Shown piece by piece: positions 1 to 64,000 of a stretch of DNA of 64,000 bases. Origin of the DNA: Streptomyces griseoluteus (GTDB lineage: Bacteria > Actinomycetota > Actinomycetes > Streptomycetales > Streptomycetaceae). Positions within the stretch are counted from its first letter, which is position 1. Each line of letters begins with the position of its first letter. Position numbers and translations under genes: made by a program. The notes under the pieces were generated by a model. The model did no database searches, was not told the origin of the DNA, and was given only the letters and a program-made list of their open reading frames with translations. The stretch lies in assembly GCA_000717735.1 (NCBI GenBank), contig JOBE01000029.1, positions 92,345-156,344 of the forward strand. The letters run 5' to 3'.

Positions 1-146
1 TGTGCGGCGAGCGCCCGGTCCGACGGGGGTGGTGCGGCCCGCGACGGTGCCGGTGTCGTGGTCGCCGTGGACGGTGTGCCGGTGAGGGCCGTCGCCAGGA
101 GGGCGGTCGCCAGGGTCATGGCGGAGCGCCGGAGAGGTCCGGTCAC
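1..146 (-). CDS. Secreted protein, N-terminal fragment (runs off window)
   Basis: Only the first 48 codons are inside the window. Translation from the GTG at 146 gives a short basic N-terminus (VTGPLRRS), a hydrophobic alanine/leucine stretch (MTLATALLATALTG) and then a Thr/Pro/Ala/Ser-rich segment. This is a typical streptomycete Sec or Tat-like signal peptide followed by a linker. A GAGGAG ribosome binding site lies about 6-11 nt upstream of the GTG. The gene is on the same strand as rmlA and rmlB and begins about 110 bp after rmlB ends. In acarbose-type clusters secreted alpha-amylases or acarviosyl transferases (AcbD, AcbE, AcbZ) sit near acbA and acbB, so such a role is possible. Nothing visible here proves it, because the catalytic region is outside the window. 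Confidence 0.6.
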   Translation of the reverse strand, partial: MTGPLRRSAMTLATALLATALTGTPSTATTTPAPSRAAPPPSDRALAA

Positions 147-255
147 GGGTGTGCTGCTCCTCGGGAGCGTGGAGGGGCGGGTACGGAAGGGGGCGGCCGG
201 GCACGGCCGGGGATGCGAGAACGCGGGCTCGGCGCGAGGGGGCGCCGGCCGGGGC

Positions 256-1248
256 TCAGGAGGAGCGGGTCCCGGCCACGGGGCTGCCGTCGGACGTCCG
301 CGGGTGCCGGTCCGCGTACCAGCGGACCGTGTCGGAGAGGGCCGTGGCGAAGTCGGCGCGGGGTGCGTAGCCCAGTTCCCGCCGGATGCGGGTGTCGTCC
401 ACCGCGTACCGCTGGTCGTGGCCCTTGCGGTCCGTCACCCTGGCGATCCGGCCGGGCCCGGCACCGCAGAGCGCGAGGAGGCGGCGGGTCAGGTCCAGGT
501 TGGTGAGGGAGGTGCCGCCGCCGATGTTGTAGACCCGGCCGGGGCGTCCGCCGGTCCTGACGAGTTCGACGGCGGTGACGTGGTCCTCCACGTGGAGCCA
601 GTCCCGGATCTGGGAGCCGTCGCCGAACAGGGGCACGTCCTCGCCCGCCAGGAGAGCGGTGACGAAGCGCGGGATCAGTTTCTCGGGGTGCTGGCGCGGT
701 CCGAAGTTGTTGGAGCAGCGGGTGACGCGGACGTCCAGTCCGTGGGTGGCGTGGTAGGCGAGTGCCATGAGGTCGGCGGCGGCCTTGGAGGCCGAGTAGG
801 GCGAGGTGGGCAGGAGCGGTGCGTCCTCCGCCGCCGCGCCTTCGGCGATCGAGCCGTACACCTCGTCGGTGGAGATCTGCACGTAGGTCCGTACGCCGTG
901 GCGGACGGCCGCGTCCAGGAGGGTCTGCGTCCCGAGGACGTTGGTGCGGACGAAGAGCGAGCCGTCCTCGATCGACCGGTCGACATGGGACTCGGCCGCG
1001 AAGTGCACGATCTCGTCGTGGCCGGGGACGAGGGTGTCGACGAGCTCCGCGTCGGTGACGCTGCCGTGCACGAACCGGAAGCGCCGGTCGTCGCGCAGCG
1101 GGTCCAGATGGGCGGGGCCCGCCGCGTAGGTCAGGTTGTCGAGGACGGTCACGGAGACCTCCGGCGGCCCCGTGGGGCCGAGGAGGCGCAGGACGTGGGC
1201 CGAGCCGATGAATCCGGCGCCGCCGGTGACGAGTATGCGTCGGGTCAT
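256..1248 (-). CDS. rmlB: dTDP-glucose 4,6-dehydratase (RmlB/AcbB/StrE type)
   Basis: 330-residue extended SDR that converts dTDP-glucose to dTDP-4-keto-6-deoxyglucose. It begins with the Rossmann motif TGGAGFIG (about residues 7-14). It then has HFAAESHVDRSI, the STDEVYGS segment, and the catalytic Tyr/Lys pair in PYSASKA, followed by NNFGPRQHPEKLIP, all diagnostic of RmlB. The ATG at 1248 overlaps the stop of rmlA (ATGA), so the two are translationally coupled with rmlA first. No rmlC is present anywhere in the cluster and the only RmlD-like gene lies far away. Together with the neighbouring aminotransferase this favours dTDP-4-amino-4,6-dideoxyglucose over dTDP-rhamnose as the product. A longer upstream reading frame exists but overlaps rmlA and was rejected. 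Confidence 0.93.
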   Translation of the reverse strand: MTRRILVTGGAGFIGSAHVLRLLGPTGPPEVSVTVLDNLTYAAGPAHLDPLRDDRRFRFVHGSVTDAELVDTLVPGHDEIVHFAAESHVDRSIEDGSLFVRTNVLGTQTLLDAAVRHGVRTYVQISTDEVYGSIAEGAAAEDAPLLPTSPYSASKAAADLMALAYHATHGLDVRVTRCSNNFGPRQHPEKLIPRFVTALLAGEDVPLFGDGSQIRDWLHVEDHVTAVELVRTGGRPGRVYNIGGGTSLTNLDLTRRLLALCGAGPGRIARVTDRKGHDQRYAVDDTRIRRELGYAPRADFATALSDTVRWYADRHPRTSDGSPVAGTRSS

Positions 1249-2312
1249 GGGTGGATCTGCACCTTGCTGTGGTCGCCGAGTACGAGGCGATGGGCGTACG
1301 GGAACCGGGGGGCCGCCACGACGGCGTCGCGGCCGATGAAGGAGCGTTCGATGCGGCCGGCGCCGTCGACGTCGGCCCCGTCGAGGAGGACCGAGGTCTC
1401 GATCGAGCTGTCGTGGACGCGGCAGTTGGCGCCGATCGAGGTGTAGGGGCCGATGACGGCGTTGCTGATGACGCTGCCGGGGCCGATGACGACGGGCCCG
1501 GTGATCCGTGATCCCCTGACCACGGCCCCCTCGCCGAGGACGACTCGTCCCACGACGGCGCTGTCGGGGTCGACCTTTCCTTCGAGCCGCCCGCTCAGGC
1601 CGTCCAGGACGTGGCGGTTCACCTCCAGCATGTCGTCGACGCTTCCGGTGTCGCGCCACACGGAGGGGGTCGCTTCGGCGCGGACGTCCCGCCCGTCGTC
1701 GATCAGCCACTGGATGGCGTGGGTGATCTCGAGTTCGCCCCTCGCGGAGGGGCGGATCGCTCGCACCGCGTCGTGCAGCGCGGGGCTGAAGGCGTAGACG
1801 CCGATGAGGGCGAGGTCGCTGCGCGGGTGCGCGGGCTTCTCCTCCACCCGTGTCACGCGGCCGGTCGTCTCGACCTCCGCCACGCCGAAGGCGCTGGGGT
1901 CGGCGACGGAGGTGACGAGCAGTCGGGCCGCGGCGGGGTGCAGCGTGGCATGGGCGACGAAGTCCCTGATGCCGTCCTGGAGGTAGTTGTCGCCCAGGTA
2001 GACGAGGAAGTCGTCGTCGCCGAGGAAGTCGCGGGCGATGGACACCGCGTGGGCGAGGCCCAGCGGGCGGCTCTGGGGGATGTAGGTGATGTCGAGTCCG
2101 AAGGCGGAGCCTCCGGCGCCGACGGCCCTTCGGATGTCGCCCGCGTAGTCGCCCACGACGAGGCCCACTTCGCTGATGCCGGCCTCCGCGATGGCCTCCA
2201 GGCCGTAGAAGAGCACCGGCTTGTTGGCGATCGGCAGGAGTTGTTTGGTCCCGGAGTGGGTGAAGGGGCGCAGTCGACTGCCGGTTCCACCGGCCAGGAC
2301 CAGGGCTTTCAC
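1245..2312 (-). CDS. rmlA: Glucose-1-phosphate thymidylyltransferase, long form (RmlA/AcbA/StrD type)
   Basis: 355 residues, the usual length of the long StrD/AcbA-type dTDP-glucose synthases. The nucleotidyltransferase signature LAGGTGSRLRPFT is at residues 6-18. SGTKQLLPIANKP, YLGDNYLQDGI, VEEKP and the C-terminal left-handed beta-helix region (VVIGPGSVISNAVIGPYTSIG) follow. The start is the GTG at 2312 (VKALVLAGG), which has an AAGG-type ribosome binding site. An upstream ATG at 2426 would add a low-quality basic N-terminus and was rejected. It makes dTDP-glucose from glucose 1-phosphate and dTTP and is coupled to rmlB. It is divergent from the aminotransferase gene across a 241-bp intergenic region that probably carries both promoters. 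Confidence 0.93.
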   Translation of the reverse strand: MKALVLAGGTGSRLRPFTHSGTKQLLPIANKPVLFYGLEAIAEAGISEVGLVVGDYAGDIRRAVGAGGSAFGLDITYIPQSRPLGLAHAVSIARDFLGDDDFLVYLGDNYLQDGIRDFVAHATLHPAAARLLVTSVADPSAFGVAEVETTGRVTRVEEKPAHPRSDLALIGVYAFSPALHDAVRAIRPSARGELEITHAIQWLIDDGRDVRAEATPSVWRDTGSVDDMLEVNRHVLDGLSGRLEGKVDPDSAVVGRVVLGEGAVVRGSRITGPVVIGPGSVISNAVIGPYTSIGANCRVHDSSIETSVLLDGADVDGAGRIERSFIGRDAVVAAPRFPYAHRLVLGDHSKVQIHP

Positions 2313-2553
2313 ATCGGCTGCCTTCGGTCGGGTGCGGCCTGGCGGTGTCTGGGCACGGTCCCTCCTCGCTCTCGAGGCACTTGTCGGCGGTCGCATCGGC
2401 GACTCAAGCAGAGCCGCGCCATGCACTGCAAGTCATGTCTGAAAGTTTCTGAAATCTCTTGCTAGCCGTCACCGGAGGGTGCTTCACTCGCCCATCAGAA
2501 CGATCAACTGGCTTCCAGTGCACTTCAGTTCGTCCGACCCATGGGGGCAACCG
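2313..2553. promoter_or_regulatory. Divergent control region of the pseudo-oligosaccharide cluster
   Basis: This 241-bp region separates rmlA (minus) from the aminotransferase operon (plus) and is less GC-rich than its surroundings. It contains a direct repeat TCTGAAA at 2438-2444 and 2448-2454, exactly 10 bp (one helical turn) apart. The second copy lies inside the small palindrome TTTCTGAAA. A perfect inverted repeat ACTGG-CTT-CCAGT is at 2507-2519. A CTGCAAG heptamer just before the repeats resembles half of a MalR-type operator. These are seen in the sequence; regulator binding is inferred. No regulator gene is present in the cluster inside the window. Confidence 0.5.
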
Positions 2554-3846
2554 GTGGCAGGTCACCAGCGAGAACTGCTGGCCAGAGAGGCACGGCATCT
2601 GGCGCCCGGCGCATCCGAGGAGGCCGCGCTCGCCCGGCGCGTCTTCACCGAGGGACGAGGCGCCGTCCTCACGGATCTCGACGGCGACCAGTATCTGGAC
2701 TTCGCCGCCGGCACGCTCACCCAGTCACTGGGGCACAGCCACCCGGAGGTCGTCGCGGCGCTGACCCGCCAGGCCGAGCGGCTGTGGAACGTGCACGACA
2801 GCTCCACACCCGAACGGGCCGCCTTCTTCGAGCTGTTGGCGCGCCTGCTTCCCGAACACCTCGACACGTACGCACTGTTCTCCACCGGCGCGGAGGTGGT
2901 GGAGGCCGCCCTCCGGGTCGTCCAGTCCACGGCGGAGCCGGGCCGCAACCGCGTCGGCGCGCTGCGGCACGGTTTCCACGGCAAGACCATGGGCGCCCGC
3001 ATGCTGGTCCACTGGGACGTCGGCCATCAGGCCTTCGCGGGCAACAGCGTCCTCGGCTACGCGCCGTACTGCTACCGCTGCCCACTGGAACTCGAGTACC
3101 CCGCCTGCGACGTCCGGTGCGCCTCCCTCGTCAACCGGCACATCGCCTCCAAGCCGAACGTCTCCGCCCTGGTCTTCGAGCCGGTGCTCGGCGCCGCGGG
3201 CGTCATCGTGCCGCCCCCCGGCTACTGGGAGCGCGTCTCGGAGGCCTGCCGCGACAACGGCGTCCTCCTGGTCGCCGACGAGGTGGCGACGGGCGGCGGC
3301 CGCACCGGCGCCTTCCTGGCCTCCGAACTCGTCGGCGTGGAACCGGACTTGGTGACCATGTCGAAGGGGATGGCGAACGGCTTCCCCTTCGCCGTCCTCG
3401 CGGGACGGCACGACCTCCTGCACTCCCCCGCCGCCGCACCGGCCGGCGCCTACGCGTCCACCTACGCCGGAAACCCGCTGGGCATCGCCGCCGCACGGGC
3501 GACGCTGGAGGTCGTGGAGCGCGACCGGCTCATCGAACGGGTCCGGGTGCTCGGCGACCGGCTGAGCGAGCAACTCATTGCCCTGCACGGCCGCTTCGAG
3601 GTACTCGGAGAGGTCCGGGGCGTCGGCCTGCTGCACGGTCTCGAATTCGTCCGCGACCGCGCCACCCGGGCCCCCGCCCCCGAGACCGCCCGCGCCGTCT
3701 ACACCACCGCCCTCGACCTGGGGCTCCGGACCTCGGTCGGCGGCCACATCATCCGGCTCGCGCCCCCCTTCACCCTCGACGAGGCGCTCCTCGACGAGGG
3801 CGTACGGATCCTCGGGCAGGCCATCGAACGCGTGGTGGCCGCGTGA
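2554..3846 (+). CDS. Class III PLP-dependent aminotransferase (AcbV-like sugar 4-aminotransferase)
   Basis: 430 residues when started at the GTG at 2554, which has a GGGGG-type Shine-Dalgarno about 6 nt upstream. The alternative GTG at 2479 abuts its GGAGG with no spacing. The fold-type I class III hallmarks are present: SLGHSHPEV, FSTGAEVVEAA, ADEVATGGGRTG (Asp242 contacts the PLP pyridine nitrogen) and the Schiff-base lysine in TMSKGMANG (Lys271). A four-cysteine segment (CYRC...CDVRC, residues 173-189) occurs between the domains. Sugar aminotransferases are usually DegT-type. A class III enzyme next to dTDP-glucose dehydratase genes is characteristic of acarbose clusters, where AcbV aminates dTDP-4-keto-6-deoxyglucose at C4. 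The stop overlaps the ABC ATPase start (GTGA). Substrate assignment is by context. Confidence 0.85.
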   Translation: MAGHQRELLAREARHLAPGASEEAALARRVFTEGRGAVLTDLDGDQYLDFAAGTLTQSLGHSHPEVVAALTRQAERLWNVHDSSTPERAAFFELLARLLPEHLDTYALFSTGAEVVEAALRVVQSTAEPGRNRVGALRHGFHGKTMGARMLVHWDVGHQAFAGNSVLGYAPYCYRCPLELEYPACDVRCASLVNRHIASKPNVSALVFEPVLGAAGVIVPPPGYWERVSEACRDNGVLLVADEVATGGGRTGAFLASELVGVEPDLVTMSKGMANGFPFAVLAGRHDLLHSPAAAPAGAYASTYAGNPLGIAAARATLEVVERDRLIERVRVLGDRLSEQLIALHGRFEVLGEVRGVGLLHGLEFVRDRATRAPAPETARAVYTTALDLGLRTSVGGHIIRLAPPFTLDEALLDEGVRILGQAIERVVAA

Positions 3847-4865
3847 TCGTCGCCGAAGGGCTCACCAAGGACTTCCGCATCGCCGAGCGGCGACCCGGTC
3901 TGCTCGGGAGCCTCTCCACGCTCCTCACCCGGGAGTACCGGACCGTGCGCGCCGTCGACGGCATCTCCTTCCGGCTCCGCGCCGGCTCCAAGACCGCGTA
4001 CATCGGCGCCAACGGGGCAGGGAAGTCGACCACGATCAAGATGCTCACCGGCATCATGACCCCCAGCTCCGGCCGGTGCCTGGTCAACGGCGTCGAGCCC
4101 TACCGGCAGCGCCGGGAGAACGCCCGCTCGATCGGCGTGGTCTTCGGGCAGCGCAGCCAGCTGTGGTGGGACCTCTCCGTGCCGGACTCCTTCCAGATCC
4201 TGCGCAGGATCTACGGGATACCGGACGCGGTGTACGAGCGGAACCTGGCGCTCTACCGCGAGCTCCTCGACATCGACGCCCTGGGGACCACACCGGTACG
4301 CCAGTTGAGCCTGGGGCAGCGGATGCGGGCCGAGATCGCGGCGAGCCTGCTGCACGACCCGAAGGTCGTCTTCTGGGACGAGCCGACGATCGGCCTGGAC
4401 ATGGTGCTCAAGGAAGCCGTCCGCACCCTCGTCAACCGCGCCAACGCCGAGCTGGGCACGACCGTGCTGCTCACCAGCCACGACCTCTCCGACATCTCGG
4501 CCATCTGCGACGACGCGCTCGTCGTCGACGGCGGCAGGGTCGTGCACGAGGGCACGCTCCACGATCTGCTGCGCCGCGCCGACCGGCGGTCGGTCGTCTT
4601 CGACCACCGGGGCGGTCCGGGAGCGCAGGACACCGTGCTCCGGATCGAGACGGGGCTTCCGGGCGCCACGGCGGGCCTCACGAACGAGGGCCGGATCCGG
4701 GTCGACTACCCGGCGGACGCCTTCACCTCCCGGCATGTACTCGGCTTCCTCCTGGAGCACTTCGAGCTCGCCGACTGCTACGCCCCCGAACCGGACCTGG
4801 AGACGGTGCTCCGCCAGACCTACCGGGGCGGCGTCCCCGCCGCGCGGGACGGCGGTGCCGTGTGA
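3843..4865 (+). CDS. ABC transporter ATP-binding protein (AcbW-like exporter ATPase)
   Basis: 340-residue ABC ATPase of the ABC-2 exporter group. Walker A GANGAGKST is at 55-63, the Q-loop region FGQRSQLWW at 101-109, signature LSLGQR at 155-160, Walker B VVFWDE at 175-180 and the switch histidine in LLTSHDLSDI. A C-terminal extension of about 110 residues follows the nucleotide-binding domain, as in DrrA-like exporters. The GTG start overlaps the aminotransferase stop by 4 nt, and its own stop overlaps the next gene by 4 nt. With the two permeases downstream it forms a complete exporter, matching the AcbWXY arrangement described for acarbose clusters. The likely cargo is the final pseudo-oligosaccharide (inference). 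Confidence 0.9.
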   Translation: MIVAEGLTKDFRIAERRPGLLGSLSTLLTREYRTVRAVDGISFRLRAGSKTAYIGANGAGKSTTIKMLTGIMTPSSGRCLVNGVEPYRQRRENARSIGVVFGQRSQLWWDLSVPDSFQILRRIYGIPDAVYERNLALYRELLDIDALGTTPVRQLSLGQRMRAEIAASLLHDPKVVFWDEPTIGLDMVLKEAVRTLVNRANAELGTTVLLTSHDLSDISAICDDALVVDGGRVVHEGTLHDLLRRADRRSVVFDHRGGPGAQDTVLRIETGLPGATAGLTNEGRIRVDYPADAFTSRHVLGFLLEHFELADCYAPEPDLETVLRQTYRGGVPAARDGGAV

Positions 4866-5677
4866 GGGCCCCGCTGCGCGCCGGCACCTACGTGCCCTTC
4901 GCCACCAGCGGGCTGCAGTCCCTGCTGCAGTACCGCTCCACCTTCCTGATCACCGGTGTCACCGCCGCGGCGGGCGCCGCCGTCACCGTCTTCCTGTGGC
5001 GTGCGGTCTACGCCGGCTCCCCGGGCCCCGGACCCGGCGGATTCACCCCGGCGAGCATCACCACCTATCTGGTGGTGGCCCAGGTCCTGGCCGTGGTGCA
5101 CGCCAACCGGGTCGACGACGAGGTCGCGGCCGAGGTCTACCGCGGCGACATCGCGGTGATGCTCGTGCGTCCCGTGAGCTATCCGCTGGTCCGCTTCGCC
5201 GCCTGCCTGCCCGTGATCGCCGCCAACGCGCTCCTCGTGGGCGTCCCGCTGCTCGTGCTCTTCTCCGTCCTCGTCCCGCTGACCACCCCCGCCCCGGTGG
5301 ACGCGGCGCTCTTCGTGCTGTCCACCGCGTTCTCGGCGGTCATCGCCTTCTGCGTGAACCTGCTGACCGGCATGGCCGGGTTCGTCACCACGAACACCTG
5401 GGGCGTCCGCATGGTCAAACAGGGGATCGTCGCGTTCTTCGCGGGACAGATGGTCCCCCTGGCCCTGCTGCCCGGCCCCCTGCACACCCTGGCGATGGTC
5501 CTGCCGTTCCGCGCCCTGGCGGACGGGCCCCTCACTCTCCTGCTCGGCCGGTACGAGGGAGTCGGCGGCGCCTCCGCCGTCCTCGGCCACCAGCTCGGCT
5601 GGGCCGTGGGGCTCGTCCTGCTGTGCGCCGTCCTGTGGCGCGGCGCGGTGGGCCGGCTGGAGGTGCTGGGCGGATGA
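4862..5677 (+). CDS. ABC-2 family permease, subunit 1 (AcbX-like)
   Basis: 271-residue integral membrane protein with about six hydrophobic segments: near residues 27-45, 56-75, 107-130, 137-160, 175-200 and 235-260. The N-terminal sequence LLQYRSTFLI and the central V-R-P-V-S motif after a short cytoplasmic loop fit the ABC-2 membrane_6 (formerly DUF990) family. The GTG start overlaps the ATPase stop (GTGA) and its TGA overlaps the ATG of the second permease. It should form a heterodimeric channel with the following protein, driven by the upstream ATPase. The family is recognised from topology and sequence; cargo is inferred from the cluster. Confidence 0.87.
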   Translation: MRAPLRAGTYVPFATSGLQSLLQYRSTFLITGVTAAAGAAVTVFLWRAVYAGSPGPGPGGFTPASITTYLVVAQVLAVVHANRVDDEVAAEVYRGDIAVMLVRPVSYPLVRFAACLPVIAANALLVGVPLLVLFSVLVPLTTPAPVDAALFVLSTAFSAVIAFCVNLLTGMAGFVTTNTWGVRMVKQGIVAFFAGQMVPLALLPGPLHTLAMVLPFRALADGPLTLLLGRYEGVGGASAVLGHQLGWAVGLVLLCAVLWRGAVGRLEVLGG

Positions 5678-6474
5678 ACCGGACCCCCGGCGGCCATCTG
5701 CGCCTGGCGTTCTTCCTCGGAGGGGTGGGCCTGCACCGGCTCACCGCGTACCGTCTCGACTTCCTCCTCGGCTCCGGGGCCTTCCTCGTCCGCGTCGGGC
5801 TCCAGACCCTGGCGGTGGGCGTGGTCTTCACCCACGTCCCCGCCATCGCCGGCTGGTCCTACCCCCAGGTGCTCTTCCTCCTCGGCTGCTCCCTGCTGCC
5901 GCGCGGACTCGACCACCTCTTCACCGACCAGTTGTGGGAGCTGAGCCGCAAGCTGATCCAGCGGGGCGAGTTCTACCGCTACCTGATCCGCCCGGTGAAC
6001 CCGCTCTTCTCGCTCCTGTCGGAACGCTTCTTCCACCCGGACGGATTCGGCGAACTGGCCGTCGGCGCCGTCCTGGTGCTCTGGGCGGGAGCCGAGCTGG
6101 GTCTCGACCCCACCGCCCTGCAATGGGCGCTCGTGCTCCCGCTGATCGTCTGCGGGGCGCTCATCCACGCCGCCGTGAAGCTCTTCTTCGCGTCCCTGTC
6201 GTTCTGGACGGTGACCAGCATGCCCGCGATGCAGACGGTCACCCAGGTGTCCGAGTTCGCCGGCTATCCGCTCGACCTCTACCACCCGTCGCTGCGGATG
6301 CTCCTCACCTGGGTGCTGCCCTTCGCCTTCACCTCGTACGCACCGGCCGTCTACCTGCTGCACGGCTCCACCGGACTGATCCGGTGGCTTCCGGTCGTGA
6401 CGGGTCTTTCCCTGCTCGCCGCGCTGTCGCTCTGGCGGCGTGGCCTTTCCAGATACGAGATGACCGGGAGTTGA
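5674..6474 (+). CDS. ABC-2 family permease, subunit 2 (AcbY-like)
   Basis: 266-residue membrane protein with about six transmembrane stretches, including VGLQTLAVGVVF, AVLVLWAGAEL, LVLPLIVCGALIHAAVKLFFA and the C-terminal VVTGLSLLAALSLW. It carries YRYLIRPVNPLF, matching the R-P-x-N/S loop of ABC2_membrane_6 permeases. Its usual partner, a second permease of the same family, lies immediately upstream with an ATGA overlap. The translated sequence ends cleanly with a short basic tail. Two dissimilar permeases plus one ATPase is the expected composition of this exporter class. Confidence 0.87.
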   Translation: MNRTPGGHLRLAFFLGGVGLHRLTAYRLDFLLGSGAFLVRVGLQTLAVGVVFTHVPAIAGWSYPQVLFLLGCSLLPRGLDHLFTDQLWELSRKLIQRGEFYRYLIRPVNPLFSLLSERFFHPDGFGELAVGAVLVLWAGAELGLDPTALQWALVLPLIVCGALIHAAVKLFFASLSFWTVTSMPAMQTVTQVSEFAGYPLDLYHPSLRMLLTWVLPFAFTSYAPAVYLLHGSTGLIRWLPVVTGLSLLAALSLWRRGLSRYEMTGS

Positions 6475-6482
6475 CGAACTGC

Positions 6483-8057
6483 GTGACCAGCGACACCCAG
6501 CTCCATGAACTGCTGCGCGGCGCGGCCTGGCTGCCGGAGGACGTCCGCCGGGCCGACCGCTACGCGCCGATCGACGAGGCCCCCCTCGGCTCCGGCACCA
6601 CGCTGTTCCTCGTGTCCGTCGTCGGCGGCCCGGCGCACGGCAGGCTCCTCTTCGCCCCGGCCCACGCGGACGCGACGGGCCGCCTGACCGATGCCCAGGG
6701 CTCCGAGGCCTTCGACCTGGCCTGCGTGCGGCTGATGGCGGCCGGGGGCCGGATCCCCACCGCCCGCGGCGGTCACGTCGAGTTCCGCGGCGACGGAACC
6801 GCGGCCCGCGCGGTCTCCCCCCTCCCCTTCGCGCAGGGCTGGTCCTCGAACTCGCTCTCGCTCCTCGACATCGACGGCCGTCCCCACCTCCACAAGGCCT
6901 ACCGCACCCTCGGTGCCGAGGTACGGGAGCCCGAACTGCTGCGTCTGATGCACGGCAGCGGCCACACGCCCCGCTGGTTCGGCGACTACGGCTACGTTCC
7001 CCCGGGCGGGGCCGAGCGGCTGGCGCTCGGGGTGGTCTACACGTACACACCGGGCAGCGGGATCGACACCCCGCTGCGCGCCAACCTGCGTGCGCTCTGG
7101 CCCCGGCTGACAGGCACTCAGAAGCCCGGTCACACCGGCGGCGCGGGCGGTTCCGACGGCCTGGACGGCCTGGTCCGGGAGCACCTCGCTCCGCTGGCCG
7201 GCCCGCTGCGCACCGCCCGCTCGTTCCTCGGCGGGTTCCACGAGGAGCTGCGCACACGCCTGGGCCGGGGAACTCCCCCGCCGGACTACCCCGTCGAGCA
7301 CGCCCTCCGGGCCGCCGAGGAGCGGTACCGCGCGCTCGCCGAGCGGGCCAGGGACGGGGTGCAACTCCCCCCGGCGGCACTGGAGAAGGCCTTCGGCGCG
7401 CTCGCCTCGGAGATCGAGCTGCTGCGGACGGCGTTCGACACCACCGGCACGCACCCCGCGGGGCCCTGCCACGGGGACCTCCATCTGTCGCACCTGCTGT
7501 GGGACCCGCCGCGCCTCATCGACATCTCGACCCCCGGCACGGGTCCCGACGAACCGGGCTGGGCCGAGCAGTCGCCGCTGCAGGACCTGGTGGCGCTGGG
7601 ACGCGCCCTGGAGTACTTCAGCGCCGACGAGGCCGCGTACGAGAGCGCCCGGCTCCTGGGTGTCGACTCGACGGAGACGATGCTCGCCTCGCTCGACGGC
7701 GGCGCCGGCATGCCGCCACGGGAGCGGTCCGTGCTCCTGCTCGTGTTCGAGGCGGCGGACAGGTGGCGCCGGCACGTCGCCGGTCTGCTGCTCACGCGCG
7801 ACGGGGCGGACGGGTCCGACGGGTCCGACGGGTCCGGGTCCGAGGGAGCCGGCGGGTCCCACGAGGCCCTTGCCGGACCCGGACGCGGGCTCCCCGACGA
7901 GCCGTTGCGCCGGTTGCTCTACCTGCGCCGCCTGCTCCACGAACTCGACTACAACTTCGCGCACGCCCGGCCATACCACGCCGCGATCGACCTGCGCCAC
8001 GCCATGGCGCTCGGTCTTCCCTCCCCGCTCCCCCTCACCCTGACCACGAGGACCTGA
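6483..8057 (+). CDS. APH/maltokinase-fold sugar or cyclitol kinase (AcbU-like)
   Basis: 524 residues with the aminoglycoside-phosphotransferase/maltokinase fold. The catalytic HGD triad is at residues 330-332 within C-H-G-D-L-H-L-S-H-L-L. It is followed by the metal-binding aspartate in LIDIS (Asp347), and the N-terminal half resembles the maltokinase cap domain. In acarbose biosynthesis the analogous AcbU phosphorylates the cyclitol at C1 before nucleotide activation. The same role, or a maltose/trehalose kinase role, is possible here. A 9-bp tandem repeat near 7808-7836 encodes a Gly-Ser-Asp-rich loop (about residues 441-455). Start choice: GTG at 6483 with a distant GGGAG. A TTG at 6471 overlapping the previous stop is an alternative. 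Confidence 0.8.
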   Translation: MTSDTQLHELLRGAAWLPEDVRRADRYAPIDEAPLGSGTTLFLVSVVGGPAHGRLLFAPAHADATGRLTDAQGSEAFDLACVRLMAAGGRIPTARGGHVEFRGDGTAARAVSPLPFAQGWSSNSLSLLDIDGRPHLHKAYRTLGAEVREPELLRLMHGSGHTPRWFGDYGYVPPGGAERLALGVVYTYTPGSGIDTPLRANLRALWPRLTGTQKPGHTGGAGGSDGLDGLVREHLAPLAGPLRTARSFLGGFHEELRTRLGRGTPPPDYPVEHALRAAEERYRALAERARDGVQLPPAALEKAFGALASEIELLRTAFDTTGTHPAGPCHGDLHLSHLLWDPPRLIDISTPGTGPDEPGWAEQSPLQDLVALGRALEYFSADEAAYESARLLGVDSTETMLASLDGGAGMPPRERSVLLLVFEAADRWRRHVAGLLLTRDGADGSDGSDGSGSEGAGGSHEALAGPGRGLPDEPLRRLLYLRRLLHELDYNFAHARPYHAAIDLRHAMALGLPSPLPLTLTTRT

Positions 8058-8058
8058 C

Positions 8059-10182
8059 GTGAGTGACGTGACCGACGAACCGCTGCACGTCATCGAGACG
8101 TACTTCGAATGCTGCGGGTTCGACCACACCTTCCTCCAGGGCGGCACCTCGGTGTACCTCTGGAACCTCTCCCGCGCCTTCGCCCGCAAGGGCCACCGGG
8201 TGTCCATCGTGACCCCCGCCCACGGGCGTCTCGACGACCTGCGCCGCCGCCACACGGTCGAGGACCTCCCGTACGAGGACCGCTACACGCTGCCCCTCGT
8301 CCTCGACCCCGAGGTGTGGCGCGGCTTCCCCGCCGAGGTGTCCGTGGAGCTGCGCACCACGGCTCACCGGATCCGCAAGGAGGGCGTCGACCTCTACTTC
8401 CTGTCGAACGACTACCTGGACCGCCTGCCCGACACGTTCTACCCGCCGTACTCGGCGAAGGGCAGGGACCTCACCTTCTTCAAGCCGCTGGTCTTCCAGG
8501 CCGACAGCGTGCGCTTCCTGCGCGGCTGGTTCGGCGACGAACGGGCGATCGTCCACGCCCACGAGCCCTACTACCACTACCTCCTGCCGCCGGCGCTGAG
8601 CGGCGACCCGCTGAAGAGCGTCGTCACCACCGTGCAGAGCAACATGCCGATCACCAAGAAGGTGTACGGACCGGAGGTCCGCAGGCTCCTCGACCTCCTC
8701 GGCGCGCCGCCGCTGCCGGACGAGGAACCGCCGCTGCCTGCCGGCGAGCGCGAGGCCCAGCGCCAGTACCAGACGCTCACCCATCTGCACTACGAGTACC
8801 CGCCCGACCACCTCACCGTCTACGGCCTGGTCGCCGACCACTCCGACGCCATCGACTTCCTCTGCCCCGGCCAGCGGGACTTCTACAACGGTTTCCGCGA
8901 CACCCCGTTCGAGGACCTGTTCGCGGCGCTGCCGGTCTCCCGGACGGTCCGCCGCAACGCGCACAAACAGTTCGTCGGCGGCTGCGCGATCTCGGACAGC
9001 TGGCTCGCCCCGGATCCGGACACGGTGGACCGGGACGCCGTCCTCTCCGGACTCGGTCTGGACCCGTCCCTCCCGACGTTCTTCCACAACGCCCGCTACG
9101 CGGTCCACCACAAGGGCCAGATCGAACTGGTCCGGGCGATCGACCGGGTACTCACCGAAGGCCTCGCGGCCAACTTCGTCCTGCGCTGCATCACCGGCAC
9201 CGGCATCGACGACCCGTACTTCCACGACGTCGCCGAACGCCACAAGGGGCGGGTGCACCTGGAGTGGGAACGGGTCGACGAGAGCCGGGTCTTCGCCTAC
9301 GCCGCCTCCGCCGACTTCTGCGTGTTCCCGTCCAAGTTCGAGATGGACACCTTCCTCATCGCCCAGGGCGAGGCCATGGCGTGCGGGGCGGTGCCGGTGG
9401 CCACCGCCCAGTGGGGCATGGCCCACTTCCGGCACGCCGACGAAGGCACGACCCGGACCGGCTTCTCGGTCAACCGGTCCTTCGCCGAGGACGACGCGCT
9501 CCTCGTCGACGGCCTCGCCGACCGCTTCCAGCAGGCCGTACGCCTCTTCCACGACCGGCCCGACGAGTACCGGGCCCTGTCGGCCCGCGCCCGGCAGGTG
9601 GCACGCGGCTTCACCTGGGACCACTGCGCCGATCTCCATCTGGAGGTCTTCCGGGACCTCTGGCACGGGGTCGCCCCCGAGCCGGCGGCCGACGCGGCCC
9701 TGCGGCACGGCTGGTTCGACACCCTGCCGTCCCGTACCTGGGAGGAGCGCCCTCAGGAGGTGCTCGACGCGGCCGTGGAGACCGGCGACCTGGCCGCCGC
9801 CGAACGGCTGGGCCCCCTCACCGGGGCACTGGCCCTCCGGTTCTTCGACGCCGCCTGGGCGCGCGCCGACTTCGCCGTGTGCGAGGAGGTGGCAGGACGG
9901 TGGCCGGACGCGATACCCCCGGAGCGGGTGGCCCTCCTCGGAGACCGGTGCGCGCCCCACGGCGAGGGCCTGCGCTACCGGCTCGCCCACGCGGAGCGCG
10001 TCGAACTGGTCGTCCCCGGCCCCCGGGACGCCGGGGGCCGGGCGGAGGCGGAGATCACCGAGTGGACCCGCGGGGCGACCGGGGAGTTCGTCGGCGCCGC
10101 GCCGCCGGCGGGCACCGCCGCCCAGCTGCTCCTGACCCTTTCGAACGGCCGGATCGCCTGGGACGAGGTGCGTCATGGCTGA
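8059..10182 (+). CDS. GT5/glycogen-synthase-like glycosyltransferase or pseudoglycosyltransferase (AcbS/AcbI-like)
   Basis: 707-residue GT-B protein related to glycogen/starch synthases. Features are the N-terminal acceptor-domain motif [19 protein letters not shown] (replacing the K-x-G-G-L of GlgA), [11 protein letters not shown], and [14 protein letters not shown] nucleotide-binding C-domain has [13 protein letters not shown] and [21 protein letters not shown] (Glu428 on). About 210 C-terminal residues beyond the GT-B fold form an additional domain with a beta-rich end. It is a paralog of the gene at 11306. In acarbose clusters the two GT5-like proteins are the pseudoglycosyltransferase that makes the C-N bond (AcbS) and AcbI; which is which here cannot be decided by reading. 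GTG start with GAGG about 9 nt upstream. The next ORF overlaps by 8 nt. Confidence 0.83.
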
Positions 10183-11293
10183 GTCCGACTCCGTCCGCAC
10201 CGTCCTGCTCGCCGGCGGCCGCGGTGAACGCATGGGCCGGCTCGGCACCGGCCGGCTGAAGCCGCTCGTGCCGTACGGCGGCGCCTGCAGGCTCATCGAC
10301 TTCAGCCTGGCGAACGCGCGCGACTCCGGCCTCGGGGAGGTGCTCCTGCTCTCGCAGTACGAGGAGCGCCTGCTGATGGACGACCTGCACTCCGCCTGGA
10401 ACGGCGTCTCGCGCGACTTCCGGATCCACTTCGGGCCGTACGACGAGGCGTACCGTGCCGCGGGCGAGAAGCTGCCCGCACGGCTTCCCGACCGCGCCTG
10501 GCCCCTGGAGAAGGGGACGGCCGACGCCCTCATCCGCAAGGGGGAGTACATCTTCGGCCCCCGGACCGAGCACGTGATGGTGCTCCACGCCGACCACGTC
10601 TACCGCTTCGACTACGGTCCGCTGATCCGCGGGCACATGACCTCGCGGGCGGCGCTCACGATCGCCTACCAGCGGATCGACCCGCGCTGGGTCCACCTCT
10701 TCGGCATGGTCGCGTTCGACCGGGACGGCGCCCTGACCACCTTCGTGGAGAAGCCCGAACACCCCACGTCCGACCTGGTGTTCGCCGCCTTCTGCGCCTT
10801 CGACGCCACGGTTCTGCAGCGGTACCTGGAGGAGCTGGAGGGCACGGACTGGCAGCACGACATCAGCCGGGACGTGATCCCGGCGATGCTCGCGGCAGGG
10901 GAACGGATCCGGGGGCACCGCGTCGAGGGCCACTGGGAGGACATCGGCACGGTGGAGCGGTACCACCGCGCCCATCTAGCGATGACCCGCCCCGACGCCA
11001 CCCTGCCGGTCCGGTCGCTGCCCTGGACCATCTCGCCGTACCTGCACCGGCGCCGGGTCGCCGAGTCGCCCGGCATCCGCCGCTCCGTGGTCCCCTTCGA
11101 CCTGGTCAGCCGGGGCGACGTCGAGGACAGCGTGCTCTTCCCCGGCGTACGGATCGGCACGGACGCCCGGGTGCGGCGCAGTGTCGTGCTGCCCGGCGCC
11201 GTCGTGCCAGACGGCGCCGACATCGACTCCGCGGTCGTCCTGGAGGACGGGTTCGTCCAGCACGTCGAGCTCGCACCGAACCCCGTACGCTGA
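10175..11293 (+). CDS. GlgC-like sugar/cyclitol-1-phosphate nucleotidyltransferase (AcbR-like)
   Basis: 372 residues, similar to glucose-1-phosphate adenylyltransferase. It has [11 protein letters not shown] at 11-21, [28 protein letters not shown], the substrate loop [39 protein letters not shown] and a C-terminal left-handed beta-helix. GlgC of this length normally serves glycogen synthesis. Embedded between two GT5 paralogs and two kinases, it more likely activates a cyclitol 1-phosphate, as proposed for AcbR. The 8-nt overlap with the upstream glycosyltransferase indicates coupled translation. Motif differences such as [14 protein letters not shown] would need comparison with true GlgC to predict the nucleotide used. 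Confidence 0.85.
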
Positions 11294-11305
11294 GGGAGCA
11301 CCTTC

Positions 11306-14300
11306 ATGCACATCGTCAACTTCGCCTACGAATGCGGCGGCTTCGACTCCCGGCTGATGCGCGGGGGCCTGTCGCCACTGGTGTGGAACCTGTCCCGGGA
11401 GTACGCCTCCCTCGGGCACCGCGTCTCGATCGTGACACCCGCGCACGGACACCTCGAGCGGCTGCGCGCGTCGTACGCGATCGAGGAACTGGACTTCCGG
11501 ATCGACCACGCGGTGCCGCTGGTGCTCGATCCCAAGACCTGGCCCGGCCGGCCCGCCGAGGCGTTGCTGCCGCTGACGACGCGGGCCCATCTGCTGCGGC
11601 TCGACGGCGTGGACGTGTACTTCCTGTCCGACGCCCAGCTGGACCTGCTGCCGGACCGGCTGTATCCGCCGCCGGACTCCGAGGGCCGGGACCTGTCGTT
11701 CTTCAAGCCGCTGGTCTTCCAGGTGGCAGGACTGCGCTTCCTGCGGGAGTGGCTCGGCGGGGAGGAGCAGGCGATCGTCCACGGCTTCGAGCCGTCCTAC
11801 CACTACCTGGTCCCGCTGGTGCTGCGTGGCGACCCCCGGTGGCGCTGTGTCAGCACGGTGGCGGCCAACGCGCCGATCACGCAGAAGGTCTACCGGCCCC
11901 AGGTCGAGGCCCTGCTGGGTCTCTTCGACGCGTCACCCGGGCCGGCCGGTGCCGGTACCGCGGCCGGTGAGGGGAGCTCGCTCGACGCCTGGGAGGAGGC
12001 GCCGCCGCCGGAGGACTCGCCGGCCGCCGCCATGGTGCGGGCGCTGTCGGCGACACGACTGCACACCGAGTACGGCCCCGACCACGTCGGCCTCTTCCCG
12101 CAGCTCCTCGCCCACGCCGATCTGGTGGACTTCGTCTCTCCCGGACAGCGCGACCACTACAGCACCTTCGCCGACACCCCGATGGAGCAGTACGTCGCGT
12201 CGCTGCCCGTCTCCGGCCTGCTGCGTGAGCAGGCGGGCAAGCTGTTCGACGGAGGCTGCGGAGTCTCCGGCCCGTGGCTGGCGAGGGACCCGGACGGCGT
12301 CGACCGCGACGCCGTGCTGCGTTCCCTGGGCCTCGATCCCGCCCGGCCCGTCTTCTACCACGCGGCCCGGTACGCGGTGCACCACAAGGGTCAGCTGGAG
12401 TTGATCCGCGCGGTGGAGGAGGTCCTGGCCGGCGGGGCGGAGGTCTCCTTCCTCCTGCGGTGCGCGACCGGCGCGGGCGGGGTGACGGAGGTGTCGCCCG
12501 CCAACGCGTACTTCCAGCGGGTGGCCGACGCGTACCCGGACCGGGTGCGGCTCGACTGGCGGCTCGTCGACGAGGACGCGCTCTTCGCGGAGGCCGCCTG
12601 CGCCGACTTCTGCGTCTACCCGTCGAAGTTCGAGCTCGACGGATTCCTCATCGCGCAGGCCGAGGCGATGGCCTGCGGCGCCGTACCCGTCGGCACCTCG
12701 CAGCGGGCCACCGCCCACTTCGGCCACGCTCGTCCCCACGAGGACCCGAAGGCGACGGGCTTCGCGGTCCGCGGCTCGTTCCGCGACGACGACCGGGAGC
12801 TCGCGGCGCTGCTCGCGGACCGGATCCGTGACGCGGAGCGGATGTTCCGCGAGGAACCCGAGGCGTACGCGCGCCTGTCCGCCGCCGCCTCCAGGACCGC
12901 CCGCGGGTTCACCTGGGGCGAGAGCGCGCGCCGCCGCCTCGCCGTCTTCCGGGAGCTCCTCGACGACGTCCCGCGCCGGCTGCCCGCGCGGGACGCGATC
13001 CGGTACGGCTGGTTCGACCTGCTCGACGACGCGGAGTGGACGGAGCACCGTGAGGCGATCGTCCGGCGCTCCCTCGAACTGGGGGACGCCACCGCCTACG
13101 GGCGGTGCGCCGAACTCGACGCCGCCGCGTACGAGGCGCTCTTCGCCGCCGCGTTCGCGCGGGCGGACTTCCCGCGCTGCGCCGAGCTGGCGGAGGCCGC
13201 GGGCCGCGAGGCGCTGATGTCCCCGGTCCGGCACCGCTGCCGCGTCTCCCCCGCCGGGCCGGACGGGACGCTGCGGGTGGAGTACCGGCATCCGGAGGTG
13301 GCGGCGGTCGACGTCGTGGTCGAGGGGGACGCGCCGCCGGCCGCGGCGGCCACGGACCCGTCCGGTCCGGAACCTCTCGAATCGGCGGCCGAGGCCGCGC
13401 TGTCGGACGAGCCGGTGCCCCCGGCGGGCAGGACCCGGACCGCCGCACTGCGCCGGGACACCGACGGCGTCTTCCGGGGCTCCGTCAGGGCCGATGACCT
13501 GAGGGCCGGTCTCGTCCTCCGGCTCACGCTCGCCTCCGGCCGGGTGACCTGGGACAACGTCCCCGTCCCCGAGGCCCCGCCCTTCCGCGTCGTGGCGACG
13601 GACCTCGACGGCACGCTGCTGCGCGGCGACCTGACGGTCTCGTCGCGGACCCGGCGCGCGCTCGATCTGGTGGCCGCGTCCGGGGCCCGGCACCTCGTGG
13701 TGACCGGTCGTCCGGCCGCCGCCTGCCGCCGGCTCCTCGACTCCCTCGGCTACACGGGACTCGCCGTCTGCGGACAGGGCGCGCAGCTGTACGACGCGGG
13801 CGCCGACCGGCTGCTGTCCGCCGAGCGGCTCGACACCGGGCTCGCGCGCTCGGTCGTCGCCCGCGTCGAGGACCTCGTCGGGCCGCTCGAACTGGGGGTG
13901 GTGACCTCGCCCCCGGAGAGCCGGTTCAAGGTCACACCGGGCTTCGGCGAGCGGGTGCGGCACGGCTGGGACGTCACGGCCGACCGGTCGCTGCTGTGGG
14001 AGACGCCGATCGACAAGCTGGTGCTGCACCACCGCGTCCTCGGGGACGACGAGCTGACCGAGACGGCGCGCCGGCTCTGCGGTGAGGAGGTGACCGTCGT
14101 CCACTCCGTCCAGGGCATGGTCGAGATCCTGCCGCGGGGCGTCACCAAGGGCACCGGCGTGGCGCGGGTCCTGGAGGTCCTCGGCCGCACGGGCGAGGAG
14201 ACCGTGGCGTTCGGTGACATGCCCAACGACCTGCCGATGCTCGCGCTCGCCCGCCACGGGGTGGCGGTCGCCAACGCGCATCCCGCGCTGCGGGCCGTCG

Positions 14301-14398
14301 CCGACGAGATCGCGCCGGGCAACGAGGAGGACGGTGTGGCGGCGGTCCTGGAGCGACTCTTCGGCACGCCGGTTGCCCCGATGGGAGGTGGCGCGTGA
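11306..14398 (+). CDS. GT5-like glycosyltransferase fused to a Cof-type HAD phosphatase
   Basis: 1030-residue two-enzyme fusion. Residues 1 to about 730 are a GT-B protein paralogous to the 8059 gene. They share [53 protein letters not shown] and KFELDGFLIAQAEAMACG, plus the same extra C-terminal domain. Residues about 762-1030 are a HAD hydrolase of the Cof/YidA group. It has the nucleophile motif DLDGTLL at 766-772, VTGRP (motif II), a lysine in RGVTKGTG (motif III) and GDMPNDLPML near 970 (motif IV). In acarbose clusters, as I recall them, a GT gene (acbI) is adjacent to a separate HAD gene (acbJ); here they are one chain. GGGAG ribosome binding site 7 nt before the ATG. Its stop overlaps malQ (GTGA). 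Confidence 0.85.
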   Translation: MHIVNFAYECGGFDSRLMRGGLSPLVWNLSREYASLGHRVSIVTPAHGHLERLRASYAIEELDFRIDHAVPLVLDPKTWPGRPAEALLPLTTRAHLLRLDGVDVYFLSDAQLDLLPDRLYPPPDSEGRDLSFFKPLVFQVAGLRFLREWLGGEEQAIVHGFEPSYHYLVPLVLRGDPRWRCVSTVAANAPITQKVYRPQVEALLGLFDASPGPAGAGTAAGEGSSLDAWEEAPPPEDSPAAAMVRALSATRLHTEYGPDHVGLFPQLLAHADLVDFVSPGQRDHYSTFADTPMEQYVASLPVSGLLREQAGKLFDGGCGVSGPWLARDPDGVDRDAVLRSLGLDPARPVFYHAARYAVHHKGQLELIRAVEEVLAGGAEVSFLLRCATGAGGVTEVSPANAYFQRVADAYPDRVRLDWRLVDEDALFAEAACADFCVYPSKFELDGFLIAQAEAMACGAVPVGTSQRATAHFGHARPHEDPKATGFAVRGSFRDDDRELAALLADRIRDAERMFREEPEAYARLSAAASRTARGFTWGESARRRLAVFRELLDDVPRRLPARDAIRYGWFDLLDDAEWTEHREAIVRRSLELGDATAYGRCAELDAAAYEALFAAAFARADFPRCAELAEAAGREALMSPVRHRCRVSPAGPDGTLRVEYRHPEVAAVDVVVEGDAPPAAAATDPSGPEPLESAAEAALSDEPVPPAGRTRTAALRRDTDGVFRGSVRADDLRAGLVLRLTLASGRVTWDNVPVPEAPPFRVVATDLDGTLLRGDLTVSSRTRRALDLVAASGARHLVVTGRPAAACRRLLDSLGYTGLAVCGQGAQLYDAGADRLLSAERLDTGLARSVVARVEDLVGPLELGVVTSPPESRFKVTPGFGERVRHGWDVTADRSLLWETPIDKLVLHHRVLGDDELTETARRLCGEEVTVVHSVQGMVEILPRGVTKGTGVARVLEVLGRTGEETVAFGDMPNDLPMLALARHGVAVANAHPALRAVADEIAPGNEEDGVAAVLERLFGTPVAPMGGGA

Positions 14399-16473
14399 GC
14401 GATCCCCTCTCCCGTCTCGCGGGGGCCCATGGCGTGGCGACGGGCTACCGCACCGACCGGGGGCGCCCGGTCGACGTCCCCCGGGACACCCTGGTCGCGG
14501 TGCTCGCCGCCTGCGGCGTCGACGCCTCGACGCCCGCCGCCGCGGAGGCCGCCCTCGCGGCCCACCGCGCCGAGCGGGCCCGCCGGCTCGTTCCACCGTG
14601 CGTGGTCGTACGGGGACCTCGCGGCCCACGGCCGAAGCTGCCGGCCGGAACCAGCGCCGAGGTGCTCTGCGCGGACGGCCGTACGCGAGGACTCGACGAG
14701 CCGCTGCCGGTGGGGTCCCACACGCTGAGAGTGGAGCGGGACGGACGGCACGACGCCGCGGTGCTGCTGGTCGCGCCGGAGCGGTCGGCCCCGGCTCCGT
14801 ACTCGTGGGGACTCCTCGTCCAGCTCTACTTCCTGCTCTCGCGCCGCTCCTGGGGCATGGGCGACCTCGGTGACCTCGCCGAGCTGGTCTCCTGGACGGG
14901 ACGGGACCTCGGGGCGGACTTCGTCCAACTGGGCCCGCTGCACGCGATGGAGCCCGGTCCGCTGCCGGACCCCTCGCCCTACCGGCCGAGCAGCCGGCGT
15001 TTCCCCGACCCGATGCACGTGCGGGTCGAGGCCGTCCCCGAGTTCGCGTACCTGGCGGAGGGGCCGCGCGCCCGCGTCCGGCGGCTTGCGGACCAGGCCG
15101 CGTCCCTCAACTCCGCCGTTCTCGCAGGGGAGTCACTGATCCGCCGCGAGGAGGTGCGCGAGCTGAAGCACCTGGCCCTGCGCGAGGTGTACGAGGTGCC
15201 CCGCTCGCCCGGGCGCGAGGCGGCGTTCGCCGCGTACGTGGCGCGGGAGGGCCGCGACCTCACGGACTTCGCCACCTGGTGCGCGCTCGCGGAGGTCCAC
15301 GGTCCGGCGTGGCGCTCCTGGCCCGCCGCGCTGCGCGACCCCCGGTCGACGGTCGTGGCCGACGCCCGCCGGGTCCTGTCCGGCGCCGTCGACTTCCACC
15401 GGTGGCTCGCCTGGATCACCGACGAGCAGCTCGCCGGCGCCCAGCGCGCCGCGCGGGAGGCCGGGATGCGCGTCGGGCTCGTCCACGACCTGGCGGTGGG
15501 CGTGGCCCCCGAGGGGACCGACGCGTGGGCGCTCCAGCACTGTCTGGCCGAGGGGATGTCGGTGGGGGCCCCGCCGGACGACTTCAATCCGTCCGGTCAG
15601 GACTGGGGTCAGCCGCCGTGGCGTCCGGACGCGCTGGCCGCGGAGGGTTACCGGCCGTTCGCCCGGCTGCTGCGAGCGGGACTGCGGCACTCGGGCGCGC
15701 TGCGCGTCGACCACGTCATGGGGCTCTTCCGCCTCTGGTGGGTGCCGGAGGGGCGTCCCCCGTCCGACGGCACCTACGTCCGGTACGACGGCGCGGCGAT
15801 GCTCGCCGTGCTGGGCGCCGAGGCGGAGGCCGCAGGGGCGTTCGTCATCGGGGAGGACCTGGGCACGGTCGAGCCGGAGGTCCGCGAGGAGCTGGCGGCC
15901 CGGGGCGTGCTGGGGACTGCCGTGCAGCGCTTCGAGTACGAGGGCGGTTCCGAGGGCCGGGTGGGCCCCCTGCCGCCGGAACAGTGGCGCGAGCACTGTC
16001 TCGCCACCCTGACCACGCACGACCTGCCCACCACAGCGGCCTGGCTCAGCGGCGAACACGTCGACCTGCGGGCCTCGCTGGGGCTGCTCACCCGGCCGCC
16101 GGAGGAGGAGAAGGCCGAGGCCGCCGGCGAACGGGACGGCTGGATCGCCGAGTTGGAACGCCTCGGGCTCCTGCCCGATCCCGCCGGCGAGGTCGCGGCA
16201 CTGCACACGTACCTGGGTCTGACGCCGGCCCGGATGATCGGAGTCTGGCTCCCGGACACGACCGGCGACCGGCGGCCGCAGAACCTGCCCGGCACGGCGG
16301 GGATCCACCCCAACTGGTGCCTGCCGATCGCCGACGAGCAGGGCCGTCCCGTGTCCCTGGAGGAGCTGTCCGAGGCTCCGCTCCTCCGCCACCTGGCCGG
16401 GGTGTACGCACGCCGGCCGCAAGCACACCGAGTGACTGACGAGGAGAGGCATGTCAAGCCGGGTTCTAGTTGA
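14395..16473 (+). CDS. malQ: 4-alpha-glucanotransferase (amylomaltase, GH77; AcbQ-like)
   Basis: 692-residue GH77 enzyme that disproportionates malto-oligosaccharides. Catalytic signatures are the nucleophile region RVDHVMGLFRLWW (Asp439), the acid/base in GEDLGTVEPEV (Glu487) and TTHDLPTTAAWL (Asp543). The N-terminal extension before SWGMGDLGDL is typical of actinobacterial MalQ. Presence inside the operon, overlapping the upstream fusion gene and the cyclase start downstream, mirrors acbQ in acarbose clusters. There it shapes the maltosyl part or recycles oligosaccharides. A primary-metabolism MalQ would normally be elsewhere in the genome. The last 23 nt overlap the start of the cyclase gene in another frame. 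Confidence 0.9.
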   Translation: MSDPLSRLAGAHGVATGYRTDRGRPVDVPRDTLVAVLAACGVDASTPAAAEAALAAHRAERARRLVPPCVVVRGPRGPRPKLPAGTSAEVLCADGRTRGLDEPLPVGSHTLRVERDGRHDAAVLLVAPERSAPAPYSWGLLVQLYFLLSRRSWGMGDLGDLAELVSWTGRDLGADFVQLGPLHAMEPGPLPDPSPYRPSSRRFPDPMHVRVEAVPEFAYLAEGPRARVRRLADQAASLNSAVLAGESLIRREEVRELKHLALREVYEVPRSPGREAAFAAYVAREGRDLTDFATWCALAEVHGPAWRSWPAALRDPRSTVVADARRVLSGAVDFHRWLAWITDEQLAGAQRAAREAGMRVGLVHDLAVGVAPEGTDAWALQHCLAEGMSVGAPPDDFNPSGQDWGQPPWRPDALAAEGYRPFARLLRAGLRHSGALRVDHVMGLFRLWWVPEGRPPSDGTYVRYDGAAMLAVLGAEAEAAGAFVIGEDLGTVEPEVREELAARGVLGTAVQRFEYEGGSEGRVGPLPPEQWREHCLATLTTHDLPTTAAWLSGEHVDLRASLGLLTRPPEEEKAEAAGERDGWIAELERLGLLPDPAGEVAALHTYLGLTPARMIGVWLPDTTGDRRPQNLPGTAGIHPNWCLPIADEQGRPVSLEELSEAPLLRHLAGVYARRPQAHRVTDEERHVKPGSS

Positions 16474-17653
16474 CGAGGAACGCCTGTCGGGGGTGTGGGA
16501 GGACGCCGACGGGTTCAGCCTGCTCGCGCCGGACGGCACCGGGTACCGGTCGGACCTCGTCCCGCAGGTGCTCTCCCCCGGGAATCCCGCACTCGCCCGC
16601 GCCGTGGGCGGACGCCGGGTCGTCGCCTTCACCGGGCCGACCGTCGACCGCCTGTACGGGCAGGCGCTGCGCGACTACCTGGAGGCGAACCTGGCCCCGG
16701 GGACGTGGACGCTGCACACGATTCCCACCGGGGAGAAGAACAAGACGCTGGCCATGGCGGAGCGGGTCTGCGCGCTGGCCAAGGCGCACGGACTCGACCG
16801 GCACGGGGTGATGCTGGCCCTCGGCGGCGGCATCGTCTCGGACGTCGTGGGCTTCGCCGCCTCGATGTACTCCCGGGGGATCCGCTACGTCCGGATCAAC
16901 ACCACCCTCGTCGGCCAGGTGGACGTCGGCGTCGGCGTCAAGACGGGGGTCAACGCCCTCCACACGAAGAACATGTTCGGCGCCTACCACCCGGCGCACG
17001 CCTCGCTGAGCGATCCCGCGTTCCTCTCCACGCTGCCGCTCCGCGAGATCCGCTGCGGTCTCGCGGAGATCGTGAAGATGGCCGTGATCCTGGACGACGA
17101 GCTGTTCCGCACGCTGGAGCGGTACCCGGACGCCTTCCGGCGGACCGGAGTCCCGACACCGCCCGAGGTCGAGAGGTACATCCTGCGGACCTCGATGCGG
17201 CTGATGATGGAGGAGCTGTGCCCGAACCTGCGGGAGCACCAGCTCGCCCGCCTGGTGGACTTCGGCCACACCTTCAGCCCCGTGATCGAGACGGCCGGCG
17301 ACCACCGCCTCGAACACGGCGAGGCCGTCGCCGTCGACATGGCGCTCTCGTCCTGCCTGGCACTGCGGCTCGGTCTGGTCGACGAGCGGGAGTGCGACCG
17401 GATCATCGGTCTCCTGGCCCGCATCGGGCTGCCCGTCTTCGACGCGGAGACGTGCACACCGGAACTGATGACCCGGGCGCTCGAGGAGTCCTGGGAACGC
17501 CGCGGCCGCCGGCTGCACCTGGTGGTCCCCATCGCCGCGGGCAAGGCCACGTTCGTCGACGACCTCGCCGACGTGCCCCGCGACGTGCTCGGCCTCGCCC
17601 TGGACGAACTCGCCCGACGAGCAGGGGCTTTCGCCCACGAGGCCGCGCTGTGA
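16451..17653 (+). CDS. Sugar phosphate cyclase, 2-epi-5-epi-valiolone synthase type (AcbC/ValA-like)
   Basis: 400-residue member of the dehydroquinate-synthase fold. NAD-binding and metal motifs include PTGEKNKT (92-99), LGGGIVSDVVGFAAS (124-138), TTLVGQVDVGVGVKTGVN (151-168), GLAEIVKMAV (203-212), DFGHTFSP and LEHGEAVAVDMAL. The GVKTGVN and EIVKMA sequences are those of 2-epi-5-epi-valiolone synthases; true AroB has K-Y-G at the second site. The N-terminal 50 residues before the fold also fit EEVS length (about 400) against about 360 for AroB. It would cyclise sedoheptulose 7-phosphate to a C7 cyclitol. ATG start with GAGGAGAGG just upstream. Other cyclases of the family (EVS, DDGS) are less likely but not excluded. 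Confidence 0.88.
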   Translation: MSSRVLVDEERLSGVWEDADGFSLLAPDGTGYRSDLVPQVLSPGNPALARAVGGRRVVAFTGPTVDRLYGQALRDYLEANLAPGTWTLHTIPTGEKNKTLAMAERVCALAKAHGLDRHGVMLALGGGIVSDVVGFAASMYSRGIRYVRINTTLVGQVDVGVGVKTGVNALHTKNMFGAYHPAHASLSDPAFLSTLPLREIRCGLAEIVKMAVILDDELFRTLERYPDAFRRTGVPTPPEVERYILRTSMRLMMEELCPNLREHQLARLVDFGHTFSPVIETAGDHRLEHGEAVAVDMALSSCLALRLGLVDERECDRIIGLLARIGLPVFDAETCTPELMTRALEESWERRGRRLHLVVPIAAGKATFVDDLADVPRDVLGLALDELARRAGAFAHEAAL

Positions 17654-18054
17654 CCCCTGGCGCCGGGACCACGCGGCCCCTCGTGAACCTGCGGCACCTG
17701 CTGTCCCCGAAACCTCACGACCACGGCGGGGCGGGGACGATACTCGCCCACCGGATCTTCGCGCGGGGCGAAGGGGCCGGCGCCGACTTCATCGACCTTG
17801 CCGTCCTGCCGCCGGGGACATCCATAGGACGGCACCGGCACGGTCACGACCGCGAGACGTACGTCGTGCTCAGCGGGAGCGGCGTGATGTACCGGGACGG
17901 GGAGGCCTTCCGGGTGGAGGCCGGGGACGTCATCCCCAACGAGCCGTTCGGCGAGCACGGTCTGCGCAATGACACGGACACGGAACTGGCGCTGCTCGTC
18001 TTCGAGGTGGCGGCGTACGAGAGGGAGGACATCGATGGCGATCCCGCCCGGTGA
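17650..18054 (+). CDS. Small single-domain cupin, possible cyclitol isomerase/epimerase
   Basis: 134-residue monodomain cupin. Motif 1 is complete: H62-x-H64-x4-E69-x6-G in RHRHGHDRETYVVLSG. Motif 2 is complete too: G92-DVIPNE-P99-F-G101-E-H103-x3-N107. The four metal ligands are therefore intact and a divalent metal enzyme or binding protein is expected. The GTG start overlaps the cyclase stop by 4 nt, tying it to cyclitol formation. Acarbose and validamycin clusters use a VOC-family 2-epimerase (AcbO/ValD) after the cyclase, and no such gene is visible here. The cupin may replace it; this is inference only. Confidence 0.8.
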   Translation: MTPGAGTTRPLVNLRHLLSPKPHDHGGAGTILAHRIFARGEGAGADFIDLAVLPPGTSIGRHRHGHDRETYVVLSGSGVMYRDGEAFRVEAGDVIPNEPFGEHGLRNDTDTELALLVFEVAAYEREDIDGDPAR

Positions 18055-19117
18055 CCCGACGGTGGCGGAGACCGGCGAGGCCGTGACCGTGATGGATGTC
18101 GGGGGGACGACACTGCGCGTCGGCACGTTCGACACCCAGGGTGGCGGACGCCTCTCCGACGTGCGCAGGACACGGGTGGACGGCATGGTCAGCCACCCGG
18201 ATGCTCCCGTGCCGGTGCTCCAGCGGCAGGTGGTCGACCAGATCGTGCGCGAGGCCGAACGGCGGGCCGGGGCGCGCCCCGGCACCGCACCGACCGCCCC
18301 GCCCGCCCTGGCCGTGGCCTTCGCCGGCCCGGTCACCCGGGACGGGACCGTCCTGGGGGCTCCCACGGTGTGGGGCGCGGGCGGCGAACCCCTCCCGCTC
18401 CGGGAGATCCTGAGCGCCCGGCTGTCCGTACCGGTGCTCGTCGTCAACGACCTCACGGCGGCCGCCTGGCGGTACGGGACGGAAAGCCCGGTCCCGTTCT
18501 GTCTCTTGACGATCAGCTCCGGCATCGGGAACAAGGTCTTCCGCGACGGCGACGTGCTCCTCGACGTCGAGGGGTACGGCGGGGAGCTCGGCCACTGGAC
18601 CTGTGACCGCTCCCCCGACGCCCCGCTGTGCGACTGCGGGGGGCGCGGGCACCTGGGGGCGATCGCCTCGGGGCGGGGTGTCCTCGCCGCGGTGCGCCGG
18701 GCGGCGGCCTCCGACCCGGCGGGATACGCCCGGTCGGCACCGGCCCTCGCGGGGGCCGCCGATCCTCGCTTCCTCGGCAATCCGGAGATCGCGCGGGCCG
18801 TACGGAACGGGGACCCGTTCACGACGGCCGTGCTGCGCTCCACCCTCGTTCACCTGGCGGCCGCGGTGGGCGGGGTGTTCGCGTCGATCGGGATCCGCCG
18901 GTACGTCCTGATGGGAGGCTTCGCCCTCGCGATCGGCGAGCGCTACCGGGAACTGCTGGTGGAGGAGCTCGTACGGCAGGGGTGCTTCGGACTGACGGCC
19001 GCTCAGGTCGACGCCATGGTCGTGCTGGGCGAGGACGACGACGACCACGGCCTGATCGGGGTGGGCCGGCTGATGGGCCGCCGTCTCGCGGCCCACCGCG
19101 AGAAGGTGACCCTCTGA
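18035..19117 (+). CDS. ROK-family sugar/cyclitol kinase (AcbM-like)
   Basis: 360-residue ROK kinase. The phosphate-1 motif DVGGTTLRVGTF is at about 23-34, followed by VVNDLTAAAW, SSGIGNKVF, the ROK glutamate/histidine segment GGELGHW and a cysteine cluster PLCDCGGRGHLGA resembling the ROK zinc loop. Glucokinases of Streptomyces belong to this family. In acarbose clusters the ROK member AcbM phosphorylates 2-epi-5-epi-valiolone at O-7. Its ATG at 18035 overlaps the cupin gene by 20 nt and has GGGAGG 7 nt upstream. Protein divergence (for example EVEGYGGELGHW-type spacing and CDC in place of C-x-C-G-x-x-G-C) suggests a specialised substrate. Confidence 0.85.
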   Translation: MAIPPGDPTVAETGEAVTVMDVGGTTLRVGTFDTQGGGRLSDVRRTRVDGMVSHPDAPVPVLQRQVVDQIVREAERRAGARPGTAPTAPPALAVAFAGPVTRDGTVLGAPTVWGAGGEPLPLREILSARLSVPVLVVNDLTAAAWRYGTESPVPFCLLTISSGIGNKVFRDGDVLLDVEGYGGELGHWTCDRSPDAPLCDCGGRGHLGAIASGRGVLAAVRRAAASDPAGYARSAPALAGAADPRFLGNPEIARAVRNGDPFTTAVLRSTLVHLAAAVGGVFASIGIRRYVLMGGFALAIGERYRELLVEELVRQGCFGLTAAQVDAMVVLGEDDDDHGLIGVGRLMGRRLAAHREKVTL

Positions 19118-20070
19118 TGCCGACGCGTACGGAGAACACGCCGACCGGCACGGCTCGCCGGGCCCTCGTGGTCGGCAGCGGCTTCGTCGGCTCCGAGATC
19201 GCCCGCCGACTCGTCGCCGAGGGCCATGAGGTGACGCTCGGCTCACGAGGACGGCCCACGGTCGCACCCGAGGACTACGGGGCGAGGTGGCAGTCGCTGG
19301 ACGCCACGGACGCGAAGGCCTGCGACCGGGCGGTGGCGACGGTCGCGCCCCGCACGGTCGTCCTGGTCCACGGGCCGTCCGACGTCACGTGGTGCGAGGC
19401 GCATCCCGAGGAGGCGGCCGCGGCACACCGGGCGGCGACGGCCCACTTCGCCGCGGTACCGGGTCTGGACCGCATCGTGATGATCTCGACGGACAACGTG
19501 TTCGACGGCAGGGGGGCCGAGAACGTCGAGTCCACCCCGACCGCACCCGCCAACGCGTACGGGGTGGCGAAACGCGCCGCCGAGGAGGTGCTGTTGTCCG
19601 GGGCGGCCTCCCCGGCGACGGCCCTGCGCGTCAGTCTCGTCTACGGCCACGAGCCCGCGGGCGGCGAGAAGTGGCTGAACTTCTTCGCGTCGTGTGCCCA
19701 CCGCCTGGCCCGGGGCGAGCCGGTGGAGGCACCGGCCGACCAGTGGACCACTCCGGTCCTCGTGGACGACGTCGCCACGGTGGTCGCCCGCCTCCTCGCC
19801 CACGAGGGTGACCTCCCGCCCGTACTGCACCTGGGCGGCCCCGAACGCGTCTCCCGAGCGGCCTGGGCCCAAGAGATCGCCCGCGCCCTGAACGCCCCGA
19901 CGACCCTGGTGAACCCGGTCCCGAGAGCCGCGGGCCGCTACGCCTCCAGACCGCAGAACACCTGCCTTTCCAGCACGCTGCTCCCCACCGTGCCAGGCAT
20001 GAACGCCGTCCCCCTCCAGGGCGTGGCGGCGGCGGCCGAGACCCTGGCGCCACGGTTCCTCCAACACTGA
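19117..20070 (+). CDS. RmlD-like NAD(P)-dependent reductase (extended SDR)
   Basis: 317-residue extended SDR. Rossmann motif GSGFVGSEIA is at about 19-28, STDNVFDG occupies the catalytic strand, and the Tyr-x3-Lys pair is in AYGVAKRAAEE. Its best family resemblance is dTDP-4-dehydrorhamnose reductase (RmlD). With no RmlC in the cluster a rhamnose role is doubtful. A reduction or oxidation step on the cyclitol, as done by AcbL or AcbN, is a reasonable alternative. The ATG overlaps the ROK kinase stop by one base (TGATG). It is the last gene of the operon, because a strong hairpin follows at 20093. Confidence 0.8.
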   Translation: MPTRTENTPTGTARRALVVGSGFVGSEIARRLVAEGHEVTLGSRGRPTVAPEDYGARWQSLDATDAKACDRAVATVAPRTVVLVHGPSDVTWCEAHPEEAAAAHRAATAHFAAVPGLDRIVMISTDNVFDGRGAENVESTPTAPANAYGVAKRAAEEVLLSGAASPATALRVSLVYGHEPAGGEKWLNFFASCAHRLARGEPVEAPADQWTTPVLVDDVATVVARLLAHEGDLPPVLHLGGPERVSRAAWAQEIARALNAPTTLVNPVPRAAGRYASRPQNTCLSSTLLPTVPGMNAVPLQGVAAAAETLAPRFLQH

Positions 20071-20092
20071 GCCACGACGGAGACACGACTTC

Positions 20093-20122
20093 CGCGCCCC
20101 CACCGGCCACGACGGGGGCGCG
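20093..20122 (+). terminator. Hairpin terminator after the biosynthetic operon
   Basis: A 9-bp perfect G+C stem (CGCGCCCCC at 20093-20101, GGGGGCGCG at 20114-20122) with a 12-nt loop lies 23 nt after the stop of the RmlD-like gene. There is no U-tract, as is usual for streptomycete terminators. It marks a plausible 3' end of the operon starting at 2554. Confidence 0.6.
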
Positions 20123-20459
20123 AAGCGAAAGGGCCAGGCTTGGGCGTCGGGACGAACGAGTCACAGATGCCGATGCAGAGGTCGATACGGGCCCGGCCGC
20201 TCCGGCCCGCCGGCGAAGGAGCAGGGCAGGCAGGTGCTCCGCCGTGGCCGATGGCGCGCACGGCGACCGTGCGCGCCATCGCGAGTTCCGCGTACGTCGA
20301 GACGGTCTGCTCCAGAGGCGCGGGGGAACGGGCCCTCCTCGAAGTGCGCCCGGATACGAGCGCCTGCACCGTGTCCGAAGCGACGTCCGGTCCGGGTTGA
20401 CGGCCTCCGCGCCCCGACATGCACGGCCATCTCATCGGTGGTTTCGTGGAAGGGAGCGC
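20123..20459. other. Intergenic stretch with no supported gene
   Basis: About 340 bp between the operon terminator and the RiPP precursor. Short open frames exist on both strands (for example 20140-20400 plus). Their products are Arg/Ala/Pro-rich, lack a ribosome binding site and lack recognisable motifs. The region probably holds the promoter of the graspetide operon; I could not define it. Confidence 0.4.
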
Positions 20460-20765
20460 ATGCCTCCCCCGAACCCGAACGTCTCTACCGATTCCGAGGT
20501 GGGCAGGATGCCTGACTTCAAGCTCGGAGATTCCCTGGACGGCTATGACGACGACGTCGTGAGGATGCCGCCGCCGGTCGTGTTCCGTTCCCAGCCCGAC
20601 AGTTACGTGGTGCTCAAGACGCCCGAGCAGCTTCGGGCATGGGAGCAGTCGGTCCGTCAGACCACCGGCTTGGAGATCGTCGCCGACAACCTGGCCGGGG
20701 TGGCGTCCGAGACCGGATGTTCGTACGGCGAGGCCAGCCACAGCGACGACTGCGGTATGGCGTGA
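20460..20765 (+). CDS. Putative graspetide (ATP-grasp-modified RiPP) precursor peptide
   Basis: 101-residue acidic peptide encoded directly before an MvdD-like ATP-grasp ligase, with a GTGA overlap. Start ATG at 20460 has GAAGGGAG 5 nt upstream. An internal ATG at 20508 with GGGCAGG would give 85 residues. The leader contains DGYDDDVV and the segment RSQPDSYVVLKTPEQLRAWEQ. The C-terminal 18 residues (ETGCSYGEASHSDDCGMA) combine Thr, Ser and Tyr hydroxyls with Glu and Asp acceptors, as needed for the ester side-chain links made by graspetide ligases. The two cysteines are unusual for such a core. Core boundaries are inferred. Confidence 0.75.
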   Translation: MPPPNPNVSTDSEVGRMPDFKLGDSLDGYDDDVVRMPPPVVFRSQPDSYVVLKTPEQLRAWEQSVRQTTGLEIVADNLAGVASETGCSYGEASHSDDCGMA

Positions 20766-21712
20766 TCCTTTCCGTATCGGTACACGAGGACCTCCACGCC
20801 CTGGCCGTCCAGCACGCGGTCCGCCGCCGGGGGCAGGAGTTCCACGTCCTGGAGAGCGACACCATAGGCGGCCGGCAGACGGTGTCCTGGCGGTCCGACG
20901 GCGCCTTCGGCTCGTCCACGGTGATGACGGCGGACGGTGTCCGGGTGGCACCCGAGGAGGCCGACGTCCTGTGGTGGCGACGCCCGAGGGCTGACCAGAC
21001 CGTCGCCGCCTCGGCGGCGGGCGCCCACGAACGCAGCCTGGTCAACAACGACTGCCGAGGTGCCCTGGGCGGCATTCTGGCCGCGTCCTTCCACGGCGAG
21101 TGGATCTCGACGGCCGACGCCACCGACCGTGCCGCCGACAAGGTGTACCAGCTCGTGGTCGCGCGAGACGCCGGATTCCGCGTGCCCCGCACCCTGGTCT
21201 CGCAGTCTCGCGAGGAGGTCATCGCCTTCACCCGCGAAGTCGGCCGGGCCATCGTCAAACCCGTGGTCGGCGCACGGGGCCCGTCCCTCTGGACCCGCCG
21301 CATCGATACCCCGGAGACCTTCCCCACCTCCTCCTTCGAGGTGTGCCCCGCCACCTATCAGGAGTACATCGAGGGCCGTCACCACGTCAGGCTGAACTGT
21401 TTCGGCGACCGCATGTACGCGGCCCTCATCGAGACGGATGAACTGGACTGGCGCCCCGACCTCGAAGTCCCCATCCACCCATGGCGCGTACCCGACTCCC
21501 TCCAGCGCCAGGTGGCGGCTGTCCTGCGGCGCCTCGGTCTGCGCATGGGCGTGGTCGACCTGAAGTTGACCCCGGAGGGGCAGCCGGTGTGGCTGGAGGT
21601 GAACCCACAAGGCCAGTTCCTGTTCCTGGAGCCCCTCACGGGCGAACCTCTGACCGAGCACTTCGCGGACTTCCTGCTGTCAGTGGAGGAGAAGCAGGAC
21701 CACGGGATCTGA
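20762..21712 (+). CDS. MvdD-like ATP-grasp ribosomal peptide maturase
   Basis: 316-residue ATP-grasp ligase that would form ester or amide cross-links between side chains of the adjacent precursor. It starts with a pre-ATP-grasp segment (VSVHEDLHALAVQHAVRRRG...FHVLESD). It then has an R-R-P-R motif in LWWRRPRADQ, the central NDCRGALGGILAA, and the ATP-grasp lysines near VYQLVVARDAGFRVPRT and AIVKPVVGARG. The C-terminal metal/ATP site is in DLKLTPEGQPVWLEVNPQGQFLFLE. That last motif is diagnostic of the MvdC/MvdD/SAV_5884 type. GTG start overlaps the precursor stop. No methyltransferase partner (as found with many streptomycete loci of this type) is present. Confidence 0.87.
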   Translation: MILSVSVHEDLHALAVQHAVRRRGQEFHVLESDTIGGRQTVSWRSDGAFGSSTVMTADGVRVAPEEADVLWWRRPRADQTVAASAAGAHERSLVNNDCRGALGGILAASFHGEWISTADATDRAADKVYQLVVARDAGFRVPRTLVSQSREEVIAFTREVGRAIVKPVVGARGPSLWTRRIDTPETFPTSSFEVCPATYQEYIEGRHHVRLNCFGDRMYAALIETDELDWRPDLEVPIHPWRVPDSLQRQVAAVLRRLGLRMGVVDLKLTPEGQPVWLEVNPQGQFLFLEPLTGEPLTEHFADFLLSVEEKQDHGI

Positions 21713-21723
21713 GGGGGAGCGAC

Positions 21724-22548
21724 GTGCTCGAACCGGAGGTGCTGCCGATGGACACCGTTCTGGTCACGGGTGGTACGGGGCATCTGGGACGGAGCGTGGT
21801 CGCGCGGCTGAAGCCGTCGTACCGGGTGCGCGTGCTCGCCCGTTCACCGGGATCGGATCCCGATGTGGAGTGGATCCGAGGAGACCTCGCCACTGGCGAG
21901 GGGATCACGGCGGCGGTGTCCGGGGCCCAGGTGGTCGTTCACGCAGCGACACTCTCCCCCGCCGCCAGGCGCGGTTACCTCCTGCCCGTCGACTTCTGGC
22001 GCAGCCCGCCGGAGGCCGATGTCGACGGGACCCGCCGACTGCTCGACGCGGCTGTCCGGGCCAACGTGGCCCACTTCGCCTATGTGTCCATCGTCGGCGT
22101 CGACCGGGCCCGCATCCCGTACATGCGAGTCAAACACACCGCCGAGGAGCTGGTACGCACCGGGCAGGTGCCCTGGTCGATCCTCCGGGCCACCCAGTTC
22201 CACTGGCTGACCGACCGGATGCTGGGCAAGGCAGCCCGGCTGCCCGTGGTGCCGTTGCCCACCGATCTGCGCACCCAGCCGGTGGACTCGCGCGACTTCG
22301 CCGCCTACCTGGTCGGACGCCTCGCCGAAGGTCCCGGCGGACAGTGTGCGGACTTCGGAGGACCGGAGGTGCTCACACTCGGCGCACTTCTCACGACGTG
22401 GCGTCAGATCCGCGGCAGGCAACCAAGGATGATGCGTATCCCGGTACCGTCCGCGGTCGAGCGGGCGGCCCGCGACCTGACCTGCCCCGCCGGCAAGCGG
22501 GGCACCCTCACCTGGGCCGAGTGGCTACGCACCCACCCGCCGGAGTGA
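21724..22548 (+). CDS. NmrA-like/atypical SDR family NAD(P)-binding protein
   Basis: 274 residues with the glycine-rich motif TGGTGHLGRSVV near residues 13-24. The classical Tyr-x3-Lys pair is absent (the region reads YVSIVGVDRARIPYMRVKHTAEE), so it belongs to the atypical SDRs of the NmrA type. These bind NAD(P)H as sensors or reduce quinones and other small molecules. GTG start at 21724 with a GAGGGGGAG site 5 nt upstream, 11 nt after the ATP-grasp stop. It is probably co-transcribed with the RiPP genes, but such genes also occur alone, so a role in RiPP maturation is not implied. Confidence 0.8.
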   Translation: MLEPEVLPMDTVLVTGGTGHLGRSVVARLKPSYRVRVLARSPGSDPDVEWIRGDLATGEGITAAVSGAQVVVHAATLSPAARRGYLLPVDFWRSPPEADVDGTRRLLDAAVRANVAHFAYVSIVGVDRARIPYMRVKHTAEELVRTGQVPWSILRATQFHWLTDRMLGKAARLPVVPLPTDLRTQPVDSRDFAAYLVGRLAEGPGGQCADFGGPEVLTLGALLTTWRQIRGRQPRMMRIPVPSAVERAARDLTCPAGKRGTLTWAEWLRTHPPE

Positions 22549-22637
22549 GCCGCCGGCGTGGGGATGGCCCCAGGGCCGCCCACACCTAAGATCACCGGGA
22601 CGGGGAGAGCGGACGAGGCACGGGAGAGGCGGCGGAC

Positions 22638-23456
22638 GTGGCGGACGAGCGCGTGTACCTGGTGACCGGGGGCGGAACGGGGATCGGGGCCGCGACCGCG
22701 CGGTCGTTGGCCCGGGCGGGACACAAGGTGGCGGTGTCCGGGCGCCGCCCCGAGCCGCTGCGGCTGGTCGCCGAGGAGATCGGCGCCCTGCCCGTACCGT
22801 CGGACATCGGGGACCCCGCCGCCGTGGCCTCGCTCGTCGAGACGGTGGTCGGCGCGTACGGGCGGCTCGACGGTCTGGTGCTCAACGCCGGCATCGGGCG
22901 GGGCGGCGGGGTGGGCGAAGTGGCCCTGGAGGACTGGGACGAGGTCATGCGGACCAACCTCACCGGTCCGTTCCTGCTGCTGCGCGCCGCGCTCCCGCAT
23001 CTGCTCGACGCCCGCGGCGCGGTGGTCGCGGTGGCCTCGGTGTCCGCCCTGCGCAACGGCGTCGGGAACGCCGCCTACGCCACCTCCAAGGCGGCGCTGC
23101 TCCAGCTGTGCCGCTCGCTCGCGGTCGACTACGGGGGCGCGGGGCTGCGCGCCAACACCGTGTGCCCGAGCTGGGTGCGCACCGACATGGCCGACCGCCG
23201 GATGAACCGGTTCGCCGAGGAGGCGGGCCTGGGCGGGAACGGTCTGGAAGCGGCGTACGAGGAGGTGACCCGGGTTCTGCCCGCCGGGCGGCCCGGTGAG
23301 GCGCACGAGGTCGCAGAGGCCATCGCCTGGCTGCTGTCGCCCGCCGCCTCGTTCGTGAACGGGGCGACGCTCACCGTCGACGGCGGGGCGACCGCCCTCG
23401 ACCCGGGCACCCTCGGCTTCGAGTTCCGGCTGGAGCCACGCGCCCCGCGAGCCTGA
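22638..23456 (+). CDS. Classical SDR oxidoreductase
   Basis: 272-residue classical short-chain dehydrogenase/reductase. It has cofactor motif TGGGTGIGAAT (about residues 10-20), NAG in LNAGIGRGG, catalytic Ser in ASVSALRNG and Tyr-x3-Lys in YATSKAAL. WVRTDM and the C-terminal FVNGATLTVDGG complete the family pattern. Arg residues after the first strand (SGRRPEP) suggest NADP(H) preference. It starts with GTG at 22638. A gap of 89 bp separates it from the NmrA-like gene, so co-transcription is possible but not shown. Substrate unknown. Confidence 0.85.
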   Translation: MADERVYLVTGGGTGIGAATARSLARAGHKVAVSGRRPEPLRLVAEEIGALPVPSDIGDPAAVASLVETVVGAYGRLDGLVLNAGIGRGGGVGEVALEDWDEVMRTNLTGPFLLLRAALPHLLDARGAVVAVASVSALRNGVGNAAYATSKAALLQLCRSLAVDYGGAGLRANTVCPSWVRTDMADRRMNRFAEEAGLGGNGLEAAYEEVTRVLPAGRPGEAHEVAEAIAWLLSPAASFVNGATLTVDGGATALDPGTLGFEFRLEPRAPRA

Positions 23457-23587
23457 CCGACGGTCACGGCCGACATGACCGATCACGTTCCACCGGCCGG
23501 CCACCCCGCACGGACGGGGCGGTCGCGGTCATCCCGCACGGTCGGGAAGGAGCGCAGGTCGTTCCCGTGGGCCAGGGCCACAAAGCG

Positions 23588-23632
23588 ATGGTCCGGGCCG
23601 CCCTTGCATCGCAGGTGCTGGGCCCGGACCAT
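23588..23632. repeat. Inverted repeat, 12-bp perfect arms
   Basis: Arms ATGGTCCGGGCC (23588-23599) and its exact complement (23621-23632) enclose a 21-nt spacer. The structure lies 132 bp past the SDR stop. It may be a terminator, a small structured RNA element or the trace of a mobile element. Confidence 0.55.
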
Positions 23633-23738
23633 GCATGCCCGTCGTGCTGATGGTCCCGCCGCGCGCAGTGCCCGCAAAGTGCCCTCTGCTTGCGCGGAGA
23701 GGGCTGGTTCTGGACCGTCGCAATGCGCTGCTCGATCC

Positions 23739-23766
23739 ACCCGCCTCCGCCCAGGCGGAGGTGGGT
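23739..23766. repeat. Compact hairpin, 13-bp stem
   Basis: ACCCGCCTCCGCC pairs with GGCGGAGGTGGGT across a two-base centre (one G-T wobble), so a real loop would be about four bases. Terminator-like but more than 280 bp from either flanking gene. Confidence 0.55.
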
Positions 23767-24059
23767 CGCAGCGCAGAAGCTCGCCGCCGGGGCGGTGAAG
23801 GTGCAACGCGGGCTCGGGTGGCAAGAACGGCCCGCCGCCACACCCTGCGGCGCACCGCCGCGCCACCTGACAGCTGGTCAGCAAAGTCGGCATCCAGCTG
23901 ACCAGACCTGCTCGCTCACGAGCACACGCTGGGAGCACACCCGCCGACTGCGCGACCGGGAGGGATTGCGATACACCCCTCCCACGGTCGCGACGACAGC
24001 CACGGGCAGGGGCCGGGCATTTCCCGCCCCCACATCGACCCGACAGAGAAAGCCCCAGG

Positions 24060-25025
24060 TCAGCGCACCCTACCCCGCGCTCTCAGCTGGGTCGCCGGGA
24101 CCTCCGGAGCATCCAGGCGGGCGCCGGCGTAGCCCTTGACCTCGCCGAAGCGGTCGCTCGTCATCCACTCCTCGCGGGCCTTGCGGATCTCCTCGTCCGT
24201 GCGGCCCACGAAGTTCCACCACATGACGATCTCCTCCTCGAAGGGTTCGCCGCCCAGGAGCATCAGGCCTGCGTCGGAGGTCGCGCGGAGGGGGAGTTCG
24301 GTGCGTCCGCAGCCGAGGTAGAGCATGGAGCCGGGGAGGACCGGGACGCCGTCGACGTGGGCCTCGCCGGACATCGCCAGGACCGCGTACTCGAAGTCGG
24401 GGTCCAGCGGAAGGCTCGTCTCGGTGCCGGCCGTGAGGGCGAGGTCGGCTCCGACGAGTGGGGTGTACGTGGTGCCGGGCGAGGCGGCGCCGTCGAGTTC
24501 GCCGAGGATCACCGTGGCCGTGAGGCCCGGCGCGGCGACCCGGGGCAGGTCGGCGTGGTGCTGGAAGTGCGGCTCGACGTGGCGGTGGGCCTCGGGCAGG
24601 GCCACCCAGAGCTGGGCGCCGTGCAGGAGGGGGGCGTGCGGGCGGGGGCTCTCCTCGGAGTGGGAGATGGCCCGCCCCGAGGTCATGAGGCCGAGTTCGC
24701 GCGGGCGGATGGCCTGGAGGCTGCCGGTGGAGTCGCGGTGCAGGACCTCGCCCTCGTGGAGCCAGCTGACGGTCTGGAGGCCCATGTGGGGGTGCGGCGG
24801 TACCTGCATCCCCGGTTCGTCGGCGATGTCGTCGGGGCCGTAGTGGTCGACGAAGGCCCAGGCTCCGACCATCCGCCGGCCCAGGTTCGGGAGCAGTCGG
24901 CGGACCTGGGTCGACTCTCCGAGCTGGACGTGGCGCGGGCTGAGGAGTTCCCGTACCGGCTCGGCGACGACGAAGCCGCGGCCGCCGCACACGGTCAGCG
25001 TGGCCTGGCGATCAAGATTGCTCAT
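24060..25025 (-). CDS. Pirin family protein (bicupin)
   Basis: 321-residue pirin. The N-terminal cupin has the iron-ligand pattern PHPHMGLQTVSW and later LHRDSTG and ISHSEESP, as in quercetinase-like pirins such as YhhW. The C-terminal cupin carries LGGEPFEEEIVMWWNFVGRTDEEI, a strongly conserved pirin_C signature. ATG at 25025 gives MSNLDRQ, preceded by AGGAACAGG on the minus strand. The reading frame extends far upstream without a gene-like sequence and was cut at this start. Pirins bind iron and can act as redox sensors or degrade quercetin; the role here is unknown. It is divergent from the TPR gene, 117 bp apart. Confidence 0.88.
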   Translation of the reverse strand: MSNLDRQATLTVCGGRGFVVAEPVRELLSPRHVQLGESTQVRRLLPNLGRRMVGAWAFVDHYGPDDIADEPGMQVPPHPHMGLQTVSWLHEGEVLHRDSTGSLQAIRPRELGLMTSGRAISHSEESPRPHAPLLHGAQLWVALPEAHRHVEPHFQHHADLPRVAAPGLTATVILGELDGAASPGTTYTPLVGADLALTAGTETSLPLDPDFEYAVLAMSGEAHVDGVPVLPGSMLYLGCGRTELPLRATSDAGLMLLGGEPFEEEIVMWWNFVGRTDEEIRKAREEWMTSDRFGEVKGYAGARLDAPEVPATQLRARGRVR

Positions 25026-25142
25026 GCTCAACCTGTTCCTGTCCGGAGAGGTGATAGTGAAATATTCAACCATCTTGGCTTGTTGACGCGGTCGTCCACC
25101 CCACAGAGTGGCAGATCGGGCACTCCGGAAAGCGAGAGCAAA

Positions 25143-25490
25143 GTGAGCGACACGTACTACGAGTTCGGAACGGCCGGCGAGCGCTGGGACCGCGCCCAGT
25201 TCTTCTTCGAAGCGAAGGAGTACGGAACCGCCGTCCGCATCCTGCGCGGCCTGGTCGCCGAGCACCCGGAGCAGACCGCCCAGCGCCTCCTCCTCGCTCG
25301 CGCCTACTACCACTCCGCCCAGCTCTCCCCGGCCGAGACCGAGCTGCGGGCCATCCTGGACCGTGACCCGGTCGAGTACTACGCGCGGCTGATGCTCGGG
25401 CGCACGCTCGAGCGCCAGGGGCGTGCGGACGAGGCCGCGCCGCATCTGCGGATGGCCGCGGCCATGGCGGGCGAGACGCCGCCGTCCTGA
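25143..25490 (+). CDS. Small tetratricopeptide-repeat protein
   Basis: 115 residues, almost all helical, with about two and a half TPR units: DRAQFFFEAKEYGTAVRILRGLVAEHPEQ, then QRLLLARAYYHSAQLSPAETELRAILDRDPV, then YARLMLGRTLERQGRADEAAPHLRMA. The canonical small/large residue pattern (A-Y-x-x-A...P) is visible. GTG start at 25143 with a weak GAGAG site; longer upstream frames overlap pirin antisense and were rejected. TPR proteins mediate protein contacts and no partner is evident. It is followed after 8 bp by a CsoR-like operator controlling the next genes. Confidence 0.82.
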   Translation: MSDTYYEFGTAGERWDRAQFFFEAKEYGTAVRILRGLVAEHPEQTAQRLLLARAYYHSAQLSPAETELRAILDRDPVEYYARLMLGRTLERQGRADEAAPHLRMAAAMAGETPPS

Positions 25491-25500
25491 CACGGCCTTG

Positions 25501-25517
25501 ATACCCCCGCACGGTAT
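25501..25517 (+). promoter_or_regulatory. CsoR-like copper operator overlapping a promoter
   Basis: The 17-bp sequence ATACCCCCGCACGGTAT is an inverted repeat (ATACC-N7-GGTAT) matching the type of site bound by actinobacterial CsoR copper repressors (ATACCC...GGGTAT). A -10-like TATATT (25515-25520) overlaps its right arm, so a bound repressor would block transcription of the DUF6153 gene starting at 25542. Found by reading; CsoR binding is inferred from motif and downstream genes. Confidence 0.55.
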
Positions 25518-25541
25518 ATTCGCCGCCAGGAGGTCCTGGCA

Positions 25542-25958
25542 GTGCGTACATACCGAGCGGAACGCCACAGACGAGCGGAAGGTGCCCTCGCGCACCTTCT
25601 GCTCGTCGTCGTGCTCGCGCTCGGCGTGTTCCTGATGCACGCGGTCGGCCACCCCGAGGGGTCCGGCGGGAGCACGGAGACCACCTTCGCCACCTCGGTC
25701 GGCGCGGTTCCCCACACCGGCGGCCATGAGAGCCACGACTCCGGCTCCTCGCACGAACCGGGCACGGCGATGGACATGACCACGCTCTGCGTGGCCGTCC
25801 TCGCCGGCTGGCTGCTCGCCGGGCTCGTCCGGGCCGCGCTCGGACGCCGTCCCGACTGGCTCACCCTCCTTCTCGCGCGGCTCATGCCCGCGCCGGGGCC
25901 GCACGCACCGCCGCCCCGCCCTCCCGACCTCGCCCAGCTGTCGGTCCTACGGATCTAG
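25542..25958 (+). CDS. DUF6153-type small membrane protein
   Basis: 138 residues. A basic N-terminus is followed by a membrane segment LAHLLLVVVLALGVFLMHAVG (about 16-36). An extracytoplasmic loop rich in His, Ser and Gly (VPHTGGHESHDSGSSHEPG) follows, then a second membrane segment MTTLCVAVLAGWLLAGLV. The C-terminus is Pro-rich. Its layout matches the streptomycete DUF6153 family, often encoded beside DUF305 proteins. The loop histidines, Met and Cys suggest metal contact, in agreement with the CsoR-like operator upstream. GTG start at 25542 with AGGAGG 8 nt upstream. Function not established. Confidence 0.78.
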   Translation: MRTYRAERHRRAEGALAHLLLVVVLALGVFLMHAVGHPEGSGGSTETTFATSVGAVPHTGGHESHDSGSSHEPGTAMDMTTLCVAVLAGWLLAGLVRAALGRRPDWLTLLLARLMPAPGPHAPPPRPPDLAQLSVLRI

Positions 25959-26055
25959 GCCGTACCGCCACCGTCGCGGGCGCCCCGCGCTGCCCGTGAA
26001 CGTCTTCGGCCTGCCCTTTTCCGTTCGTACGACCAGCACACGAGGTATCACCCAC

Positions 26056-26724
26056 ATGCGTGCCTTCACCCACCGAACCGCCAGGAAGATCGCCCTCGTC
26101 GGCGCCGCCACCGCGACCGGGCTCCTGCTCTCCGCCTGCGGCACGGACGATGCCGGGAACACGACGCACCACGGCGGAGCGTCCGCCGACACGTCCGCTT
26201 CCGCCTCCCCGTCCGCGTCCACTTCCGCTGCCGCGTCGCCCACCGCCTCCGTCGCCGGAGCCGCCGCAGGAGCCTTCAACGACGCGGACGTCATGTTCGC
26301 GCAGATGATGATCCCCCACCACGAGCAGGCCCTGGAGATGGCCGAGCTCGCCGACGGCCGGGCCGAGGACGCCGACGTCAAGAAGCTGGTCGCCGCCATC
26401 GAGCAGGCACAGGACCCCGAGATCCAGAAGATGAAGGCCTGGCTGAAGGGCTGGGGGAAGCCCGAGTCCGCCGGTCATGGGGGCCACGGCATGGCCGGGA
26501 TGATGTCCGAGCAGGACATGAAGGACCTGGCCGCCGTCAAGGGCAAGGCCTTCGACCGCAAGTTCGCCGAGCTGATGATCGCCCACCACGAGGGCGCCGT
26601 CGAGATGGCGGAGGTCGAGCAGAGGAACGGCCGCAACGCCACGGCCAAGGCCCTCGCCGACGACGTCGTACGGACCCAGTCCACCGAGATCACCGCCCTG
26701 CGGAAGGTCCTCGACCGACTCTGA
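26056..26724 (+). CDS. DUF305 lipoprotein, probable copper-associated
   Basis: 222-residue lipoprotein. Signal peptide has lipobox LLLSAC with Cys28, followed by a Thr/Ser/Ala linker. Two DUF305 repeats follow, each with a Met/His-rich helix: FAQMMIPHHEQALEMAELA and FAELMIAHHEGAVEMAEVE. Between them is HGGHGMAGMMSEQDM. The paired HH and Met residues fit a periplasmic-type copper-binding role. ATG at 26056; an in-frame GTG at 25996 would precede the signal peptide with an atypical sequence. It lies 97 bp after the DUF6153 gene and is probably in the same copper-responsive unit. Confidence 0.88.
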   Translation: MRAFTHRTARKIALVGAATATGLLLSACGTDDAGNTTHHGGASADTSASASPSASTSAAASPTASVAGAAAGAFNDADVMFAQMMIPHHEQALEMAELADGRAEDADVKKLVAAIEQAQDPEIQKMKAWLKGWGKPESAGHGGHGMAGMMSEQDMKDLAAVKGKAFDRKFAELMIAHHEGAVEMAEVEQRNGRNATAKALADDVVRTQSTEITALRKVLDRL

Positions 26725-26796
26725 TGCGGTCCCCGGCTCTGGCCGGGTCCGTTCCCGTCCCGTCCTCCGTCTCCGTGACGTCCTCCGTGACGTCAA

Positions 26797-26824
26797 GGCG
26801 GCCCGCCTCTCCGGGCGGGCCGCC
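26797..26824. terminator. Bidirectional terminator hairpin
   Basis: Perfect 11-bp stem GGCGGCCCGCC/GGCGGGCCGCC with a 6-nt loop between the convergent DUF305 and amidohydrolase genes. It sits 13 bp from the amidohydrolase stop, so it may serve both strands. Confidence 0.65.
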
Positions 26825-26837
26825 CCGGACGCCTCTC

Positions 26838-28493
26838 TCAGCGCTGCACGACGACCTCGCCGCCCACCACCACCGTCTCCGCCACCGTGCCCGGGATCTC
26901 CTCCGGCGCGACGCGGAGGATGTCGCGGGAGAGGACGACGAAGTCGGCCAGCTTGCCGACCGTCAGCGAACCCCTTTCGTGTTCGAGGAAGTTGGCGTAC
27001 GCCGAGCCCATCGTGTAGCCCTCGACGGCGGCGGCGACGCCGATCGTCTCGCCCTCCGTCCAGGCCTCCCCGCCGCCGGGCGGGCGGCGGGTGGCGGCGG
27101 CGTGGATGCCGACCATGGGGTCCATCTCGGCGACGTTCCAGTCGCTGGAGAGGGCGAGGACGGCGCCGGCCGCGCGCAGGCTGCGCAGGGGCCAGGCCTT
27201 GTGCCAGCGGTCGGGGCCGACGTTCTCCGCCCAGTCCTGGCCGGGTCCCGCGATGTCGGGGGCGGCGTGCCGTGGCTGCATGCAGGCGACGACCCCAAGT
27301 GCGGCGAAGCGCGGGGTGTCGGCCGGGTCGAGGCACTCGACGTGCACGATCTGGTGGCGCGCGTCGCGCGGCCCGTTCGCCGCGCGCGCCCGTTCGACCG
27401 CGTCGAGGACGGTACGGATGCCCCGGTCGCCGGTGGCGTGGACGAAGCACTGGAAGCCGCGCGCGTCGAGGCGGGTGAGCAGTCCGGCGAACTCCTCGGG
27501 CGGGTAGAAGGTGTCGCCGCGGTGGTGGGTGCAGCCCGCGTACGGTTCCAGGAGGGCGGCGGTACGGGGTTCCACGACGTCGTCGATGTACAGCTTGAGC
27601 GGGCCGACCCGGAGGCGGTCGTCCGCGAACTTCCGTGCCGCCGACTCGAACGCGTCCAGGTCCGCGTCGGTCGTGCCGCGCGGGTGGAAGAGGGCGGCGA
27701 CGATCCGGGAGCGGAGCCTTCCCTCGGTCCGGGCACGCTCGAAGAGGGCGAGGTCGTCGAGGGAGTTCTGGGGTTCGACGACGGTGGTGATGCCGAAGCC
27801 GATGGCATCGTCGAGGCTCTTGGCGAGCCTGCCGTACTGCCGCTCCCGCGACGCCCAGGGGACGCCGAGAGCGCGGAGGGCGCGGTGCCCGTCGCGGGAG
27901 AGCCCCTTGACGGCGAAGTCCTGGACGAATCCGGTCGGTTCGCCCGTCGCCGGGTCGGTGACCGCGCGTCCGAAGGGGAGGTCGGTGTGGTCGCGGTCGA
28001 CGCCGAGCCGCCGGAGGGCGGCGGTGTTGAGCCAGGCGGTGTGGACGTCGTAGCTGAGGACCAGGGCGGGTGTGTCGCCGGTGGCCGGGTCGAGGTCGGC
28101 GGCGGTGGGCATGCGTCCGCCGGGGACGGCGGAGTAGTCGAAGGCCTCGGCCTCGATCCAGTCGGCGTCCGGGTGTTCGGCGTGCCAGGCGCGGACACGG
28201 GCGTGGATCGTGCCGAGGCTCCGGGCGCCGGCGAGCTGGACGCAGGCGTCGTCGGAGCCGAGGCGGACGTGGTTGTGGGCGTCGACGAAGCCGGGCAGGA
28301 CGAGCCGTCCGCCGGCGTCGAGGACCCGGGTGTCGGGCCCGGTCCAGGCGTCGGCCCCGGCGTCGGAACCGATCCAGACGATGCGCCCGGCGCGGACGGC
28401 GAGGGCCTGGGCCTCGGGGAGGGCCGGGTCGACCGTGTGGACGCGGGCCCCGGTGAGGACCAGATCGGCAGGGGAGGGTGTGGTGCTGTTCAT
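26838..28493 (-). CDS. YtcJ-like amidohydrolase (amidohydrolase_3 family)
   Basis: 551-residue metal-dependent hydrolase. It has VLTGARVHTVD at the start, the metal motif PGFVDAHNHVRLG (His73 and His75), later histidines in QIVHVECLD and FVHATGDRGIR, and the catalytic aspartate in LSSDWNVAEMDP. YtcJ-type enzymes hydrolyse N-acyl or amide bonds, and many remain without a known substrate. ATG at 28493. Its upstream neighbour on the same strand is an NCS1 permease 82 bp away, which suggests uptake and hydrolysis of a nucleobase, hydantoin or related amide (inference). Confidence 0.88.
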   Translation of the reverse strand: MNSTTPSPADLVLTGARVHTVDPALPEAQALAVRAGRIVWIGSDAGADAWTGPDTRVLDAGGRLVLPGFVDAHNHVRLGSDDACVQLAGARSLGTIHARVRAWHAEHPDADWIEAEAFDYSAVPGGRMPTAADLDPATGDTPALVLSYDVHTAWLNTAALRRLGVDRDHTDLPFGRAVTDPATGEPTGFVQDFAVKGLSRDGHRALRALGVPWASRERQYGRLAKSLDDAIGFGITTVVEPQNSLDDLALFERARTEGRLRSRIVAALFHPRGTTDADLDAFESAARKFADDRLRVGPLKLYIDDVVEPRTAALLEPYAGCTHHRGDTFYPPEEFAGLLTRLDARGFQCFVHATGDRGIRTVLDAVERARAANGPRDARHQIVHVECLDPADTPRFAALGVVACMQPRHAAPDIAGPGQDWAENVGPDRWHKAWPLRSLRAAGAVLALSSDWNVAEMDPMVGIHAAATRRPPGGGEAWTEGETIGVAAAVEGYTMGSAYANFLEHERGSLTVGKLADFVVLSRDILRVAPEEIPGTVAETVVVGGEVVVQR

Positions 28494-28575
28494 GCGGGGT
28501 GGCTCCGTGACGTACGTACGAGGGTGTCGGGCGGCCGAGGGTGTCGGGCAGGCGAGGGGGTCGGACGGGCGAGGC

Positions 28576-29973
28576 TCAGTCGCGTACCGGCGTGACGTGC
28601 CCCCGGGCGAGGAGCACGTACACCAGGGCCGAGACTCCCGCCCCGAGCAGGGTGAGGTCCGCGCCGCCGAGCGGGGCGACGAGCGGGCCCGTCCACAGCG
28701 CGGAGTCGCAGGTGAGCGCGGAGAAGAGGAGGCCGCAGAGGAGTGCGGTCAGACCTGCCGGGTGCCAGCCCGAGCGGTATCCGTACGCGCCGCCGGTGCG
28801 CGCGTGCAGGGCGGCGGAGTCGTACGTGCAGCGGCGGAGCACCATGTCGGCGAGGAAGACCCCGGCCCAGGGGGCGAAGACGATGATCAGGAGGGAGAGG
28901 AAGGAGAGGAGCGAGGTGGTGAAGTCGGTGAGGAAGAGGGCGCCGAGGGAGCCGAGGGCCGTCACGGCCGCGCTGATGACGATGGCCCGGGCCCGGCTCC
29001 ACGGGATGCCGAGGACCTGGAGGTTCAGGCTCGACGAGTAGAGCGTGATGATCGAGTTGGTGACGGAGCCGCCGAGCACCAGGGCCAGGAAGAGGGGCTG
29101 GAACCAGCCGGGGAGCAGGCTCTCGGCGCCGGCGACGGCGTCCGTCATGTCGGTCTGGGTCGCGGCGGCCACGCCCGCGACGCCGAGGGCGACGGAGGAG
29201 ACGAAGCCGCCGAGGGCTCCGCTCCAGGTGACGGCCTTGAGGGAGGTCGTGCGGGGCAGGTAGCGGGTGTAGTCGGCGGGCATCGGGAGGTACGAGAAGG
29301 GGCCTGCCAGCATGACGACGAAGGCGAGGCTCCAGGCGGAGGCGCCGGGCGCGGCGGCGGGGGCGGAGGTGTCGGCGCCGGGCAGGACGAGGACGAGCAG
29401 GGCGGCGAAGCCGGCGGCGAGGACGTAGGCCATCCAGCGTTCGGCGAACTGGACGGTGGCGTGGCCCCAGAGGGCGACGGCGAAGGTCAGCGCGAGGGTG
29501 ACGGCGAGGGCGAGGGCGCGGGCGGCCGGTCCGCCGTTCCAGCCGAGGTCGGCGAAGAAGGCCTCCAGGGCGAGGGTGCCGACCACGGTGTTGACGATGG
29601 TGTAGCCGATGCTGACGACCCAGTTGAGCAGCCCGGCGGGCCAGTTGCCGCGTCGCCCGAAGGCGGCGCGGGAGATGACGAGGGTCGCGGTGCCGGTGCG
29701 CACGCCGCTGAGTCCGGCCGCGCCGACGGCGAGGAAGGACAGGCCGCCGAGCACGACGACGGCGGTGGCCTGCCAGAAGGAGAGCCCGAAGGCGACGGCG
29801 AGGGCGCCGTTGATGACGTAGGTGAAGGTGAGGTTCGAGCCGAACCAGAGCCAGAAGACGTCCTTGGCGCTTCCGTGCCGTTCGGCGTCGGGTATGGGGT
29901 CGATCCCGTGTTCCTCGACCTGGAAGACCTCGTCGCGGCCCGTGGTCACGGGCGCCGTCTCGTGTCCGAGCAC
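28576..29973 (-). CDS. NCS1-family nucleobase/cytosine permease
   Basis: 465-residue permease with twelve predicted membrane segments. It has NCS1 features: FWLWFGSNLTFTYVINGALAVAFGLSFW, ISRAAFGRRGNWPAGLLNW, YLPMPADYTRYLP, and LGGSVTNSIITLYSSSLNLQVLG. Members transport cytosine, purines, allantoin or hydantoins with protons or sodium. GTG start at 29973 with AGGAG 7 nt upstream. The ribosome binding site lies immediately beside the 37-bp palindrome bound, presumably, by the divergent TetR protein. Co-directional with the amidohydrolase. Confidence 0.9.
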   Translation of the reverse strand: MLGHETAPVTTGRDEVFQVEEHGIDPIPDAERHGSAKDVFWLWFGSNLTFTYVINGALAVAFGLSFWQATAVVVLGGLSFLAVGAAGLSGVRTGTATLVISRAAFGRRGNWPAGLLNWVVSIGYTIVNTVVGTLALEAFFADLGWNGGPAARALALAVTLALTFAVALWGHATVQFAERWMAYVLAAGFAALLVLVLPGADTSAPAAAPGASAWSLAFVVMLAGPFSYLPMPADYTRYLPRTTSLKAVTWSGALGGFVSSVALGVAGVAAATQTDMTDAVAGAESLLPGWFQPLFLALVLGGSVTNSIITLYSSSLNLQVLGIPWSRARAIVISAAVTALGSLGALFLTDFTTSLLSFLSLLIIVFAPWAGVFLADMVLRRCTYDSAALHARTGGAYGYRSGWHPAGLTALLCGLLFSALTCDSALWTGPLVAPLGGADLTLLGAGVSALVYVLLARGHVTPVRD

Positions 29974-29986
29974 ACCGCACTCCTGT

Positions 29987-30023
29987 CTTGAATGCCGTTC
30001 TAAGTTTTAGAACGGCATTCAAG
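29987..30023. promoter_or_regulatory. 37-bp perfect palindrome, probable TetR operator
   Basis: Two 17-bp arms (29987-30003 and 30007-30023) are exact complements around a 3-bp centre. Each arm contains a GAA-N5-TTC half-operator (GAATGCCGTTC and GAACGGCATTC), so two TetR dimers could bind. It lies between the NCS1 permease and the tetR gene, overlapping the permease leader. Confidence 0.75.
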
Positions 30024-30126
30024 ATGTGCGATGGGTTCGGGCCACGTCAAGACCTTCGGAGGTTGCGGTTAAGGTCGATCACGCACAGGGCGGCGCCCGG
30101 GGACGACGAGCGACAGACGACGAGCG

Positions 30127-30813
30127 ATGAACGACCGGCAGCAAGCGGCAGGACGGGGGACAGCGGCGGTGGCACGGACGGCACGACGGCGGGACGGGCA
30201 CGTCACCCAGGAACGGATGCTGGAAGAGGCCATGGCGGCGATCGCCGAGGACGGCCTCGCCTCCCTCACCATGTCGGCGCTCGCGGAGCGGCTCGGCACG
30301 AGCGGCGGCCACATCCTGTACTACTTCGGCAGCAAGGACCTGCTGCTGCTCGCCGCGCTCCGGTGGAGCGAGGCCGCGCTCGCCGAGGAGCGCCGCGCGC
30401 TGCTGTCCCGGCGCACCACGGCCGAGCGCAAGCTCGACCACTTCCTCCGCCTCTACCTGCCGCGCGGCCCGCGCGACCCGCGCTGGACCCTGTGGATCGA
30501 GCTCTGGGCCCGCACCCCCGGCAACAGCGCCCTCCGCGAGGCCCAGGAGGAACTCGACCGGGGCTGGCAGGAGGACCTGGAGGCCCTCCTCGCGGCGGGC
30601 GTCGCGCGACGGCGTTTCGCACCGCTCGACGCGGGCGCCCGCGCCTCCGAACTCCTGGCTCTGCTCGACGGGTTGAGCACCAGGGTCGTCCTGGGCCAGG
30701 AGTCCGGCCGTGACCCGCGGCCCGCCCTGGAGGCGGCACGCTCGGCCGCGCGGGCGCTCGTCGCCCCGTTCACGTCCGGCACCACCGACTCTCAGGCGGA
30801 CGAGGCGAAGTGA
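30127..30813 (+). CDS. TetR-family transcriptional regulator
   Basis: 228-residue regulator. A 25-residue basic leader is followed by a TetR HTH: TQERMLEEAMAAIAEDGLASLTMSALAERLGTSGGHILYYFGSKDLLLLAAL. The ligand domain then has WTLWIELWARTPGNSALREAQEELDRGW, a pattern found in TetR regulators of amine or nucleobase catabolism (BetI-like). It is divergent from the NCS1 permease and amidohydrolase, and the 37-bp palindrome between them is the obvious operator. The start may be a few codons later (a GTG in AAVARTARRRDGHVTQ), because the ATG at 30127 lacks a strong ribosome binding site. Confidence 0.88.
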   Translation: MNDRQQAAGRGTAAVARTARRRDGHVTQERMLEEAMAAIAEDGLASLTMSALAERLGTSGGHILYYFGSKDLLLLAALRWSEAALAEERRALLSRRTTAERKLDHFLRLYLPRGPRDPRWTLWIELWARTPGNSALREAQEELDRGWQEDLEALLAAGVARRRFAPLDAGARASELLALLDGLSTRVVLGQESGRDPRPALEAARSAARALVAPFTSGTTDSQADEAK

Positions 30814-30820
30814 CGGACGG

Positions 30821-32263
30821 TCAGCCCCGGTAGGCCTCCAGGAGACGCAGCCACGCCTCGCTCAGCGTCGGGTACGAGGGAACGGCGTGCCACAGACGGG
30901 CGATCGGGACCTCGCCGACGACCGCGACCGTCGCCGAGTGGACGAGCTCGCCGATGCCCGGACCGACGAAGGAGGCGCCGAGCACGACCTCGCGGTCGAG
31001 GTCGACGACCATCCGGGCGTGCCCCCGGTAGCCCTGGGCGTAGAGCCCGGCCCCGGCGACCTGCCGCATGTCGAGGTCCACGGCCCTGGCCCGGTACCCG
31101 GCCCGCTCGGCCTCGGCGAGGCTGAGGCCGACGGCCGCCGCCTCGGGGTCGCAGAACACCACCTGGGGTACGGCGGAGTGGTCGGCGGTCGCCGCGTGCG
31201 CGCCCCAGCTCCCGTCGTCGAGGGCCCCGGCGCCCTGCGCGCGGGCGGCGATGGCGGCACCGGCGATCCGGGCCTGGTACTTGCCCTGATGGGTCAGGAG
31301 CGCCCGGTGGTTGACGTCCCCGACGGCGTACAGCCAGTCGCTGCCGGTGACCCTGAGGGTGTCGTCCACGTCGAGCCACGAGCCCGGCTCAAGACCGACC
31401 TTCTCCAGGCCGATGTCCTCGGTGCGCGGCGCCCGGCCGGTCGCGAAGAGGACCTCGTCGCCGTCGACGTGGTCGCCGCCCTCCAGGACCACGGTGACCG
31501 GTCCCGCACCCCCGTCGCGTACCACCGCGCTGACCGTGACGCCGGTGCGCACGTCCGCGCCGCGCGTGGTCAGGGCGGCGGCCACGTGCTCGCCGACGAA
31601 GGGCTCCATCCGGGGCAGCAGGCCCCCGCCCCGTACCAGCATGGTGACCTTCGACCCGAGGGCCTGCCAGGCGGTGGCCATCTCCACGCCGACCACTCCC
31701 CCGCCGACGACGATCAGCCGCTCGGGCACGCGGTCGGCGCTGGTCGCCTCTCGGCTGGTCCAGGGCCGGGCCCCGACGAGGCCGGGCAGCTCCGGGAGGA
31801 CGGCGCGGCTGCCGGTGCAGACGGCGACCGCGTGCCGGGCGGTGAGTACGTGGTGCTCGCCCTCGGGCCCGGTGACGCCGACCCGGCGGGGCCCGAGGAG
31901 GCGGCCGTGGCCCCGATGGATCCGTACGCCGACGGAGTCCAGCCAGTCCACCTGGCCGGCGTCCTTCCAGTGGCCGACGACCTCGTCCCGGTGGGCGAAG
32001 ACCTCAAGGGCGTCCAGCGGACCGTAGACCGACTCCCGCAGACCGGCGACCTTCCGGGCGTCGGAGCGGGCCAGCGCGGGGCGGAGCAGCGCCTTGCTCG
32101 GCATGCACGCCCAGTACGAGCACTCGCCGCCGATCAGCTCGCTCTCGACGATCGCGGCGCTGAGGCCGGCGGCCCGCACCCGGTCGACGACGTTCTCCCC
32201 CACCGGGCCCGCGCCGAGGACCACCACGTCGTACTCGCGCGCGTCTTCCACCGTTCGTGTCAT
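30821..32263 (-). CDS. FAD-dependent pyridine nucleotide-disulfide oxidoreductase
   Basis: 480 residues, class I flavoprotein disulfide reductase fold. FAD motif GAGPVGENV is at 17-25 and the redox disulfide Cys48-SYWA-Cys53 in GGECSYWACMPSK. The NAD(P) motif is VVGGGVVGVEMA, then TGRAPRTEDIGLE and YAVGDVNHRALLTHQ. The C-terminal dimer domain has HAVPSYPTLSEAW, providing the catalytic His-Glu pair. The C-SYWA-C spacing fits but differs from lipoamide dehydrogenase (C-x4-C with LNVG), so mercuric-reductase-like or thiol-reductase substrates are possible. It is divergent from thioredoxin, which has a sigma-R promoter, suggesting thiol redox homeostasis. Confidence 0.87.
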   Translation of the reverse strand: MTRTVEDAREYDVVVLGAGPVGENVVDRVRAAGLSAAIVESELIGGECSYWACMPSKALLRPALARSDARKVAGLRESVYGPLDALEVFAHRDEVVGHWKDAGQVDWLDSVGVRIHRGHGRLLGPRRVGVTGPEGEHHVLTARHAVAVCTGSRAVLPELPGLVGARPWTSREATSADRVPERLIVVGGGVVGVEMATAWQALGSKVTMLVRGGGLLPRMEPFVGEHVAAALTTRGADVRTGVTVSAVVRDGGAGPVTVVLEGGDHVDGDEVLFATGRAPRTEDIGLEKVGLEPGSWLDVDDTLRVTGSDWLYAVGDVNHRALLTHQGKYQARIAGAAIAARAQGAGALDDGSWGAHAATADHSAVPQVVFCDPEAAAVGLSLAEAERAGYRARAVDLDMRQVAGAGLYAQGYRGHARMVVDLDREVVLGASFVGPGIGELVHSATVAVVGEVPIARLWHAVPSYPTLSEAWLRLLEAYRG

Positions 32264-32288
32264 GGGTCCCAGTCTGGCGCAGTGATCA

Positions 32289-32314
32289 GGAATAGCGCGG
32301 CTCGATACGCCGTT
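32289..32314 (+). promoter_or_regulatory. Sigma-R-type promoter of the thioredoxin gene
   Basis: GGAAT at 32289-32293 and GTT at 32312-32314 are separated by exactly 18 bp, matching the streptomycete sigma-R (thiol-stress) consensus GGAAT-N18-GTT. The site is 64 bp upstream of the thioredoxin ATG, leaving a normal leader. Thioredoxin genes are classic sigma-R targets, so assignment is strong although unproven here. Confidence 0.75.
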
Positions 32315-32377
32315 GTGCCGGGCGAGTCCCCAGGGGACCGTGAGGACACCCGCCAGGAGACCCCGAAAGGTAGGAAC

Positions 32378-32743
32378 ATGAGCACCGTAGAGCTCACCAA
32401 GGACAACTTCGACGAGATCGTGAGCGGCAACGAATTCGTCCTGATCGACTTCTGGGCTTCCTGGTGCGGTCCCTGCCGTCAGTTCGGGCCTGTATTCGAG
32501 GCGGCCTCCGAGCGCCACCAGGACCTGGTGTTCGCCAAGGTGGACACCGAGGCGCAGCAGGAGCTGGCCGCCGCGTTCGAGATCCGCTCCATCCCGACGC
32601 TGATGATCGTGCGCGACAACGTGGCCGTGTTCGCGCAGCCCGGGGCGCTGCCGGAGACCGCGCTCGAGGACGTCATCGGGCAGGCGCGCAAGCTGGACAT
32701 GGACGAGGTCCGCAAGTCCATCGAGGACTCCAAGGCGAAGTGA
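32378..32743 (+). CDS. trxA: Thioredoxin
   Basis: 121-residue thioredoxin. Active site WCGPC has Cys30 and Cys33, preceded by LIDFWASW and followed by the cis-proline motif SIPTLMIV. A C-terminal extension of about 15 residues (MDEVRKSIEDSKAK) is longer than E. coli thioredoxin. It reduces protein disulfides in the cytosol. The ATG at 32378 follows AAAGGTAGGAAC. A sigma-R-type promoter lies upstream and an extremely stable hairpin terminator follows the stop. From memory the S. coelicolor counterpart in this chromosomal context is TrxC, a sigma-R target. Confidence 0.95.
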   Translation: MSTVELTKDNFDEIVSGNEFVLIDFWASWCGPCRQFGPVFEAASERHQDLVFAKVDTEAQQELAAAFEIRSIPTLMIVRDNVAVFAQPGALPETALEDVIGQARKLDMDEVRKSIEDSKAK

Positions 32744-32748
32744 CCCAC

Positions 32749-32789
32749 CGCGAGGGGGGTACGGGAGAGTCTCCCGTACCCCCCTCGCG
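32749..32789 (+). terminator. Very strong 20-bp-stem terminator after thioredoxin
   Basis: Two perfect 20-nt complementary arms (32749-32768 and 32770-32789) around a single central base begin 6 nt after the thioredoxin stop. Such a symmetrical stem is unusually long for this genome and would fold equally on either strand. Confidence 0.8.
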
Positions 32790-32891
32790 TGCGTGCGGAC
32801 GGGTACGGTTCGCGATCTCGGGGTCGAGTTCCGGCCATTCGGCGAGGCAGCCGGGCGACGGGGCGGCGGACTCCCCTCAAGGGGGCATTTG

Positions 32892-33185
32892 TCAGCCCGT
32901 GGGGCCCGGCGCCCCTCGGTCGCGTGCCGCGGGGCGGACCAGCGCCGTCAGGCCGTAGTCGAGCTCGCGCCCGTCGACGAGGAGCGCCTCGACCGTCCGC
33001 GTCTCGGGGTCGATGTCCGCCATCACGCCGTGCCCTTCGTAGATGGGGTAACCCGACTCGCCGCGCCGCCCTGTCGCCTCGACCACGGCCGAGCGGACCG
33101 CGCTGTCCGTCACGGAGGCGTCGCCCCGGTCCTCGACGTGCGAGGGTACAAGGAGGATCTCGAATCGCTTCGGAACTGTGCTCAT
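32892..33185 (-). CDS. Hypothetical protein, 97 residues
   Basis: Small soluble acidic protein beginning MSTVPKRFEILLVPSHVEDRGDASV. It contains two beta-strand-like segments: YPIYEGHGVMADIDPETRTVEALLVDGRELDYGLTALV. No membrane segment, signal or known motif is recognised. The open frame has normal codon bias and ends with a Pro/Gly-rich tail. Its ATG at 33185 lies 18 bp downstream of the LacI gene stop on the same strand and has no clear Shine-Dalgarno, so expression may depend on the LacI transcript. Function unknown. Confidence 0.6.
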   Translation of the reverse strand: MSTVPKRFEILLVPSHVEDRGDASVTDSAVRSAVVEATGRRGESGYPIYEGHGVMADIDPETRTVEALLVDGRELDYGLTALVRPAARDRGAPGPTG

Positions 33186-33202
33186 GAACCGACGCTAAAC
33201 GC

Positions 33203-34237
33203 TCAGCTGGACTCCCGCCGGACGACCCGCGAGGCCATCAGGTCGCTGGTACGGGGTGGGGCCTCCGGCTCCCGTACGGCCCGGTCGACCAGCTCGGCAA
33301 GCTCGCGGCCGATCACCATGTCGATCCGCACGGTGCTGAGCCGGGGCCGCAGCAGCCGGCCGAGGAGCAGGTCGTCGGCGCCGACGACGGCGGTCTCCGC
33401 GGGCACCGCGACGCCCGCGTCCTGGAGCGCCCGCATCAGGAGCATCGCGTACTCGTCGTTGTAGGCGAAGACACCGTCGAGGTCCAGCGCGCGCCAGCGC
33501 GCGGCGAGCGCGTTCGCGGACTCCTCCTCGTACCGCAGCGGCAGGGGTACGACGGTCGCGCCGGTGCCGGCGACGGCGCGCCGGGCGCCTTCGAGGCGGG
33601 GGCCGGAGAACATGGCGAGTCCCGGCTCCTCGGGCACGACGACGCCGATCCGGCGGCGGCCGGTCTCCACCAGATGGGCGGTGGCCGCCTCGCCCACGCG
33701 TCCCTGGTCCATGACGAGGGCGTGGGCGCCCTCGACCTTCTCGGTGCCGAGGGTGATGACGGCCCGCGCGCCGGACCGCTTGAGGATCTCGACCCCCTGT
33801 CCGGTGAGGCGGCTCTCGCCGAGCGCGACCACGGCCACCGGCCGGAGTTCGGCCCAGGCGCGGGCGGCCTCCTCGGCCTCCAGGCCGACGCTGCCGTACT
33901 GGACCACGGTGTAGTCGAGGCGCCGCAGGGCCCACTGGAACTCGTTGAAGAACTGGCTGTACAGCGGTCCGACCTGGACGTGGGGGGTCGGCAGCAGCAC
34001 CATCCGGCTGTGGCCGGCGCGCAGGCTGCGGGCGGCGGCGTGCGGCACGTACCCCAGTTCCTCGGCCGCCTCGCGCACCCGTCTGCGGGTGGGCTCGCTG
34101 ATGCGGACGGCCGAGGTGTTGTTCAGGACGTACGAGACGGTGGCCCGGGACACGCCCGCGAGACGGGCGACATCGGCGCTGGTCGGGACCGCGCGCCCGG
34201 CGGGGCGTCCGGAGGGCTGTTCGGTTGGCTGGCTCAT
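33203..34237 (-). CDS. LacI-family transcriptional regulator
   Basis: 344 residues. LacI HTH at residues 19-40 (TSADVARLAGVSRATVSYVLNN) and the hinge helix YVPHAAARSLRAGHS. The periplasmic-binding-like ligand core has FAYNDEYAMLLMRALQDAGVAVPAETAVVGADDL, as in sugar-responsive LacI proteins. ATG at 34237 chosen because it starts just before the HTH; the frame extends 26 codons upstream with poor sequence. It is divergent from an MFS gene with a 157-bp gap containing two LacI-type operators. It probably represses the MFS/hydrolase operon and itself. Confidence 0.9.
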   Translation of the reverse strand: MSQPTEQPSGRPAGRAVPTSADVARLAGVSRATVSYVLNNTSAVRISEPTRRRVREAAEELGYVPHAAARSLRAGHSRMVLLPTPHVQVGPLYSQFFNEFQWALRRLDYTVVQYGSVGLEAEEAARAWAELRPVAVVALGESRLTGQGVEILKRSGARAVITLGTEKVEGAHALVMDQGRVGEAATAHLVETGRRRIGVVVPEEPGLAMFSGPRLEGARRAVAGTGATVVPLPLRYEEESANALAARWRALDLDGVFAYNDEYAMLLMRALQDAGVAVPAETAVVGADDLLLGRLLRPRLSTVRIDMVIGRELAELVDRAVREPEAPPRTSDLMASRVVRRESS

Positions 34238-34309
34238 CGCTTCGGCATCTTTCCAGAACGATCCGGCACAGGGTCTGGCGGATGGCCGGAATCGGGTGCT
34301 ACACAATGC

Positions 34310-34334
34310 TGACACGCGTCACTGACACGTGTCA
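34310..34334. promoter_or_regulatory. Tandem LacI-type operators
   Basis: TGACACGCGTCA (34310-34321) and TGACACGTGTCA (34323-34334) are palindromic 12-mers 13 bp apart; the second is perfect with the central CG typical of LacI operators. They lie between the divergent LacI regulator and MFS genes, 60-85 bp before the MFS start. Confidence 0.7.
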
Positions 34335-34394
34335 CCTCCCTCGTTCGATCCGCTTCTCGCCCCCCTCGTCGGGCGATCTCCTCAGGAGGGCACC

Positions 34395-35720
34395 GTGGCC
34401 CTTTCGTCCCCAGGGACCGGCTCGTCCGGCACATCTGCCACTTCCGGCTCGGCCGGCCCGTCCAGCCCGTCCAGCGCGTCCGGCCCGGCCGGAACATCTG
34501 GCTCGTCCGGAACGTCCGGCACTTCCGCCCGGCCCACCCGTGGCCTGCTCCCGCTGCTCCTCGCCGGCAACACCGCGATGTACGCGCTGTACATCGGTGT
34601 GCCCGGCATGCTCCTCGCGCTCCAGATCGAGGAGATCGACCCGGCCGGCAAGGTGGCGAACTTCGGTCTGGTCTCCGGCATATCCGCGATCTTCGCCACC
34701 GTCTTCAACCCGGTCGCCGGCGCCCTCTCGGACCGCTCGGGCCGCCGCAATCCGTGGATCCTCGCCGGAGGGCTCCTCGCCCTTCCGGTGATGCTGCTCC
34801 TCGGCAGTGTCCACACGATCCTGCTGGTCACCATCGCCTGGTGTCTGGGCCAGGCCGTCATGAACGTCTACCAGGCCGCCCTGACCTCCGTGGTGCCCGA
34901 CCGGGTCCCGGTGGCCGCCCGGGGCAAGGCCTCGGCCGCCGTCGGCCTCGGTCTCCCCATCGGCTCGACGATCGGCGCCCTCGTCGGCGCGGCCTTCTCC
35001 GAGCACTACCGCACCGGCTATCTCGTCTTCGGCGCGATCGTCGCCGCCACCGCCGTGGTGTTCACCGTCCTCGCCCGCGAGGAGCGCATGCCGGCCAAGG
35101 CCCCGCTGCCGGTGAAGGAGCAGATCACCGCCTTCGGCAGCGCGCTCAAGGACCACGACTTCCGGTGGGCGTTCATCGGCCGCGCCCTCCTGGTCCTCGG
35201 CTACTTCGCCGTGGCCGGATTCCAGCTGTACATCCTCAAGGACCACACCGTTCTGCCCTCGGGGCTCACCGCCGAGGGGGCCGTGGCGATCCTCGCGCCG
35301 CTCACGGCGGTCGCCATGGTCGTCTCCACCGTGCTCGGCGGCTGGCTGTCGGACCGGTTCGACCGGCGCAAGCTCTTCGTGGGCGCCTCGGCCGCGCTCG
35401 CCGCCGTCGCCCTGCTGATCCCGGCCTTCTCGACGAGCTGGACGGCGATGCTGGCCTTCGCCGTCGTCAACGGACTCGGCTTCGGCTGCTACATGGCCGT
35501 CGACACGGCCCTGGTGACCATGGTGCTGCCGAAGGCCGAGGACGCCGCCCGTGACATGGGCGTCCTCAACGTCGCCAACGCGGGCCCGCAGATCGTCGCC
35601 CCCTTCGTGGCCTCGCTCGTCGTCTCGCTGAGTGGCGGGTACACGGCGCTGTTCCTGGTCGCGGCCGTACTGTCGGTACTCGGCGCGCTCGCCGTGCGCC
35701 CCATCCGCAGCGTGCGCTGA
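34395..35720 (+). CDS. MFS transporter
   Basis: 441-residue major facilitator with twelve predicted segments. After a Ser/Gly/Thr/Pro-rich, poorly structured N-terminal tail of about 45 residues it begins RGLLPLLLAGNTAMYALYIGVPGMLLALQIEEID. MFS loop 2-3 signature GALSDRSGRRNPWIL and its pseudo-repeat GGWLSDRFDRRKLFV are present. The sequence resembles sugar or drug MFS proteins close to the GPH/SLC45-like group. GTG at 34395 has AGGAGG 5 nt upstream; an upstream ATG at 34329 would place the start inside the operator and was rejected. LacI control suggests a carbohydrate substrate. Confidence 0.87.
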   Translation: MALSSPGTGSSGTSATSGSAGPSSPSSASGPAGTSGSSGTSGTSARPTRGLLPLLLAGNTAMYALYIGVPGMLLALQIEEIDPAGKVANFGLVSGISAIFATVFNPVAGALSDRSGRRNPWILAGGLLALPVMLLLGSVHTILLVTIAWCLGQAVMNVYQAALTSVVPDRVPVAARGKASAAVGLGLPIGSTIGALVGAAFSEHYRTGYLVFGAIVAATAVVFTVLAREERMPAKAPLPVKEQITAFGSALKDHDFRWAFIGRALLVLGYFAVAGFQLYILKDHTVLPSGLTAEGAVAILAPLTAVAMVVSTVLGGWLSDRFDRRKLFVGASAALAAVALLIPAFSTSWTAMLAFAVVNGLGFGCYMAVDTALVTMVLPKAEDAARDMGVLNVANAGPQIVAPFVASLVVSLSGGYTALFLVAAVLSVLGALAVRPIRSVR

Positions 35721-35762
35721 CCCGCGTCGGCGTCCGTGAAGCACCGTCAGAGAGGCCGCACC

Positions 35763-36470
35763 GTGCGCCTGCACAGCACCACTTGGGGTTCCGGCGACCG
35801 GATCGCCCTGCTCGTCCACGGCATCATGGCCGACCACCGCACCTGGCGGCGGGTCGGACCCGCGCTCGCGGCGCGCGGCTACCGGGTGATCGCGGTGGAT
35901 CTGCGGGGACACGGACTGAGCGGGCGGGCTTCGGGGCCTGCGGAGTACCGGCCGGAGGACTACGCCGACGACCTCGTCGAAACCCTTCCATCCGGTGCGG
36001 AGTTGGCCGTCGGGCACTCGCTCGGCGGGCTCGTCCTCGCCCGCGCGCTGGACCGGCTGAAGCCGGCGCGCGCGGTCTACTCCGACCCCGCCTGGCATCT
36101 CGCGGCGGGCGCCGACGGCTACCGGCCCGAGCTGTTCGTCCGGGGCAAGTCGATGACCCGGGAACAGATCAGGGGGTTCAACCCCCACTGGGCGGACGAG
36201 GACCTCGACACCGAGATGGCGTCGGTACGGCTCTGGGACGAGCGGACGGCGTACGGCCTCCTTGACTTCGTGGGGGCCGACCTGTGGCCGGCCCGCGCGT
36301 CCGTCCCCTCCCTGGTCACCCTCGCCGACCCGAGCATGCTGGTCTCCCCCGGCGACGCCCGGATGCTCACGGGCCGCGGCTTCACCGTGCGTACGGTGGA
36401 GAAGTCGGGCCACACCATCCACCGGGACGACTTCGACGGGTTCATGTCCGCGCTGGACGGCTGGATCTGA
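35763..36470 (+). CDS. Alpha/beta-hydrolase
   Basis: 235-residue alpha/beta-hydrolase fold protein. The oxyanion region is LLVHGIMADHRTW. The nucleophile elbow GHSLGG carries the catalytic serine, followed by ALDRLKPARAVYSDPAW and a C-terminal SGHTIHRD with the histidine. An acidic residue near TLADPSML would complete the triad. It lies 42 bp after the MFS gene on the same strand, so co-transcription and common LacI control are likely. GTG at 35763 with GAGAGG is preferred. Substrate not predictable. Confidence 0.85.
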   Translation: MRLHSTTWGSGDRIALLVHGIMADHRTWRRVGPALAARGYRVIAVDLRGHGLSGRASGPAEYRPEDYADDLVETLPSGAELAVGHSLGGLVLARALDRLKPARAVYSDPAWHLAAGADGYRPELFVRGKSMTREQIRGFNPHWADEDLDTEMASVRLWDERTAYGLLDFVGADLWPARASVPSLVTLADPSMLVSPGDARMLTGRGFTVRTVEKSGHTIHRDDFDGFMSALDGWI

Positions 36471-36484
36471 CGTACCGTTCAGGC

Positions 36485-36715
36485 ATGGACGACGCGTCGA
36501 TGGACTCCCCGATGGTGGGACTGCTCGGCCGGGTGACCGGAACCGTCGGGCCCGGTCTCGTCGGCGAGGTGATCGTCCGGATCCGGGGCGGAGCCGAGCA
36601 CTTCCTCGCCCATCCGGCCTCCCCGAAGGAGCGGATCGACGTCGGAACGGTCGTGATGGTCATGGAACATCTCCCTCCGCGTACCGTCTATGTCACAGCC
36701 GCGTACGGCAGTTGA
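36485..36715 (+). CDS. Small NfeD-like OB-fold protein
   Basis: 76 residues, no membrane segment. The core VGLLGRVTGTVGPGLVGEVIVRIRGGAEHFLAHP and RIDVGTVVMVMEHLPPRTVYVT follows the five-strand OB pattern of the cytosolic domain of NfeD proteins. That domain is normally encoded next to SPFH/flotillin genes. The flotillin gene 83 bp downstream supports this. Too short for a full NfeD (no protease or membrane part), it is the stand-alone domain form. Start ATG at 36485 lacks a clear Shine-Dalgarno and could be leaderless or coupled to the hydrolase 14 bp upstream. Confidence 0.75.
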   Translation: MDDASMDSPMVGLLGRVTGTVGPGLVGEVIVRIRGGAEHFLAHPASPKERIDVGTVVMVMEHLPPRTVYVTAAYGS

Positions 36716-36752
36716 CGCAACCGTTGAGTGGCGCCCGTCACAGGCGCACACT

Positions 36753-36787
36753 CCCTTCACCGGGTCCGTGTCGGCTCCGGTGAAGGG
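36753..36787 (+). promoter_or_regulatory. Hairpin that can mask the flotillin ribosome binding site
   Basis: CCCTTCACCGG (36753-36763) pairs perfectly with CCGGTGAAGGG (36777-36787). The right arm contains most of the GAAGGGGGA Shine-Dalgarno of the flotillin ATG at 36799. In RNA this 11-bp stem would occlude translation initiation or act as a weak terminator for the NfeD-like gene. Confidence 0.5.
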
Positions 36788-36798
36788 GGACCCATTTC

Positions 36799-38211
36799 AT
36801 GGGCATCGGCATTCTGGCGGGCGTCGTCGGCGGCGCCTTCGCCGTTCTCATCGGTGTGTTCAAAATGATGTGGCGCGTCGCCGAACCCAACGAGGCGCTG
36901 ATCATCTCCGGTTCCAACCACAAGAACGAGGGCCTCGGCGCGGGGATGGGGTTCCGCATCGTCACCGGCCGCGGCACGCTCGTCCTGCCCGGTGTGCAGG
37001 CGGTGCGCAAGCTCTCGCTCGACCTCAACGAGACCCAGCTGTCCGTCGAGTGCGTCACCCACCAGGGGATTCCGCTCAAGGTCCGCGGTGTGGTGATCTT
37101 CAAGGTCGGTGACGACTTCGTGTCGATCGCCAACGCCGCCCGCCGTTTCCTCGACCAGCAGAAGCTGATGAGCGAGCGGGTGCACATCGTCTTCGCCGGT
37201 CATCTCCGCGCCATCGTCGGCGGGTTGACCGTCGAGGACATGATCCGTGACCGGGAGAAGCTGACCGGGCAGGCCCGTTCGGCCTGTGGCACGGAGATGG
37301 AGAAGCTCGGCCTGATCGTCGACTCGCTGCAGATCCACGAGATCGAGGACCCGACCGGCTACATCAAGAACCTGGCCGCCCCGCACGCGGCCGCCGTCCA
37401 GCGGGACGCGCGGATCGCGCAGGCCGAGGCGAACCGGCGGGCGACCGAGGCCGAGCAGCAGGCCGCGGCGCGCATGTCGGAGGCGACCCGCGACAGCGAG
37501 ATCCTCCAGGCGGGCTACCAGGCCGAACGGGACGAGGCCACGGCCAAGGCCCGGCAGGCGGGGCCGCTGGCCGACGCGGCCTCGCGCCAGGAGGTCGTGG
37601 TCCAGGAGACCCGGGTGGCCGAACTGGAGGGACACCGCAAGGAGCAGCAGCTGCAGGCGGAGGTCCGCAAGCCCGCCGACGCGATGGCGTACGAGACCCG
37701 GACGCTCGCGGAGGCCGAGCGTGACGCCCGGATCTCGGCGGCGGAGGCCGACGCGAAGGAGACGGAGCTGGCGAGCGCGGCCATGGCCACGGCGACCCGG
37801 CTCACCGGTGAGGCCGAGGCGGCGGCCCAGCACGCCAAGGGTCTCGCGGTCGCCGAGGCGACACGGGCGAAGGGTCTGGCGGAGGCCGAGGCGATCAAGG
37901 CGCGCGCGGCGGCGCTCGCCGAGAACCAGGAGGCGGTGGTCGCGCAGCAGCTGGCCGAGAAGTGGCCGGAGATCGTCTCCGCGGGCGCGTCCGCGTTCGG
38001 GAACGTGGACCAGATGGTGCTGCTCAACGGCGCCGACGGCATGGCGGACGTGTTCGCCAAGGCGCTGACCATGGGCGGGACCGGGCTCGGTCTGGCCCGG
38101 CAGCTCCTGTCGACGATGAACCCGGCGGCTCAGGAGCGGCTCGGTGCGGAGCCGCCGGCTCCTCGCGCGGCGGAGAAGAGCGTCGAGATCACGGTGAGCG
38201 ACGGGGAGTAG
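36799..38211 (+). CDS. Flotillin-like SPFH-domain protein
   Basis: 470 residues. An N-terminal membrane hairpin (ILAGVVGGAFAVLIGVFKMM) is followed by an SPFH/band-7 domain: EALIISGS, TGRGTLVLPGVQAVRKLSLDL, THQGIPLKVRGVVIFKVGD, and EDPTGYIKNLAAPHAAA. A long Ala/Glu/Arg-rich coiled coil (about residues 190-390) and a C-terminal oligomerisation segment (WPEIVSAGASAFGNVDQMVLLNGADGM) complete the flotillin pattern. Flotillins organise functional membrane microdomains. Pairing with an NfeD-like protein is the usual context. ATG at 36799 with GAAGGGGGA, which lies in a hairpin. Confidence 0.92.
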   Translation: MGIGILAGVVGGAFAVLIGVFKMMWRVAEPNEALIISGSNHKNEGLGAGMGFRIVTGRGTLVLPGVQAVRKLSLDLNETQLSVECVTHQGIPLKVRGVVIFKVGDDFVSIANAARRFLDQQKLMSERVHIVFAGHLRAIVGGLTVEDMIRDREKLTGQARSACGTEMEKLGLIVDSLQIHEIEDPTGYIKNLAAPHAAAVQRDARIAQAEANRRATEAEQQAAARMSEATRDSEILQAGYQAERDEATAKARQAGPLADAASRQEVVVQETRVAELEGHRKEQQLQAEVRKPADAMAYETRTLAEAERDARISAAEADAKETELASAAMATATRLTGEAEAAAQHAKGLAVAEATRAKGLAEAEAIKARAAALAENQEAVVAQQLAEKWPEIVSAGASAFGNVDQMVLLNGADGMADVFAKALTMGGTGLGLARQLLSTMNPAAQERLGAEPPAPRAAEKSVEITVSDGE

Positions 38212-38243
38212 CGAGCGACGCGAGGGGGTCGCCCGTCCGTACC

Positions 38244-38280
38244 GACCGGGCCCGGTGCCGTCGCGGCGCCGGGCCCGGTC
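38244..38280. terminator. Terminator hairpin between flotillin and the small basic gene
   Basis: 17-bp stem (one G-T wobble) 38244-38260/38264-38280 with loop TCG. It lies 33 bp past the flotillin stop and 37 bp from the convergent small gene, so it can serve both. Confidence 0.7.
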
Positions 38281-38316
38281 GTGCGCGTGGCCTCGGGGGC
38301 GGCCTGCGTCGCCGCC

Positions 38317-38487
38317 TCAGTTGTGGCCGAACTTGCGTTCCTTGCGGTGGGACGTGTGCTCGACGAGGGGCATCGAGGGCTCTCTCCTCGGCGCCGCCGC
38401 GGTCTGCTCCTTCGCGGCCGCCTCGGTACGGTGCTCGTGGCCGCCGGTACGGGCTCCCCGGTTCGTCCGGGTCTGTTTCTTGCCCAC
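38317..38487 (-). CDS. Small basic protein, 56 residues
   Basis: GTG start at 38487 with GGGAGG 7 nt upstream and TGA at 38317-38319. The product begins VGKKQTRTNRGARTGGHEHRTEAAAK and ends PLVEHTSHRKERKFGHN. It is basic and hydrophilic, with no signal or membrane segment and many His/Lys/Arg residues. The good ribosome binding site and normal third-position GC support a real gene despite its size. It is flanked by a terminator on its 3' side. Possibly RNA- or nucleoid-associated, by charge alone. No family was recognised. Confidence 0.65.
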   Translation of the reverse strand: MGKKQTRTNRGARTGGHEHRTEAAAKEQTAAAPRREPSMPLVEHTSHRKERKFGHN

Positions 38488-38564
38488 GATCCTGCCTCCC
38501 GTGACGGGTGTCGGACTCCGGTCCGTGTCCCCTCAGCCTGGCACGGGGGCAGGGCCACCGCATG

Positions 38565-39407
38565 TCAGAACGGGCGCCCCAGCACCCGGGCGAAGGCGGC
38601 GAGCGTGGGCGTGCCCGAGGCGCGGTCCAGGACCGCGAAGACGACCTCCTCGAAGTGGCCGGCGAAGCGCCCGTCCCCGGTGAGCAGCGCCTTGAAGGCG
38701 CCCGCGACCTGTACCGGGTCGTTCTGGAAGACCCCGCAGCCCCAGGCGCCGAGCACGAGCCGCCGGTATCCCGTCGCAGCCGCCGTCTCGAGGACGCGCT
38801 CGGCGCGGCTCGCGAGGGCGGCGGGAATCCGGGCGGCGAGCTCGGGGGTGCGGCGGCGGACGACACCCGCGTTGGGTGCGGGCGAGGTGAGGAAGCCGAC
38901 GGCGAAGGGGGCGTCGAGGAGGGCACCGCGGTCGTCGCGGAAGACCGGCACGCGGGGCGAGTGGATGACCCGGTCGGTGTAGAAGGCGTCCCGTTCCTCC
39001 CTGTGGTGGGTGTAGTAGGCGGGGGCGCGCAGCAGCGTGGCGTGGAGGGCGGAGGAGCGGCAGAGCGCCTCCTCCTGGGCCTGGGCGCCGTTGAGGTAGC
39101 CGCCGCCGGGGTTGCGGGCGGAGGCGAAGTTCAGGACGGCCACCGGGCGGCCGCTGTCGGCGGCGGTCATCCGGCGGGCGGCGGCCAGGCTGCTCTCGCC
39201 GGTGACGTCGATGGCGGGCGTGCGGTCGGTGTCGGGGGTGACCGTGACGGCGTCGGGGCCGTACAGGCGGGTTCCGGCCAGGGCGGCGGTCAGGTCATCG
39301 GTGAGGGAGACGGTCCGGCCGTCGGGGGCCTGGTACCGGCCCGCCGCCACGATCTCCTCGGTCTGCCGCGCGATGGCGCGCAGTCGTGCACTCATGTGTC
39401 TCAGCAT
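38565..39407 (-). CDS. TIGR02452-type microbial PARG-like (macro-domain) protein
   Basis: 280-residue protein of the bacterial poly(ADP-ribose) glycohydrolase-like group. The catalytic signature GGG-x6-QEE appears as NPGGGYLNGAQAQEEALCRSS. LRAPAYY, RDAFYTDRVIHSPRVPVFRDD and LGAWGCGVFQNDPVQVA are standard in this family. It would remove or hydrolyse ADP-ribose chains or O-acetyl-ADP-ribose. ATG at 39407 has GAAGGGGA upstream; the second ATG at 39395 is weaker. It is divergent from egtA. Confidence 0.88.
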   Translation of the reverse strand: MLRHMSARLRAIARQTEEIVAAGRYQAPDGRTVSLTDDLTAALAGTRLYGPDAVTVTPDTDRTPAIDVTGESSLAAARRMTAADSGRPVAVLNFASARNPGGGYLNGAQAQEEALCRSSALHATLLRAPAYYTHHREERDAFYTDRVIHSPRVPVFRDDRGALLDAPFAVGFLTSPAPNAGVVRRRTPELAARIPAALASRAERVLETAAATGYRRLVLGAWGCGVFQNDPVQVAGAFKALLTGDGRFAGHFEEVVFAVLDRASGTPTLAAFARVLGRPF

Positions 39408-39557
39408 GATCGTTTCGTCCCCTTCGCCACAACGGGTTTTCCCGGGACGGAGGGCCGCCCGGGACTCCGTGGCGGCCGTCCCCGGAGACACGGGCGGAGG
39501 GGCGATTTCGGACAGCCAGGGGCGCACGGGGGCGCATTCCACCGGTCCAGGGCGCTC

Positions 39558-39587
39558 TTGCACGCCGCCCGGTGGTGGCTTTAGGTG
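39558..39587 (+). promoter_or_regulatory. Putative HrdB-type promoter of the egt operon
   Basis: TTGCAC (39558-39563) and TAGGTG (39582-39587) with an 18-bp spacer resemble the streptomycete vegetative consensus (TTGACA, TAGGTT). Transcription would start near 39594, about 42 nt before the egtA ATG. Confidence 0.4.
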
Positions 39588-39635
39588 GAGACAGCGACTT
39601 CCCGGGAACAGTCCCGATGACCTGGAGGTGTACGG

Positions 39636-40895
39636 ATGTCGTCGAGCGGCATACCGAGTGGTGGGCCCCCTCTCACCGAGCGGGAGGCGGAGGACCTGCT
39701 GCGGTGTATCTGCTTCAAGACCGGCCCGCCCCGCACCGTGGGGGTGGAGCTGGAATGGCTCGTGCACGAGCTGCGTGACCCCCGGCTCCCCGTACGGCCG
39801 CCGAGGCTCGCGGCGGCCCTCGATACCGTGCGGTCCCTGCCGCTGGTGTCGTCCCTGACCTTCGAACCCGGCGGGCAGCTGGAGCTCAGCTCGCTCCCGG
39901 CCGGGTCGCTCATGGAGTGTCTCGACTCGCTCTCCGCCGATCTGCGGGCGGTGCGGTCGGCGCTCGGACCGCTCGGTCTGACCCTCAGCGGATACGGGGT
40001 GGACCCCTGGCACGCGCCGCGCGGCCGGGTGCTCCACGAGCCGCGGTACGACGCCATGGAGACCGCTCTCGACCGTACCGGGCCCTCCGGGCGGGCGATG
40101 ATGTGCGACTCGGCGTCGGTGCAGATCTGTCTCGACGCGGGCGTCGAGGAGCCGGGTCCGCTCGGCTACCACCGGAGGTGGCGGCTCGCCCACCTCGTCG
40201 GCGCGGTGCTCGTGGCCGCCTTCGCCAACTCCCCGCTGCACGGCGGCCGGCGCACCGGCTGGCGCTCCACCCGGCAGGCCCTGTGGACCGACCTCGATCC
40301 CCGGCGGGCGCTCGCGCCACCGCCGGACGGCGAGCCGCGCGCGGAGTGGGCCGCGCACGTCCTGGACACCCCGGTGATGTGCGTACGCGCCGAGGAGGGG
40401 CCGTGGGCCGTGCCGGAGGGGCTGACCTTCCGCGACTGGCTGCGCACGGGCCTGCCCCGGCCCGCCGACGCCGACGACCTGCGCTATCACATGACGACCC
40501 TCTTCCCGCCGGTCCGTCCCCGTGGCCATCTGGAGTTGCGGATGGTCGACGCGCAGCCGGGCCGGGACGGCTGGATGGTGCCGGTGGCCGTGACGACGGC
40601 GGTCTTCGACGACCCGGAGGCGGCGGAGACCGTGTACCGAGCGGTCAAGCCGCTCGCGGAGCGGGCCGGGAGCGGCCCCGCGCCGCGCAATCCGCTCTGG
40701 CTCGCGGCTGCCCGCGAGGGCCTCGCCGACCCGGAGCTGCACGCCGCCGCCCGCGCCGTGTTCTCCGCCTCCCTGGAGGCCCTGCCCCGGATCGGGGCGA
40801 GCGAGGAGCTGCGACGGGCGGTCGCCGCCTTCCACGAGCGGTACGTGATTCCCGGGAGCTGCCCGGCCGACGACTTCGAGGCGGTGACGTCATGA
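39636..40895 (+). CDS. egtA: Glutamate-cysteine ligase EgtA
   Basis: 419-residue GCS2-type ligase making gamma-glutamylcysteine for ergothioneine synthesis. Motifs include VGVELEWLVHELRD, LTFEPGGQLELSS, DSASVQICLDAG, ANSPLHGG and HLELRMVDAQP. The ATG has GGAGG 7 nt upstream. It is the first gene of the four-gene egtABCD operon, and its stop overlaps egtB (ATGA). The glutamylcysteine produced here is the sulfur donor used by EgtB. The actinobacterial egtABCD order confirms the assignment over glutathione synthesis, which streptomycetes lack. Confidence 0.93.
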   Translation: MSSSGIPSGGPPLTEREAEDLLRCICFKTGPPRTVGVELEWLVHELRDPRLPVRPPRLAAALDTVRSLPLVSSLTFEPGGQLELSSLPAGSLMECLDSLSADLRAVRSALGPLGLTLSGYGVDPWHAPRGRVLHEPRYDAMETALDRTGPSGRAMMCDSASVQICLDAGVEEPGPLGYHRRWRLAHLVGAVLVAAFANSPLHGGRRTGWRSTRQALWTDLDPRRALAPPPDGEPRAEWAAHVLDTPVMCVRAEEGPWAVPEGLTFRDWLRTGLPRPADADDLRYHMTTLFPPVRPRGHLELRMVDAQPGRDGWMVPVAVTTAVFDDPEAAETVYRAVKPLAERAGSGPAPRNPLWLAAAREGLADPELHAAARAVFSASLEALPRIGASEELRRAVAAFHERYVIPGSCPADDFEAVTS

Positions 40896-42232
40896 CGGCG
40901 ACGACAGGAACCGAGCTCGATCCTGAGGTCCTGCGGCGGAGGGCCCTTGAGGCCCTGACCGTCGCCAGGGCCAGGACGGCGCTGCTGACCTCCTGCGTGG
41001 AGGACGGTGAACTCACGGCCCAGCACTCCCCGTTGATGTCTCCGCTGGTGTGGGACCTGGCGCACATCGGCAACCAGGAGGAGCAGTGGCTGTGGCGGGC
41101 CGTGGCGGGGCAGGAGGCCCTGCGGCCCGAGATCGACTCGCTCTACGACGCCTTCGAGCATCCGCGCGCCACCCGCCCCTCGCTGCCGCTGCTCGCTCCG
41201 GGCGAGGCGCGGGCCTACGCGGCGGACGTCCGGCTCCGTGTCCTCGGCATCCTGGAGCGCACGCCGTTCGAGGGGCGGCCGCTGCTCGACGCGGCGTTCG
41301 CGTTCGGCATGATCGCCCAGCACGAACAGCAGCACGACGAGACGATGCTGATCACCCATCAGCTACGGAAGGGTCCGGTCGCGCTGACCGCACCCCCGCC
41401 GCCCGCCACGGTCACCGGCCGGCTTCCCGCAGAAGTCCTCGTTCCCGGCGGCCCGTTCACGATGGGGACCTCCGGCGAACCGTGGGCGCTCGACAACGAG
41501 CGTCCGGCGCACCCGCGGGTCGTGCCCGCCTTCCACATCGACACGACACCGGTGACCAACGGCGCCTATCTGGCGTTCATGGCCGACGGCGGGTACACCG
41601 ACCGGCGCTGGTGGCGGCCCGAGGGCTGGGCGCAGATCAGGGAGCACGGCATCACGGCACCGCTGTTCTGGCGCAAGGAGGGCGGCGAGTGGTTGCGCCG
41701 CCGGTTCGGGGTGACGGAGCCGGTGGCGCAGTCACCCGCCGTGGAGGAGCCCGTCCTGCACGTGAGCTGGTACGAGGCGGACGCGTACGCGCGCTGGGCG
41801 GGGCGGCGGCTGCCGACCGAGGCCGAGTGGGAGAAGGCCGCCCGCCACGACCCGGTCTCCGGGCGTTCGCGCCGCTACCCCTGGGGCGACGCGGACCCGG
41901 GTCCCGAGCACGCCAACCTCGGGCAGCGGCATCTGCGGCCCGCGCCGGCCGGCAGCTACCCGGCGGGCGCCTCGCCGCTCGGCGTACGGCAGTTGATCGG
42001 TGACGTGTGGGAGTGGACGGCGAGCGATTTCCTGCCGTACCCGGGGTTCACGGCCTTCCCGTACAAGGAGTACTCGGAGGTGTTCTTCGGGCCGGAGCAC
42101 AAGGTGCTGCGCGGCGGTTCGTTCGCCGTGGACCCGGTCGCGTGCCGGGGTACCTTCCGCAACTGGGACCTGCCGGTGCGGCGCCAGATCTTCTCCGGCT
42201 TCCGTACCGCACGCAGCGCGGAGCTAGACTGA
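40892..42232 (+). CDS. egtB: Ergothioneine sulfoxide synthase EgtB
   Basis: 446-residue non-heme iron enzyme joining gamma-glutamylcysteine and hercynine with O2. An N-terminal DinB-like region provides the iron ligands: HIGNQEEQW and HEQQHDETM (His-x3-His-x-Glu). The C-terminal FGE/sulfatase-modifying domain contains GGPFTMGTSG, RPAHPRVVPAFHID, GRRLPTEAEWEKAAR, GDVWEWTASDF and VLRGGSFAVDP. The length matches the usual actinobacterial EgtB (430-450). Overlaps egtA by 4 nt and egtC by 1 nt (TGATG). Confidence 0.95.
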   Translation: MTATTGTELDPEVLRRRALEALTVARARTALLTSCVEDGELTAQHSPLMSPLVWDLAHIGNQEEQWLWRAVAGQEALRPEIDSLYDAFEHPRATRPSLPLLAPGEARAYAADVRLRVLGILERTPFEGRPLLDAAFAFGMIAQHEQQHDETMLITHQLRKGPVALTAPPPPATVTGRLPAEVLVPGGPFTMGTSGEPWALDNERPAHPRVVPAFHIDTTPVTNGAYLAFMADGGYTDRRWWRPEGWAQIREHGITAPLFWRKEGGEWLRRRFGVTEPVAQSPAVEEPVLHVSWYEADAYARWAGRRLPTEAEWEKAARHDPVSGRSRRYPWGDADPGPEHANLGQRHLRPAPAGSYPAGASPLGVRQLIGDVWEWTASDFLPYPGFTAFPYKEYSEVFFGPEHKVLRGGSFAVDPVACRGTFRNWDLPVRRQIFSGFRTARSAELD

Positions 42233-42984
42233 TGTGCCGTCACATCGCCTACGTGGGCGAGCCGGTGACGCTCGGGGAGCTGATCGTCGGCCCGGAGCAC
42301 GCCCTGCTGCGCCAGGCCTGGGAACCCCGTACACAGAGCAGCGGTGTGGTGAACGCCGACGGCTTCGGGGTGGGCTGGTACGCCGAGGGCGATCCCGTGC
42401 CCGCCCGCTACCGGCGCACGGGCCCCATCTGGGGCGACCTGTCCTTCGCCGACCTCGCCCGGGTGGTGCGCTCCCGGGCACTGCTCGCGGCGGTCCGGGG
42501 GGCCACCCTGCCGGGCGCGGACGGGGAGGCCGCGGCGGCTCCGTTCGCCGGCGGACCGTGGCTGTTCAGCCACAACGGCGCCGTCGCCGGCTGGCCCGAC
42601 TCCCTGGCGGCGCTCGCCGGTGCGCTGCCGCCCGGTGAACTGCTCCGGATCGAGGCGCGCACCGACTCGGCGCTGCTCTGGGCGCTCGTCCTGCACCGAC
42701 TGCGGGCCGGTGACGCGCCGGGGTCCGCGCTGGCCGACACGGTACGGGAGGCCGCCGCCGCGGCCCCCGGGTCGCGGCTGAACCTGCTGCTCACCGACGG
42801 TGTCCGGATCGCCGCGACCACGTGGGAGAACGGCCTCTGGTACCTGAAGGGTCCCGACCGGGTGGTCGTGGCCTCCGAACCGTACGACGACGATCCGCGC
42901 TGGCGGGAGGTCCCGGAGCACACGCTCCTGACCGCCACCCGCGCCGACGTCACCCTCACCCCGCTCAAGGAGCCGTCCGCGTGA
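42232..42984 (+). CDS. egtC: Class II glutamine amidotransferase-like EgtC
   Basis: 250-residue Ntn hydrolase. Cys2 is the N-terminal nucleophile (MCRHIAYVG), followed by SSGVVNADGFGVGWY and FSHNGAVAGWPDS. EgtC removes the gamma-glutamyl group from the sulfoxide made by EgtB. Stop codon overlaps egtD (GTGA). The placement between egtB and egtD and the compact size are characteristic. Confidence 0.94.
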   Translation: MCRHIAYVGEPVTLGELIVGPEHALLRQAWEPRTQSSGVVNADGFGVGWYAEGDPVPARYRRTGPIWGDLSFADLARVVRSRALLAAVRGATLPGADGEAAAAPFAGGPWLFSHNGAVAGWPDSLAALAGALPPGELLRIEARTDSALLWALVLHRLRAGDAPGSALADTVREAAAAAPGSRLNLLLTDGVRIAATTWENGLWYLKGPDRVVVASEPYDDDPRWREVPEHTLLTATRADVTLTPLKEPSA

Positions 42985-43946
42985 GCCCGTACCAACTGAC
43001 CCGCACCCTCGCCCCCGACGCCGCCGGCGCCGATCTGCGCGCCGACGTCCTCCACGGCCTGACCCGCTCCCCCAAGGAGCTGCCGCCGAAGTGGTTCTAC
43101 GACGCCCGGGGCAGCGAACTCTTCGAGGAGATCACCCGGCTGCCCGAGTACTACCCCACGCGGGCCGAGCGGGAGATCCTGAAGGAACGGGCACCGGAGA
43201 TCGCCGCCGTCACCGGGGCCAGGACCCTGGTGGAGCTGGGCTCCGGCTCCTCCGAGAAGACGCGGTTCCTGATCGACGCGCTGCTGCCGGAGCTCGACGC
43301 CTACGTACCGGTGGACGTGAGCGAGTCGGCGCTGACGGGGGCGGCCGAGTCGCTGCTCGCCGAACGGCCGGGGCTCCACGTGCACGCGCTGGTCGCCGAC
43401 TTCACCCGTGGGCTCGCGCTGCCGGGGACCCCGGGGCCGCGCCTGGTGGCCTTCCTCGGCGGCACCATCGGCAATCTGCTGCCCGTCGAGCGGCTGACGT
43501 TCCTGCGCTCGGTCCGGGCGATGCTCACGCCGGGCGACGCCCTGCTGCTCGGGACGGACCTGGTGAAGGACGAGGCGACGCTGGTCGCCGCGTACGACGA
43601 CACGGCGGGGGTGACGGCGGCCTTCAACAAGAACGTGCTGTCCGTGATCGACCGCGAGCTGGGCGCGGACTTCGATCCGGACGCCTTCGAGCACGTGGCG
43701 GTGTGGGACCGCGAGCGGGAGTGGATCGAGATGCGGCTGCGGGCCCGCCGCGCGCTCACCGTGAAGATCCCGGAGCTGGACCTCGTGGTGCCGTTCGCGG
43801 CGGGCGAGGAGATGCGGACCGAGGTGTCCGCGAAGTTCCGTCAGGCGGGCGTACGGGCCGATCTCGCGGAGGCGGGGCTGGGCCTGGAACGCTGGTGGAC
43901 GGACAGCGAGGGCAGGTTCGCGCTGTCGCTGGCGACGGCCCGCTGA
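42981..43946 (+). CDS. egtD: L-histidine N-alpha-methyltransferase EgtD
   Basis: 321-residue SAM enzyme trimethylating histidine to hercynine. It has PPKWFYDARGSELFEEITRLPEYYPTRAE, SAM motif LVELGSGSSEKT, FLGGTIGNL, TDLVKD and FNKNVLSVIDRELGADFD, and the C-terminal catalytic EVSAKFR. The GTG start overlaps egtC by 4 nt. It is the last egt gene; no egtE (PLP C-S lyase) follows, so that function must be provided elsewhere. Its last 106 nt overlap, on the opposite strand, the 3' end of the acyltransferase gene. Confidence 0.95.
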   Translation: MSPYQLTRTLAPDAAGADLRADVLHGLTRSPKELPPKWFYDARGSELFEEITRLPEYYPTRAEREILKERAPEIAAVTGARTLVELGSGSSEKTRFLIDALLPELDAYVPVDVSESALTGAAESLLAERPGLHVHALVADFTRGLALPGTPGPRLVAFLGGTIGNLLPVERLTFLRSVRAMLTPGDALLLGTDLVKDEATLVAAYDDTAGVTAAFNKNVLSVIDRELGADFDPDAFEHVAVWDREREWIEMRLRARRALTVKIPELDLVVPFAAGEEMRTEVSAKFRQAGVRADLAEAGLGLERWWTDSEGRFALSLATAR

Positions 43947-44818
43947 GCGACGACCCGCCGGCCCGTGCATGACCGGTCGACGGCCGGCTGACGGACGGCC
44001 CGCCGGTCGGCGCCTGACTGGTGGACGGCTCGCTGGGCGGCTGCCGCGAGGGTACGGCGGTCCTGGTGCCGGAGTCCCGTGAGGGGCTCCGGCATCCGGA
44101 TGACGGCGGTGAGCCGGCGGGCGGAGACGACCCGCCACAGGGAGGAGCCGAGCGGGTCGGCTCCGACGTAGGCGGCGGCGCCGGTGGGCCGGTAGTCGAT
44201 CCGTACGGGCTGCACGGCGCGACCGGCGTCCAGGGCGGCCTGGAACGCGGCCGGCCTGAAGCGCCCGCCTTCCCGCCCGCACCAGGTGGAGCCCTCGGGG
44301 AAGACGACCACCCGGCCACCGCCCGCGAGCACCCCGCTCATCTCGCGTACGGTGCCGGGCAGGGACCTGAGGCCGTCCCGTTCGATGAAGAGGGTGCCGC
44401 CGAGCGCGGCGAGCGTGCCGAGCACGGGCCAGCGGCGCACCTCCGACTTGGCGACCATCCGGCCGGGCAGGACGGCCGCGATCAGCGGTATGTCCAGCCA
44501 GGACACATGGTTGGCGACGACGAGGAGCGGGCCTTCGGCCGGCACTCCCTCGTACCGGACGCGGACCCCGAAGGCACGGACCGCCGCCCGCGTCCAGTGC
44601 CGGACGAGGGCGAGCCGGACGGCGGTCGGAAGGAGCCCGGTGGCCGGGGCGACCAGCAGGCCGAGGAGGACGGTGCCGAGGCCGGCCGTCAGCCGGACCA
44701 GGGCCCGTACGACTCCGGCCTGGCCCGGGGCGCCCTCGGGCTCCGGGTGGGCGGAGCAGTGGCCCGGGGTGCAGGGCGCCGTGGGGAGCCACGGCGAGGG
44801 GGCCGTGGTCCCGTTCAC
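43841..44818 (-). CDS. olsA: Lysophospholipid acyltransferase (PlsC/OlsA-like)
   Basis: 325-residue 1-acylglycerol-3-phosphate acyltransferase-type protein. It has an N-terminal membrane segment, block I NHVSWLDIPL (His-x4-Asp), VFPEGST (block III), VQPVRIDY and a conserved TLFIERDG. Its GTG overlaps the stop of the OlsB-like gene (GTGA), an arrangement used for ornithine lipid synthesis in which OlsB makes lyso-ornithine lipid and OlsA adds the second acyl chain. The last 75 residues (from about DRRTLAAAAQ) are low-complexity, Arg/Gln/Ala-rich and partly antisense to egtD. They may be a read-through extension after loss of the original stop. Confidence 0.83.
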   Translation of the reverse strand: MNGTTAPSPWLPTAPCTPGHCSAHPEPEGAPGQAGVVRALVRLTAGLGTVLLGLLVAPATGLLPTAVRLALVRHWTRAAVRAFGVRVRYEGVPAEGPLLVVANHVSWLDIPLIAAVLPGRMVAKSEVRRWPVLGTLAALGGTLFIERDGLRSLPGTVREMSGVLAGGGRVVVFPEGSTWCGREGGRFRPAAFQAALDAGRAVQPVRIDYRPTGAAAYVGADPLGSSLWRVVSARRLTAVIRMPEPLTGLRHQDRRTLAAAAQRAVHQSGADRRAVRQPAVDRSCTGRRVVAQRAVASDSANLPSLSVHQRSRPSPASARSARTPA

Positions 44819-45663
44819 CGTGCCGGGGTGAGCGAGAGGAAGTGGTTGAGGTAGCGCGGGTTGGTCCGGCGCAGCGAGAGCAGGACGTAGAGGTCGGCGA
44901 CACCGAAGTCGGGGTCGTGCGCGGGGGCGCCGCAGACCCAGGCGCCGAGCCGGAGGTAGCCGCGCAGCAGCGGGGGCAGCTCGGTACGGCCCTCGGGACG
45001 GGTGATGCCCTCCGGGCTCCAGAGCTTGCGCGGGGTGACCCAGTACTCCTCGGGGGCGAGGTGCTTGGCCTTGACGGTGTCCCAGGTGGCGGCGGCGAGG
45101 GTGCCGCCGTCGGCGAGCGGGAGGGAGCAGCAGCCGGCCAGCCAGTTGTGGCCGGTGCGGGTCATGTAGCGGGCGAGTCCGGCCCAGATGAGGGCGATGA
45201 CGGCGCCGTTGCGGTGGGCGGGGTGGACGCAGGAGCGGCCGACCTCCACCAGGTCGTGCCGGACGGGGGCGAGCCGGGTGAGGTCGAACTCGCTCTCGGA
45301 GTAGAGGCGTCCGGCGACGGCGGCCCGGTCGGGCGGCAGGAGGCGGTAGGTGCCGACGACCTGGCCGGTGCTCTCCTCCCGTACGAGGAGGTGGTCGCAG
45401 TACGCGTCGAAGGCGTCGGTGTCGAGGCCGGGCTCGGGGCCGTCGAGCCGGGCGCCTAGTTCACCGGCGAACACCTGGTGGCGCAGCCGCTGGGCGGCGC
45501 GGACGTCCTCCTGGTCGCGGGCGAGTCCGACGACGTACCGGGGCGTGGGCGCTTCGACGAGGGGGACGGGCCGCTGGTCGGCGGCCTGCGGCTGGACGGG
45601 GACGGCGAGAGACTGGGGCTGGGCCTGGATGTGGACGCCGAGCGTGGGGGTCGGTGCGGACAT
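44815..45663 (-). CDS. olsB: GNAT-fold ornithine acyl-ACP N-acyltransferase (OlsB-like)
   Basis: 282 residues of the acetyltransf_5/OlsB family. After a flexible N-terminal 50 residues it has VRAAQRLRHQVFAGELGARLDGPEPGLDTDAFDAYCDHLLVRE, VGTYRLLPPD, DLVEVGRSCVHPAHRNGAVIALIWAGLARYM and GCCSLPLADGG. ATG at 45663 with GGAGGAG 7 nt upstream; the longer frame to 45750 was rejected. Pairing with an OlsA-like acyltransferase through a GTGA overlap supports ornithine lipid synthesis. Hemolysin-type GNAT family naming (PF13444) would be the more cautious label. Confidence 0.85.
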   Translation of the reverse strand: MSAPTPTLGVHIQAQPQSLAVPVQPQAADQRPVPLVEAPTPRYVVGLARDQEDVRAAQRLRHQVFAGELGARLDGPEPGLDTDAFDAYCDHLLVREESTGQVVGTYRLLPPDRAAVAGRLYSESEFDLTRLAPVRHDLVEVGRSCVHPAHRNGAVIALIWAGLARYMTRTGHNWLAGCCSLPLADGGTLAAATWDTVKAKHLAPEEYWVTPRKLWSPEGITRPEGRTELPPLLRGYLRLGAWVCGAPAHDPDFGVADLYVLLSLRRTNPRYLNHFLSLTPAR

Positions 45664-45804
45664 GTCGGGCTCCTCCGGCGTACGGAAGCGGGGACGGGGC
45701 AGGTGCCGGGCCGTGTGAGCGGTGGCCCGGCTCCTTACTTCTTCCGTCACCGGCTGGATTCGACATGACCGTCCGGGGGATCGCGGGTGTGGAGGCGCTG
45801 AATG

Positions 45805-47055
45805 CTATTCGGCGAGGGTGTCCGTGATCGCGGCCGATGCCTCCCGGGCGGCCTTCACCGGGTCCTCGCCCTGGAGGACGGCCGTCATGTAGGGCTTGAT
45901 GGGGTTGTCGGCCTCGACGTCCGCCCACTGCGGGGAGTTGGGGGTGGCCCGGCCGCGCGCGGCGCCCCTGGCCATGACGGCGATGGCCTCCTCGCCGGCG
46001 ACGACGGAGGCGAGCGCCTTCTTGTTGGGCACGTAGCCCATGGTCCGGGCCAGCTCGGTCTGCCACTTCTCGCCGGCCAGCGCCTTGACGACGTCGAGGG
46101 CGGCCCCGCGCTGGGGCGCGTTCTCCGGGATGATGAGGTCGGAGCCGCCGGTGAACACGGCGCACGGCTGGTCCGCCTTGGCGCCGGGTATCGGGAAGTA
46201 GCCGAGCTTGTCCTTCAGTCCAGGGTTGGCCTTGAGGATGGCGGCGACGGCGCTGGGCGCGGCGATGAGCTGGGCCACGTCTCCCTTGGCGAAGACGTCG
46301 GCCTGCGGCGGGTTCTGCTCGTCGGCGTCCTTCGGGCCGGATCCGAGGGACTGGAGGCTCTTGTAGAAGGCCATGCCGCGCTGGGCCGCGGCGCTGTCGA
46401 GCGCCCCGGTCCACACCCCGCCCTTGCCGGTGGCGAGTTCGCCGCCCTCGTCCCAGATGAAGCCGGCGAGGGTGTACCAGTCCTGTCCTGCGAGGTAGAT
46501 GCCCTGGGAGCCGCTGGTGTTGAGCTTCTCGGTGTCGGTGAGCCACTCGGCGCGGGTGGCCGGCGGCTTGTCGATGCCGGCGTCCGCGAACAGGTCCTTG
46601 TTGTAGATGACGATGCGGTTCGCCGCGTACCAGGGGATGCCGTACTGGGATCCGCCAATGCTGCCGGGTTCGGCGAGGCCGGGCAGCCAGTCCTCGCTGC
46701 CGAGGTCGCGGACCGACTCCAGGGTGAGGTCGTAGAGCTTCTCGGTGTCGGCGTACTGGGCGACCTGGGTGTTGCCGACCTCGATGACGTCGGGTCCGCC
46801 GGAGCCCTGGATCGCCTCGGTGACCTTCTTTCCGATGCCGGTCCACTCCTGGACGGTGACCTGGAGTTCGACGCCGTCGTGCTCCTGCTCGTACGCCTCG
46901 GTGAAGCGGGTGAGGAAGTCCTCGCTGACGCTGTCCCGCATGAGCCAGATGTTGACGGTCTTCGTCCCGCCGTCGCCGCCCGGCAGCATCCCGCAGCCGG
47001 CGAGGGCGAGCGCGGTGGCGGCTGCCAGGGGACAGGCGAGATGGCGGTTCTTCAC
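45805..47055 (-). CDS. Orphan ABC transporter sugar-binding lipoprotein
   Basis: 416-residue extracellular solute-binding protein (family 1). Signal peptide with lipobox LALAGC (Cys21). It has NIWLMRDSVSEDFLTRFTEAYEQEH, GPDVIEVGNTQVAQYADTEKLYDLT, YGIPWYAANRIVIYNKDLFADAGI, PPATRAEW and GGSDLIIPENAPQ, all typical of oligosaccharide-binding components. GTG at 47055 with AAGGTGA upstream. No permease or ATPase gene is adjacent, so it must share a transporter encoded elsewhere (for instance a multitask MsiK-type ATPase and DasBC- or NgcFG-like permeases). A DasR-like operator in its promoter suggests chitin or GlcNAc oligosaccharides. Confidence 0.88.
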   Translation of the reverse strand: MKNRHLACPLAAATALALAGCGMLPGGDGGTKTVNIWLMRDSVSEDFLTRFTEAYEQEHDGVELQVTVQEWTGIGKKVTEAIQGSGGPDVIEVGNTQVAQYADTEKLYDLTLESVRDLGSEDWLPGLAEPGSIGGSQYGIPWYAANRIVIYNKDLFADAGIDKPPATRAEWLTDTEKLNTSGSQGIYLAGQDWYTLAGFIWDEGGELATGKGGVWTGALDSAAAQRGMAFYKSLQSLGSGPKDADEQNPPQADVFAKGDVAQLIAAPSAVAAILKANPGLKDKLGYFPIPGAKADQPCAVFTGGSDLIIPENAPQRGAALDVVKALAGEKWQTELARTMGYVPNKKALASVVAGEEAIAVMARGAARGRATPNSPQWADVEADNPIKPYMTAVLQGEDPVKAAREASAAITDTLAE

Positions 47056-47155
47056 GTAGGTCACCTTCTGCGGGTGCAGCACGGGGGTCGTGCGCATGGG
47101 GGCTGACCCGGCATGGGGGGACCGAACGGGCTGTTCGCGCGGGTATGTGGCCTGG

Positions 47156-47184
47156 ATTCTGGTCTGGACCAACGGGATGGTCAA
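47156..47184 (-). promoter_or_regulatory. Promoter of the sugar-binding lipoprotein with embedded DasR-like (dre) operator
   Basis: On the minus strand -35 TTGACC (47179-47184) and -10 CAGAAT (47156-47161) are 17 bp apart. Between and over them lies the palindrome TGGTCTGGACCA (47160-47171), close to the dre consensus ACTGGTCTAGACCACT of DasR. A repressor bound there would cover the spacer and the -10. A second palindrome GTCAA-GTCC-TTGAC (47180-47193) overlaps the -35. Confidence 0.6.
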
Positions 47185-47295
47185 GTCCTTGACGATCCCG
47201 CCCCACCCCGCACGCCCGACAGGGCGCTGTCGTGTCGCGCGGCGACCGGCCCTGGGGCACCGTGGAGAAAACGCACCGAGAGGAGCCCGGCCCCC

Positions 47296-47514
47296 ATGTC
47301 GAACCACACCTACCGCGTCACCGAGATCGTCGGCACGTCCACCGAGGGCGTCGACGAGGCCATCCGCAACGGCATCGACCGTGCCTCACAGACGCTGAGG
47401 GGCCTCGACTGGTTCGAGGTGACGCAGGTCCGCGGTCACATCGTCGACGGCTCGATCGAGCACTACCAGGTCGGGCTGAAGGTCGGGTTCCGCCTGGAGG
47501 ACGAGACGGCCTGA
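47296..47514 (+). CDS. Dodecin
   Basis: 72-residue dodecin, the flavin/CoA-binding dodecamer. The family pattern YRVTEIVGTSTEGVDEAIRNGIDRASQTLRGLDWFEVTQVRG is complete, including the flavin-stacking Trp in LDWFEV and the C-terminal strand HYQVGLKVGFRLE. ATG at 47296 with GAGGAG about 11 nt upstream. Function is storage or sequestration of riboflavin, FMN or CoA. It is divergent from the sugar-binding lipoprotein and convergent with a HAD gene. Confidence 0.93.
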   Translation: MSNHTYRVTEIVGTSTEGVDEAIRNGIDRASQTLRGLDWFEVTQVRGHIVDGSIEHYQVGLKVGFRLEDETA

Positions 47515-47533
47515 GCGGCGGTCCCGGCCCCGA

Positions 47534-48022
47534 TCAGGTCCGGCCCTCCTTCTCCTGGGCGTCCCTCAGCGTCTGCGACGGGGTCGCCCACAGGGCGCGT
47601 ACGACACGGAAGCCCGCCGCCTCCGCCGCGTCGCACACCAGCAGGTCGTCGTCGACGAGCATCCTGACCGTGCGGTCGGCGCCGAGCCGGCGCAGGATCT
47701 CCACCTTGGTCACCCGGGCGGGCCTGAAGTCGCGGTTGCGGCGCATGTGCACCGGCCCTTCCGGGAGCCGGTGCGCGGCCAGCCAGTCCAGGGTGTCCCG
47801 GCGGCAGCGCTCCGGCCGCCCGGTGAGATAGACGATGTCGCACTCCACCGCCGCCTCCCGGCACAGCGCGATCCCCTCGTCGAGCGGCGGATCGTCGGGC
47901 GCCGCCGCGAAGAAGGCGTCCCAGTCCTTGGGCCGCCGCTCCAGGAAGTGCTGACGGTGAGCGGTCGCGGCGAGCGTGTTGTCCAGGTCGAAGACGGCCA
48001 GAGGCCTGTTGTCGGCGGTCAC
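47534..48022 (-). CDS. HAD-superfamily hydrolase, small
   Basis: 162 residues with HAD motif I VFDLDNTLA (nucleophile Asp near residue 11), motif II YLTGRPERCR, a lysine at VTKVEIL and motif IV MLVDDDLL. There is no large cap, as in the polynucleotide-kinase 3'-phosphatase or LNS2-like subgroup. GTG at 48022 with a GGGGG stretch upstream. Reads away from the AraC remnant and converges with dodecin. Substrate unknown. Confidence 0.82.
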   Translation of the reverse strand: MTADNRPLAVFDLDNTLAATAHRQHFLERRPKDWDAFFAAAPDDPPLDEGIALCREAAVECDIVYLTGRPERCRRDTLDWLAAHRLPEGPVHMRRNRDFRPARVTKVEILRRLGADRTVRMLVDDDLLVCDAAEAAGFRVVRALWATPSQTLRDAQEKEGRT

Positions 48023-48108
48023 GCCCCCAGCCTAGGAGCCGCACGGCGCGGGCGGCGCGGTGGGCCGCGGGCAACCGGACAATGAACCGTCCCACGCGGG
48101 ACCTTCGG

Positions 48109-48504
48109 TCAGGCCCGCTGCCTGTGCGGTGTCGCCGCCCGGTGTTGCGTGGGGGTGATGCCGCGGCAGCGCTTGAAGGCGACGCTGAGGGCGAAGGTGG
48201 TGGAGTACCCCACCTTGTGGGCGATGGCGCCGACCGTGTCGTCCGTGTCACGGAGCAGGTCGGCCGCCAGGGCGACGCGCCACGTCGCCAGGTAGGTGAT
48301 GGGCGGTTCACCGATGTGGCGGGCGAAGTCGCGGGCCAGACCCGACCATGAGGCACCCGCCTTGGCCGCGAGGGACGCCACGGTCCACGGGTGCGCCGGG
48401 TCGTCGTGCATCAGCCGGAGGGCGCTCGCGACGACCGAGTCGTCCGTGGGCCGGAACCAGGCGGGTGCGTGGTTCTTGGGACGGTGCCCGATCCGGCGGG
48501 ACAT
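48109..48504 (-). pseudogene. AraC-family regulator remnant (C-terminal HTH domain only)
   Basis: 131 residues from ATG 48504, of which about 100 are a two-helix-turn-helix AraC domain: [25 protein letters not shown], then [27 protein letters not shown], then TVGAIAHKVGYSTTFALSVAFKRCRGITPTQHR. Full-length relatives of about 300 residues start with a cupin (AraC_binding_2) domain; here the upstream frame is non-homologous ([16 protein letters not shown]). Several normally conserved residues are changed ([10 protein letters not shown] for S-R-S-x-F-A-R-R-F). It may still be translated, but the ligand domain is gone, so I treat it as a decayed gene. Confidence 0.55.
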
Positions 48505-48618
48505 GGACAGCCACCTGTCCGACGGCGTGCAGACCGCGCTCGGCCGGCCGCCCCGCTCCTTCGTCCTGTTCGTGAAGGAGGCCGCGGCAGCCGGCGCCTG
48601 ACGCGACTGACGTAGGGA

Positions 48619-48640
48619 CGGGCGGTGACACCACCGCCCG
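48619..48640. terminator. Hairpin in the AraC remnant/UvrA-like intergenic region
   Basis: Perfect 9-bp stem CGGGCGGTG/CACCGCCCG with a 4-nt loop. It does not directly follow a gene on either strand: it sits 115 bp upstream of the AraC remnant start and 62 bp before the UvrA-like start. It may be an attenuator or the terminator of a lost gene. Confidence 0.45.
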
Positions 48641-48701
48641 CACGGGAAGGCCCCCACAGCCCCGACCGGAACAGAAGGGGACCAACGGGTAACATCGCCG
48701 C

Positions 48702-51059
48702 ATGCCCGACAGCCCCCATGATCCGTACGTCCGTGTCCGCGGTGCCCGTGAGCACAATCTCGCCGGGGTGGACGTCGACATCCCCCGTGACGCGCTCGTC
48801 GTCTTCACCGGGGTCTCCGGTTCCGGCAAGTCGTCCCTGGCCTTCGGGACGATCTACGCGGAGGCGCAGCGGCGCTACTTCGAGTCGGTGGCGCCGTACG
48901 CGCGCCGGCTGATCCACCAGGTGGGGGCACCGGCGGTCGGCGAGATCAGCGGGCTGCCGCCGGCGGTCTCCCTCGAACAGCGCAGGTCCTCGCCGAACGC
49001 CCGCTCCTCCGTCGGTACGGTGACCACCCTCTCCAACTCCCTCCGGATGTTGTTCTCGCGCGTCGGGACCTACCCGGAGGGCGCCGGGCGGCTCGACTCC
49101 GACGCCTTCTCGCCCAACACGGCGGCGGGCGCCTGCCCCGCGTGCCACGGACTCGGGCGGATCCACGAGACGAGCGAGGAACTGCTCGTCCCCGACCGTG
49201 AACTGTCGATCCGTCAGGGGGCCATCGCCGCCTGGCCGGGTGCCTGGCAGGGGAAGAACCTGCGGGACGTCCTCGACACCCTCGGGTACGACGTCGACCG
49301 GCCGTGGCGCGAGCTCGACGCGAAGGACCGGGAGTGGATCCTGTTCACCGACGAACAGCCGGTCGTCACCGTCCATCCGGTACGGGAGGCCGATCGCATC
49401 CAACGTCCTTACCAGGGCACGTACATGAGCGCCCGGCGGTACGTGATGCGGACCTTCTCCGACTCGAAGAGCCCGACCCTTCGCGCCAAGGCGGAACGCT
49501 TCCTCACCAGCGCGCCCTGCCCGGCGTGCGGCGGCGGCCGGCTGCGGCCCGAGGCTTTGGCGGTGACCTTCGCCGGCCGTACGATCGCCGACCTCGCCTC
49601 GCTGCCCCTCACCGCCCTGTCGGGGCTGCTCTCCGCCGGGGCCGCGTCACCGGCCGGTGGCTCGGAGACCGCGCGGGTGCTCACCGAGGACCTCGTCGCC
49701 CGGATCGCGACGGTGACCGAACTCGGCCTGGGCTACCTCAGTCTGGACCGCGCCACCCCCACCCTCTCCAACGGGGAGCTCCAGCGGCTGCGCCTCGCCA
49801 CGCAGCTCCGCTCGGGGCTCTTCGGCGTGGTGTACGTCCTCGACGAGCCGTCCGCCGGCCTGCACCCGGCCGACACCGAGGCCCTGCTCGTGGTCCTCGA
49901 CCGGCTGAAGGCCGCCGGGAACTCCGTCTTCGTCGTCGAGCACCACCTCGACGTCGTCCGGCACGCCGACTGGCTCGTGGACGTCGGCCCGCGCGCCGGA
50001 GTCCACGGCGGGCGCGTGCTGCACAGCGGTCCGCCGGAGGGGCTCGCGGACGTCGAGGCGTCCGCGACCCGGCGCTTCCTCTTCGACCGGGCGCCCGCGC
50101 CCGCGCGGAAGGTACGGGAGCCGGCCGGCTGGCTGCGGACGGGCCCGCTCACCCGGCACAACCTGCGCGCGGTCGACGCGGCCTTCCCCCTCGCCGTACT
50201 GACCGCCGTCACCGGTGTCTCCGGCTCGGGGAAGTCGACGCTCGTCGGCTCGCTGACCGAGGAACTTGCGGGCGTGGGACGTCTCGTGACAGTGGATCAG
50301 CGGCCGATCGGGCGTACACCGCGCTCCAATCTCGCCACGTACACGGGACTGTTCGACGTCGTGCGCAGACTGTTCACGGAGACGGAGGAGGCGCGGGCGC
50401 GCGGCTACAAGGCGGGCCGCTTCTCCTTCAACGTCCCGGGTGGGCGCTGCGAGACCTGTCAGGGCGAGGGTTTCGTCTCGGTGGAGCTCCTCTTCCTGCC
50501 GAGCACGTACGCGCCGTGCCCCGACTGCCACGGCGCCCGCTACAACCCGGAGACCCTCCAGGTGCGGCTGCGGGGCCTCACCATCGCCGAGGTCCTCGAC
50601 CTGACCGTCGAGTCCGCCGCCGCGTTCTTCGACGACACCCCGGCCGCCACCCGGAGCCTGCGCACCCTGCTCGACGTGGGTCTCGGGTATCTGCGGCTCG
50701 GGCAGCCCGCCACCGAGCTGTCCGGCGGCGAGGCGCAGCGCATCAAGCTGGCGTCCGAACTCCAGCGGCCACACCGCTCCCCCACCCTGTACGTGCTCGA
50801 CGAGCCGACGACCGGGCTGCACCCGGCGGACGTCGAGGTCCTGATGCGCCAGCTCCACGGTCTCGTGGACGCCGGCCACTCGGTGATCGTCGTCGAGCAC
50901 GACATGGACGTCGTCGCCACCGCGGACTGGGTGGTCGACCTCGGTCCGGGCGGCGGCGACGAGGGCGGCCGGGTGGTGGCCGCGGGCCCGCCGGCCGAGG
51001 TGGCGGCCGCGCCGGAGAGCCGGACAGCTCCATACCTGGCCAGGGCGCTGGGCAGCTGA
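48702..51059 (+). CDS. UvrA-like excinuclease ABC-type ATPase (short, UvrA2/DrrC type)
   Basis: 785 residues against about 950-1000 for housekeeping UvrA. Two ABC cassettes are present: [10 protein letters not shown] at 37-46 and [10 protein letters not shown] in the second half. Signatures are [16 protein letters not shown] and [16 protein letters not shown], Walker [14 protein letters not shown] and [13 protein letters not shown]. CxxC zinc pairs occur in [26 protein letters not shown] and CPDCHGARY. The missing length falls in the insertion domains of the first cassette, as in UvrA2 and antibiotic self-resistance proteins such as DrrC. It may protect DNA from intercalating compounds. ATG at 48702, no strong ribosome binding site. 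Confidence 0.88.
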
Positions 51060-51101
51060 CCCGGTACGCTCTCCCGCACACGGAACGGGGGGCGGGGCGA
51101 C

Positions 51102-52802
51102 GTGGCACTGCGGGACAACGACCCGGCGGAGATCGGTGGTTACGCGCTCCTCGACCGGCTGGGCGCGGGAGGCATGGGCACGGTCTTCCTCGCGCGGGCC
51201 GAGTCGGGACGGCCGGTGGCGCTCAAGGTCGTGCACGAACAGTTCGCCGCGGACGCGGAGTTCCGTACCCGGTTCCGGCAGGAGGTACGGGCGGCCCGCC
51301 GGGTCAGCGGAGCCTTCACCGCGCCGGTGGTCGACGCGGACCCCGAGGCGGAGCGGCCCTGGATGGCGACGGCGTACGTCCCCGGGCGCACCCTCCGCGA
51401 CCGGGTCGAATCCGAAGGTCCCCTGTCCGGTTCCGAGTTGCGCCGCCTCGCGGTGGGTCTCGTGGAGGCGCTCCGGGAGCTGCACCAGGTGCGGGTGATC
51501 CACCGCGACCTCAAGCCCGACAACGTCCTGCTCACGGAGGACGGCCCCCGGGTCATCGACTTCGGCATCTCCCGCGCGCCCGATCACCGCACCATGACGG
51601 TCACGGGCCGTGTCCTCGGCACGCCTCCGTACATGTCCCCGGAACAGCTGTCCGCCCCGCACCGGGTGGCCCCGGCGACGGACGTCTTCTCCCTGGGTGC
51701 GGTCCTCTGCTACGCGACGACGGGCAGGGGCCCGTTCGACGGCGGAAGCCCGTACATGACGGCGTACAACGTGGTCCACGAGCCGCCGGAGGTGGCGGAA
51801 CTCTCCGGGACCGTCCGGGAGATCGTCCAGTGGTGCCTGACGAAGGAGCCGGCGGAACGTCCGGGTCCCGACGACCTGCTGACGGCGCTCCGCGCGGTGC
51901 CGGAGAACGAGTGGGGCCGCCGCCCGACCGCTCCCTCGCGCCACCCGGCCGCGCCCGCCGCCCCCACGGACCGTTCACGAGCCCGTCGGAGGCCGCTGCT
52001 GGTCCTCGCCGCGGCGGTGGCCCTGACGGTGGGGACGGGCTCGTACGTGGCGTGGCCGGAAGGCGGTGCCGGAGCCGACGCGGGCAGCGGTACGCGGACC
52101 CCGTCCGCCCCCACGCGGGGTACGGCCGAGCCGAACGTGCCGTCGGCCGCCGCTCTCGCGGCACCGACCACGTACCGCCCCGTGGCCGGCGGCGACGGAG
52201 CCGCTCCGCACGCCTACGCCGACGCGCCCGAGCGCCGGCCGAAGGGCTGGCGGCCCTGGACGGCGGGGGGCCGATCTCGGTCAGTGCGTCTTCGCCGACG
52301 CCTCGCTCGTCTGTCTCTCCGCCACCGGCGGGACCGGGCCGAGACGGGTCGTCCGGCTGGACGCGGCGACCGGGCGGGAGCTCTGGTCCGTACCGACGGA
52401 GGTGAACGGCGGGGAGTCGCCCGCCGTGGTGAACGGCGTGGTCGTCGTCCCGGCACCACGGGCACTGAAGGGCCTCCGGCTCACCGACGGTTCCGCTCGC
52501 TGGACGCTCCGGACGAAGGGGAAGCCGCTCCATCTCACCGGCGACGCCACCCGCGCCTACGCGTCTCTGGTCGACGGCACCCTGCTCGCCGTGGACGCCC
52601 GATCCGGACACCGGAGGTGGGAACGCGCCCTCGACCACGCCCTCTTCGGCGGGAGTCTCCTCCGGGTCGACGCTTTCGCCGTGCACGTGGTCACGGCGAA
52701 GGACGCAGCGGGGGCCGACGCCTTCCGTGGCGAGCGCGTCTCCTCGTTCGCCACGACGGACGGACGGCCGCTCGACACGACGCGCCTCACCAGGCCCTGT
52801 GA
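51102..52802 (+). CDS. Ser/Thr protein kinase, 5' part of a frameshifted kinase/beta-propeller gene
   Basis: GTG at 51102 opens a PknB-type kinase. It has glycine loop GAGGMG at 21-26, Lys42, catalytic HRDLKPDN (134-141), DFG at 153-155, and activation loop with GTPPYMSPEQL. A Pro-rich linker and one membrane segment (PLLVLAAAVALTVGTGSYVAW, about 299-319) follow. From codon 389 the frame reads Arg-rich nonsense (GGRSRSVRLRRRL...) to 52802. The natural continuation, a PQQ-like beta-propeller, is in the next frame from 52271. Removing one G from the G6 run at 52265-52270 restores a single 741-residue protein. The kinase domain itself is intact. Confidence 0.82.
   Translation: MALRDNDPAEIGGYALLDRLGAGGMGTVFLARAESGRPVALKVVHEQFAADAEFRTRFRQEVRAARRVSGAFTAPVVDADPEAERPWMATAYVPGRTLRDRVESEGPLSGSELRRLAVGLVEALRELHQVRVIHRDLKPDNVLLTEDGPRVIDFGISRAPDHRTMTVTGRVLGTPPYMSPEQLSAPHRVAPATDVFSLGAVLCYATTGRGPFDGGSPYMTAYNVVHEPPEVAELSGTVREIVQWCLTKEPAERPGPDDLLTALRAVPENEWGRRPTAPSRHPAAPAAPTDRSRARRRPLLVLAAAVALTVGTGSYVAWPEGGAGADAGSGTRTPSAPTRGTAEPNVPSAAALAAPTTYRPVAGGDGAAPHAYADAPERRPKGWRPWTAGGRSRSVRLRRRLARLSLRHRRDRAETGRPAGRGDRAGALVRTDGGERRGVARRGERRGRRPGTTGTEGPPAHRRFRSLDAPDEGEAAPSHRRRHPRLRVSGRRHPARRGRPIRTPEVGTRPRPRPLRRESPPGRRFRRARGHGEGRSGGRRLPWRARLLVRHDGRTAARHDAPHQAL
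52265..52270 (+). other. G6 homopolymer frameshift site in the kinase gene
   Basis: Six consecutive G bases. With five, codons read GCG GGG GCC GAT CTC GGT and join kinase and propeller in one frame (...TAGADLGQCVF). With six, the frame shifts. It may be a sequencing error, a true mutation or a slippery, phase-variable tract. Confidence 0.75.
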
Positions 52803-53325
52803 TCCGGTCCAGTTCTCCGTGGTGATGCTCAAGGGTCCGCGCGGAACGTTCCTGTGCCGCATCGCCTCCCTGGAGGGCGAAAAGCCCGGCTTCCTCCTCA
52901 ACTCCGCGGCCGACGGGCCCGACACCGGGTCCGGCAACCGGCTGGCGAACGTCTCGCTGCGGTCCCTGACCGTCTCCGACGGCCATGTGTTCGCCCGCGT
53001 CGGCTCCCAGCGACCCGACGACGACTTCGCCGAGATCGACCCCGAACTGCTGGGTGGCCCCGTCTGGCAGCTTCCGCTGGGCATGAGGTGTGACCCGGAG
53101 GACCCCGCGCCCGTCGTGACCGGCCAGCGGGCCTACGTGCTCTGCGGCGCCCGTGGGGCCGTCGTGGACCTGACCCGGCACACGGTGGCGAGCCGCTTCA
53201 CGCTGCCTCCGGGTGCGACGCGCGCCGGAGGAGAGTCGTGGAACCTCCTGGTCGCCGGGGGCCTGGTCTTCGTCCTGACGCAGCAGGGCTGGGTCTCCGT
53301 CGACCCCTACGCCGCGCCCCTGTGA
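52271..53325 (+). pseudogene. PQQ-like beta-propeller domain, displaced 3' part of the kinase gene
   Basis: Open from the frameshift to TGA at 53325 in the +1 frame. It has PQQ/pyrrolo-quinoline-type blades: VVRLDAATGRELWSVPTE, GLRLTDGSARWTLRTKG, LLAVDARSGHRRWERAL. Tryptophan-ended repeats and a final VVDLTRHTVASRF blade complete the domain. Such propellers are the extracytoplasmic sensor of many streptomycete AfsK-like kinases, matching the membrane segment in the 5' part. No ribosome binding site or start lies at its beginning, so it is unlikely to be a separate gene. 43 bp to the convergent sdhB stop. Confidence 0.8.
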
Positions 53326-53367
53326 ACCCGCCTCCCAGGGCGCTCGGCGACTGACCCGGGCCCCGGC

Positions 53368-54114
53368 CTACCCCTTCACCTTCCTCCGCGCCCGCAGCCA
53401 CTCCCTGTTCATCGCCGTGATCGACGGCAGCGGGATCCCCTTGGGGCACGCCGTCGCGCACTCCCCCGTCAGGGTGCAGCCGCCGAAGCCCTCCGCGTCC
53501 ATCTGGGCCACCATGTCGAGGACCCTGGTCTCGCGCTCGGGTGACCCCTGGGGCAGGACGTTCAGGTGGTTGACCTTGGCGGAGGTGAAGAGCATCGCCG
53601 AGCCGTTCGGGCAGGCCGCCACGCACGCGCCGCAGCCGATGCACTCCGCGTGCTCGAAGGCCGAGTCGGCGTCGGCCTTCGGGACGGGGGTCGCGTGGGC
53701 CTCGGGGGCCGCGCCCGTGGGCGCGGTGATGTAGCCGCCGGCCTGGATGACGCGGTCGAAGGCGGAGCGGTCGACGACGAGGTCCTTGACGACGGGGAAG
53801 GCCGCCGCGCGCCAGGGCTCGATGTCGATGGTGTCGCCGTCGCGGAACGCCCGCATGTGGAGCTGGCAGGTGGTGGTCCGCTCGGGCCCGTGGGCGTCGC
53901 CGTTGATGACGAGGCTGCACGCGCCGCAGATGCCCTCGCGGCAGTCGTGGTCGAAGGCCACGGGGTCCTCGCCCCGCAGGATGAGGTCCTCGTTGAGGGT
54001 GTCGAGCATCTCCAGGAAGGACATGTCGGCGGAGATGCCGTCCACGTCGTAGGTGGACATGGCGCCGGGGGCGCCGGCGTTCCGCTGGCGCCAGACGCGC
54101 AGGGTGAGCCTCAT
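53368..54114 (-). CDS. sdhB: Succinate dehydrogenase/fumarate reductase iron-sulfur subunit
   Basis: 248 residues. [2Fe-2S] ligands in [15 protein letters not shown], then [18 protein letters not shown] and [16 protein letters not shown] for the two further clusters. The first domain starts with [14 protein letters not shown], as in the actinobacterial five-subunit-like SdhB. ATG at 54114 overlaps the flavoprotein stop (ATGA). It passes electrons from FAD to the heme/quinone subunit. The gene is last in the sdhCAB operon and convergent with the kinase gene. Confidence 0.94.
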
Positions 54115-56054
54115 GCGTAGCTCCGCTGGGTGGGGTGGACGTACTCGAACGTGAGGTCCTCCTTGTGGAGGACGGGCGCGCCGCCGCCGTCGAACTCCCA
54201 GGCCGCCACGTACGCGAACTCCTCGTCGCGGCGGGCGGCTTCGCCGTCCGGCGTGCGGTGTTCCTCGCGGAAGTGGCCGCCGCATGACTCGGCGCGGTGG
54301 AGCGCGTCGAGGCACATGAGTTCGGCGAGTTCCAGGTAGTCGACGACGCGGTTGGCCTTCTCCAGGGACTGGTTGAACTCCGCTCCGGTGCCGGGGACCT
54401 TGACGCGGTTCCAGAACTCCTCGCGGATCTCGGGGATGCGCCGCAGTGCCTTCCGGAGTCCTTCCTCCGTGCGGGCCATTCCGCAGTACTCCCACATGAG
54501 GGTGCCGAGTTCGCGGTGGAAGGAGTCGGGGGTGCGGTCGCCGTCGACGGCGAGGAGCAGGTTCAGCCGGTCCTCGGTCTCGGCGAGCACCTCCCGTACG
54601 GCCGGGTGGTCGTCGGTGACGGGTTCGGCGTGGGGGTGGCGGGCGAGGTAGTCGTTGACGGTGGCGGGGAGGACGAAGTAGCCGTCGGCGAGGCCCTGCA
54701 TGAGGGCGGAGGCGCCGAGCCGGTTGGCTCCGTGGTCGGAGAAGTTGGCCTCGCCGATGGCGAAGAGGCCGGGGACGGTGGTCTGGAGGTCGTAGTCGAC
54801 CCAGAGTCCGCCCATCGTGTAGTGGACGGCCGGATAGATCCGCATGGGGACCTCGTACGGGTTCTCGGCGGTGATCCGCTCGTACATGTCGAAGAGGTTG
54901 CCGTACTTCTCCTCGACGGCGGCCCGGCCCATGCGGCGGATCGCGTCGGCGAAGTCGAGGTAGACGCCCTCGCCGCCGGGGCCGACGCCGCGGCCTTCGT
55001 CGCAGACGTTCTTGGCGGCGCGGGAGGCGATGTCGCGGGGGACGAGGTTGCCGAAGGAGGGGTAGATCCGCTCCAGGTAGTAGTCGCGCTCGTCCTCGGG
55101 GATGTCGGCGGCGGGGCGGGTGTCGCCCTTGGCCTTGGGGACCCAGATGCGTCCGTCGTTGCGGAGGGACTCGCTCATCAGGGTCAGCTTGGACTGGTGG
55201 TCGCCGGTGCGCGGGATGCAGGTGGGGTGGATCTGGGTGAAGCAGGGGTTGGCGAAGTACGCGCCGCGCCGGTGGGCCCGCCAGACGGCGGTGGCGTTGG
55301 AGTTCATGGCGTTCGTCGACAGGTAGAAGACGTTGCCGTAGCCACCGCTGGCGAGGACGACGGCGTCCGCGTAGTGGGTGGAGATCTCGCCCGTGATCAG
55401 GTCGCGGGCGACGATGCCGCGGGCGCGGCCGTCGACGACGACGAGGTCGAGCATCTCCGTACGGGCGTGCATCTCGACGTTGCCGGCGGCGATCTGCCGG
55501 GAGAGGGCCTGGTAGGCGCCGAGGAGGAGCTGCTGGCCGGTCTGGCCGCGGGCGTAGAAGGTGCGGGAGACCTGGACGCCGCCGAAGGAGCGGGTGTCGA
55601 GGAGTCCGCCGTACTCGCGGGCGAAGGGGACGCCCTGGGCGACGCACTGGTCGATGATCTCGACGGAGATCTGGGCGAGGCGGTGGACGTTGGACTCGCG
55701 GGCGCGGAAGTCGCCGCCCTTGACGGTGTCGTAGAAGAGGCGGTGGATGGAGTCGCCGTCGTTGCGGTAGTTCTTGGCGGCGTTGATGCCGCCCTGGGCG
55801 GCGATGGAGTGGGCCCGGCGCGGGGAGTCCTGGAAGCAGAACTGGACGACCTGGTAGCCCTGTTCGGCGAGGGTGGCGCCGGCGGAGCCGCCTGCGAGGC
55901 CGGTACCGACGACGATGATCCGGTGCTTGCGGCGGTTGGCGGGGTTGACCAGCTTCGCCTGGAAGCGACGGGTGTCCCAGCGTTCGGCGACGGGTCCTGC
56001 GGGGGCCCTGGTGTCGGCGATCGGCTCGCCCACGCGGTGGTCGGGGAAGGTCAT
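54111..56054 (-). CDS. sdhA: Succinate dehydrogenase/fumarate reductase flavoprotein subunit
   Basis: 647 residues. FAD dinucleotide-binding motif [20 protein letters not shown] near the N-terminus and the flavinylation region [17 protein letters not shown] with its histidine. [44 protein letters not shown] and the substrate-binding [17 protein letters not shown] follow. The length and the extra C-terminal segment fit the single-membrane-anchor type B enzyme. ATG at 56054; 1-nt spacing from the cytochrome subunit. Long antisense open frames across this gene are codon-bias shadows. Confidence 0.95.
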
Positions 56055-56780
56055 TCAGCTCACCACTCCGGTCATGACGGCGACGGGGACGGAGACGAAG
56101 CCCGCGGTCAGGGCGAGCGCGAGGCCGTTGGCCGCGCCCCTGAGGAGGCGTTCGCGGCGGGCGCTGCCGATGCCGAGGGTCTGGGCGGCGCTCCAGAAGC
56201 CGTGGCGGACGTGGAGGCCGACGGCGAGCATGGCGACGATGTAGATGACGTTGCCGTACCAGGTGGAGAAGGTGTCGACGACGTTCTGGTAGGGCCTGCC
56301 CTCCTCGAAGCCGCCGGGGTGGACGGTGCCGGTGGTCAGGTCGAGGACGTGCCAGACGATGAAGAGGGCGAGGATGATCCCGCCCCAGCGCATGGTGCGG
56401 GTGGCGTACGAGGCGCCCTTGCGGCGGTGGACGTACGCGGTGGGGCGGGCCTTCAGGTCGCGGCGGCTGAGCTGGTACGCGGAGACGGCGTGGGCGACGA
56501 CCGCGGCGAGGAGCACGATCCGGACGAGCCAGAGGGCCCACTCGTGGTGCAGGACCGGAGCGCCCATGACCCGCAGCCAGTGGCCGTAGGCGTTGAACTC
56601 CTCGGGGCCGAAGAAGACCTTGAGGTTGCCGGCGACGTGGGCGACGAGGTAGCCGAGCATGAGCAGCCCGCTGACGGCCATGACCGTCTTCTTGCCGAGG
56701 GTCGATGACAGGAATCCGCGTGACGGTGTGGGGGACGGCGGTCGGCCCGCCGTCCGGTCCCTCGTGGGTGCCAGAGCCAT
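56055..56780 (-). CDS. sdhC: Succinate dehydrogenase cytochrome b subunit
   Basis: 241-residue cytochrome b558-type anchor with five membrane helices: [80 protein letters not shown] and the C-terminal [17 protein letters not shown]. Heme-ligand histidines occur in HVAGN, HAVSAY, WHVLD and LHVRHG. This type B arrangement (one membrane subunit) reduces menaquinone. ATG at 56780; the Shine-Dalgarno is poor and the transcript may be leaderless. Divergent from LysR, 96 bp apart. Confidence 0.9.
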
Positions 56781-56839
56781 GTTCACGACGCTAGGGCCGA
56801 AGGACCCGAGAGGTCCAAGACATGGTCCGGCTGATCTCG

Positions 56840-56854
56840 ATAGGTGGCGCCTAT
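56840..56854. promoter_or_regulatory. Putative LysR-box between sdhC and lysR
   Basis: ATAGG-TGGCG-CCTAT is a perfect 15-bp inverted repeat centred 30 bp before the LysR start and 60-75 bp from the sdhC start, a usual place for a LysR recognition site. Confidence 0.55.
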
Positions 56855-56876
56855 TGATGTGGCTTACCCTGGGCTC

Positions 56877-57803
56877 ATGCAGTTCCAGCAGCTCCTCTAC
56901 TTCGTCGCCGTGGCCGAGACCCGTCACTTCACCCGGGCCGCCGAGCGCGTCCACGTCTCGCAGCCCTCGCTCTCCCAGCAGATCAAGGCCCTGGAACAGG
57001 AGTTGGGCGCGGAGCTGTTCAGCCGCGCCCGGGGGAACATCACGCTCACCGACGCGGGCGAGGCCCTGCTGCCGCTCGCGCGCCGGATCCTCGCCGACAC
57101 GGAGACGGCCCGGCTCGAGGTGCAGGAGCTGGCGCAGCTCAAGCGGGGCCGGGTACGCCTCGGGGCGACGCCGAGCCTGTGCACGGGACTCCTGCCCGAC
57201 GTGCTGCGGGCCTTCCACGACCTGCACCCGGGGATCGAGCTGCTGATCGAGGAGGGCGGCTCGCACGATCTCGTACGGGAGCTGGCGCGCGGCGCCCTCG
57301 ACCTGGCCCTCGTGGTGCTGCCCCTGCCGACCCCGTCACCCGCCCTGACGACGGTCGAGCTGCTCCGGGAGGACCTGGTGGTGGTCTCCTCCGCCTCGGC
57401 GCCGGCGCCGCGCCGCCCGGTCCGGATCACGGACCTGCGGGACCAGCCGCTCGTGATGTTCCGGCACGGCTACGACCTGCGGGAACTGACCGTGGCGGCC
57501 TGTCGGGCGGCGGGGTTCGAGCCCACCTTCACGGTCGAGGGCGGCGAGCTGGACGCGGTCCTCGGATTCGTACGGGCGGGGCTCGGGCTCGCGGTCGTCC
57601 CGGCGATGGTGGCGGCGCGCGCGGGCCGCGACCTGCGGGTGACCGCCCTCGCCCGGCCGGGTCTGCGCCGCACCATCGCCCTGGCCCACCGCAGCGACGT
57701 GGCGCCCCCCAGGGCGGCCCGGGAGCTCCAGCGGATGCTGCTCGCCTCCCGCCGGGGCCGGGGCGGGGAACCGGACCGGGGCGGGGAACCGGACCGGGGC
57801 TGA
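56877..57803 (+). CDS. LysR-family transcriptional regulator
   Basis: 308 residues. Winged HTH: MQFQQLLYFVAVAETRHFTRAAERVHVSQPSLSQQIKALEQELGAELFSR. The ligand domain has ARGALDLALVVLPLP, VMFRHGYDLRELTV and VRAGLGLAVVPAM. ATG at 56877, close to the downstream edge of the inverted repeat, so the message may be nearly leaderless. Divergent orientation indicates control of sdhCAB. The C-terminal tail GRGGEPDRGGEPDRG is encoded by an exact 18-bp tandem duplication (57761-57796), probably a recent slippage event without functional effect. Confidence 0.92.
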   Translation: MQFQQLLYFVAVAETRHFTRAAERVHVSQPSLSQQIKALEQELGAELFSRARGNITLTDAGEALLPLARRILADTETARLEVQELAQLKRGRVRLGATPSLCTGLLPDVLRAFHDLHPGIELLIEEGGSHDLVRELARGALDLALVVLPLPTPSPALTTVELLREDLVVVSSASAPAPRRPVRITDLRDQPLVMFRHGYDLRELTVAACRAAGFEPTFTVEGGELDAVLGFVRAGLGLAVVPAMVAARAGRDLRVTALARPGLRRTIALAHRSDVAPPRAARELQRMLLASRRGRGGEPDRGGEPDRG

Positions 57804-57879
57804 GGCGCCGGGCCGGGCGCCCGCCCCTCGCCCCGAAATCCGCGTGCGACGGGCCACGGACGGCTGCGAGCATGCGTCC

Positions 57880-60057
57880 ATGGCTCACTCGCTCGAACAT
57901 CTGGTCGTCCGGCACACCCGCCGTCTCCCCTCCCCCACCGGTCCGGCCGGGGACGGGACCGCCGCCGCGCGCAGGTTCGACGCGGCCTTGGTGACCGCCG
58001 GGTTCAAGCTCTCGGCCGAGCTGATCGAGCGCCTCTCGGGGCTCACGGAGGCGACGGTCGTCGGGACCGCCGTCCGCACCCTCGAGACGGTCCGCGAGCT
58101 CGTCGGCGACCATGTGCGGCACAACGTCTACTTCGTCGACTTCCCGGCCAACGTGCCGGACACGCTCGACTTCTGGACGGCGTGCCTGGCCGAGGCGCTC
58201 GACGACGGCGACGGCCGCGCGGGGACGGTCGACCAGCTGCGCGCGGGCGTCCTCGACCTGCTGACCCTCCCGTCGTACGGCCGCTACCAGCACACGTACG
58301 AGGAGATGCTCGCCGTACACGACGAGCTGATCGCGGCGGCCGGTGACCGGCTGACCGTGCTGCACCTCGGCGCGGACGCGGACACCGAGGTCACCGCGCT
58401 CTATCTCGCCCTGGCGGGGAGCACGGCCCCGCTCGGCGAGGAGCACCTGCGTGATCTGGCCGTGCTGGCCGAGCACGGCGCGGACGGCCCCCAGCCCGAG
58501 GTGATCCCGGTCCGGGAGAACCGCGCCGTCGTCAACGCGGCCCGGATCCGCGTGGGCGCGGCGCCGCTGTTCGACACCGTGACCGACGTCCTGCGGCTGG
58601 CCTGCGCCCTCGCGGACGGTGATGTCACGCTGCGGGAGCCCACCCGGTTCCGCGCGCTGTCCCGGCCGCATCGCCGTGCCCTGCTCGCGGGACTCGACGC
58701 GGTCGTGGCCGCGTCGTCTGCCAAGCTGTCGGACGTGCCCGCGCACGGGGAGGCGTGGAAGCGGCTCGGGGAGCGGCTGCACCCCCACGAGTATCCGCAC
58801 TGGCCGCACGCCGCCGAGGTGTTCGCCGTGGCCCGGGGAGAGCGCAGGGCGCCGTCGTTCGACAGCCGTGTGGAGGAGATGCTCGTACGGGGCGATGTCG
58901 CCGGCGCGGCGGAGCTGCTGGCCTCCCATGCGCCGGGACGTCTGTTCCGCGCCCTGGACCGGCTCCTGCGCGGCGCGGCGGAGGGCGAGGAGCGGGAGGC
59001 GGTCCTCGCGGCCGTCGAGCGGGCGGCGCCCGAGGTGTCGGGCCGGGTCGTCCTGTCGGTCCGCGAACACGTCCAGAACCGCGCGGGCGGGAGCGACGGG
59101 GCCCGCAGGGTGTTCGTGAACCGGGAGGGCAAGGCCTGGGTGACGGACGACACGCGTCCGCCGCTGGAGGACTCCGACCGCCGACGGGTCATCGAGGTCC
59201 TCGATGCCGAGACCCGTCGCCGACTCCCCTCCCCGGAGCGCCTGTTGATCGATCCCGACGTGCTGGACGTGGCCCTGCCGTTGAGCGGTCGGGCGGCCTC
59301 GGCGGGGCTCGGTGTGCTGCCGCGCGGCTCCGTCTCGCCGGTCGAGGGGGAGTTGCTGCGCTTCTTCACGTACTGGAGGCAGGCGCGGTACACGACCGAC
59401 CTCGATCTCTCGGCGCTCGTCCTGGACGCCGACTACTCGACCGTGACGTGGCTGTCGTACACGGCCCTGACCGACGTCGAGGGCCGGCACTCGGGTGACA
59501 TCACCGAAGCGCCGGACGGGGCTTCGGAGTTCATCGATCTGAGGCTCGGCGCGGTGCGGGGCACGTTCATCGTCCCGCAGGTGTACGTCTTCTCGGGCGA
59601 GGGGTTCGACGAGGTGGCGGAGGGCTTCTTCGGCTTCATGCTCCGCGAGGGCGAGCAGCGTGGCCGGCCGTTCGAGCCGCGTACCGTGCGGATGAAGTCG
59701 GATCTGCGCGGTCCCGGCCGGGTGGCCCTGCCGCTCGCCTTCCGGCGGGACGACGAGGGCCGCTGGCACGCGCACTGGCTCCACCTGTATCTGAGGGGAG
59801 CACCGTCGGCGAACCAGGTCGAGGGGCACCGGGTGACGATCGCGGTCGTGATGCGCGCCCTGCTCGGACGCACCCATCTGACCGTACGTCACCTCGTGGC
59901 GCTGATGGAGGAGTCGGGGGCGAAGACGACGCTGTGGGACGGCCGGACGGTACCGGAAGGACCGGTCACGTACATCGGTCTGGAGCGGCCGGAAGGCCTG
60001 GCTCCGGGCTCGCGTGTGCTCACCCCGGAAAATCTGCGCGACCTGCTGCCCGCCTGA
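57880..60057 (+). CDS. Large protein with C-terminal TerD-like domain
   Basis: 725 residues, cytosolic, no signal or membrane segment. The N-terminal 500 residues are mostly helical and unrecognised; segments include VRELVGDHVRHNVYFVDFPANVPDTLDFW and HWPHAAEVFAVARGERRAPSFDSRVEEMLVRGD. From about residue 500 the sequence resembles tellurium-resistance TerD: TTDLDLSALVLDADYSTVTWLSYTAL, GRHSGDITEAPDGASEFIDLRL and FIVPQVYVFSGEGFDE. The DLDLSA and RHSGD elements are the calcium-site motifs. It resembles proteins annotated as MXAN_6230/SCO0854 family. A stress-response role is inferred. ATG at 57880 without a strong Shine-Dalgarno. Confidence 0.75.
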   Translation: MAHSLEHLVVRHTRRLPSPTGPAGDGTAAARRFDAALVTAGFKLSAELIERLSGLTEATVVGTAVRTLETVRELVGDHVRHNVYFVDFPANVPDTLDFWTACLAEALDDGDGRAGTVDQLRAGVLDLLTLPSYGRYQHTYEEMLAVHDELIAAAGDRLTVLHLGADADTEVTALYLALAGSTAPLGEEHLRDLAVLAEHGADGPQPEVIPVRENRAVVNAARIRVGAAPLFDTVTDVLRLACALADGDVTLREPTRFRALSRPHRRALLAGLDAVVAASSAKLSDVPAHGEAWKRLGERLHPHEYPHWPHAAEVFAVARGERRAPSFDSRVEEMLVRGDVAGAAELLASHAPGRLFRALDRLLRGAAEGEEREAVLAAVERAAPEVSGRVVLSVREHVQNRAGGSDGARRVFVNREGKAWVTDDTRPPLEDSDRRRVIEVLDAETRRRLPSPERLLIDPDVLDVALPLSGRAASAGLGVLPRGSVSPVEGELLRFFTYWRQARYTTDLDLSALVLDADYSTVTWLSYTALTDVEGRHSGDITEAPDGASEFIDLRLGAVRGTFIVPQVYVFSGEGFDEVAEGFFGFMLREGEQRGRPFEPRTVRMKSDLRGPGRVALPLAFRRDDEGRWHAHWLHLYLRGAPSANQVEGHRVTIAVVMRALLGRTHLTVRHLVALMEESGAKTTLWDGRTVPEGPVTYIGLERPEGLAPGSRVLTPENLRDLLPA

Positions 60058-60150
60058 GTGTTACGGTCGTACCGGGGCGAGGCCATGGAGAGGCTTCCTT
60101 CTACCCACTCCTTGAAATAGCCTCTCCGCTTTCCTCCCCCGTACCTCTTC

Positions 60151-60181
60151 CCGGCCTCCCCGCTTCGCGTGGGGAGGCCGG
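60151..60181. terminator. Bidirectional terminator hairpin
   Basis: Perfect 11-bp stem CCGGCCTCCCC/GGGGAGGCCGG with a 9-nt loop containing TTCG, between the convergent TerD-like and GGDEF-EAL genes. A weaker GGAGAGGC/GCCTCTCC pair (60087-60127) precedes it. Confidence 0.7.
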
Positions 60182-60213
60182 TTCTGTACGCGCGACCCTC
60201 AGACCGCGTCCGC

Positions 60214-62379
60214 TCAGACCGCGTCCGCCAGGAGCAGCGAGTGGATGCGGTCCGGGGCTCCGGGGCGGGCGTAGTACCAGCCCTGGGCCGTGTCGCAGCC
60301 GAGCTCGCGGAGCTGGCGGGCCTGGGCGCCGGTCTCCACGCCCTCGACGGTGACGGCGAGCTCCAGGCTGTGCGCCAGGGAGACGATCCCCTCGACGATC
60401 TTGAGGTCGACCGGGTCCACCGGGTGCTGCTGCATGCCCCGGGTGAAGGAGCGGTCGAGCTTGAGGACGCTCACCGGCAGACGGCGCAGGTTGGCCAGGT
60501 TCGAGTAGCCGGTGCCGAAGTCGTCGAGCGCGATGTCCACGCCCATCTCGGCGAGCTGCCGCAGCGGCTTGAGCAGGTCCTCGTCGGCGCCGATGAGCGC
60601 CGACTCGGTCACCTCCAGGCAGAGGGCGCCCGGTTCGAGCCCCGACCGTTCCAGGACGTCGACGGTGTCGGCGACCAGGCGCGGGTGATGGAGCTGGGTC
60701 GGGGAGAGGTTGACGTTGATCCGCAGGGGGCCGCCGTCGGAGTGCCGGGTCTGCCAGAAGCGGGCCTGCCGTACGGCCTCCTGGAGCACCCAGCGGCCGA
60801 GCGGCACGATGAGGCCGGTGTCCTCGGCGAGCGGGATGAAGCGGTCGGGGCCGAGCACCCCGTGCTGCGGGTGGCACCACCGTACGAGCGCCTCGGCGCC
60901 GTGCACGCTGCCGTCGCCGAGGTGGACGAGCGGCTGGTACTCGATGAAGAACTCGCCGCGCTCCAGGGCGGCCGGCAGGGCCGTGGTGAGTCCGTGCCGG
61001 GTGATGGCGCGGGCGTCGGCCTCCGCGTCGGCGAGTTCGAAGCGGTTGCCGCCTGCCGACTTGGCGCGGTACATGGTGATGTCGGCGCTCCGCAGCACCT
61101 CGGCGGGGGTGCGCTCGCCGGCCGGGCCCTCGACGACGCCGAGGCTGCCGCGGACGGTCAGTTCGCGGCCGTCGATGCGCAGGGGCGTGGAGAGGGCCGC
61201 GAGGATGCGGTCGGCGAGTTCGGTGACGTCCCGCTCGCCGCCCGGGGCGGTGGTGAGGGCGACGAACTCGTCCCCGCCGAGCCGGGCCACCATCTCGCCG
61301 GATCCGGTGACGCAGCTCTGGAGCCGGTCGGCGACCTCGACGAGCAGGCGGTCGCCGGTGGAGTGACCGAGGCTGTCGTTGATGACCTTGAAGCCGTCGA
61401 GGTCCAGGTAGCAGAGGCCGAAGCGGGCGTTCTCGCCGGGCGCGAGGGCCTTCTCGAGACGCTCGAAGAACAGGGTCCGGTTGGGCAGGCCCGTGAGTGC
61501 GTCGTGGGTGGCCTCGTACCGCAGGCGCAGGTGGAGCAGGCGCCGTTCGGTGGTGTCCTCCATGAGGGCCAGCTGGTACTGGGGGTTGCCCTCGGCGTCC
61601 CGGAGGAGCGAGACGGTGAGGTTGGTCCACAGAACCGTTCCGTCACCGCGGTAGTACGGCTTCTCGACCCGGTAGTGCTCCCGGTCGCCGCGGACCAGCT
61701 CGTCGTACAGCTTCCAGACGTGCGGGCCGTCCTCGGGGTGGACCCACTCGCTCACGTTCCGGCTGCGGACCTGGCCCTCCATCCCGCCGAACATGCGGGT
61801 GAGGGTCTCGTTGACCTCCAGGACGTTGCCGTCGAGGTCGGCGATGCCGATCCCTATGGCCGCCCCGTCGAAGACCGCCCGGAAGCGGCTCTCGGTGGCG
61901 TGCAGGGCGATCTCGGCGGCGCTGCGGGCGGAGAGCGCGGACCGGGCGATGGCCTCCTGCTCGGCGCGGGTCCGCTCGCGCAGCGCCTGCGCGTAGCCGG
62001 CGGCCATGGCGTGCTGGAGCCGGGCGCAGCGGGCCCGGAGCTCCTCGGCCGGCAGGTCCGACTCGCCACCGCAGTACAGCACCAGGTACGAGTCGACGAC
62101 GCCGAGACTACGGCCGAGCGCGTCCGGGTCGGTGCAGTGGGCGGCGACGAGGGCCGCGCCGGTGCGCTGGGCCGGGGCCGTGTCGAACGGCCGGGCGTGC
62201 AGGGCGTCGTAGAGGGTGCGGGCCAGGGGCAGCAGATGCCCCTCGAACTCGGCGCGGGTCAGCGAGGTGGCGGTCACCGGGAAGATCGCGCGGCTCCAGA
62301 TGGTGACGAACCGCCTGAGTCTGTCCTCCGGGCCGTCCGCTTCGGCGACCGTGCCGGACGGCTGCGTCGGGACCTTCAC
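60214..62379 (-). CDS. PAS-GGDEF-EAL cyclic-di-GMP signalling protein
   Basis: 721 residues. N-terminal helical sensor region (1-150), PAS/PAC domain (about 160-280, ESRFRAVFDGAAIGIGIADLDGN), GGDEF domain with intact GGDEF at 368-372 and no RxxD I-site at the usual position. EAL domain follows with EALVRW at 496-501, INVNLSP, CLEVTES, LDDFGTG, LKLDRSF and VTVEGVET, so all main catalytic residues for c-di-GMP hydrolysis are present. It can both make and degrade c-di-GMP, the regulator of streptomycete development. GTG at 62379 overlaps the methyltransferase stop (GTGA). No membrane segments. Confidence 0.93.
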   Translation of the reverse strand: MKVPTQPSGTVAEADGPEDRLRRFVTIWSRAIFPVTATSLTRAEFEGHLLPLARTLYDALHARPFDTAPAQRTGAALVAAHCTDPDALGRSLGVVDSYLVLYCGGESDLPAEELRARCARLQHAMAAGYAQALRERTRAEQEAIARSALSARSAAEIALHATESRFRAVFDGAAIGIGIADLDGNVLEVNETLTRMFGGMEGQVRSRNVSEWVHPEDGPHVWKLYDELVRGDREHYRVEKPYYRGDGTVLWTNLTVSLLRDAEGNPQYQLALMEDTTERRLLHLRLRYEATHDALTGLPNRTLFFERLEKALAPGENARFGLCYLDLDGFKVINDSLGHSTGDRLLVEVADRLQSCVTGSGEMVARLGGDEFVALTTAPGGERDVTELADRILAALSTPLRIDGRELTVRGSLGVVEGPAGERTPAEVLRSADITMYRAKSAGGNRFELADAEADARAITRHGLTTALPAALERGEFFIEYQPLVHLGDGSVHGAEALVRWCHPQHGVLGPDRFIPLAEDTGLIVPLGRWVLQEAVRQARFWQTRHSDGGPLRINVNLSPTQLHHPRLVADTVDVLERSGLEPGALCLEVTESALIGADEDLLKPLRQLAEMGVDIALDDFGTGYSNLANLRRLPVSVLKLDRSFTRGMQQHPVDPVDLKIVEGIVSLAHSLELAVTVEGVETGAQARQLRELGCDTAQGWYYARPGAPDRIHSLLLADAV

Positions 62380-63188
62380 GCCTTGCGCCCCACCCCTGCG
62401 AAACCGGAGAAGGCGTAGGGATCCTCCTCCTCGACCGGACCGTCCGGACGCCAGAGGGGCATCGGGACGAGGCCGGGCTCGACCAGTTCGGTGCCCTCGA
62501 AGAAGCGGGTGATCTCGTCGCCGGAACGCATCACCAGGGGGTTGCGGATGTTCCGGTAGACGCCGACGGTGCCGCCCGCCTGTTCCTCGGAGAGCGGGAT
62601 GCCCTCGTACGAGGCGTGGGTGAGGACGACGAGGCTGCCGGGCGCGAGGGCGGCGATCAGCTCGGCGACGGCCTCGTGCGGCCGGTCCTCGTCCTCCAGG
62701 AAGTGCAGGACGGCGACGAGGAGGAGCGCCACGGGCCGCTCCAGGTCGAGGAGTCGGGTGACGTCGGGGCTGTGGAGGATGTCGGCCGGCTTGCGGAGGT
62801 CGGCGGCGACGACCGCGGCGCCCTCGTCGCCTTCCAGGACCGCGCGGCTGTGGGCCACGGCGACCGGGTCGTGGTCGACGTAGACGACCCGGGCGGTGGG
62901 GTCGGCGGCGCGGGCGACCTCGTGCACGTTGCCGAAGGTGGGTATGCCGGAGCCGATGTCCAGGAACTGGGTGACGTCGTTGTCAACGGCGTGGCGGACG
63001 GCGCGCCGCATGAAGGCACGGTTCGCCTGCATGATCTTGGGCAGGCCAGGCATGAACTCCATGGCCTTGCGCGCCGCTTCCCGGTCCACTTCGAAATTGT
63101 GCGAGCCGCCCAGATAGAAGTCATACATACGGGACACGCTCGGCACCGAAATGTCGATACCCGGCGGAGCCCAGGCGGGACGCTCCAT
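62376..63188 (-). CDS. SAV2177-type SAM-dependent methyltransferase (DUF574)
   Basis: 270 residues when started at the ATG at 63188, preceded by TTGGAGA; a TTG at 63203 gives five more residues and was rejected. Family hallmarks: PSVSRMYDFYLGGSHNFEVDREAA, ANRAFMRRAVRHAV, the SAM motif QFLDIGSGIPTFGNVHEVA, ARVVYVDHDPVAVAHS and LLLVAVLHFLEDEDRP. The family is abundant in Streptomyces with unknown substrates. Overlap with the GGDEF-EAL gene implies joint expression, which is notable. Confidence 0.9.
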   Translation of the reverse strand: MERPAWAPPGIDISVPSVSRMYDFYLGGSHNFEVDREAARKAMEFMPGLPKIMQANRAFMRRAVRHAVDNDVTQFLDIGSGIPTFGNVHEVARAADPTARVVYVDHDPVAVAHSRAVLEGDEGAAVVAADLRKPADILHSPDVTRLLDLERPVALLLVAVLHFLEDEDRPHEAVAELIAALAPGSLVVLTHASYEGIPLSEEQAGGTVGVYRNIRNPLVMRSGDEITRFFEGTELVEPGLVPMPLWRPDGPVEEEDPYAFSGFAGVGRKA

Positions 63189-63203
63189 CAATGTCTCCAA
63201 CAA

Positions 63204-63713
63204 GTCGCCATGGGGGATGCGGCCATGTGTTCGCGGCCGGTGTTCGAGGTGAGGCTACTGATCACCCGCCGAGAGAGCGAGTAGAAACGGAAATTCGCGG
63301 TCCGTTCTTGGTCACACGCCATTGGCACGTGCTTCTCGGAGCGAAGAGTTCACGCCTTCAGGCTGTGCATATTCACGTGCATCTGACTGTGCGTCGGCTC
63401 CACAGCCGGCAGTCGTCTCCTCCGATGTGCCCCCAGGCCCGGTCGGCGCCTGGTCCGTCGCCTTCATCGGGCCGGTCATCGGTGCAGGATCCCCCGCGCA
63501 CCGCCCCGTCCGACAGGGCGACAACCGGACAGAAATCTCTTCGGAGGCCGGAACGACGGGAGTCGGCCGTCTCCGCGAATCCGATCGGGGCGACGATCCC
63601 CTCAGATTGCGCCCCGCGCGCGCCCCCGGAGCGGCAAACGTCAAGCCGGTGCGTACGGAGATCCCCACCATCCGGCGAACCCCACGAGATTTCCGCCCCG
63701 GCGCGGCGTTTCT
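63204..63713. other. 510-bp intergenic region without a supported gene
   Basis: Between the methyltransferase (minus) and the secreted protein (plus). It is AT-richer than the genes, especially 63250-63400, so it probably holds two divergent promoters. The open frame 63322-63717 plus lacks a ribosome binding site and familiar motifs. A TGCA-N8-TGCA element with an internal CACG and several GTGC/GCAC words is visible near 63365-63395. Confidence 0.4.
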
Positions 63714-64000
63714 GTGATCAAGCTCGACGGCGTGTCTCTGTACGGATCACTCCTCGCGCGGCCAGTGGCGGCGCTGGCGCTGGTGTGGACGCTCTCCACG
63801 CCCGTGCCCGCCGCCGCCGACTCCTGCGCCTACGCCACCACCGGCCCCGGCGGGTCGAACACCTCGGTGGCGGTCATCGGGTCGGGCGGCTGCACGCCCC
63901 GGCCGACCCCGCCGTCGCCGTCGCCCCCACCGCCGTCGCCACCGCGTCCCACGACGCCCGCGCCACGGCCGACGCCCGAGCCCCCTCCCCCGCCGTCCCC
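63714..64000 (+). CDS. Proline-rich secreted protein, N-terminal fragment
   Basis: From GTG at 63714 the product has a signal peptide (SLLARPVAALALVWTLSTPVPAAA, cleavage after the Ala run). A short region follows with two cysteines (DSCAYATTGPGGSNTSVAVIGSGGCTPRP), then a Pro/Ser/Thr-rich stretch running off the window. GTG at 63732 is an alternative start. The Pro-rich linker suggests a surface or cell-wall-spanning protein. The rest is outside the window, so no function is assigned. Confidence 0.6.
   Translation, partial: MIKLDGVSLYGSLLARPVAALALVWTLSTPVPAAADSCAYATTGPGGSNTSVAVIGSGGCTPRPTPPSPSPPPPSPPRPTTPAPRPTPEPPPPPS

What the first reader, a model, noticed from the sequence alone, without database searches (positions are those of the whole stretch)
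1..20070. Divergent acarbose-type pseudo-oligosaccharide gene cluster
Seen: EEVS-type cyclase, ROK kinase, APH-like kinase, GlgC-like nucleotidyltransferase, two GT5-like transferases, a HAD domain, MalQ, class III aminotransferase, rmlA, rmlB and an ABC-2 exporter in one compact block. Known: AcbC, M, U, R, S, I, J, Q, V, A, B and WXY have these families in acarbose pathways. Inferred: the locus makes an acarviosin-like cyclitol-amine joined to a malto-oligosaccharide. Differences (GT-HAD fusion, cupin, no AcbK-type kinase, no VOC epimerase) suggest a new structure.
Basis: partly seen in the sequence, partly recalled or inferred. Interest (0 to 1): 0.92.

Follow-up and report, generated by a model that had tools for sequence, protein, structure and literature searches.

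The report
Acarbose-type gene cluster with extra module
A soil bacterium carries the known kind of gene set that makes acarbose-like blockers of starch digestion, plus a neighbouring, apparently co-controlled set of extra enzymes not found in sampled genomes of two known producer species, so its product may be a modified and still unknown relative of the drug.

Summary
It is a collinear member of the Streptomyces sct/gac type: V-W-X-Y-U-S-R-I-Q-C-cupin-ROK-RmlD match the S. coelicoflavus (acarviostatin-type) locus in order at 51-79% identity. The 'new' traits are standard there: S. glaucescens has a 1023-aa GT-HAD protein, and published sct has SctI 1027 aa, SctJ and SctO. 'No AcbK' is a window-edge effect: an AcbK-type kinase lies 11 kb upstream, followed by GMC oxidoreductase, aldo/keto reductase and radical SAM genes. 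These look like part of the cluster: in 199 Streptomyces genomes, 8 of 9 with the GMC also carry the S transferase, 1-17 kb away; GMC divergence tracks S divergence; a 21-base motif precedes both operons and occurs nowhere else in 8.1 Mb at up to 3 mismatches. Sampled S. glaucescens and S. coelicoflavus genomes lack this GMC. Two adjacent amylase genes carry a K-N motif that I equate with published acarbose resistance. Best reading: an exported acarviosyl pseudo-oligosaccharide, probably redox-tailored. Product unknown.

The parts
1..119 (-). 5' end (signal-peptide-like start) of pullulanase-type amylase amy2 (1027 aa), running off the window to position -2964
   Evidence: GH13 + PUD + pullulanase N2; region II reads GFRVDTAKN
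256..1248 (-). rmlB-like dTDP-glucose 4,6-dehydratase (SctB)
   Evidence: 70% to L086
1245..2312 (-). rmlA-like glucose-1-phosphate thymidylyltransferase (SctA)
   Evidence: 67% to L086
2427..2462 (+). operator-like motif TGCAAGT-N5-CTGAAAGTT-N10-CTTGC before the V-D operon; the only other copy in the genome (up to 3 mismatches) precedes the K2 operon
2479..3846 (+). class III aminotransferase (AcbV/SctV)
   Evidence: 79% to L020, 75% to Actinoplanes L040
3843..4865 (+). exporter ATPase (AcbW/SctW)
4862..5677 (+). ABC-2 permease (AcbX/SctX)
5674..6474 (+). ABC-2 permease (AcbY/SctY)
6483..8057 (+). APH-like kinase (AcbU/SctU, predicted valienol-7-phosphate 1-kinase)
   Evidence: 51% to L020, 38% to L040; HGDLHLSHL motif
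8059..10182 (+). predicted pseudoglycosyltransferase (AcbS/SctS/GacS clade)
   Evidence: tree; 66% to L020, 59% to L040
10175..11293 (+). GlgC-like cyclitol nucleotidyltransferase (AcbR/SctR)
11306..14398 (+). GT5-like transferase (AcbI) fused to Cof-type HAD phosphatase (AcbJ equivalent, inferred); corresponds to SctI/GacI
   Evidence: (P0179); HAD is a separate gene between I and Q in Actinoplanes L040
14395..16473 (+). GH77 4-alpha-glucanotransferase (AcbQ/SctQ)
16451..17653 (+). sedoheptulose-7-phosphate cyclase, predicted EEVS (SctC)
17650..18054 (+). cupin, SctJ equivalent (proposed 2-epimerase)
   Evidence: fused to a cyclase in P0108
18035..19117 (+). ROK kinase, C7-cyclitol 7-kinase (AcbM/SctM)
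19117..20070 (+). RmlD-like SDR, SctO equivalent

Best explanation
This is a Streptomyces sct/gac-type gene cluster for an acarviosyl pseudo-oligosaccharide that inhibits amylases and glucosidases, extended by a co-regulated four-gene module upstream of the window (AcbK-type kinase K2, GMC oxidoreductase, aldo/keto reductase, radical SAM enzyme). Predicted route (all functions here inferred from homologues): the cyclase makes 2-epi-5-epi-valiolone. The cupin (epimerase), the ROK kinase and the RmlD-like SDR turn it into valienol 7-phosphate. The U kinase adds the 1-phosphate, the HAD domain of I removes the 7-phosphate, and R makes NDP-valienol. RmlA, RmlB and V make dTDP-4-amino-4,6-dideoxyglucose. 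I joins that sugar to a malto-oligosaccharide. S forms the C-N bond to the cyclitol. Q trims or extends the glucan, WXY exports, and K2 phosphorylates the product in the cell as self-protection. The GMC enzyme oxidises a hydroxyl to a ketone and the aldo/keto reductase reduces it again, most simply giving an epimer. The radical SAM enzyme adds an optional further change. Secreted amylases with the K-N substitution keep working. The confidence given is for the cluster type and for the module belonging to it; the redox tailoring of the product alone stands at about 0.4 (see the section on the most novel reading).
For: Core: same gene order as S. coelicoflavus L020, whose upstream ORFs have the published sct sizes (SctG 301, F 335, H 424, C1 342, E2 565). 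S and I fall in separate clades, each 100/100. Cyclase closest to 4p53. Searched catalytic motifs present. Kinase: K2's best solved relative is the AcbK entry 6wb7, 372 bits. Module: in the 6 nearest of the 44 loci, K2-GMC-AKR lies on the far side of the amylases on the same contig as V in 6 of 6, with the radical SAM in 5 of 6. GMC and AKR lie inside 18 of the 44 loci and GMC is in 24 of 38 searched genomes behind the loci. In 199 Streptomyces genomes 8 of 9 with GMC have S, against 5 of 190 without GMC. GMC and S distances correlate over 26 rows, r=0.85, 0 of 5000 permutations as high. Shared operator-like motif: 2 sites in 8.1 Mb at up to 3 mismatches, reversed control 0. Both cluster amylases read KN, the most similar motif elsewhere in the genome (C9) reads KH.
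Against: No product is known and no function was tested. 14 of 38 genomes lack the GMC at E<=1e-100 though their clusters are otherwise alike, so the core does not need the module, and its substrate is unknown. One GMC genome of nine (G157, a fragment in a broken assembly) has no S match. The radical SAM is missing in one close relative (L078). Ten loci carry GMC-AKR with the ordinary R-I-gap kinase, so GMC-AKR is not tied to K2. The motif copies near K2 in relatives are weaker (best strand 3-5 mismatches in five), and in L079 the nearest weak match is over 2 kb away. GMC scores highest against a mycofactocin-system family, though below its cut-off.
Confidence: 0.78

Rival explanations
1. Same core and same membership of the module, but the product is a plain acarviostatin/acarbose-type compound: the GMC-AKR-radical SAM genes serve salvage or turnover of the product rather than its structure.
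For: Core identical in order to sct. Module optional: GMC not found in 14 of 38 genomes, and at least 4 gains or losses on supported branches of the S tree. K2, in the same operon, belongs to a product-phosphorylating kinase family.
Against: A salvage GMC would not obviously need an AKR partner. GMC distances co-vary with S distances. The module is kept in L044, L046 and L047, where no I or Q was found in the fetched stretch, so no malto-chain enzyme to partner.
Confidence: 0.35
2. The K2-GMC-AKR-radical SAM operon makes a separate compound (for example a mycofactocin-like redox peptide) and merely neighbours the cluster.
For: GMC's best NCBIfam match is MftG, 236 bits, below its cut-off of 387. 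The radical SAM core folds like SuiB and other SPASM/twitch enzymes.
Against: Several placements around the same cluster: beyond the amylases upstream, downstream, GMC-AKR behind D, and behind Q or the HAD gene. AcbK-type kinase inside the operon. Shared motif. 8 of 9 GMC genomes have S.
Confidence: 0.08
3. Primary metabolism: a shikimate-type cyclase beside glycogen enzymes.
For: Families overlap with AroB, GlgC, GlgA and MalQ in name.
Against: The genome has a separate AroB-like protein, 33% identical. S and I far below glgA cut-offs. Cyclase best match is 4p53.
Confidence: 0.02

Closest known systems
sct cluster, Streptomyces coelicoflavus (acarviostatins)
   Same: Gene order V-W-X-Y-U-S-R-I-Q-C-J-M-O, SctI GT-HAD size, SctJ/SctO in place of AcbO/L/N, amylases upstream
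   Different: SctK lies between R and I; importer FGH, E1, E2 and LacI/MalR-type regulators stand between amylases and rmlB; no GMC match at E<=1e-100 in the sampled genome, strain NBRC 15399. The window strain has K2 elsewhere and none of these genes between its amylases and rmlB
gac cluster, Streptomyces glaucescens (acarbose)
   Same: GT-HAD protein P0179 1023 aa, 63% identical over 99%; GacS-like P0224; same order on fragments L008 and L051
   Different: Kinase in the R-I gap; no GMC at E<=1e-100 in the sampled, fragmented genome of strain NRRL B-2706; the GLA.O chromosome itself was not searched
acb cluster, Actinoplanes sp. SE50/110 (acarbose), seen here through A. sandaracinus L040
   Same: V, W, X, Y, U, S, R, I, Q, M and K2-type AcbK homologues
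   Different: Actinoplanes-type cyclase only 40% identical; separate HAD gene; per the literature AcbL/N/O instead of cupin and RmlD-like SDR; no cupin or RmlD-like match in L040
Two-step epimerisation by dehydrogenase plus aldo/keto reductase (DepA/DepB on deoxynivalenol)
   Same: A keto intermediate is reduced to the epimer by an AKR (start of abstract of PMC9427786 in the search listing)
   Different: DepA is PQQ-dependent (recalled), not a GMC flavoenzyme; different substrate; analogy only

Membership tests
sct/gac-type acarviosyl pseudo-oligosaccharide cluster | C7-cyclitol synthase of the SctC kind rather than AroB | tested here: met
   72% to S. coelicoflavus P0078; 4p53 252.6 bits against 161 for the best chain that I take as a true DHQ synthase; activity untested
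sct/gac-type acarviosyl pseudo-oligosaccharide cluster | Paired S (pseudoglycosyltransferase) and I (glycosyltransferase) of the AcbS/AcbI families | tested here: met
   tree, each clade 100/100; the one Actinoplanes SE50 row is on the I side
sct/gac-type acarviosyl pseudo-oligosaccharide cluster | SctJ cupin, SctM ROK kinase and SctO RmlD-like SDR behind the cyclase | tested here: met
   75%, 62%, 61% to L020 in the same order; sizes close to the sct table
sct/gac-type acarviosyl pseudo-oligosaccharide cluster | AcbA/B/V, U, R, Q, WXY homologues | tested here: met
sct/gac-type acarviosyl pseudo-oligosaccharide cluster | SctK kinase between R and I | tested here: not met
   R-I gap 12 bp; an AcbK-type kinase stands 11 kb left of the window instead
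sct/gac-type acarviosyl pseudo-oligosaccharide cluster | Dedicated importer FGH beside the cluster (carbophore model; absent in some published clusters too) | tested here: not met
   none between amylases and rmlB; best SctH match in the genome 50%, on C9 within 10 kb of amylase genes
sct/gac-type acarviosyl pseudo-oligosaccharide cluster | Production of an acarviosyl compound | not testable with these tools
   needs culture and LC-MS
acb-type (Actinoplanes) cluster | AcbL, AcbN and AcbO type enzymes in the cluster | tested here: inconclusive
   Pfam finds no VOC or zinc-dehydrogenase domain among the 15 block genes, but no AcbL/N/O sequence was at hand for direct comparison
AcbK acarbose 7-kinase family (K2) | Sequence relation to AcbK above other PfkB kinases | tested here: met
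   6wb7 372 bits, Mak1 213, next 48; activity untested
Validamycin-type pathway (GT20 pseudoglycosyltransferase) | GT20 (VldE/ValL-like) transferase | tested here: not met
   no such Pfam domain among the block's 15 genes
Mycofactocin system (GMC and radical SAM) | MftG/MftC equivalogs over their cut-offs | tested here: not met
   236 against 387 and 76 against 265 bits

The most novel reading that the evidence does not exclude
A GMC-AKR pair, often with a radical SAM enzyme, is an old, co-regulated tailoring module of acarbose-type pathways that was lost in the lineages of the known acarbose and acarviostatin producers. Many clusters now labelled 'acarbose-like' in Streptomyces and Kitasatospora would then make an unrecognised class of epimerised or otherwise redox-modified pseudo-oligosaccharides, with the change on the cyclitol-aminosugar core, since the module is kept in clusters where no I and Q were found.
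Probability: 0.4. Interest if true: 0.7.

Novelty: new variant of a known kind. Interest (0 to 1): 0.5.

Why it matters
Acarbose is a drug, and its relatives are told apart by small changes in ring number and substituents. 24 of 38 searched genomes behind the loci carry an extra oxidoreductase that the sampled S. glaucescens and S. coelicoflavus genomes lack. If it shapes the product, surveys that label such clusters 'acarbose' or 'acarviostatin' are wrong about the product, and new inhibitor structures should be obtainable from ordinary strains. The window clade also has an acarbose-type kinase and K-N amylases but no importer beside the cluster. That makes it a natural test of whether these compounds are recycled sugar carriers ('carbophores') or one-way weapons, a question Tsunoda et al. 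2022 leave open (discussion read).

Tried and rejected
Rejected: the GT-HAD fusion, the cupin and the lack of a VOC epimerase as new traits. Rejected: the absence of AcbK (it is upstream). Rejected: primary glycogen or shikimate genes.

Led nowhere: no paper among those searched was seen to mention GMC, radical SAM or aldo/keto reductase genes in acarbose-type clusters (0 occurrences of these three terms in the 4 listed papers; 0 in two main texts). This is weak: the trestatin-cluster paper PMC9957957 is not held, Guo 2012 and Rockser 2009 were not read, and figures and supplements were not seen. Papers on NeoQ/KanQ/BtrQ-type enzymes in aminoglycosides: none found. The radical SAM model's matches mostly cover residues 8-388; they include carbohydrate enzymes (BlsE, DesII, BtrN) and peptide enzymes (SuiB), so they do not tell the reaction. 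Its helical C-terminal part was not tested. The same-contig test by equal contig lengths gave only 18 of the 60 best radical SAM homologues (118 were listed), probably a lower bound because only the best 120 rows each were available. In some searches only 7 and 5 candidates per genome were scored as a rule, so matches could be missed.

Own errors: and 75 contig pieces were joined with one base counted twice (L007's last base is window base 1). The amylase query was therefore out of frame: positions stand, identities do not; one search repeated it in frame and one search shows amy2 intact. The contig lengths were typed by hand from the tables.
Full report
What is there. Motifs searched for the cyclase, HAD, APH-like, ROK, cupin, GlgC-like and aminotransferase proteins are present. 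Of three genes tested downstream of 20070, none is kept next to the cluster in the six nearest relatives, except a 32% short-chain dehydrogenase match in L021, so 20070 is the likely right edge. The left edge is outside the window.

What kind. The cyclase matches PDB 4p53 at 252.6 bits, 5tpr at 195.2 and the next chains at 161 and below. 4p53 is listed only as 'Cyclase'; that it is the validamycin enzyme ValA, and that 5tpr is a gadusol-type synthase, is recalled. The cyclase is 72% identical to the S. coelicoflavus homologue P0078 and 71% to that of S. dimorphogenes P0071 (PMC12498427 names S. dimorphogenes as trestatin source, passages read). It is 40% identical to the Actinoplanes sandaracinus cyclase and 33% to the genome's own AroB-like protein. 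S and I score 59 and 35 bits against the glycogen synthase model, cut-off 328. In a 25-row tree the 11 labelled S rows and the 10 labelled I rows form one clade each (100/100); window S lies with S. glaucescens P0224 and window I with P0179, and the Actinoplanes SE50 protein P0214 lies on the I side.

Why not divergent. One scan gave 44 loci. The S. coelicoflavus locus L020 has the order V-W-X-Y-U-S-R-K-I-Q-C-cupin-ROK-RmlD. Identities to the window genes are V 79, W 76, X 76, Y 74, U 51, S 66, R 71, I 59, Q 66, C 72, cupin 75, ROK 62 and RmlD 61% (K). Upstream of it lie ORFs with sizes equal to published SctC1, H, F, G and E2 (table of PMC8234114, passage read). That table already has SctI at 1027 aa, SctJ (138 aa, 'no homologue', proposed 2-epimerase) and SctO (324 aa, 'no homologue'). 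The review says these two stand in for the missing AcbO, AcbL and AcbN (passage). S. glaucescens itself has a 1023-aa GT-HAD protein (P0179). A naming trap: SctJ is the cupin, whereas AcbJ is the phosphatase of Actinoplanes, which here is, I infer, the C-terminal HAD domain of I. In A. sandaracinus L040 the HAD is a separate gene between I and Q.

The kinase. In 22 of 44 loci a kinase (K1) fills the gap between R and I (a PfkB domain was checked for the one of L008). The window clade has none there. But a kinase (K2) stands at contig 80734-81672, 11 kb left of the window: 45% to the S. glaucescens K1 and best matched to PDB 6wb7, 'Acarbose 7(IV)-phosphotransferase', at 372 bits, then 'Acarbose Kinase Mak1' at 213; the next match has 48. 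Of 15 genomes examined, K2 at 73-95% is in 8, including the six nearest relatives; the other seven have only a 43-47% match.

The module. K2 starts an operon: K2, GMC oxidoreductase (81669-83156), aldo/keto reductase (83153-84133), radical SAM enzyme (84278-86323). In five of the six nearest relatives all four genes, and in the sixth (L078) all but the radical SAM, lie beyond the amylases on the same contig as V. In S. alfalfae K2-GMC-AKR lies downstream of the cluster. In Kitasatospora and several Streptomyces it follows Q or the separate HAD gene. In ten loci with K1, GMC-AKR follows the RmlD gene, four of them with a 42-45% radical SAM in between. GMC and AKR are inside 18 of the 44 loci. 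Genome-wide, GMC at E<=1e-100 is in 24 of 38 searched genomes; L028 and L032 were asked but not held. The 14 without it include S. glaucescens NRRL B-2706 and S. coelicoflavus NBRC 15399; some are fragmented assemblies.

Control for specificity. In one sample of 199 Streptomyces genomes (GMC; S; both E<=1e-100) GMC was found in 9 and S in 13, with both in 8. Fisher's one-sided p is 2.1e-10; related genomes are not independent, so the number is only a guide. In those 8 the two genes lie 1-17 kb apart on one contig, one of them (G158) a distant version at 47-48%. The ninth (G157) is a GMC fragment in an assembly of 460 contigs. On the S tree (38 rows; four second loci of a genome, and three loci with weak or short S matches, L008, L039 and L043, left out) the GMC label needs 6 changes, at least 4 on supported branches. 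Over 26 rows GMC and S distances correlate at r=0.85, with 0 of 5000 permutations as high. GMC-AKR thus looks old in the family and repeatedly lost. In L044, L046 and L047 the module is kept although no I or Q was found in the fetched stretch, which points to the cyclitol-aminosugar core as substrate.

Shared control element. TGCAAGT-N5-CTGAAAGTT-N10-CTTGC occurs without mismatch 16 bp before the V open reading frame as called (window 2427-2462) and 75 bp before K2 (contig 80623-80658). With up to 3 of 21 mismatches these are the only two sites in 8.1 Mb, with none for the reversed control and none in shuffled window or L007 sequence. The pattern was built from these two sites, so their perfect match is by construction; the test is the lack of others and the conservation. 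Copies with 0-2 mismatches stand before V in the six relatives and in S. coelicoflavus. Weaker ones (best strand 3-5 mismatches) stand within about 430 bp of K2 in five of the six; in L079 the nearest, with 6, is over 2 kb away. Simulated sequence of 3 x 104 kb gave 2 matches with 6 mismatches and none with fewer.

Amylases. Two pullulanase-type amylase genes lie between the module and rmlB. Both read GFRVDT(A/V)KN in region II; the most similar motif elsewhere in the genome, on C9, reads GFRIDTVKH (that gene's other domains were not scanned). All 20 amylases of this motif type beside clusters in 11 other genomes have N, while nine amylase motifs of another type there keep H. PMC13240717 (results part 1 and passages read) reports a histidine-to-asparagine change in pullulanase-type amylases as acarbose resistance, enriched in genomes with such clusters, with a conserved lysine next to it. 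That this is the same site is my inference. amy2 is intact (1027 aa). amy1 lacks parts of its N-terminal catalytic region and shifts frame in this assembly, while the five relatives with two matches have both near full length.

Mechanism. Reported for Actinoplanes by others: AcbC, M, O, L, N (passages) and AcbU, J, R, I, S (sections). Inferred here by homology: the same roles for C, M, U, the HAD domain, R, I and S, with cupin and RmlD-like SDR in place of O, L and N. The cupin would epimerise next to the ketone and the SDR would reduce it, as RmlC and RmlD do in rhamnose synthesis (recalled). Which of them removes water is open. In the window strain the GMC motifs (GTYWHPVGT, ANTQ), the AKR motifs (FDHADIY, TKVGIR, LLHRPDP) and the radical SAM CNSLCGYC are intact (relatives), and four further cysteines are invariant in a 48-row alignment, so the module enzymes should work. 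An oxidase-reductase pair most simply epimerises a hydroxyl; a keto intermediate reduced by an AKR is known from deoxynivalenol epimerisation (abstract start). The radical SAM model, made for the 94% identical S. parvus protein P0243 (pLDDT 86.7), resembles SPASM/twitch enzymes and does not fix the reaction.

Novelty. The core is an ordinary member of a known type. The GMC-AKR-(radical SAM) module with shared motif is, as far as the searched open-access papers go, not described; key subscription papers could not be read.

Noticed in passing
L007:14050-16950 (contig C29 86395-89295), left of the window: The first of two tandem amylase genes lacks blocks of its N-terminal catalytic part and changes frame, while five close relatives have both copies near full length; decay or assembly collapse.
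   Followed up: partly
window 20244-21712: A small ORF followed by an ORF without Pfam match (20639-21712) whose C-terminus reminds me of ATP-grasp peptide ligases (recalled); possibly a separate peptide cluster.
   Followed up: no
P0108 (Streptomyces sp. NPDC047880, 547 aa): Natural fusion of the cyclase with a cupin domain, supporting that the cupin acts on the cyclase product.
   Followed up: no
P0285 (Streptomyces sp. NPDC058439, 662 aa): A protein combining a radical SAM and a GMC N-terminal domain, either a fusion or a broken gene model; it links the two module enzymes.
   Followed up: no
L044, L046, L047: Clusters with S, U, R, V, cyclase, cupin, ROK, RmlD, separate HAD, K2, GMC, AKR and radical SAM but without I and Q in the fetched stretch: a shorter product is likely.
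   Followed up: partly
L013, L014, L016 (S. alfalfae XY25): Three seemingly identical cluster copies on three contigs of one assembly, probably assembly redundancy.
   Followed up: no
G158:C441 (L118, L129): A distant GMC (47%) 1.3 kb from a distant S-like transferase (48%): perhaps another pseudo-oligosaccharide type.
   Followed up: no
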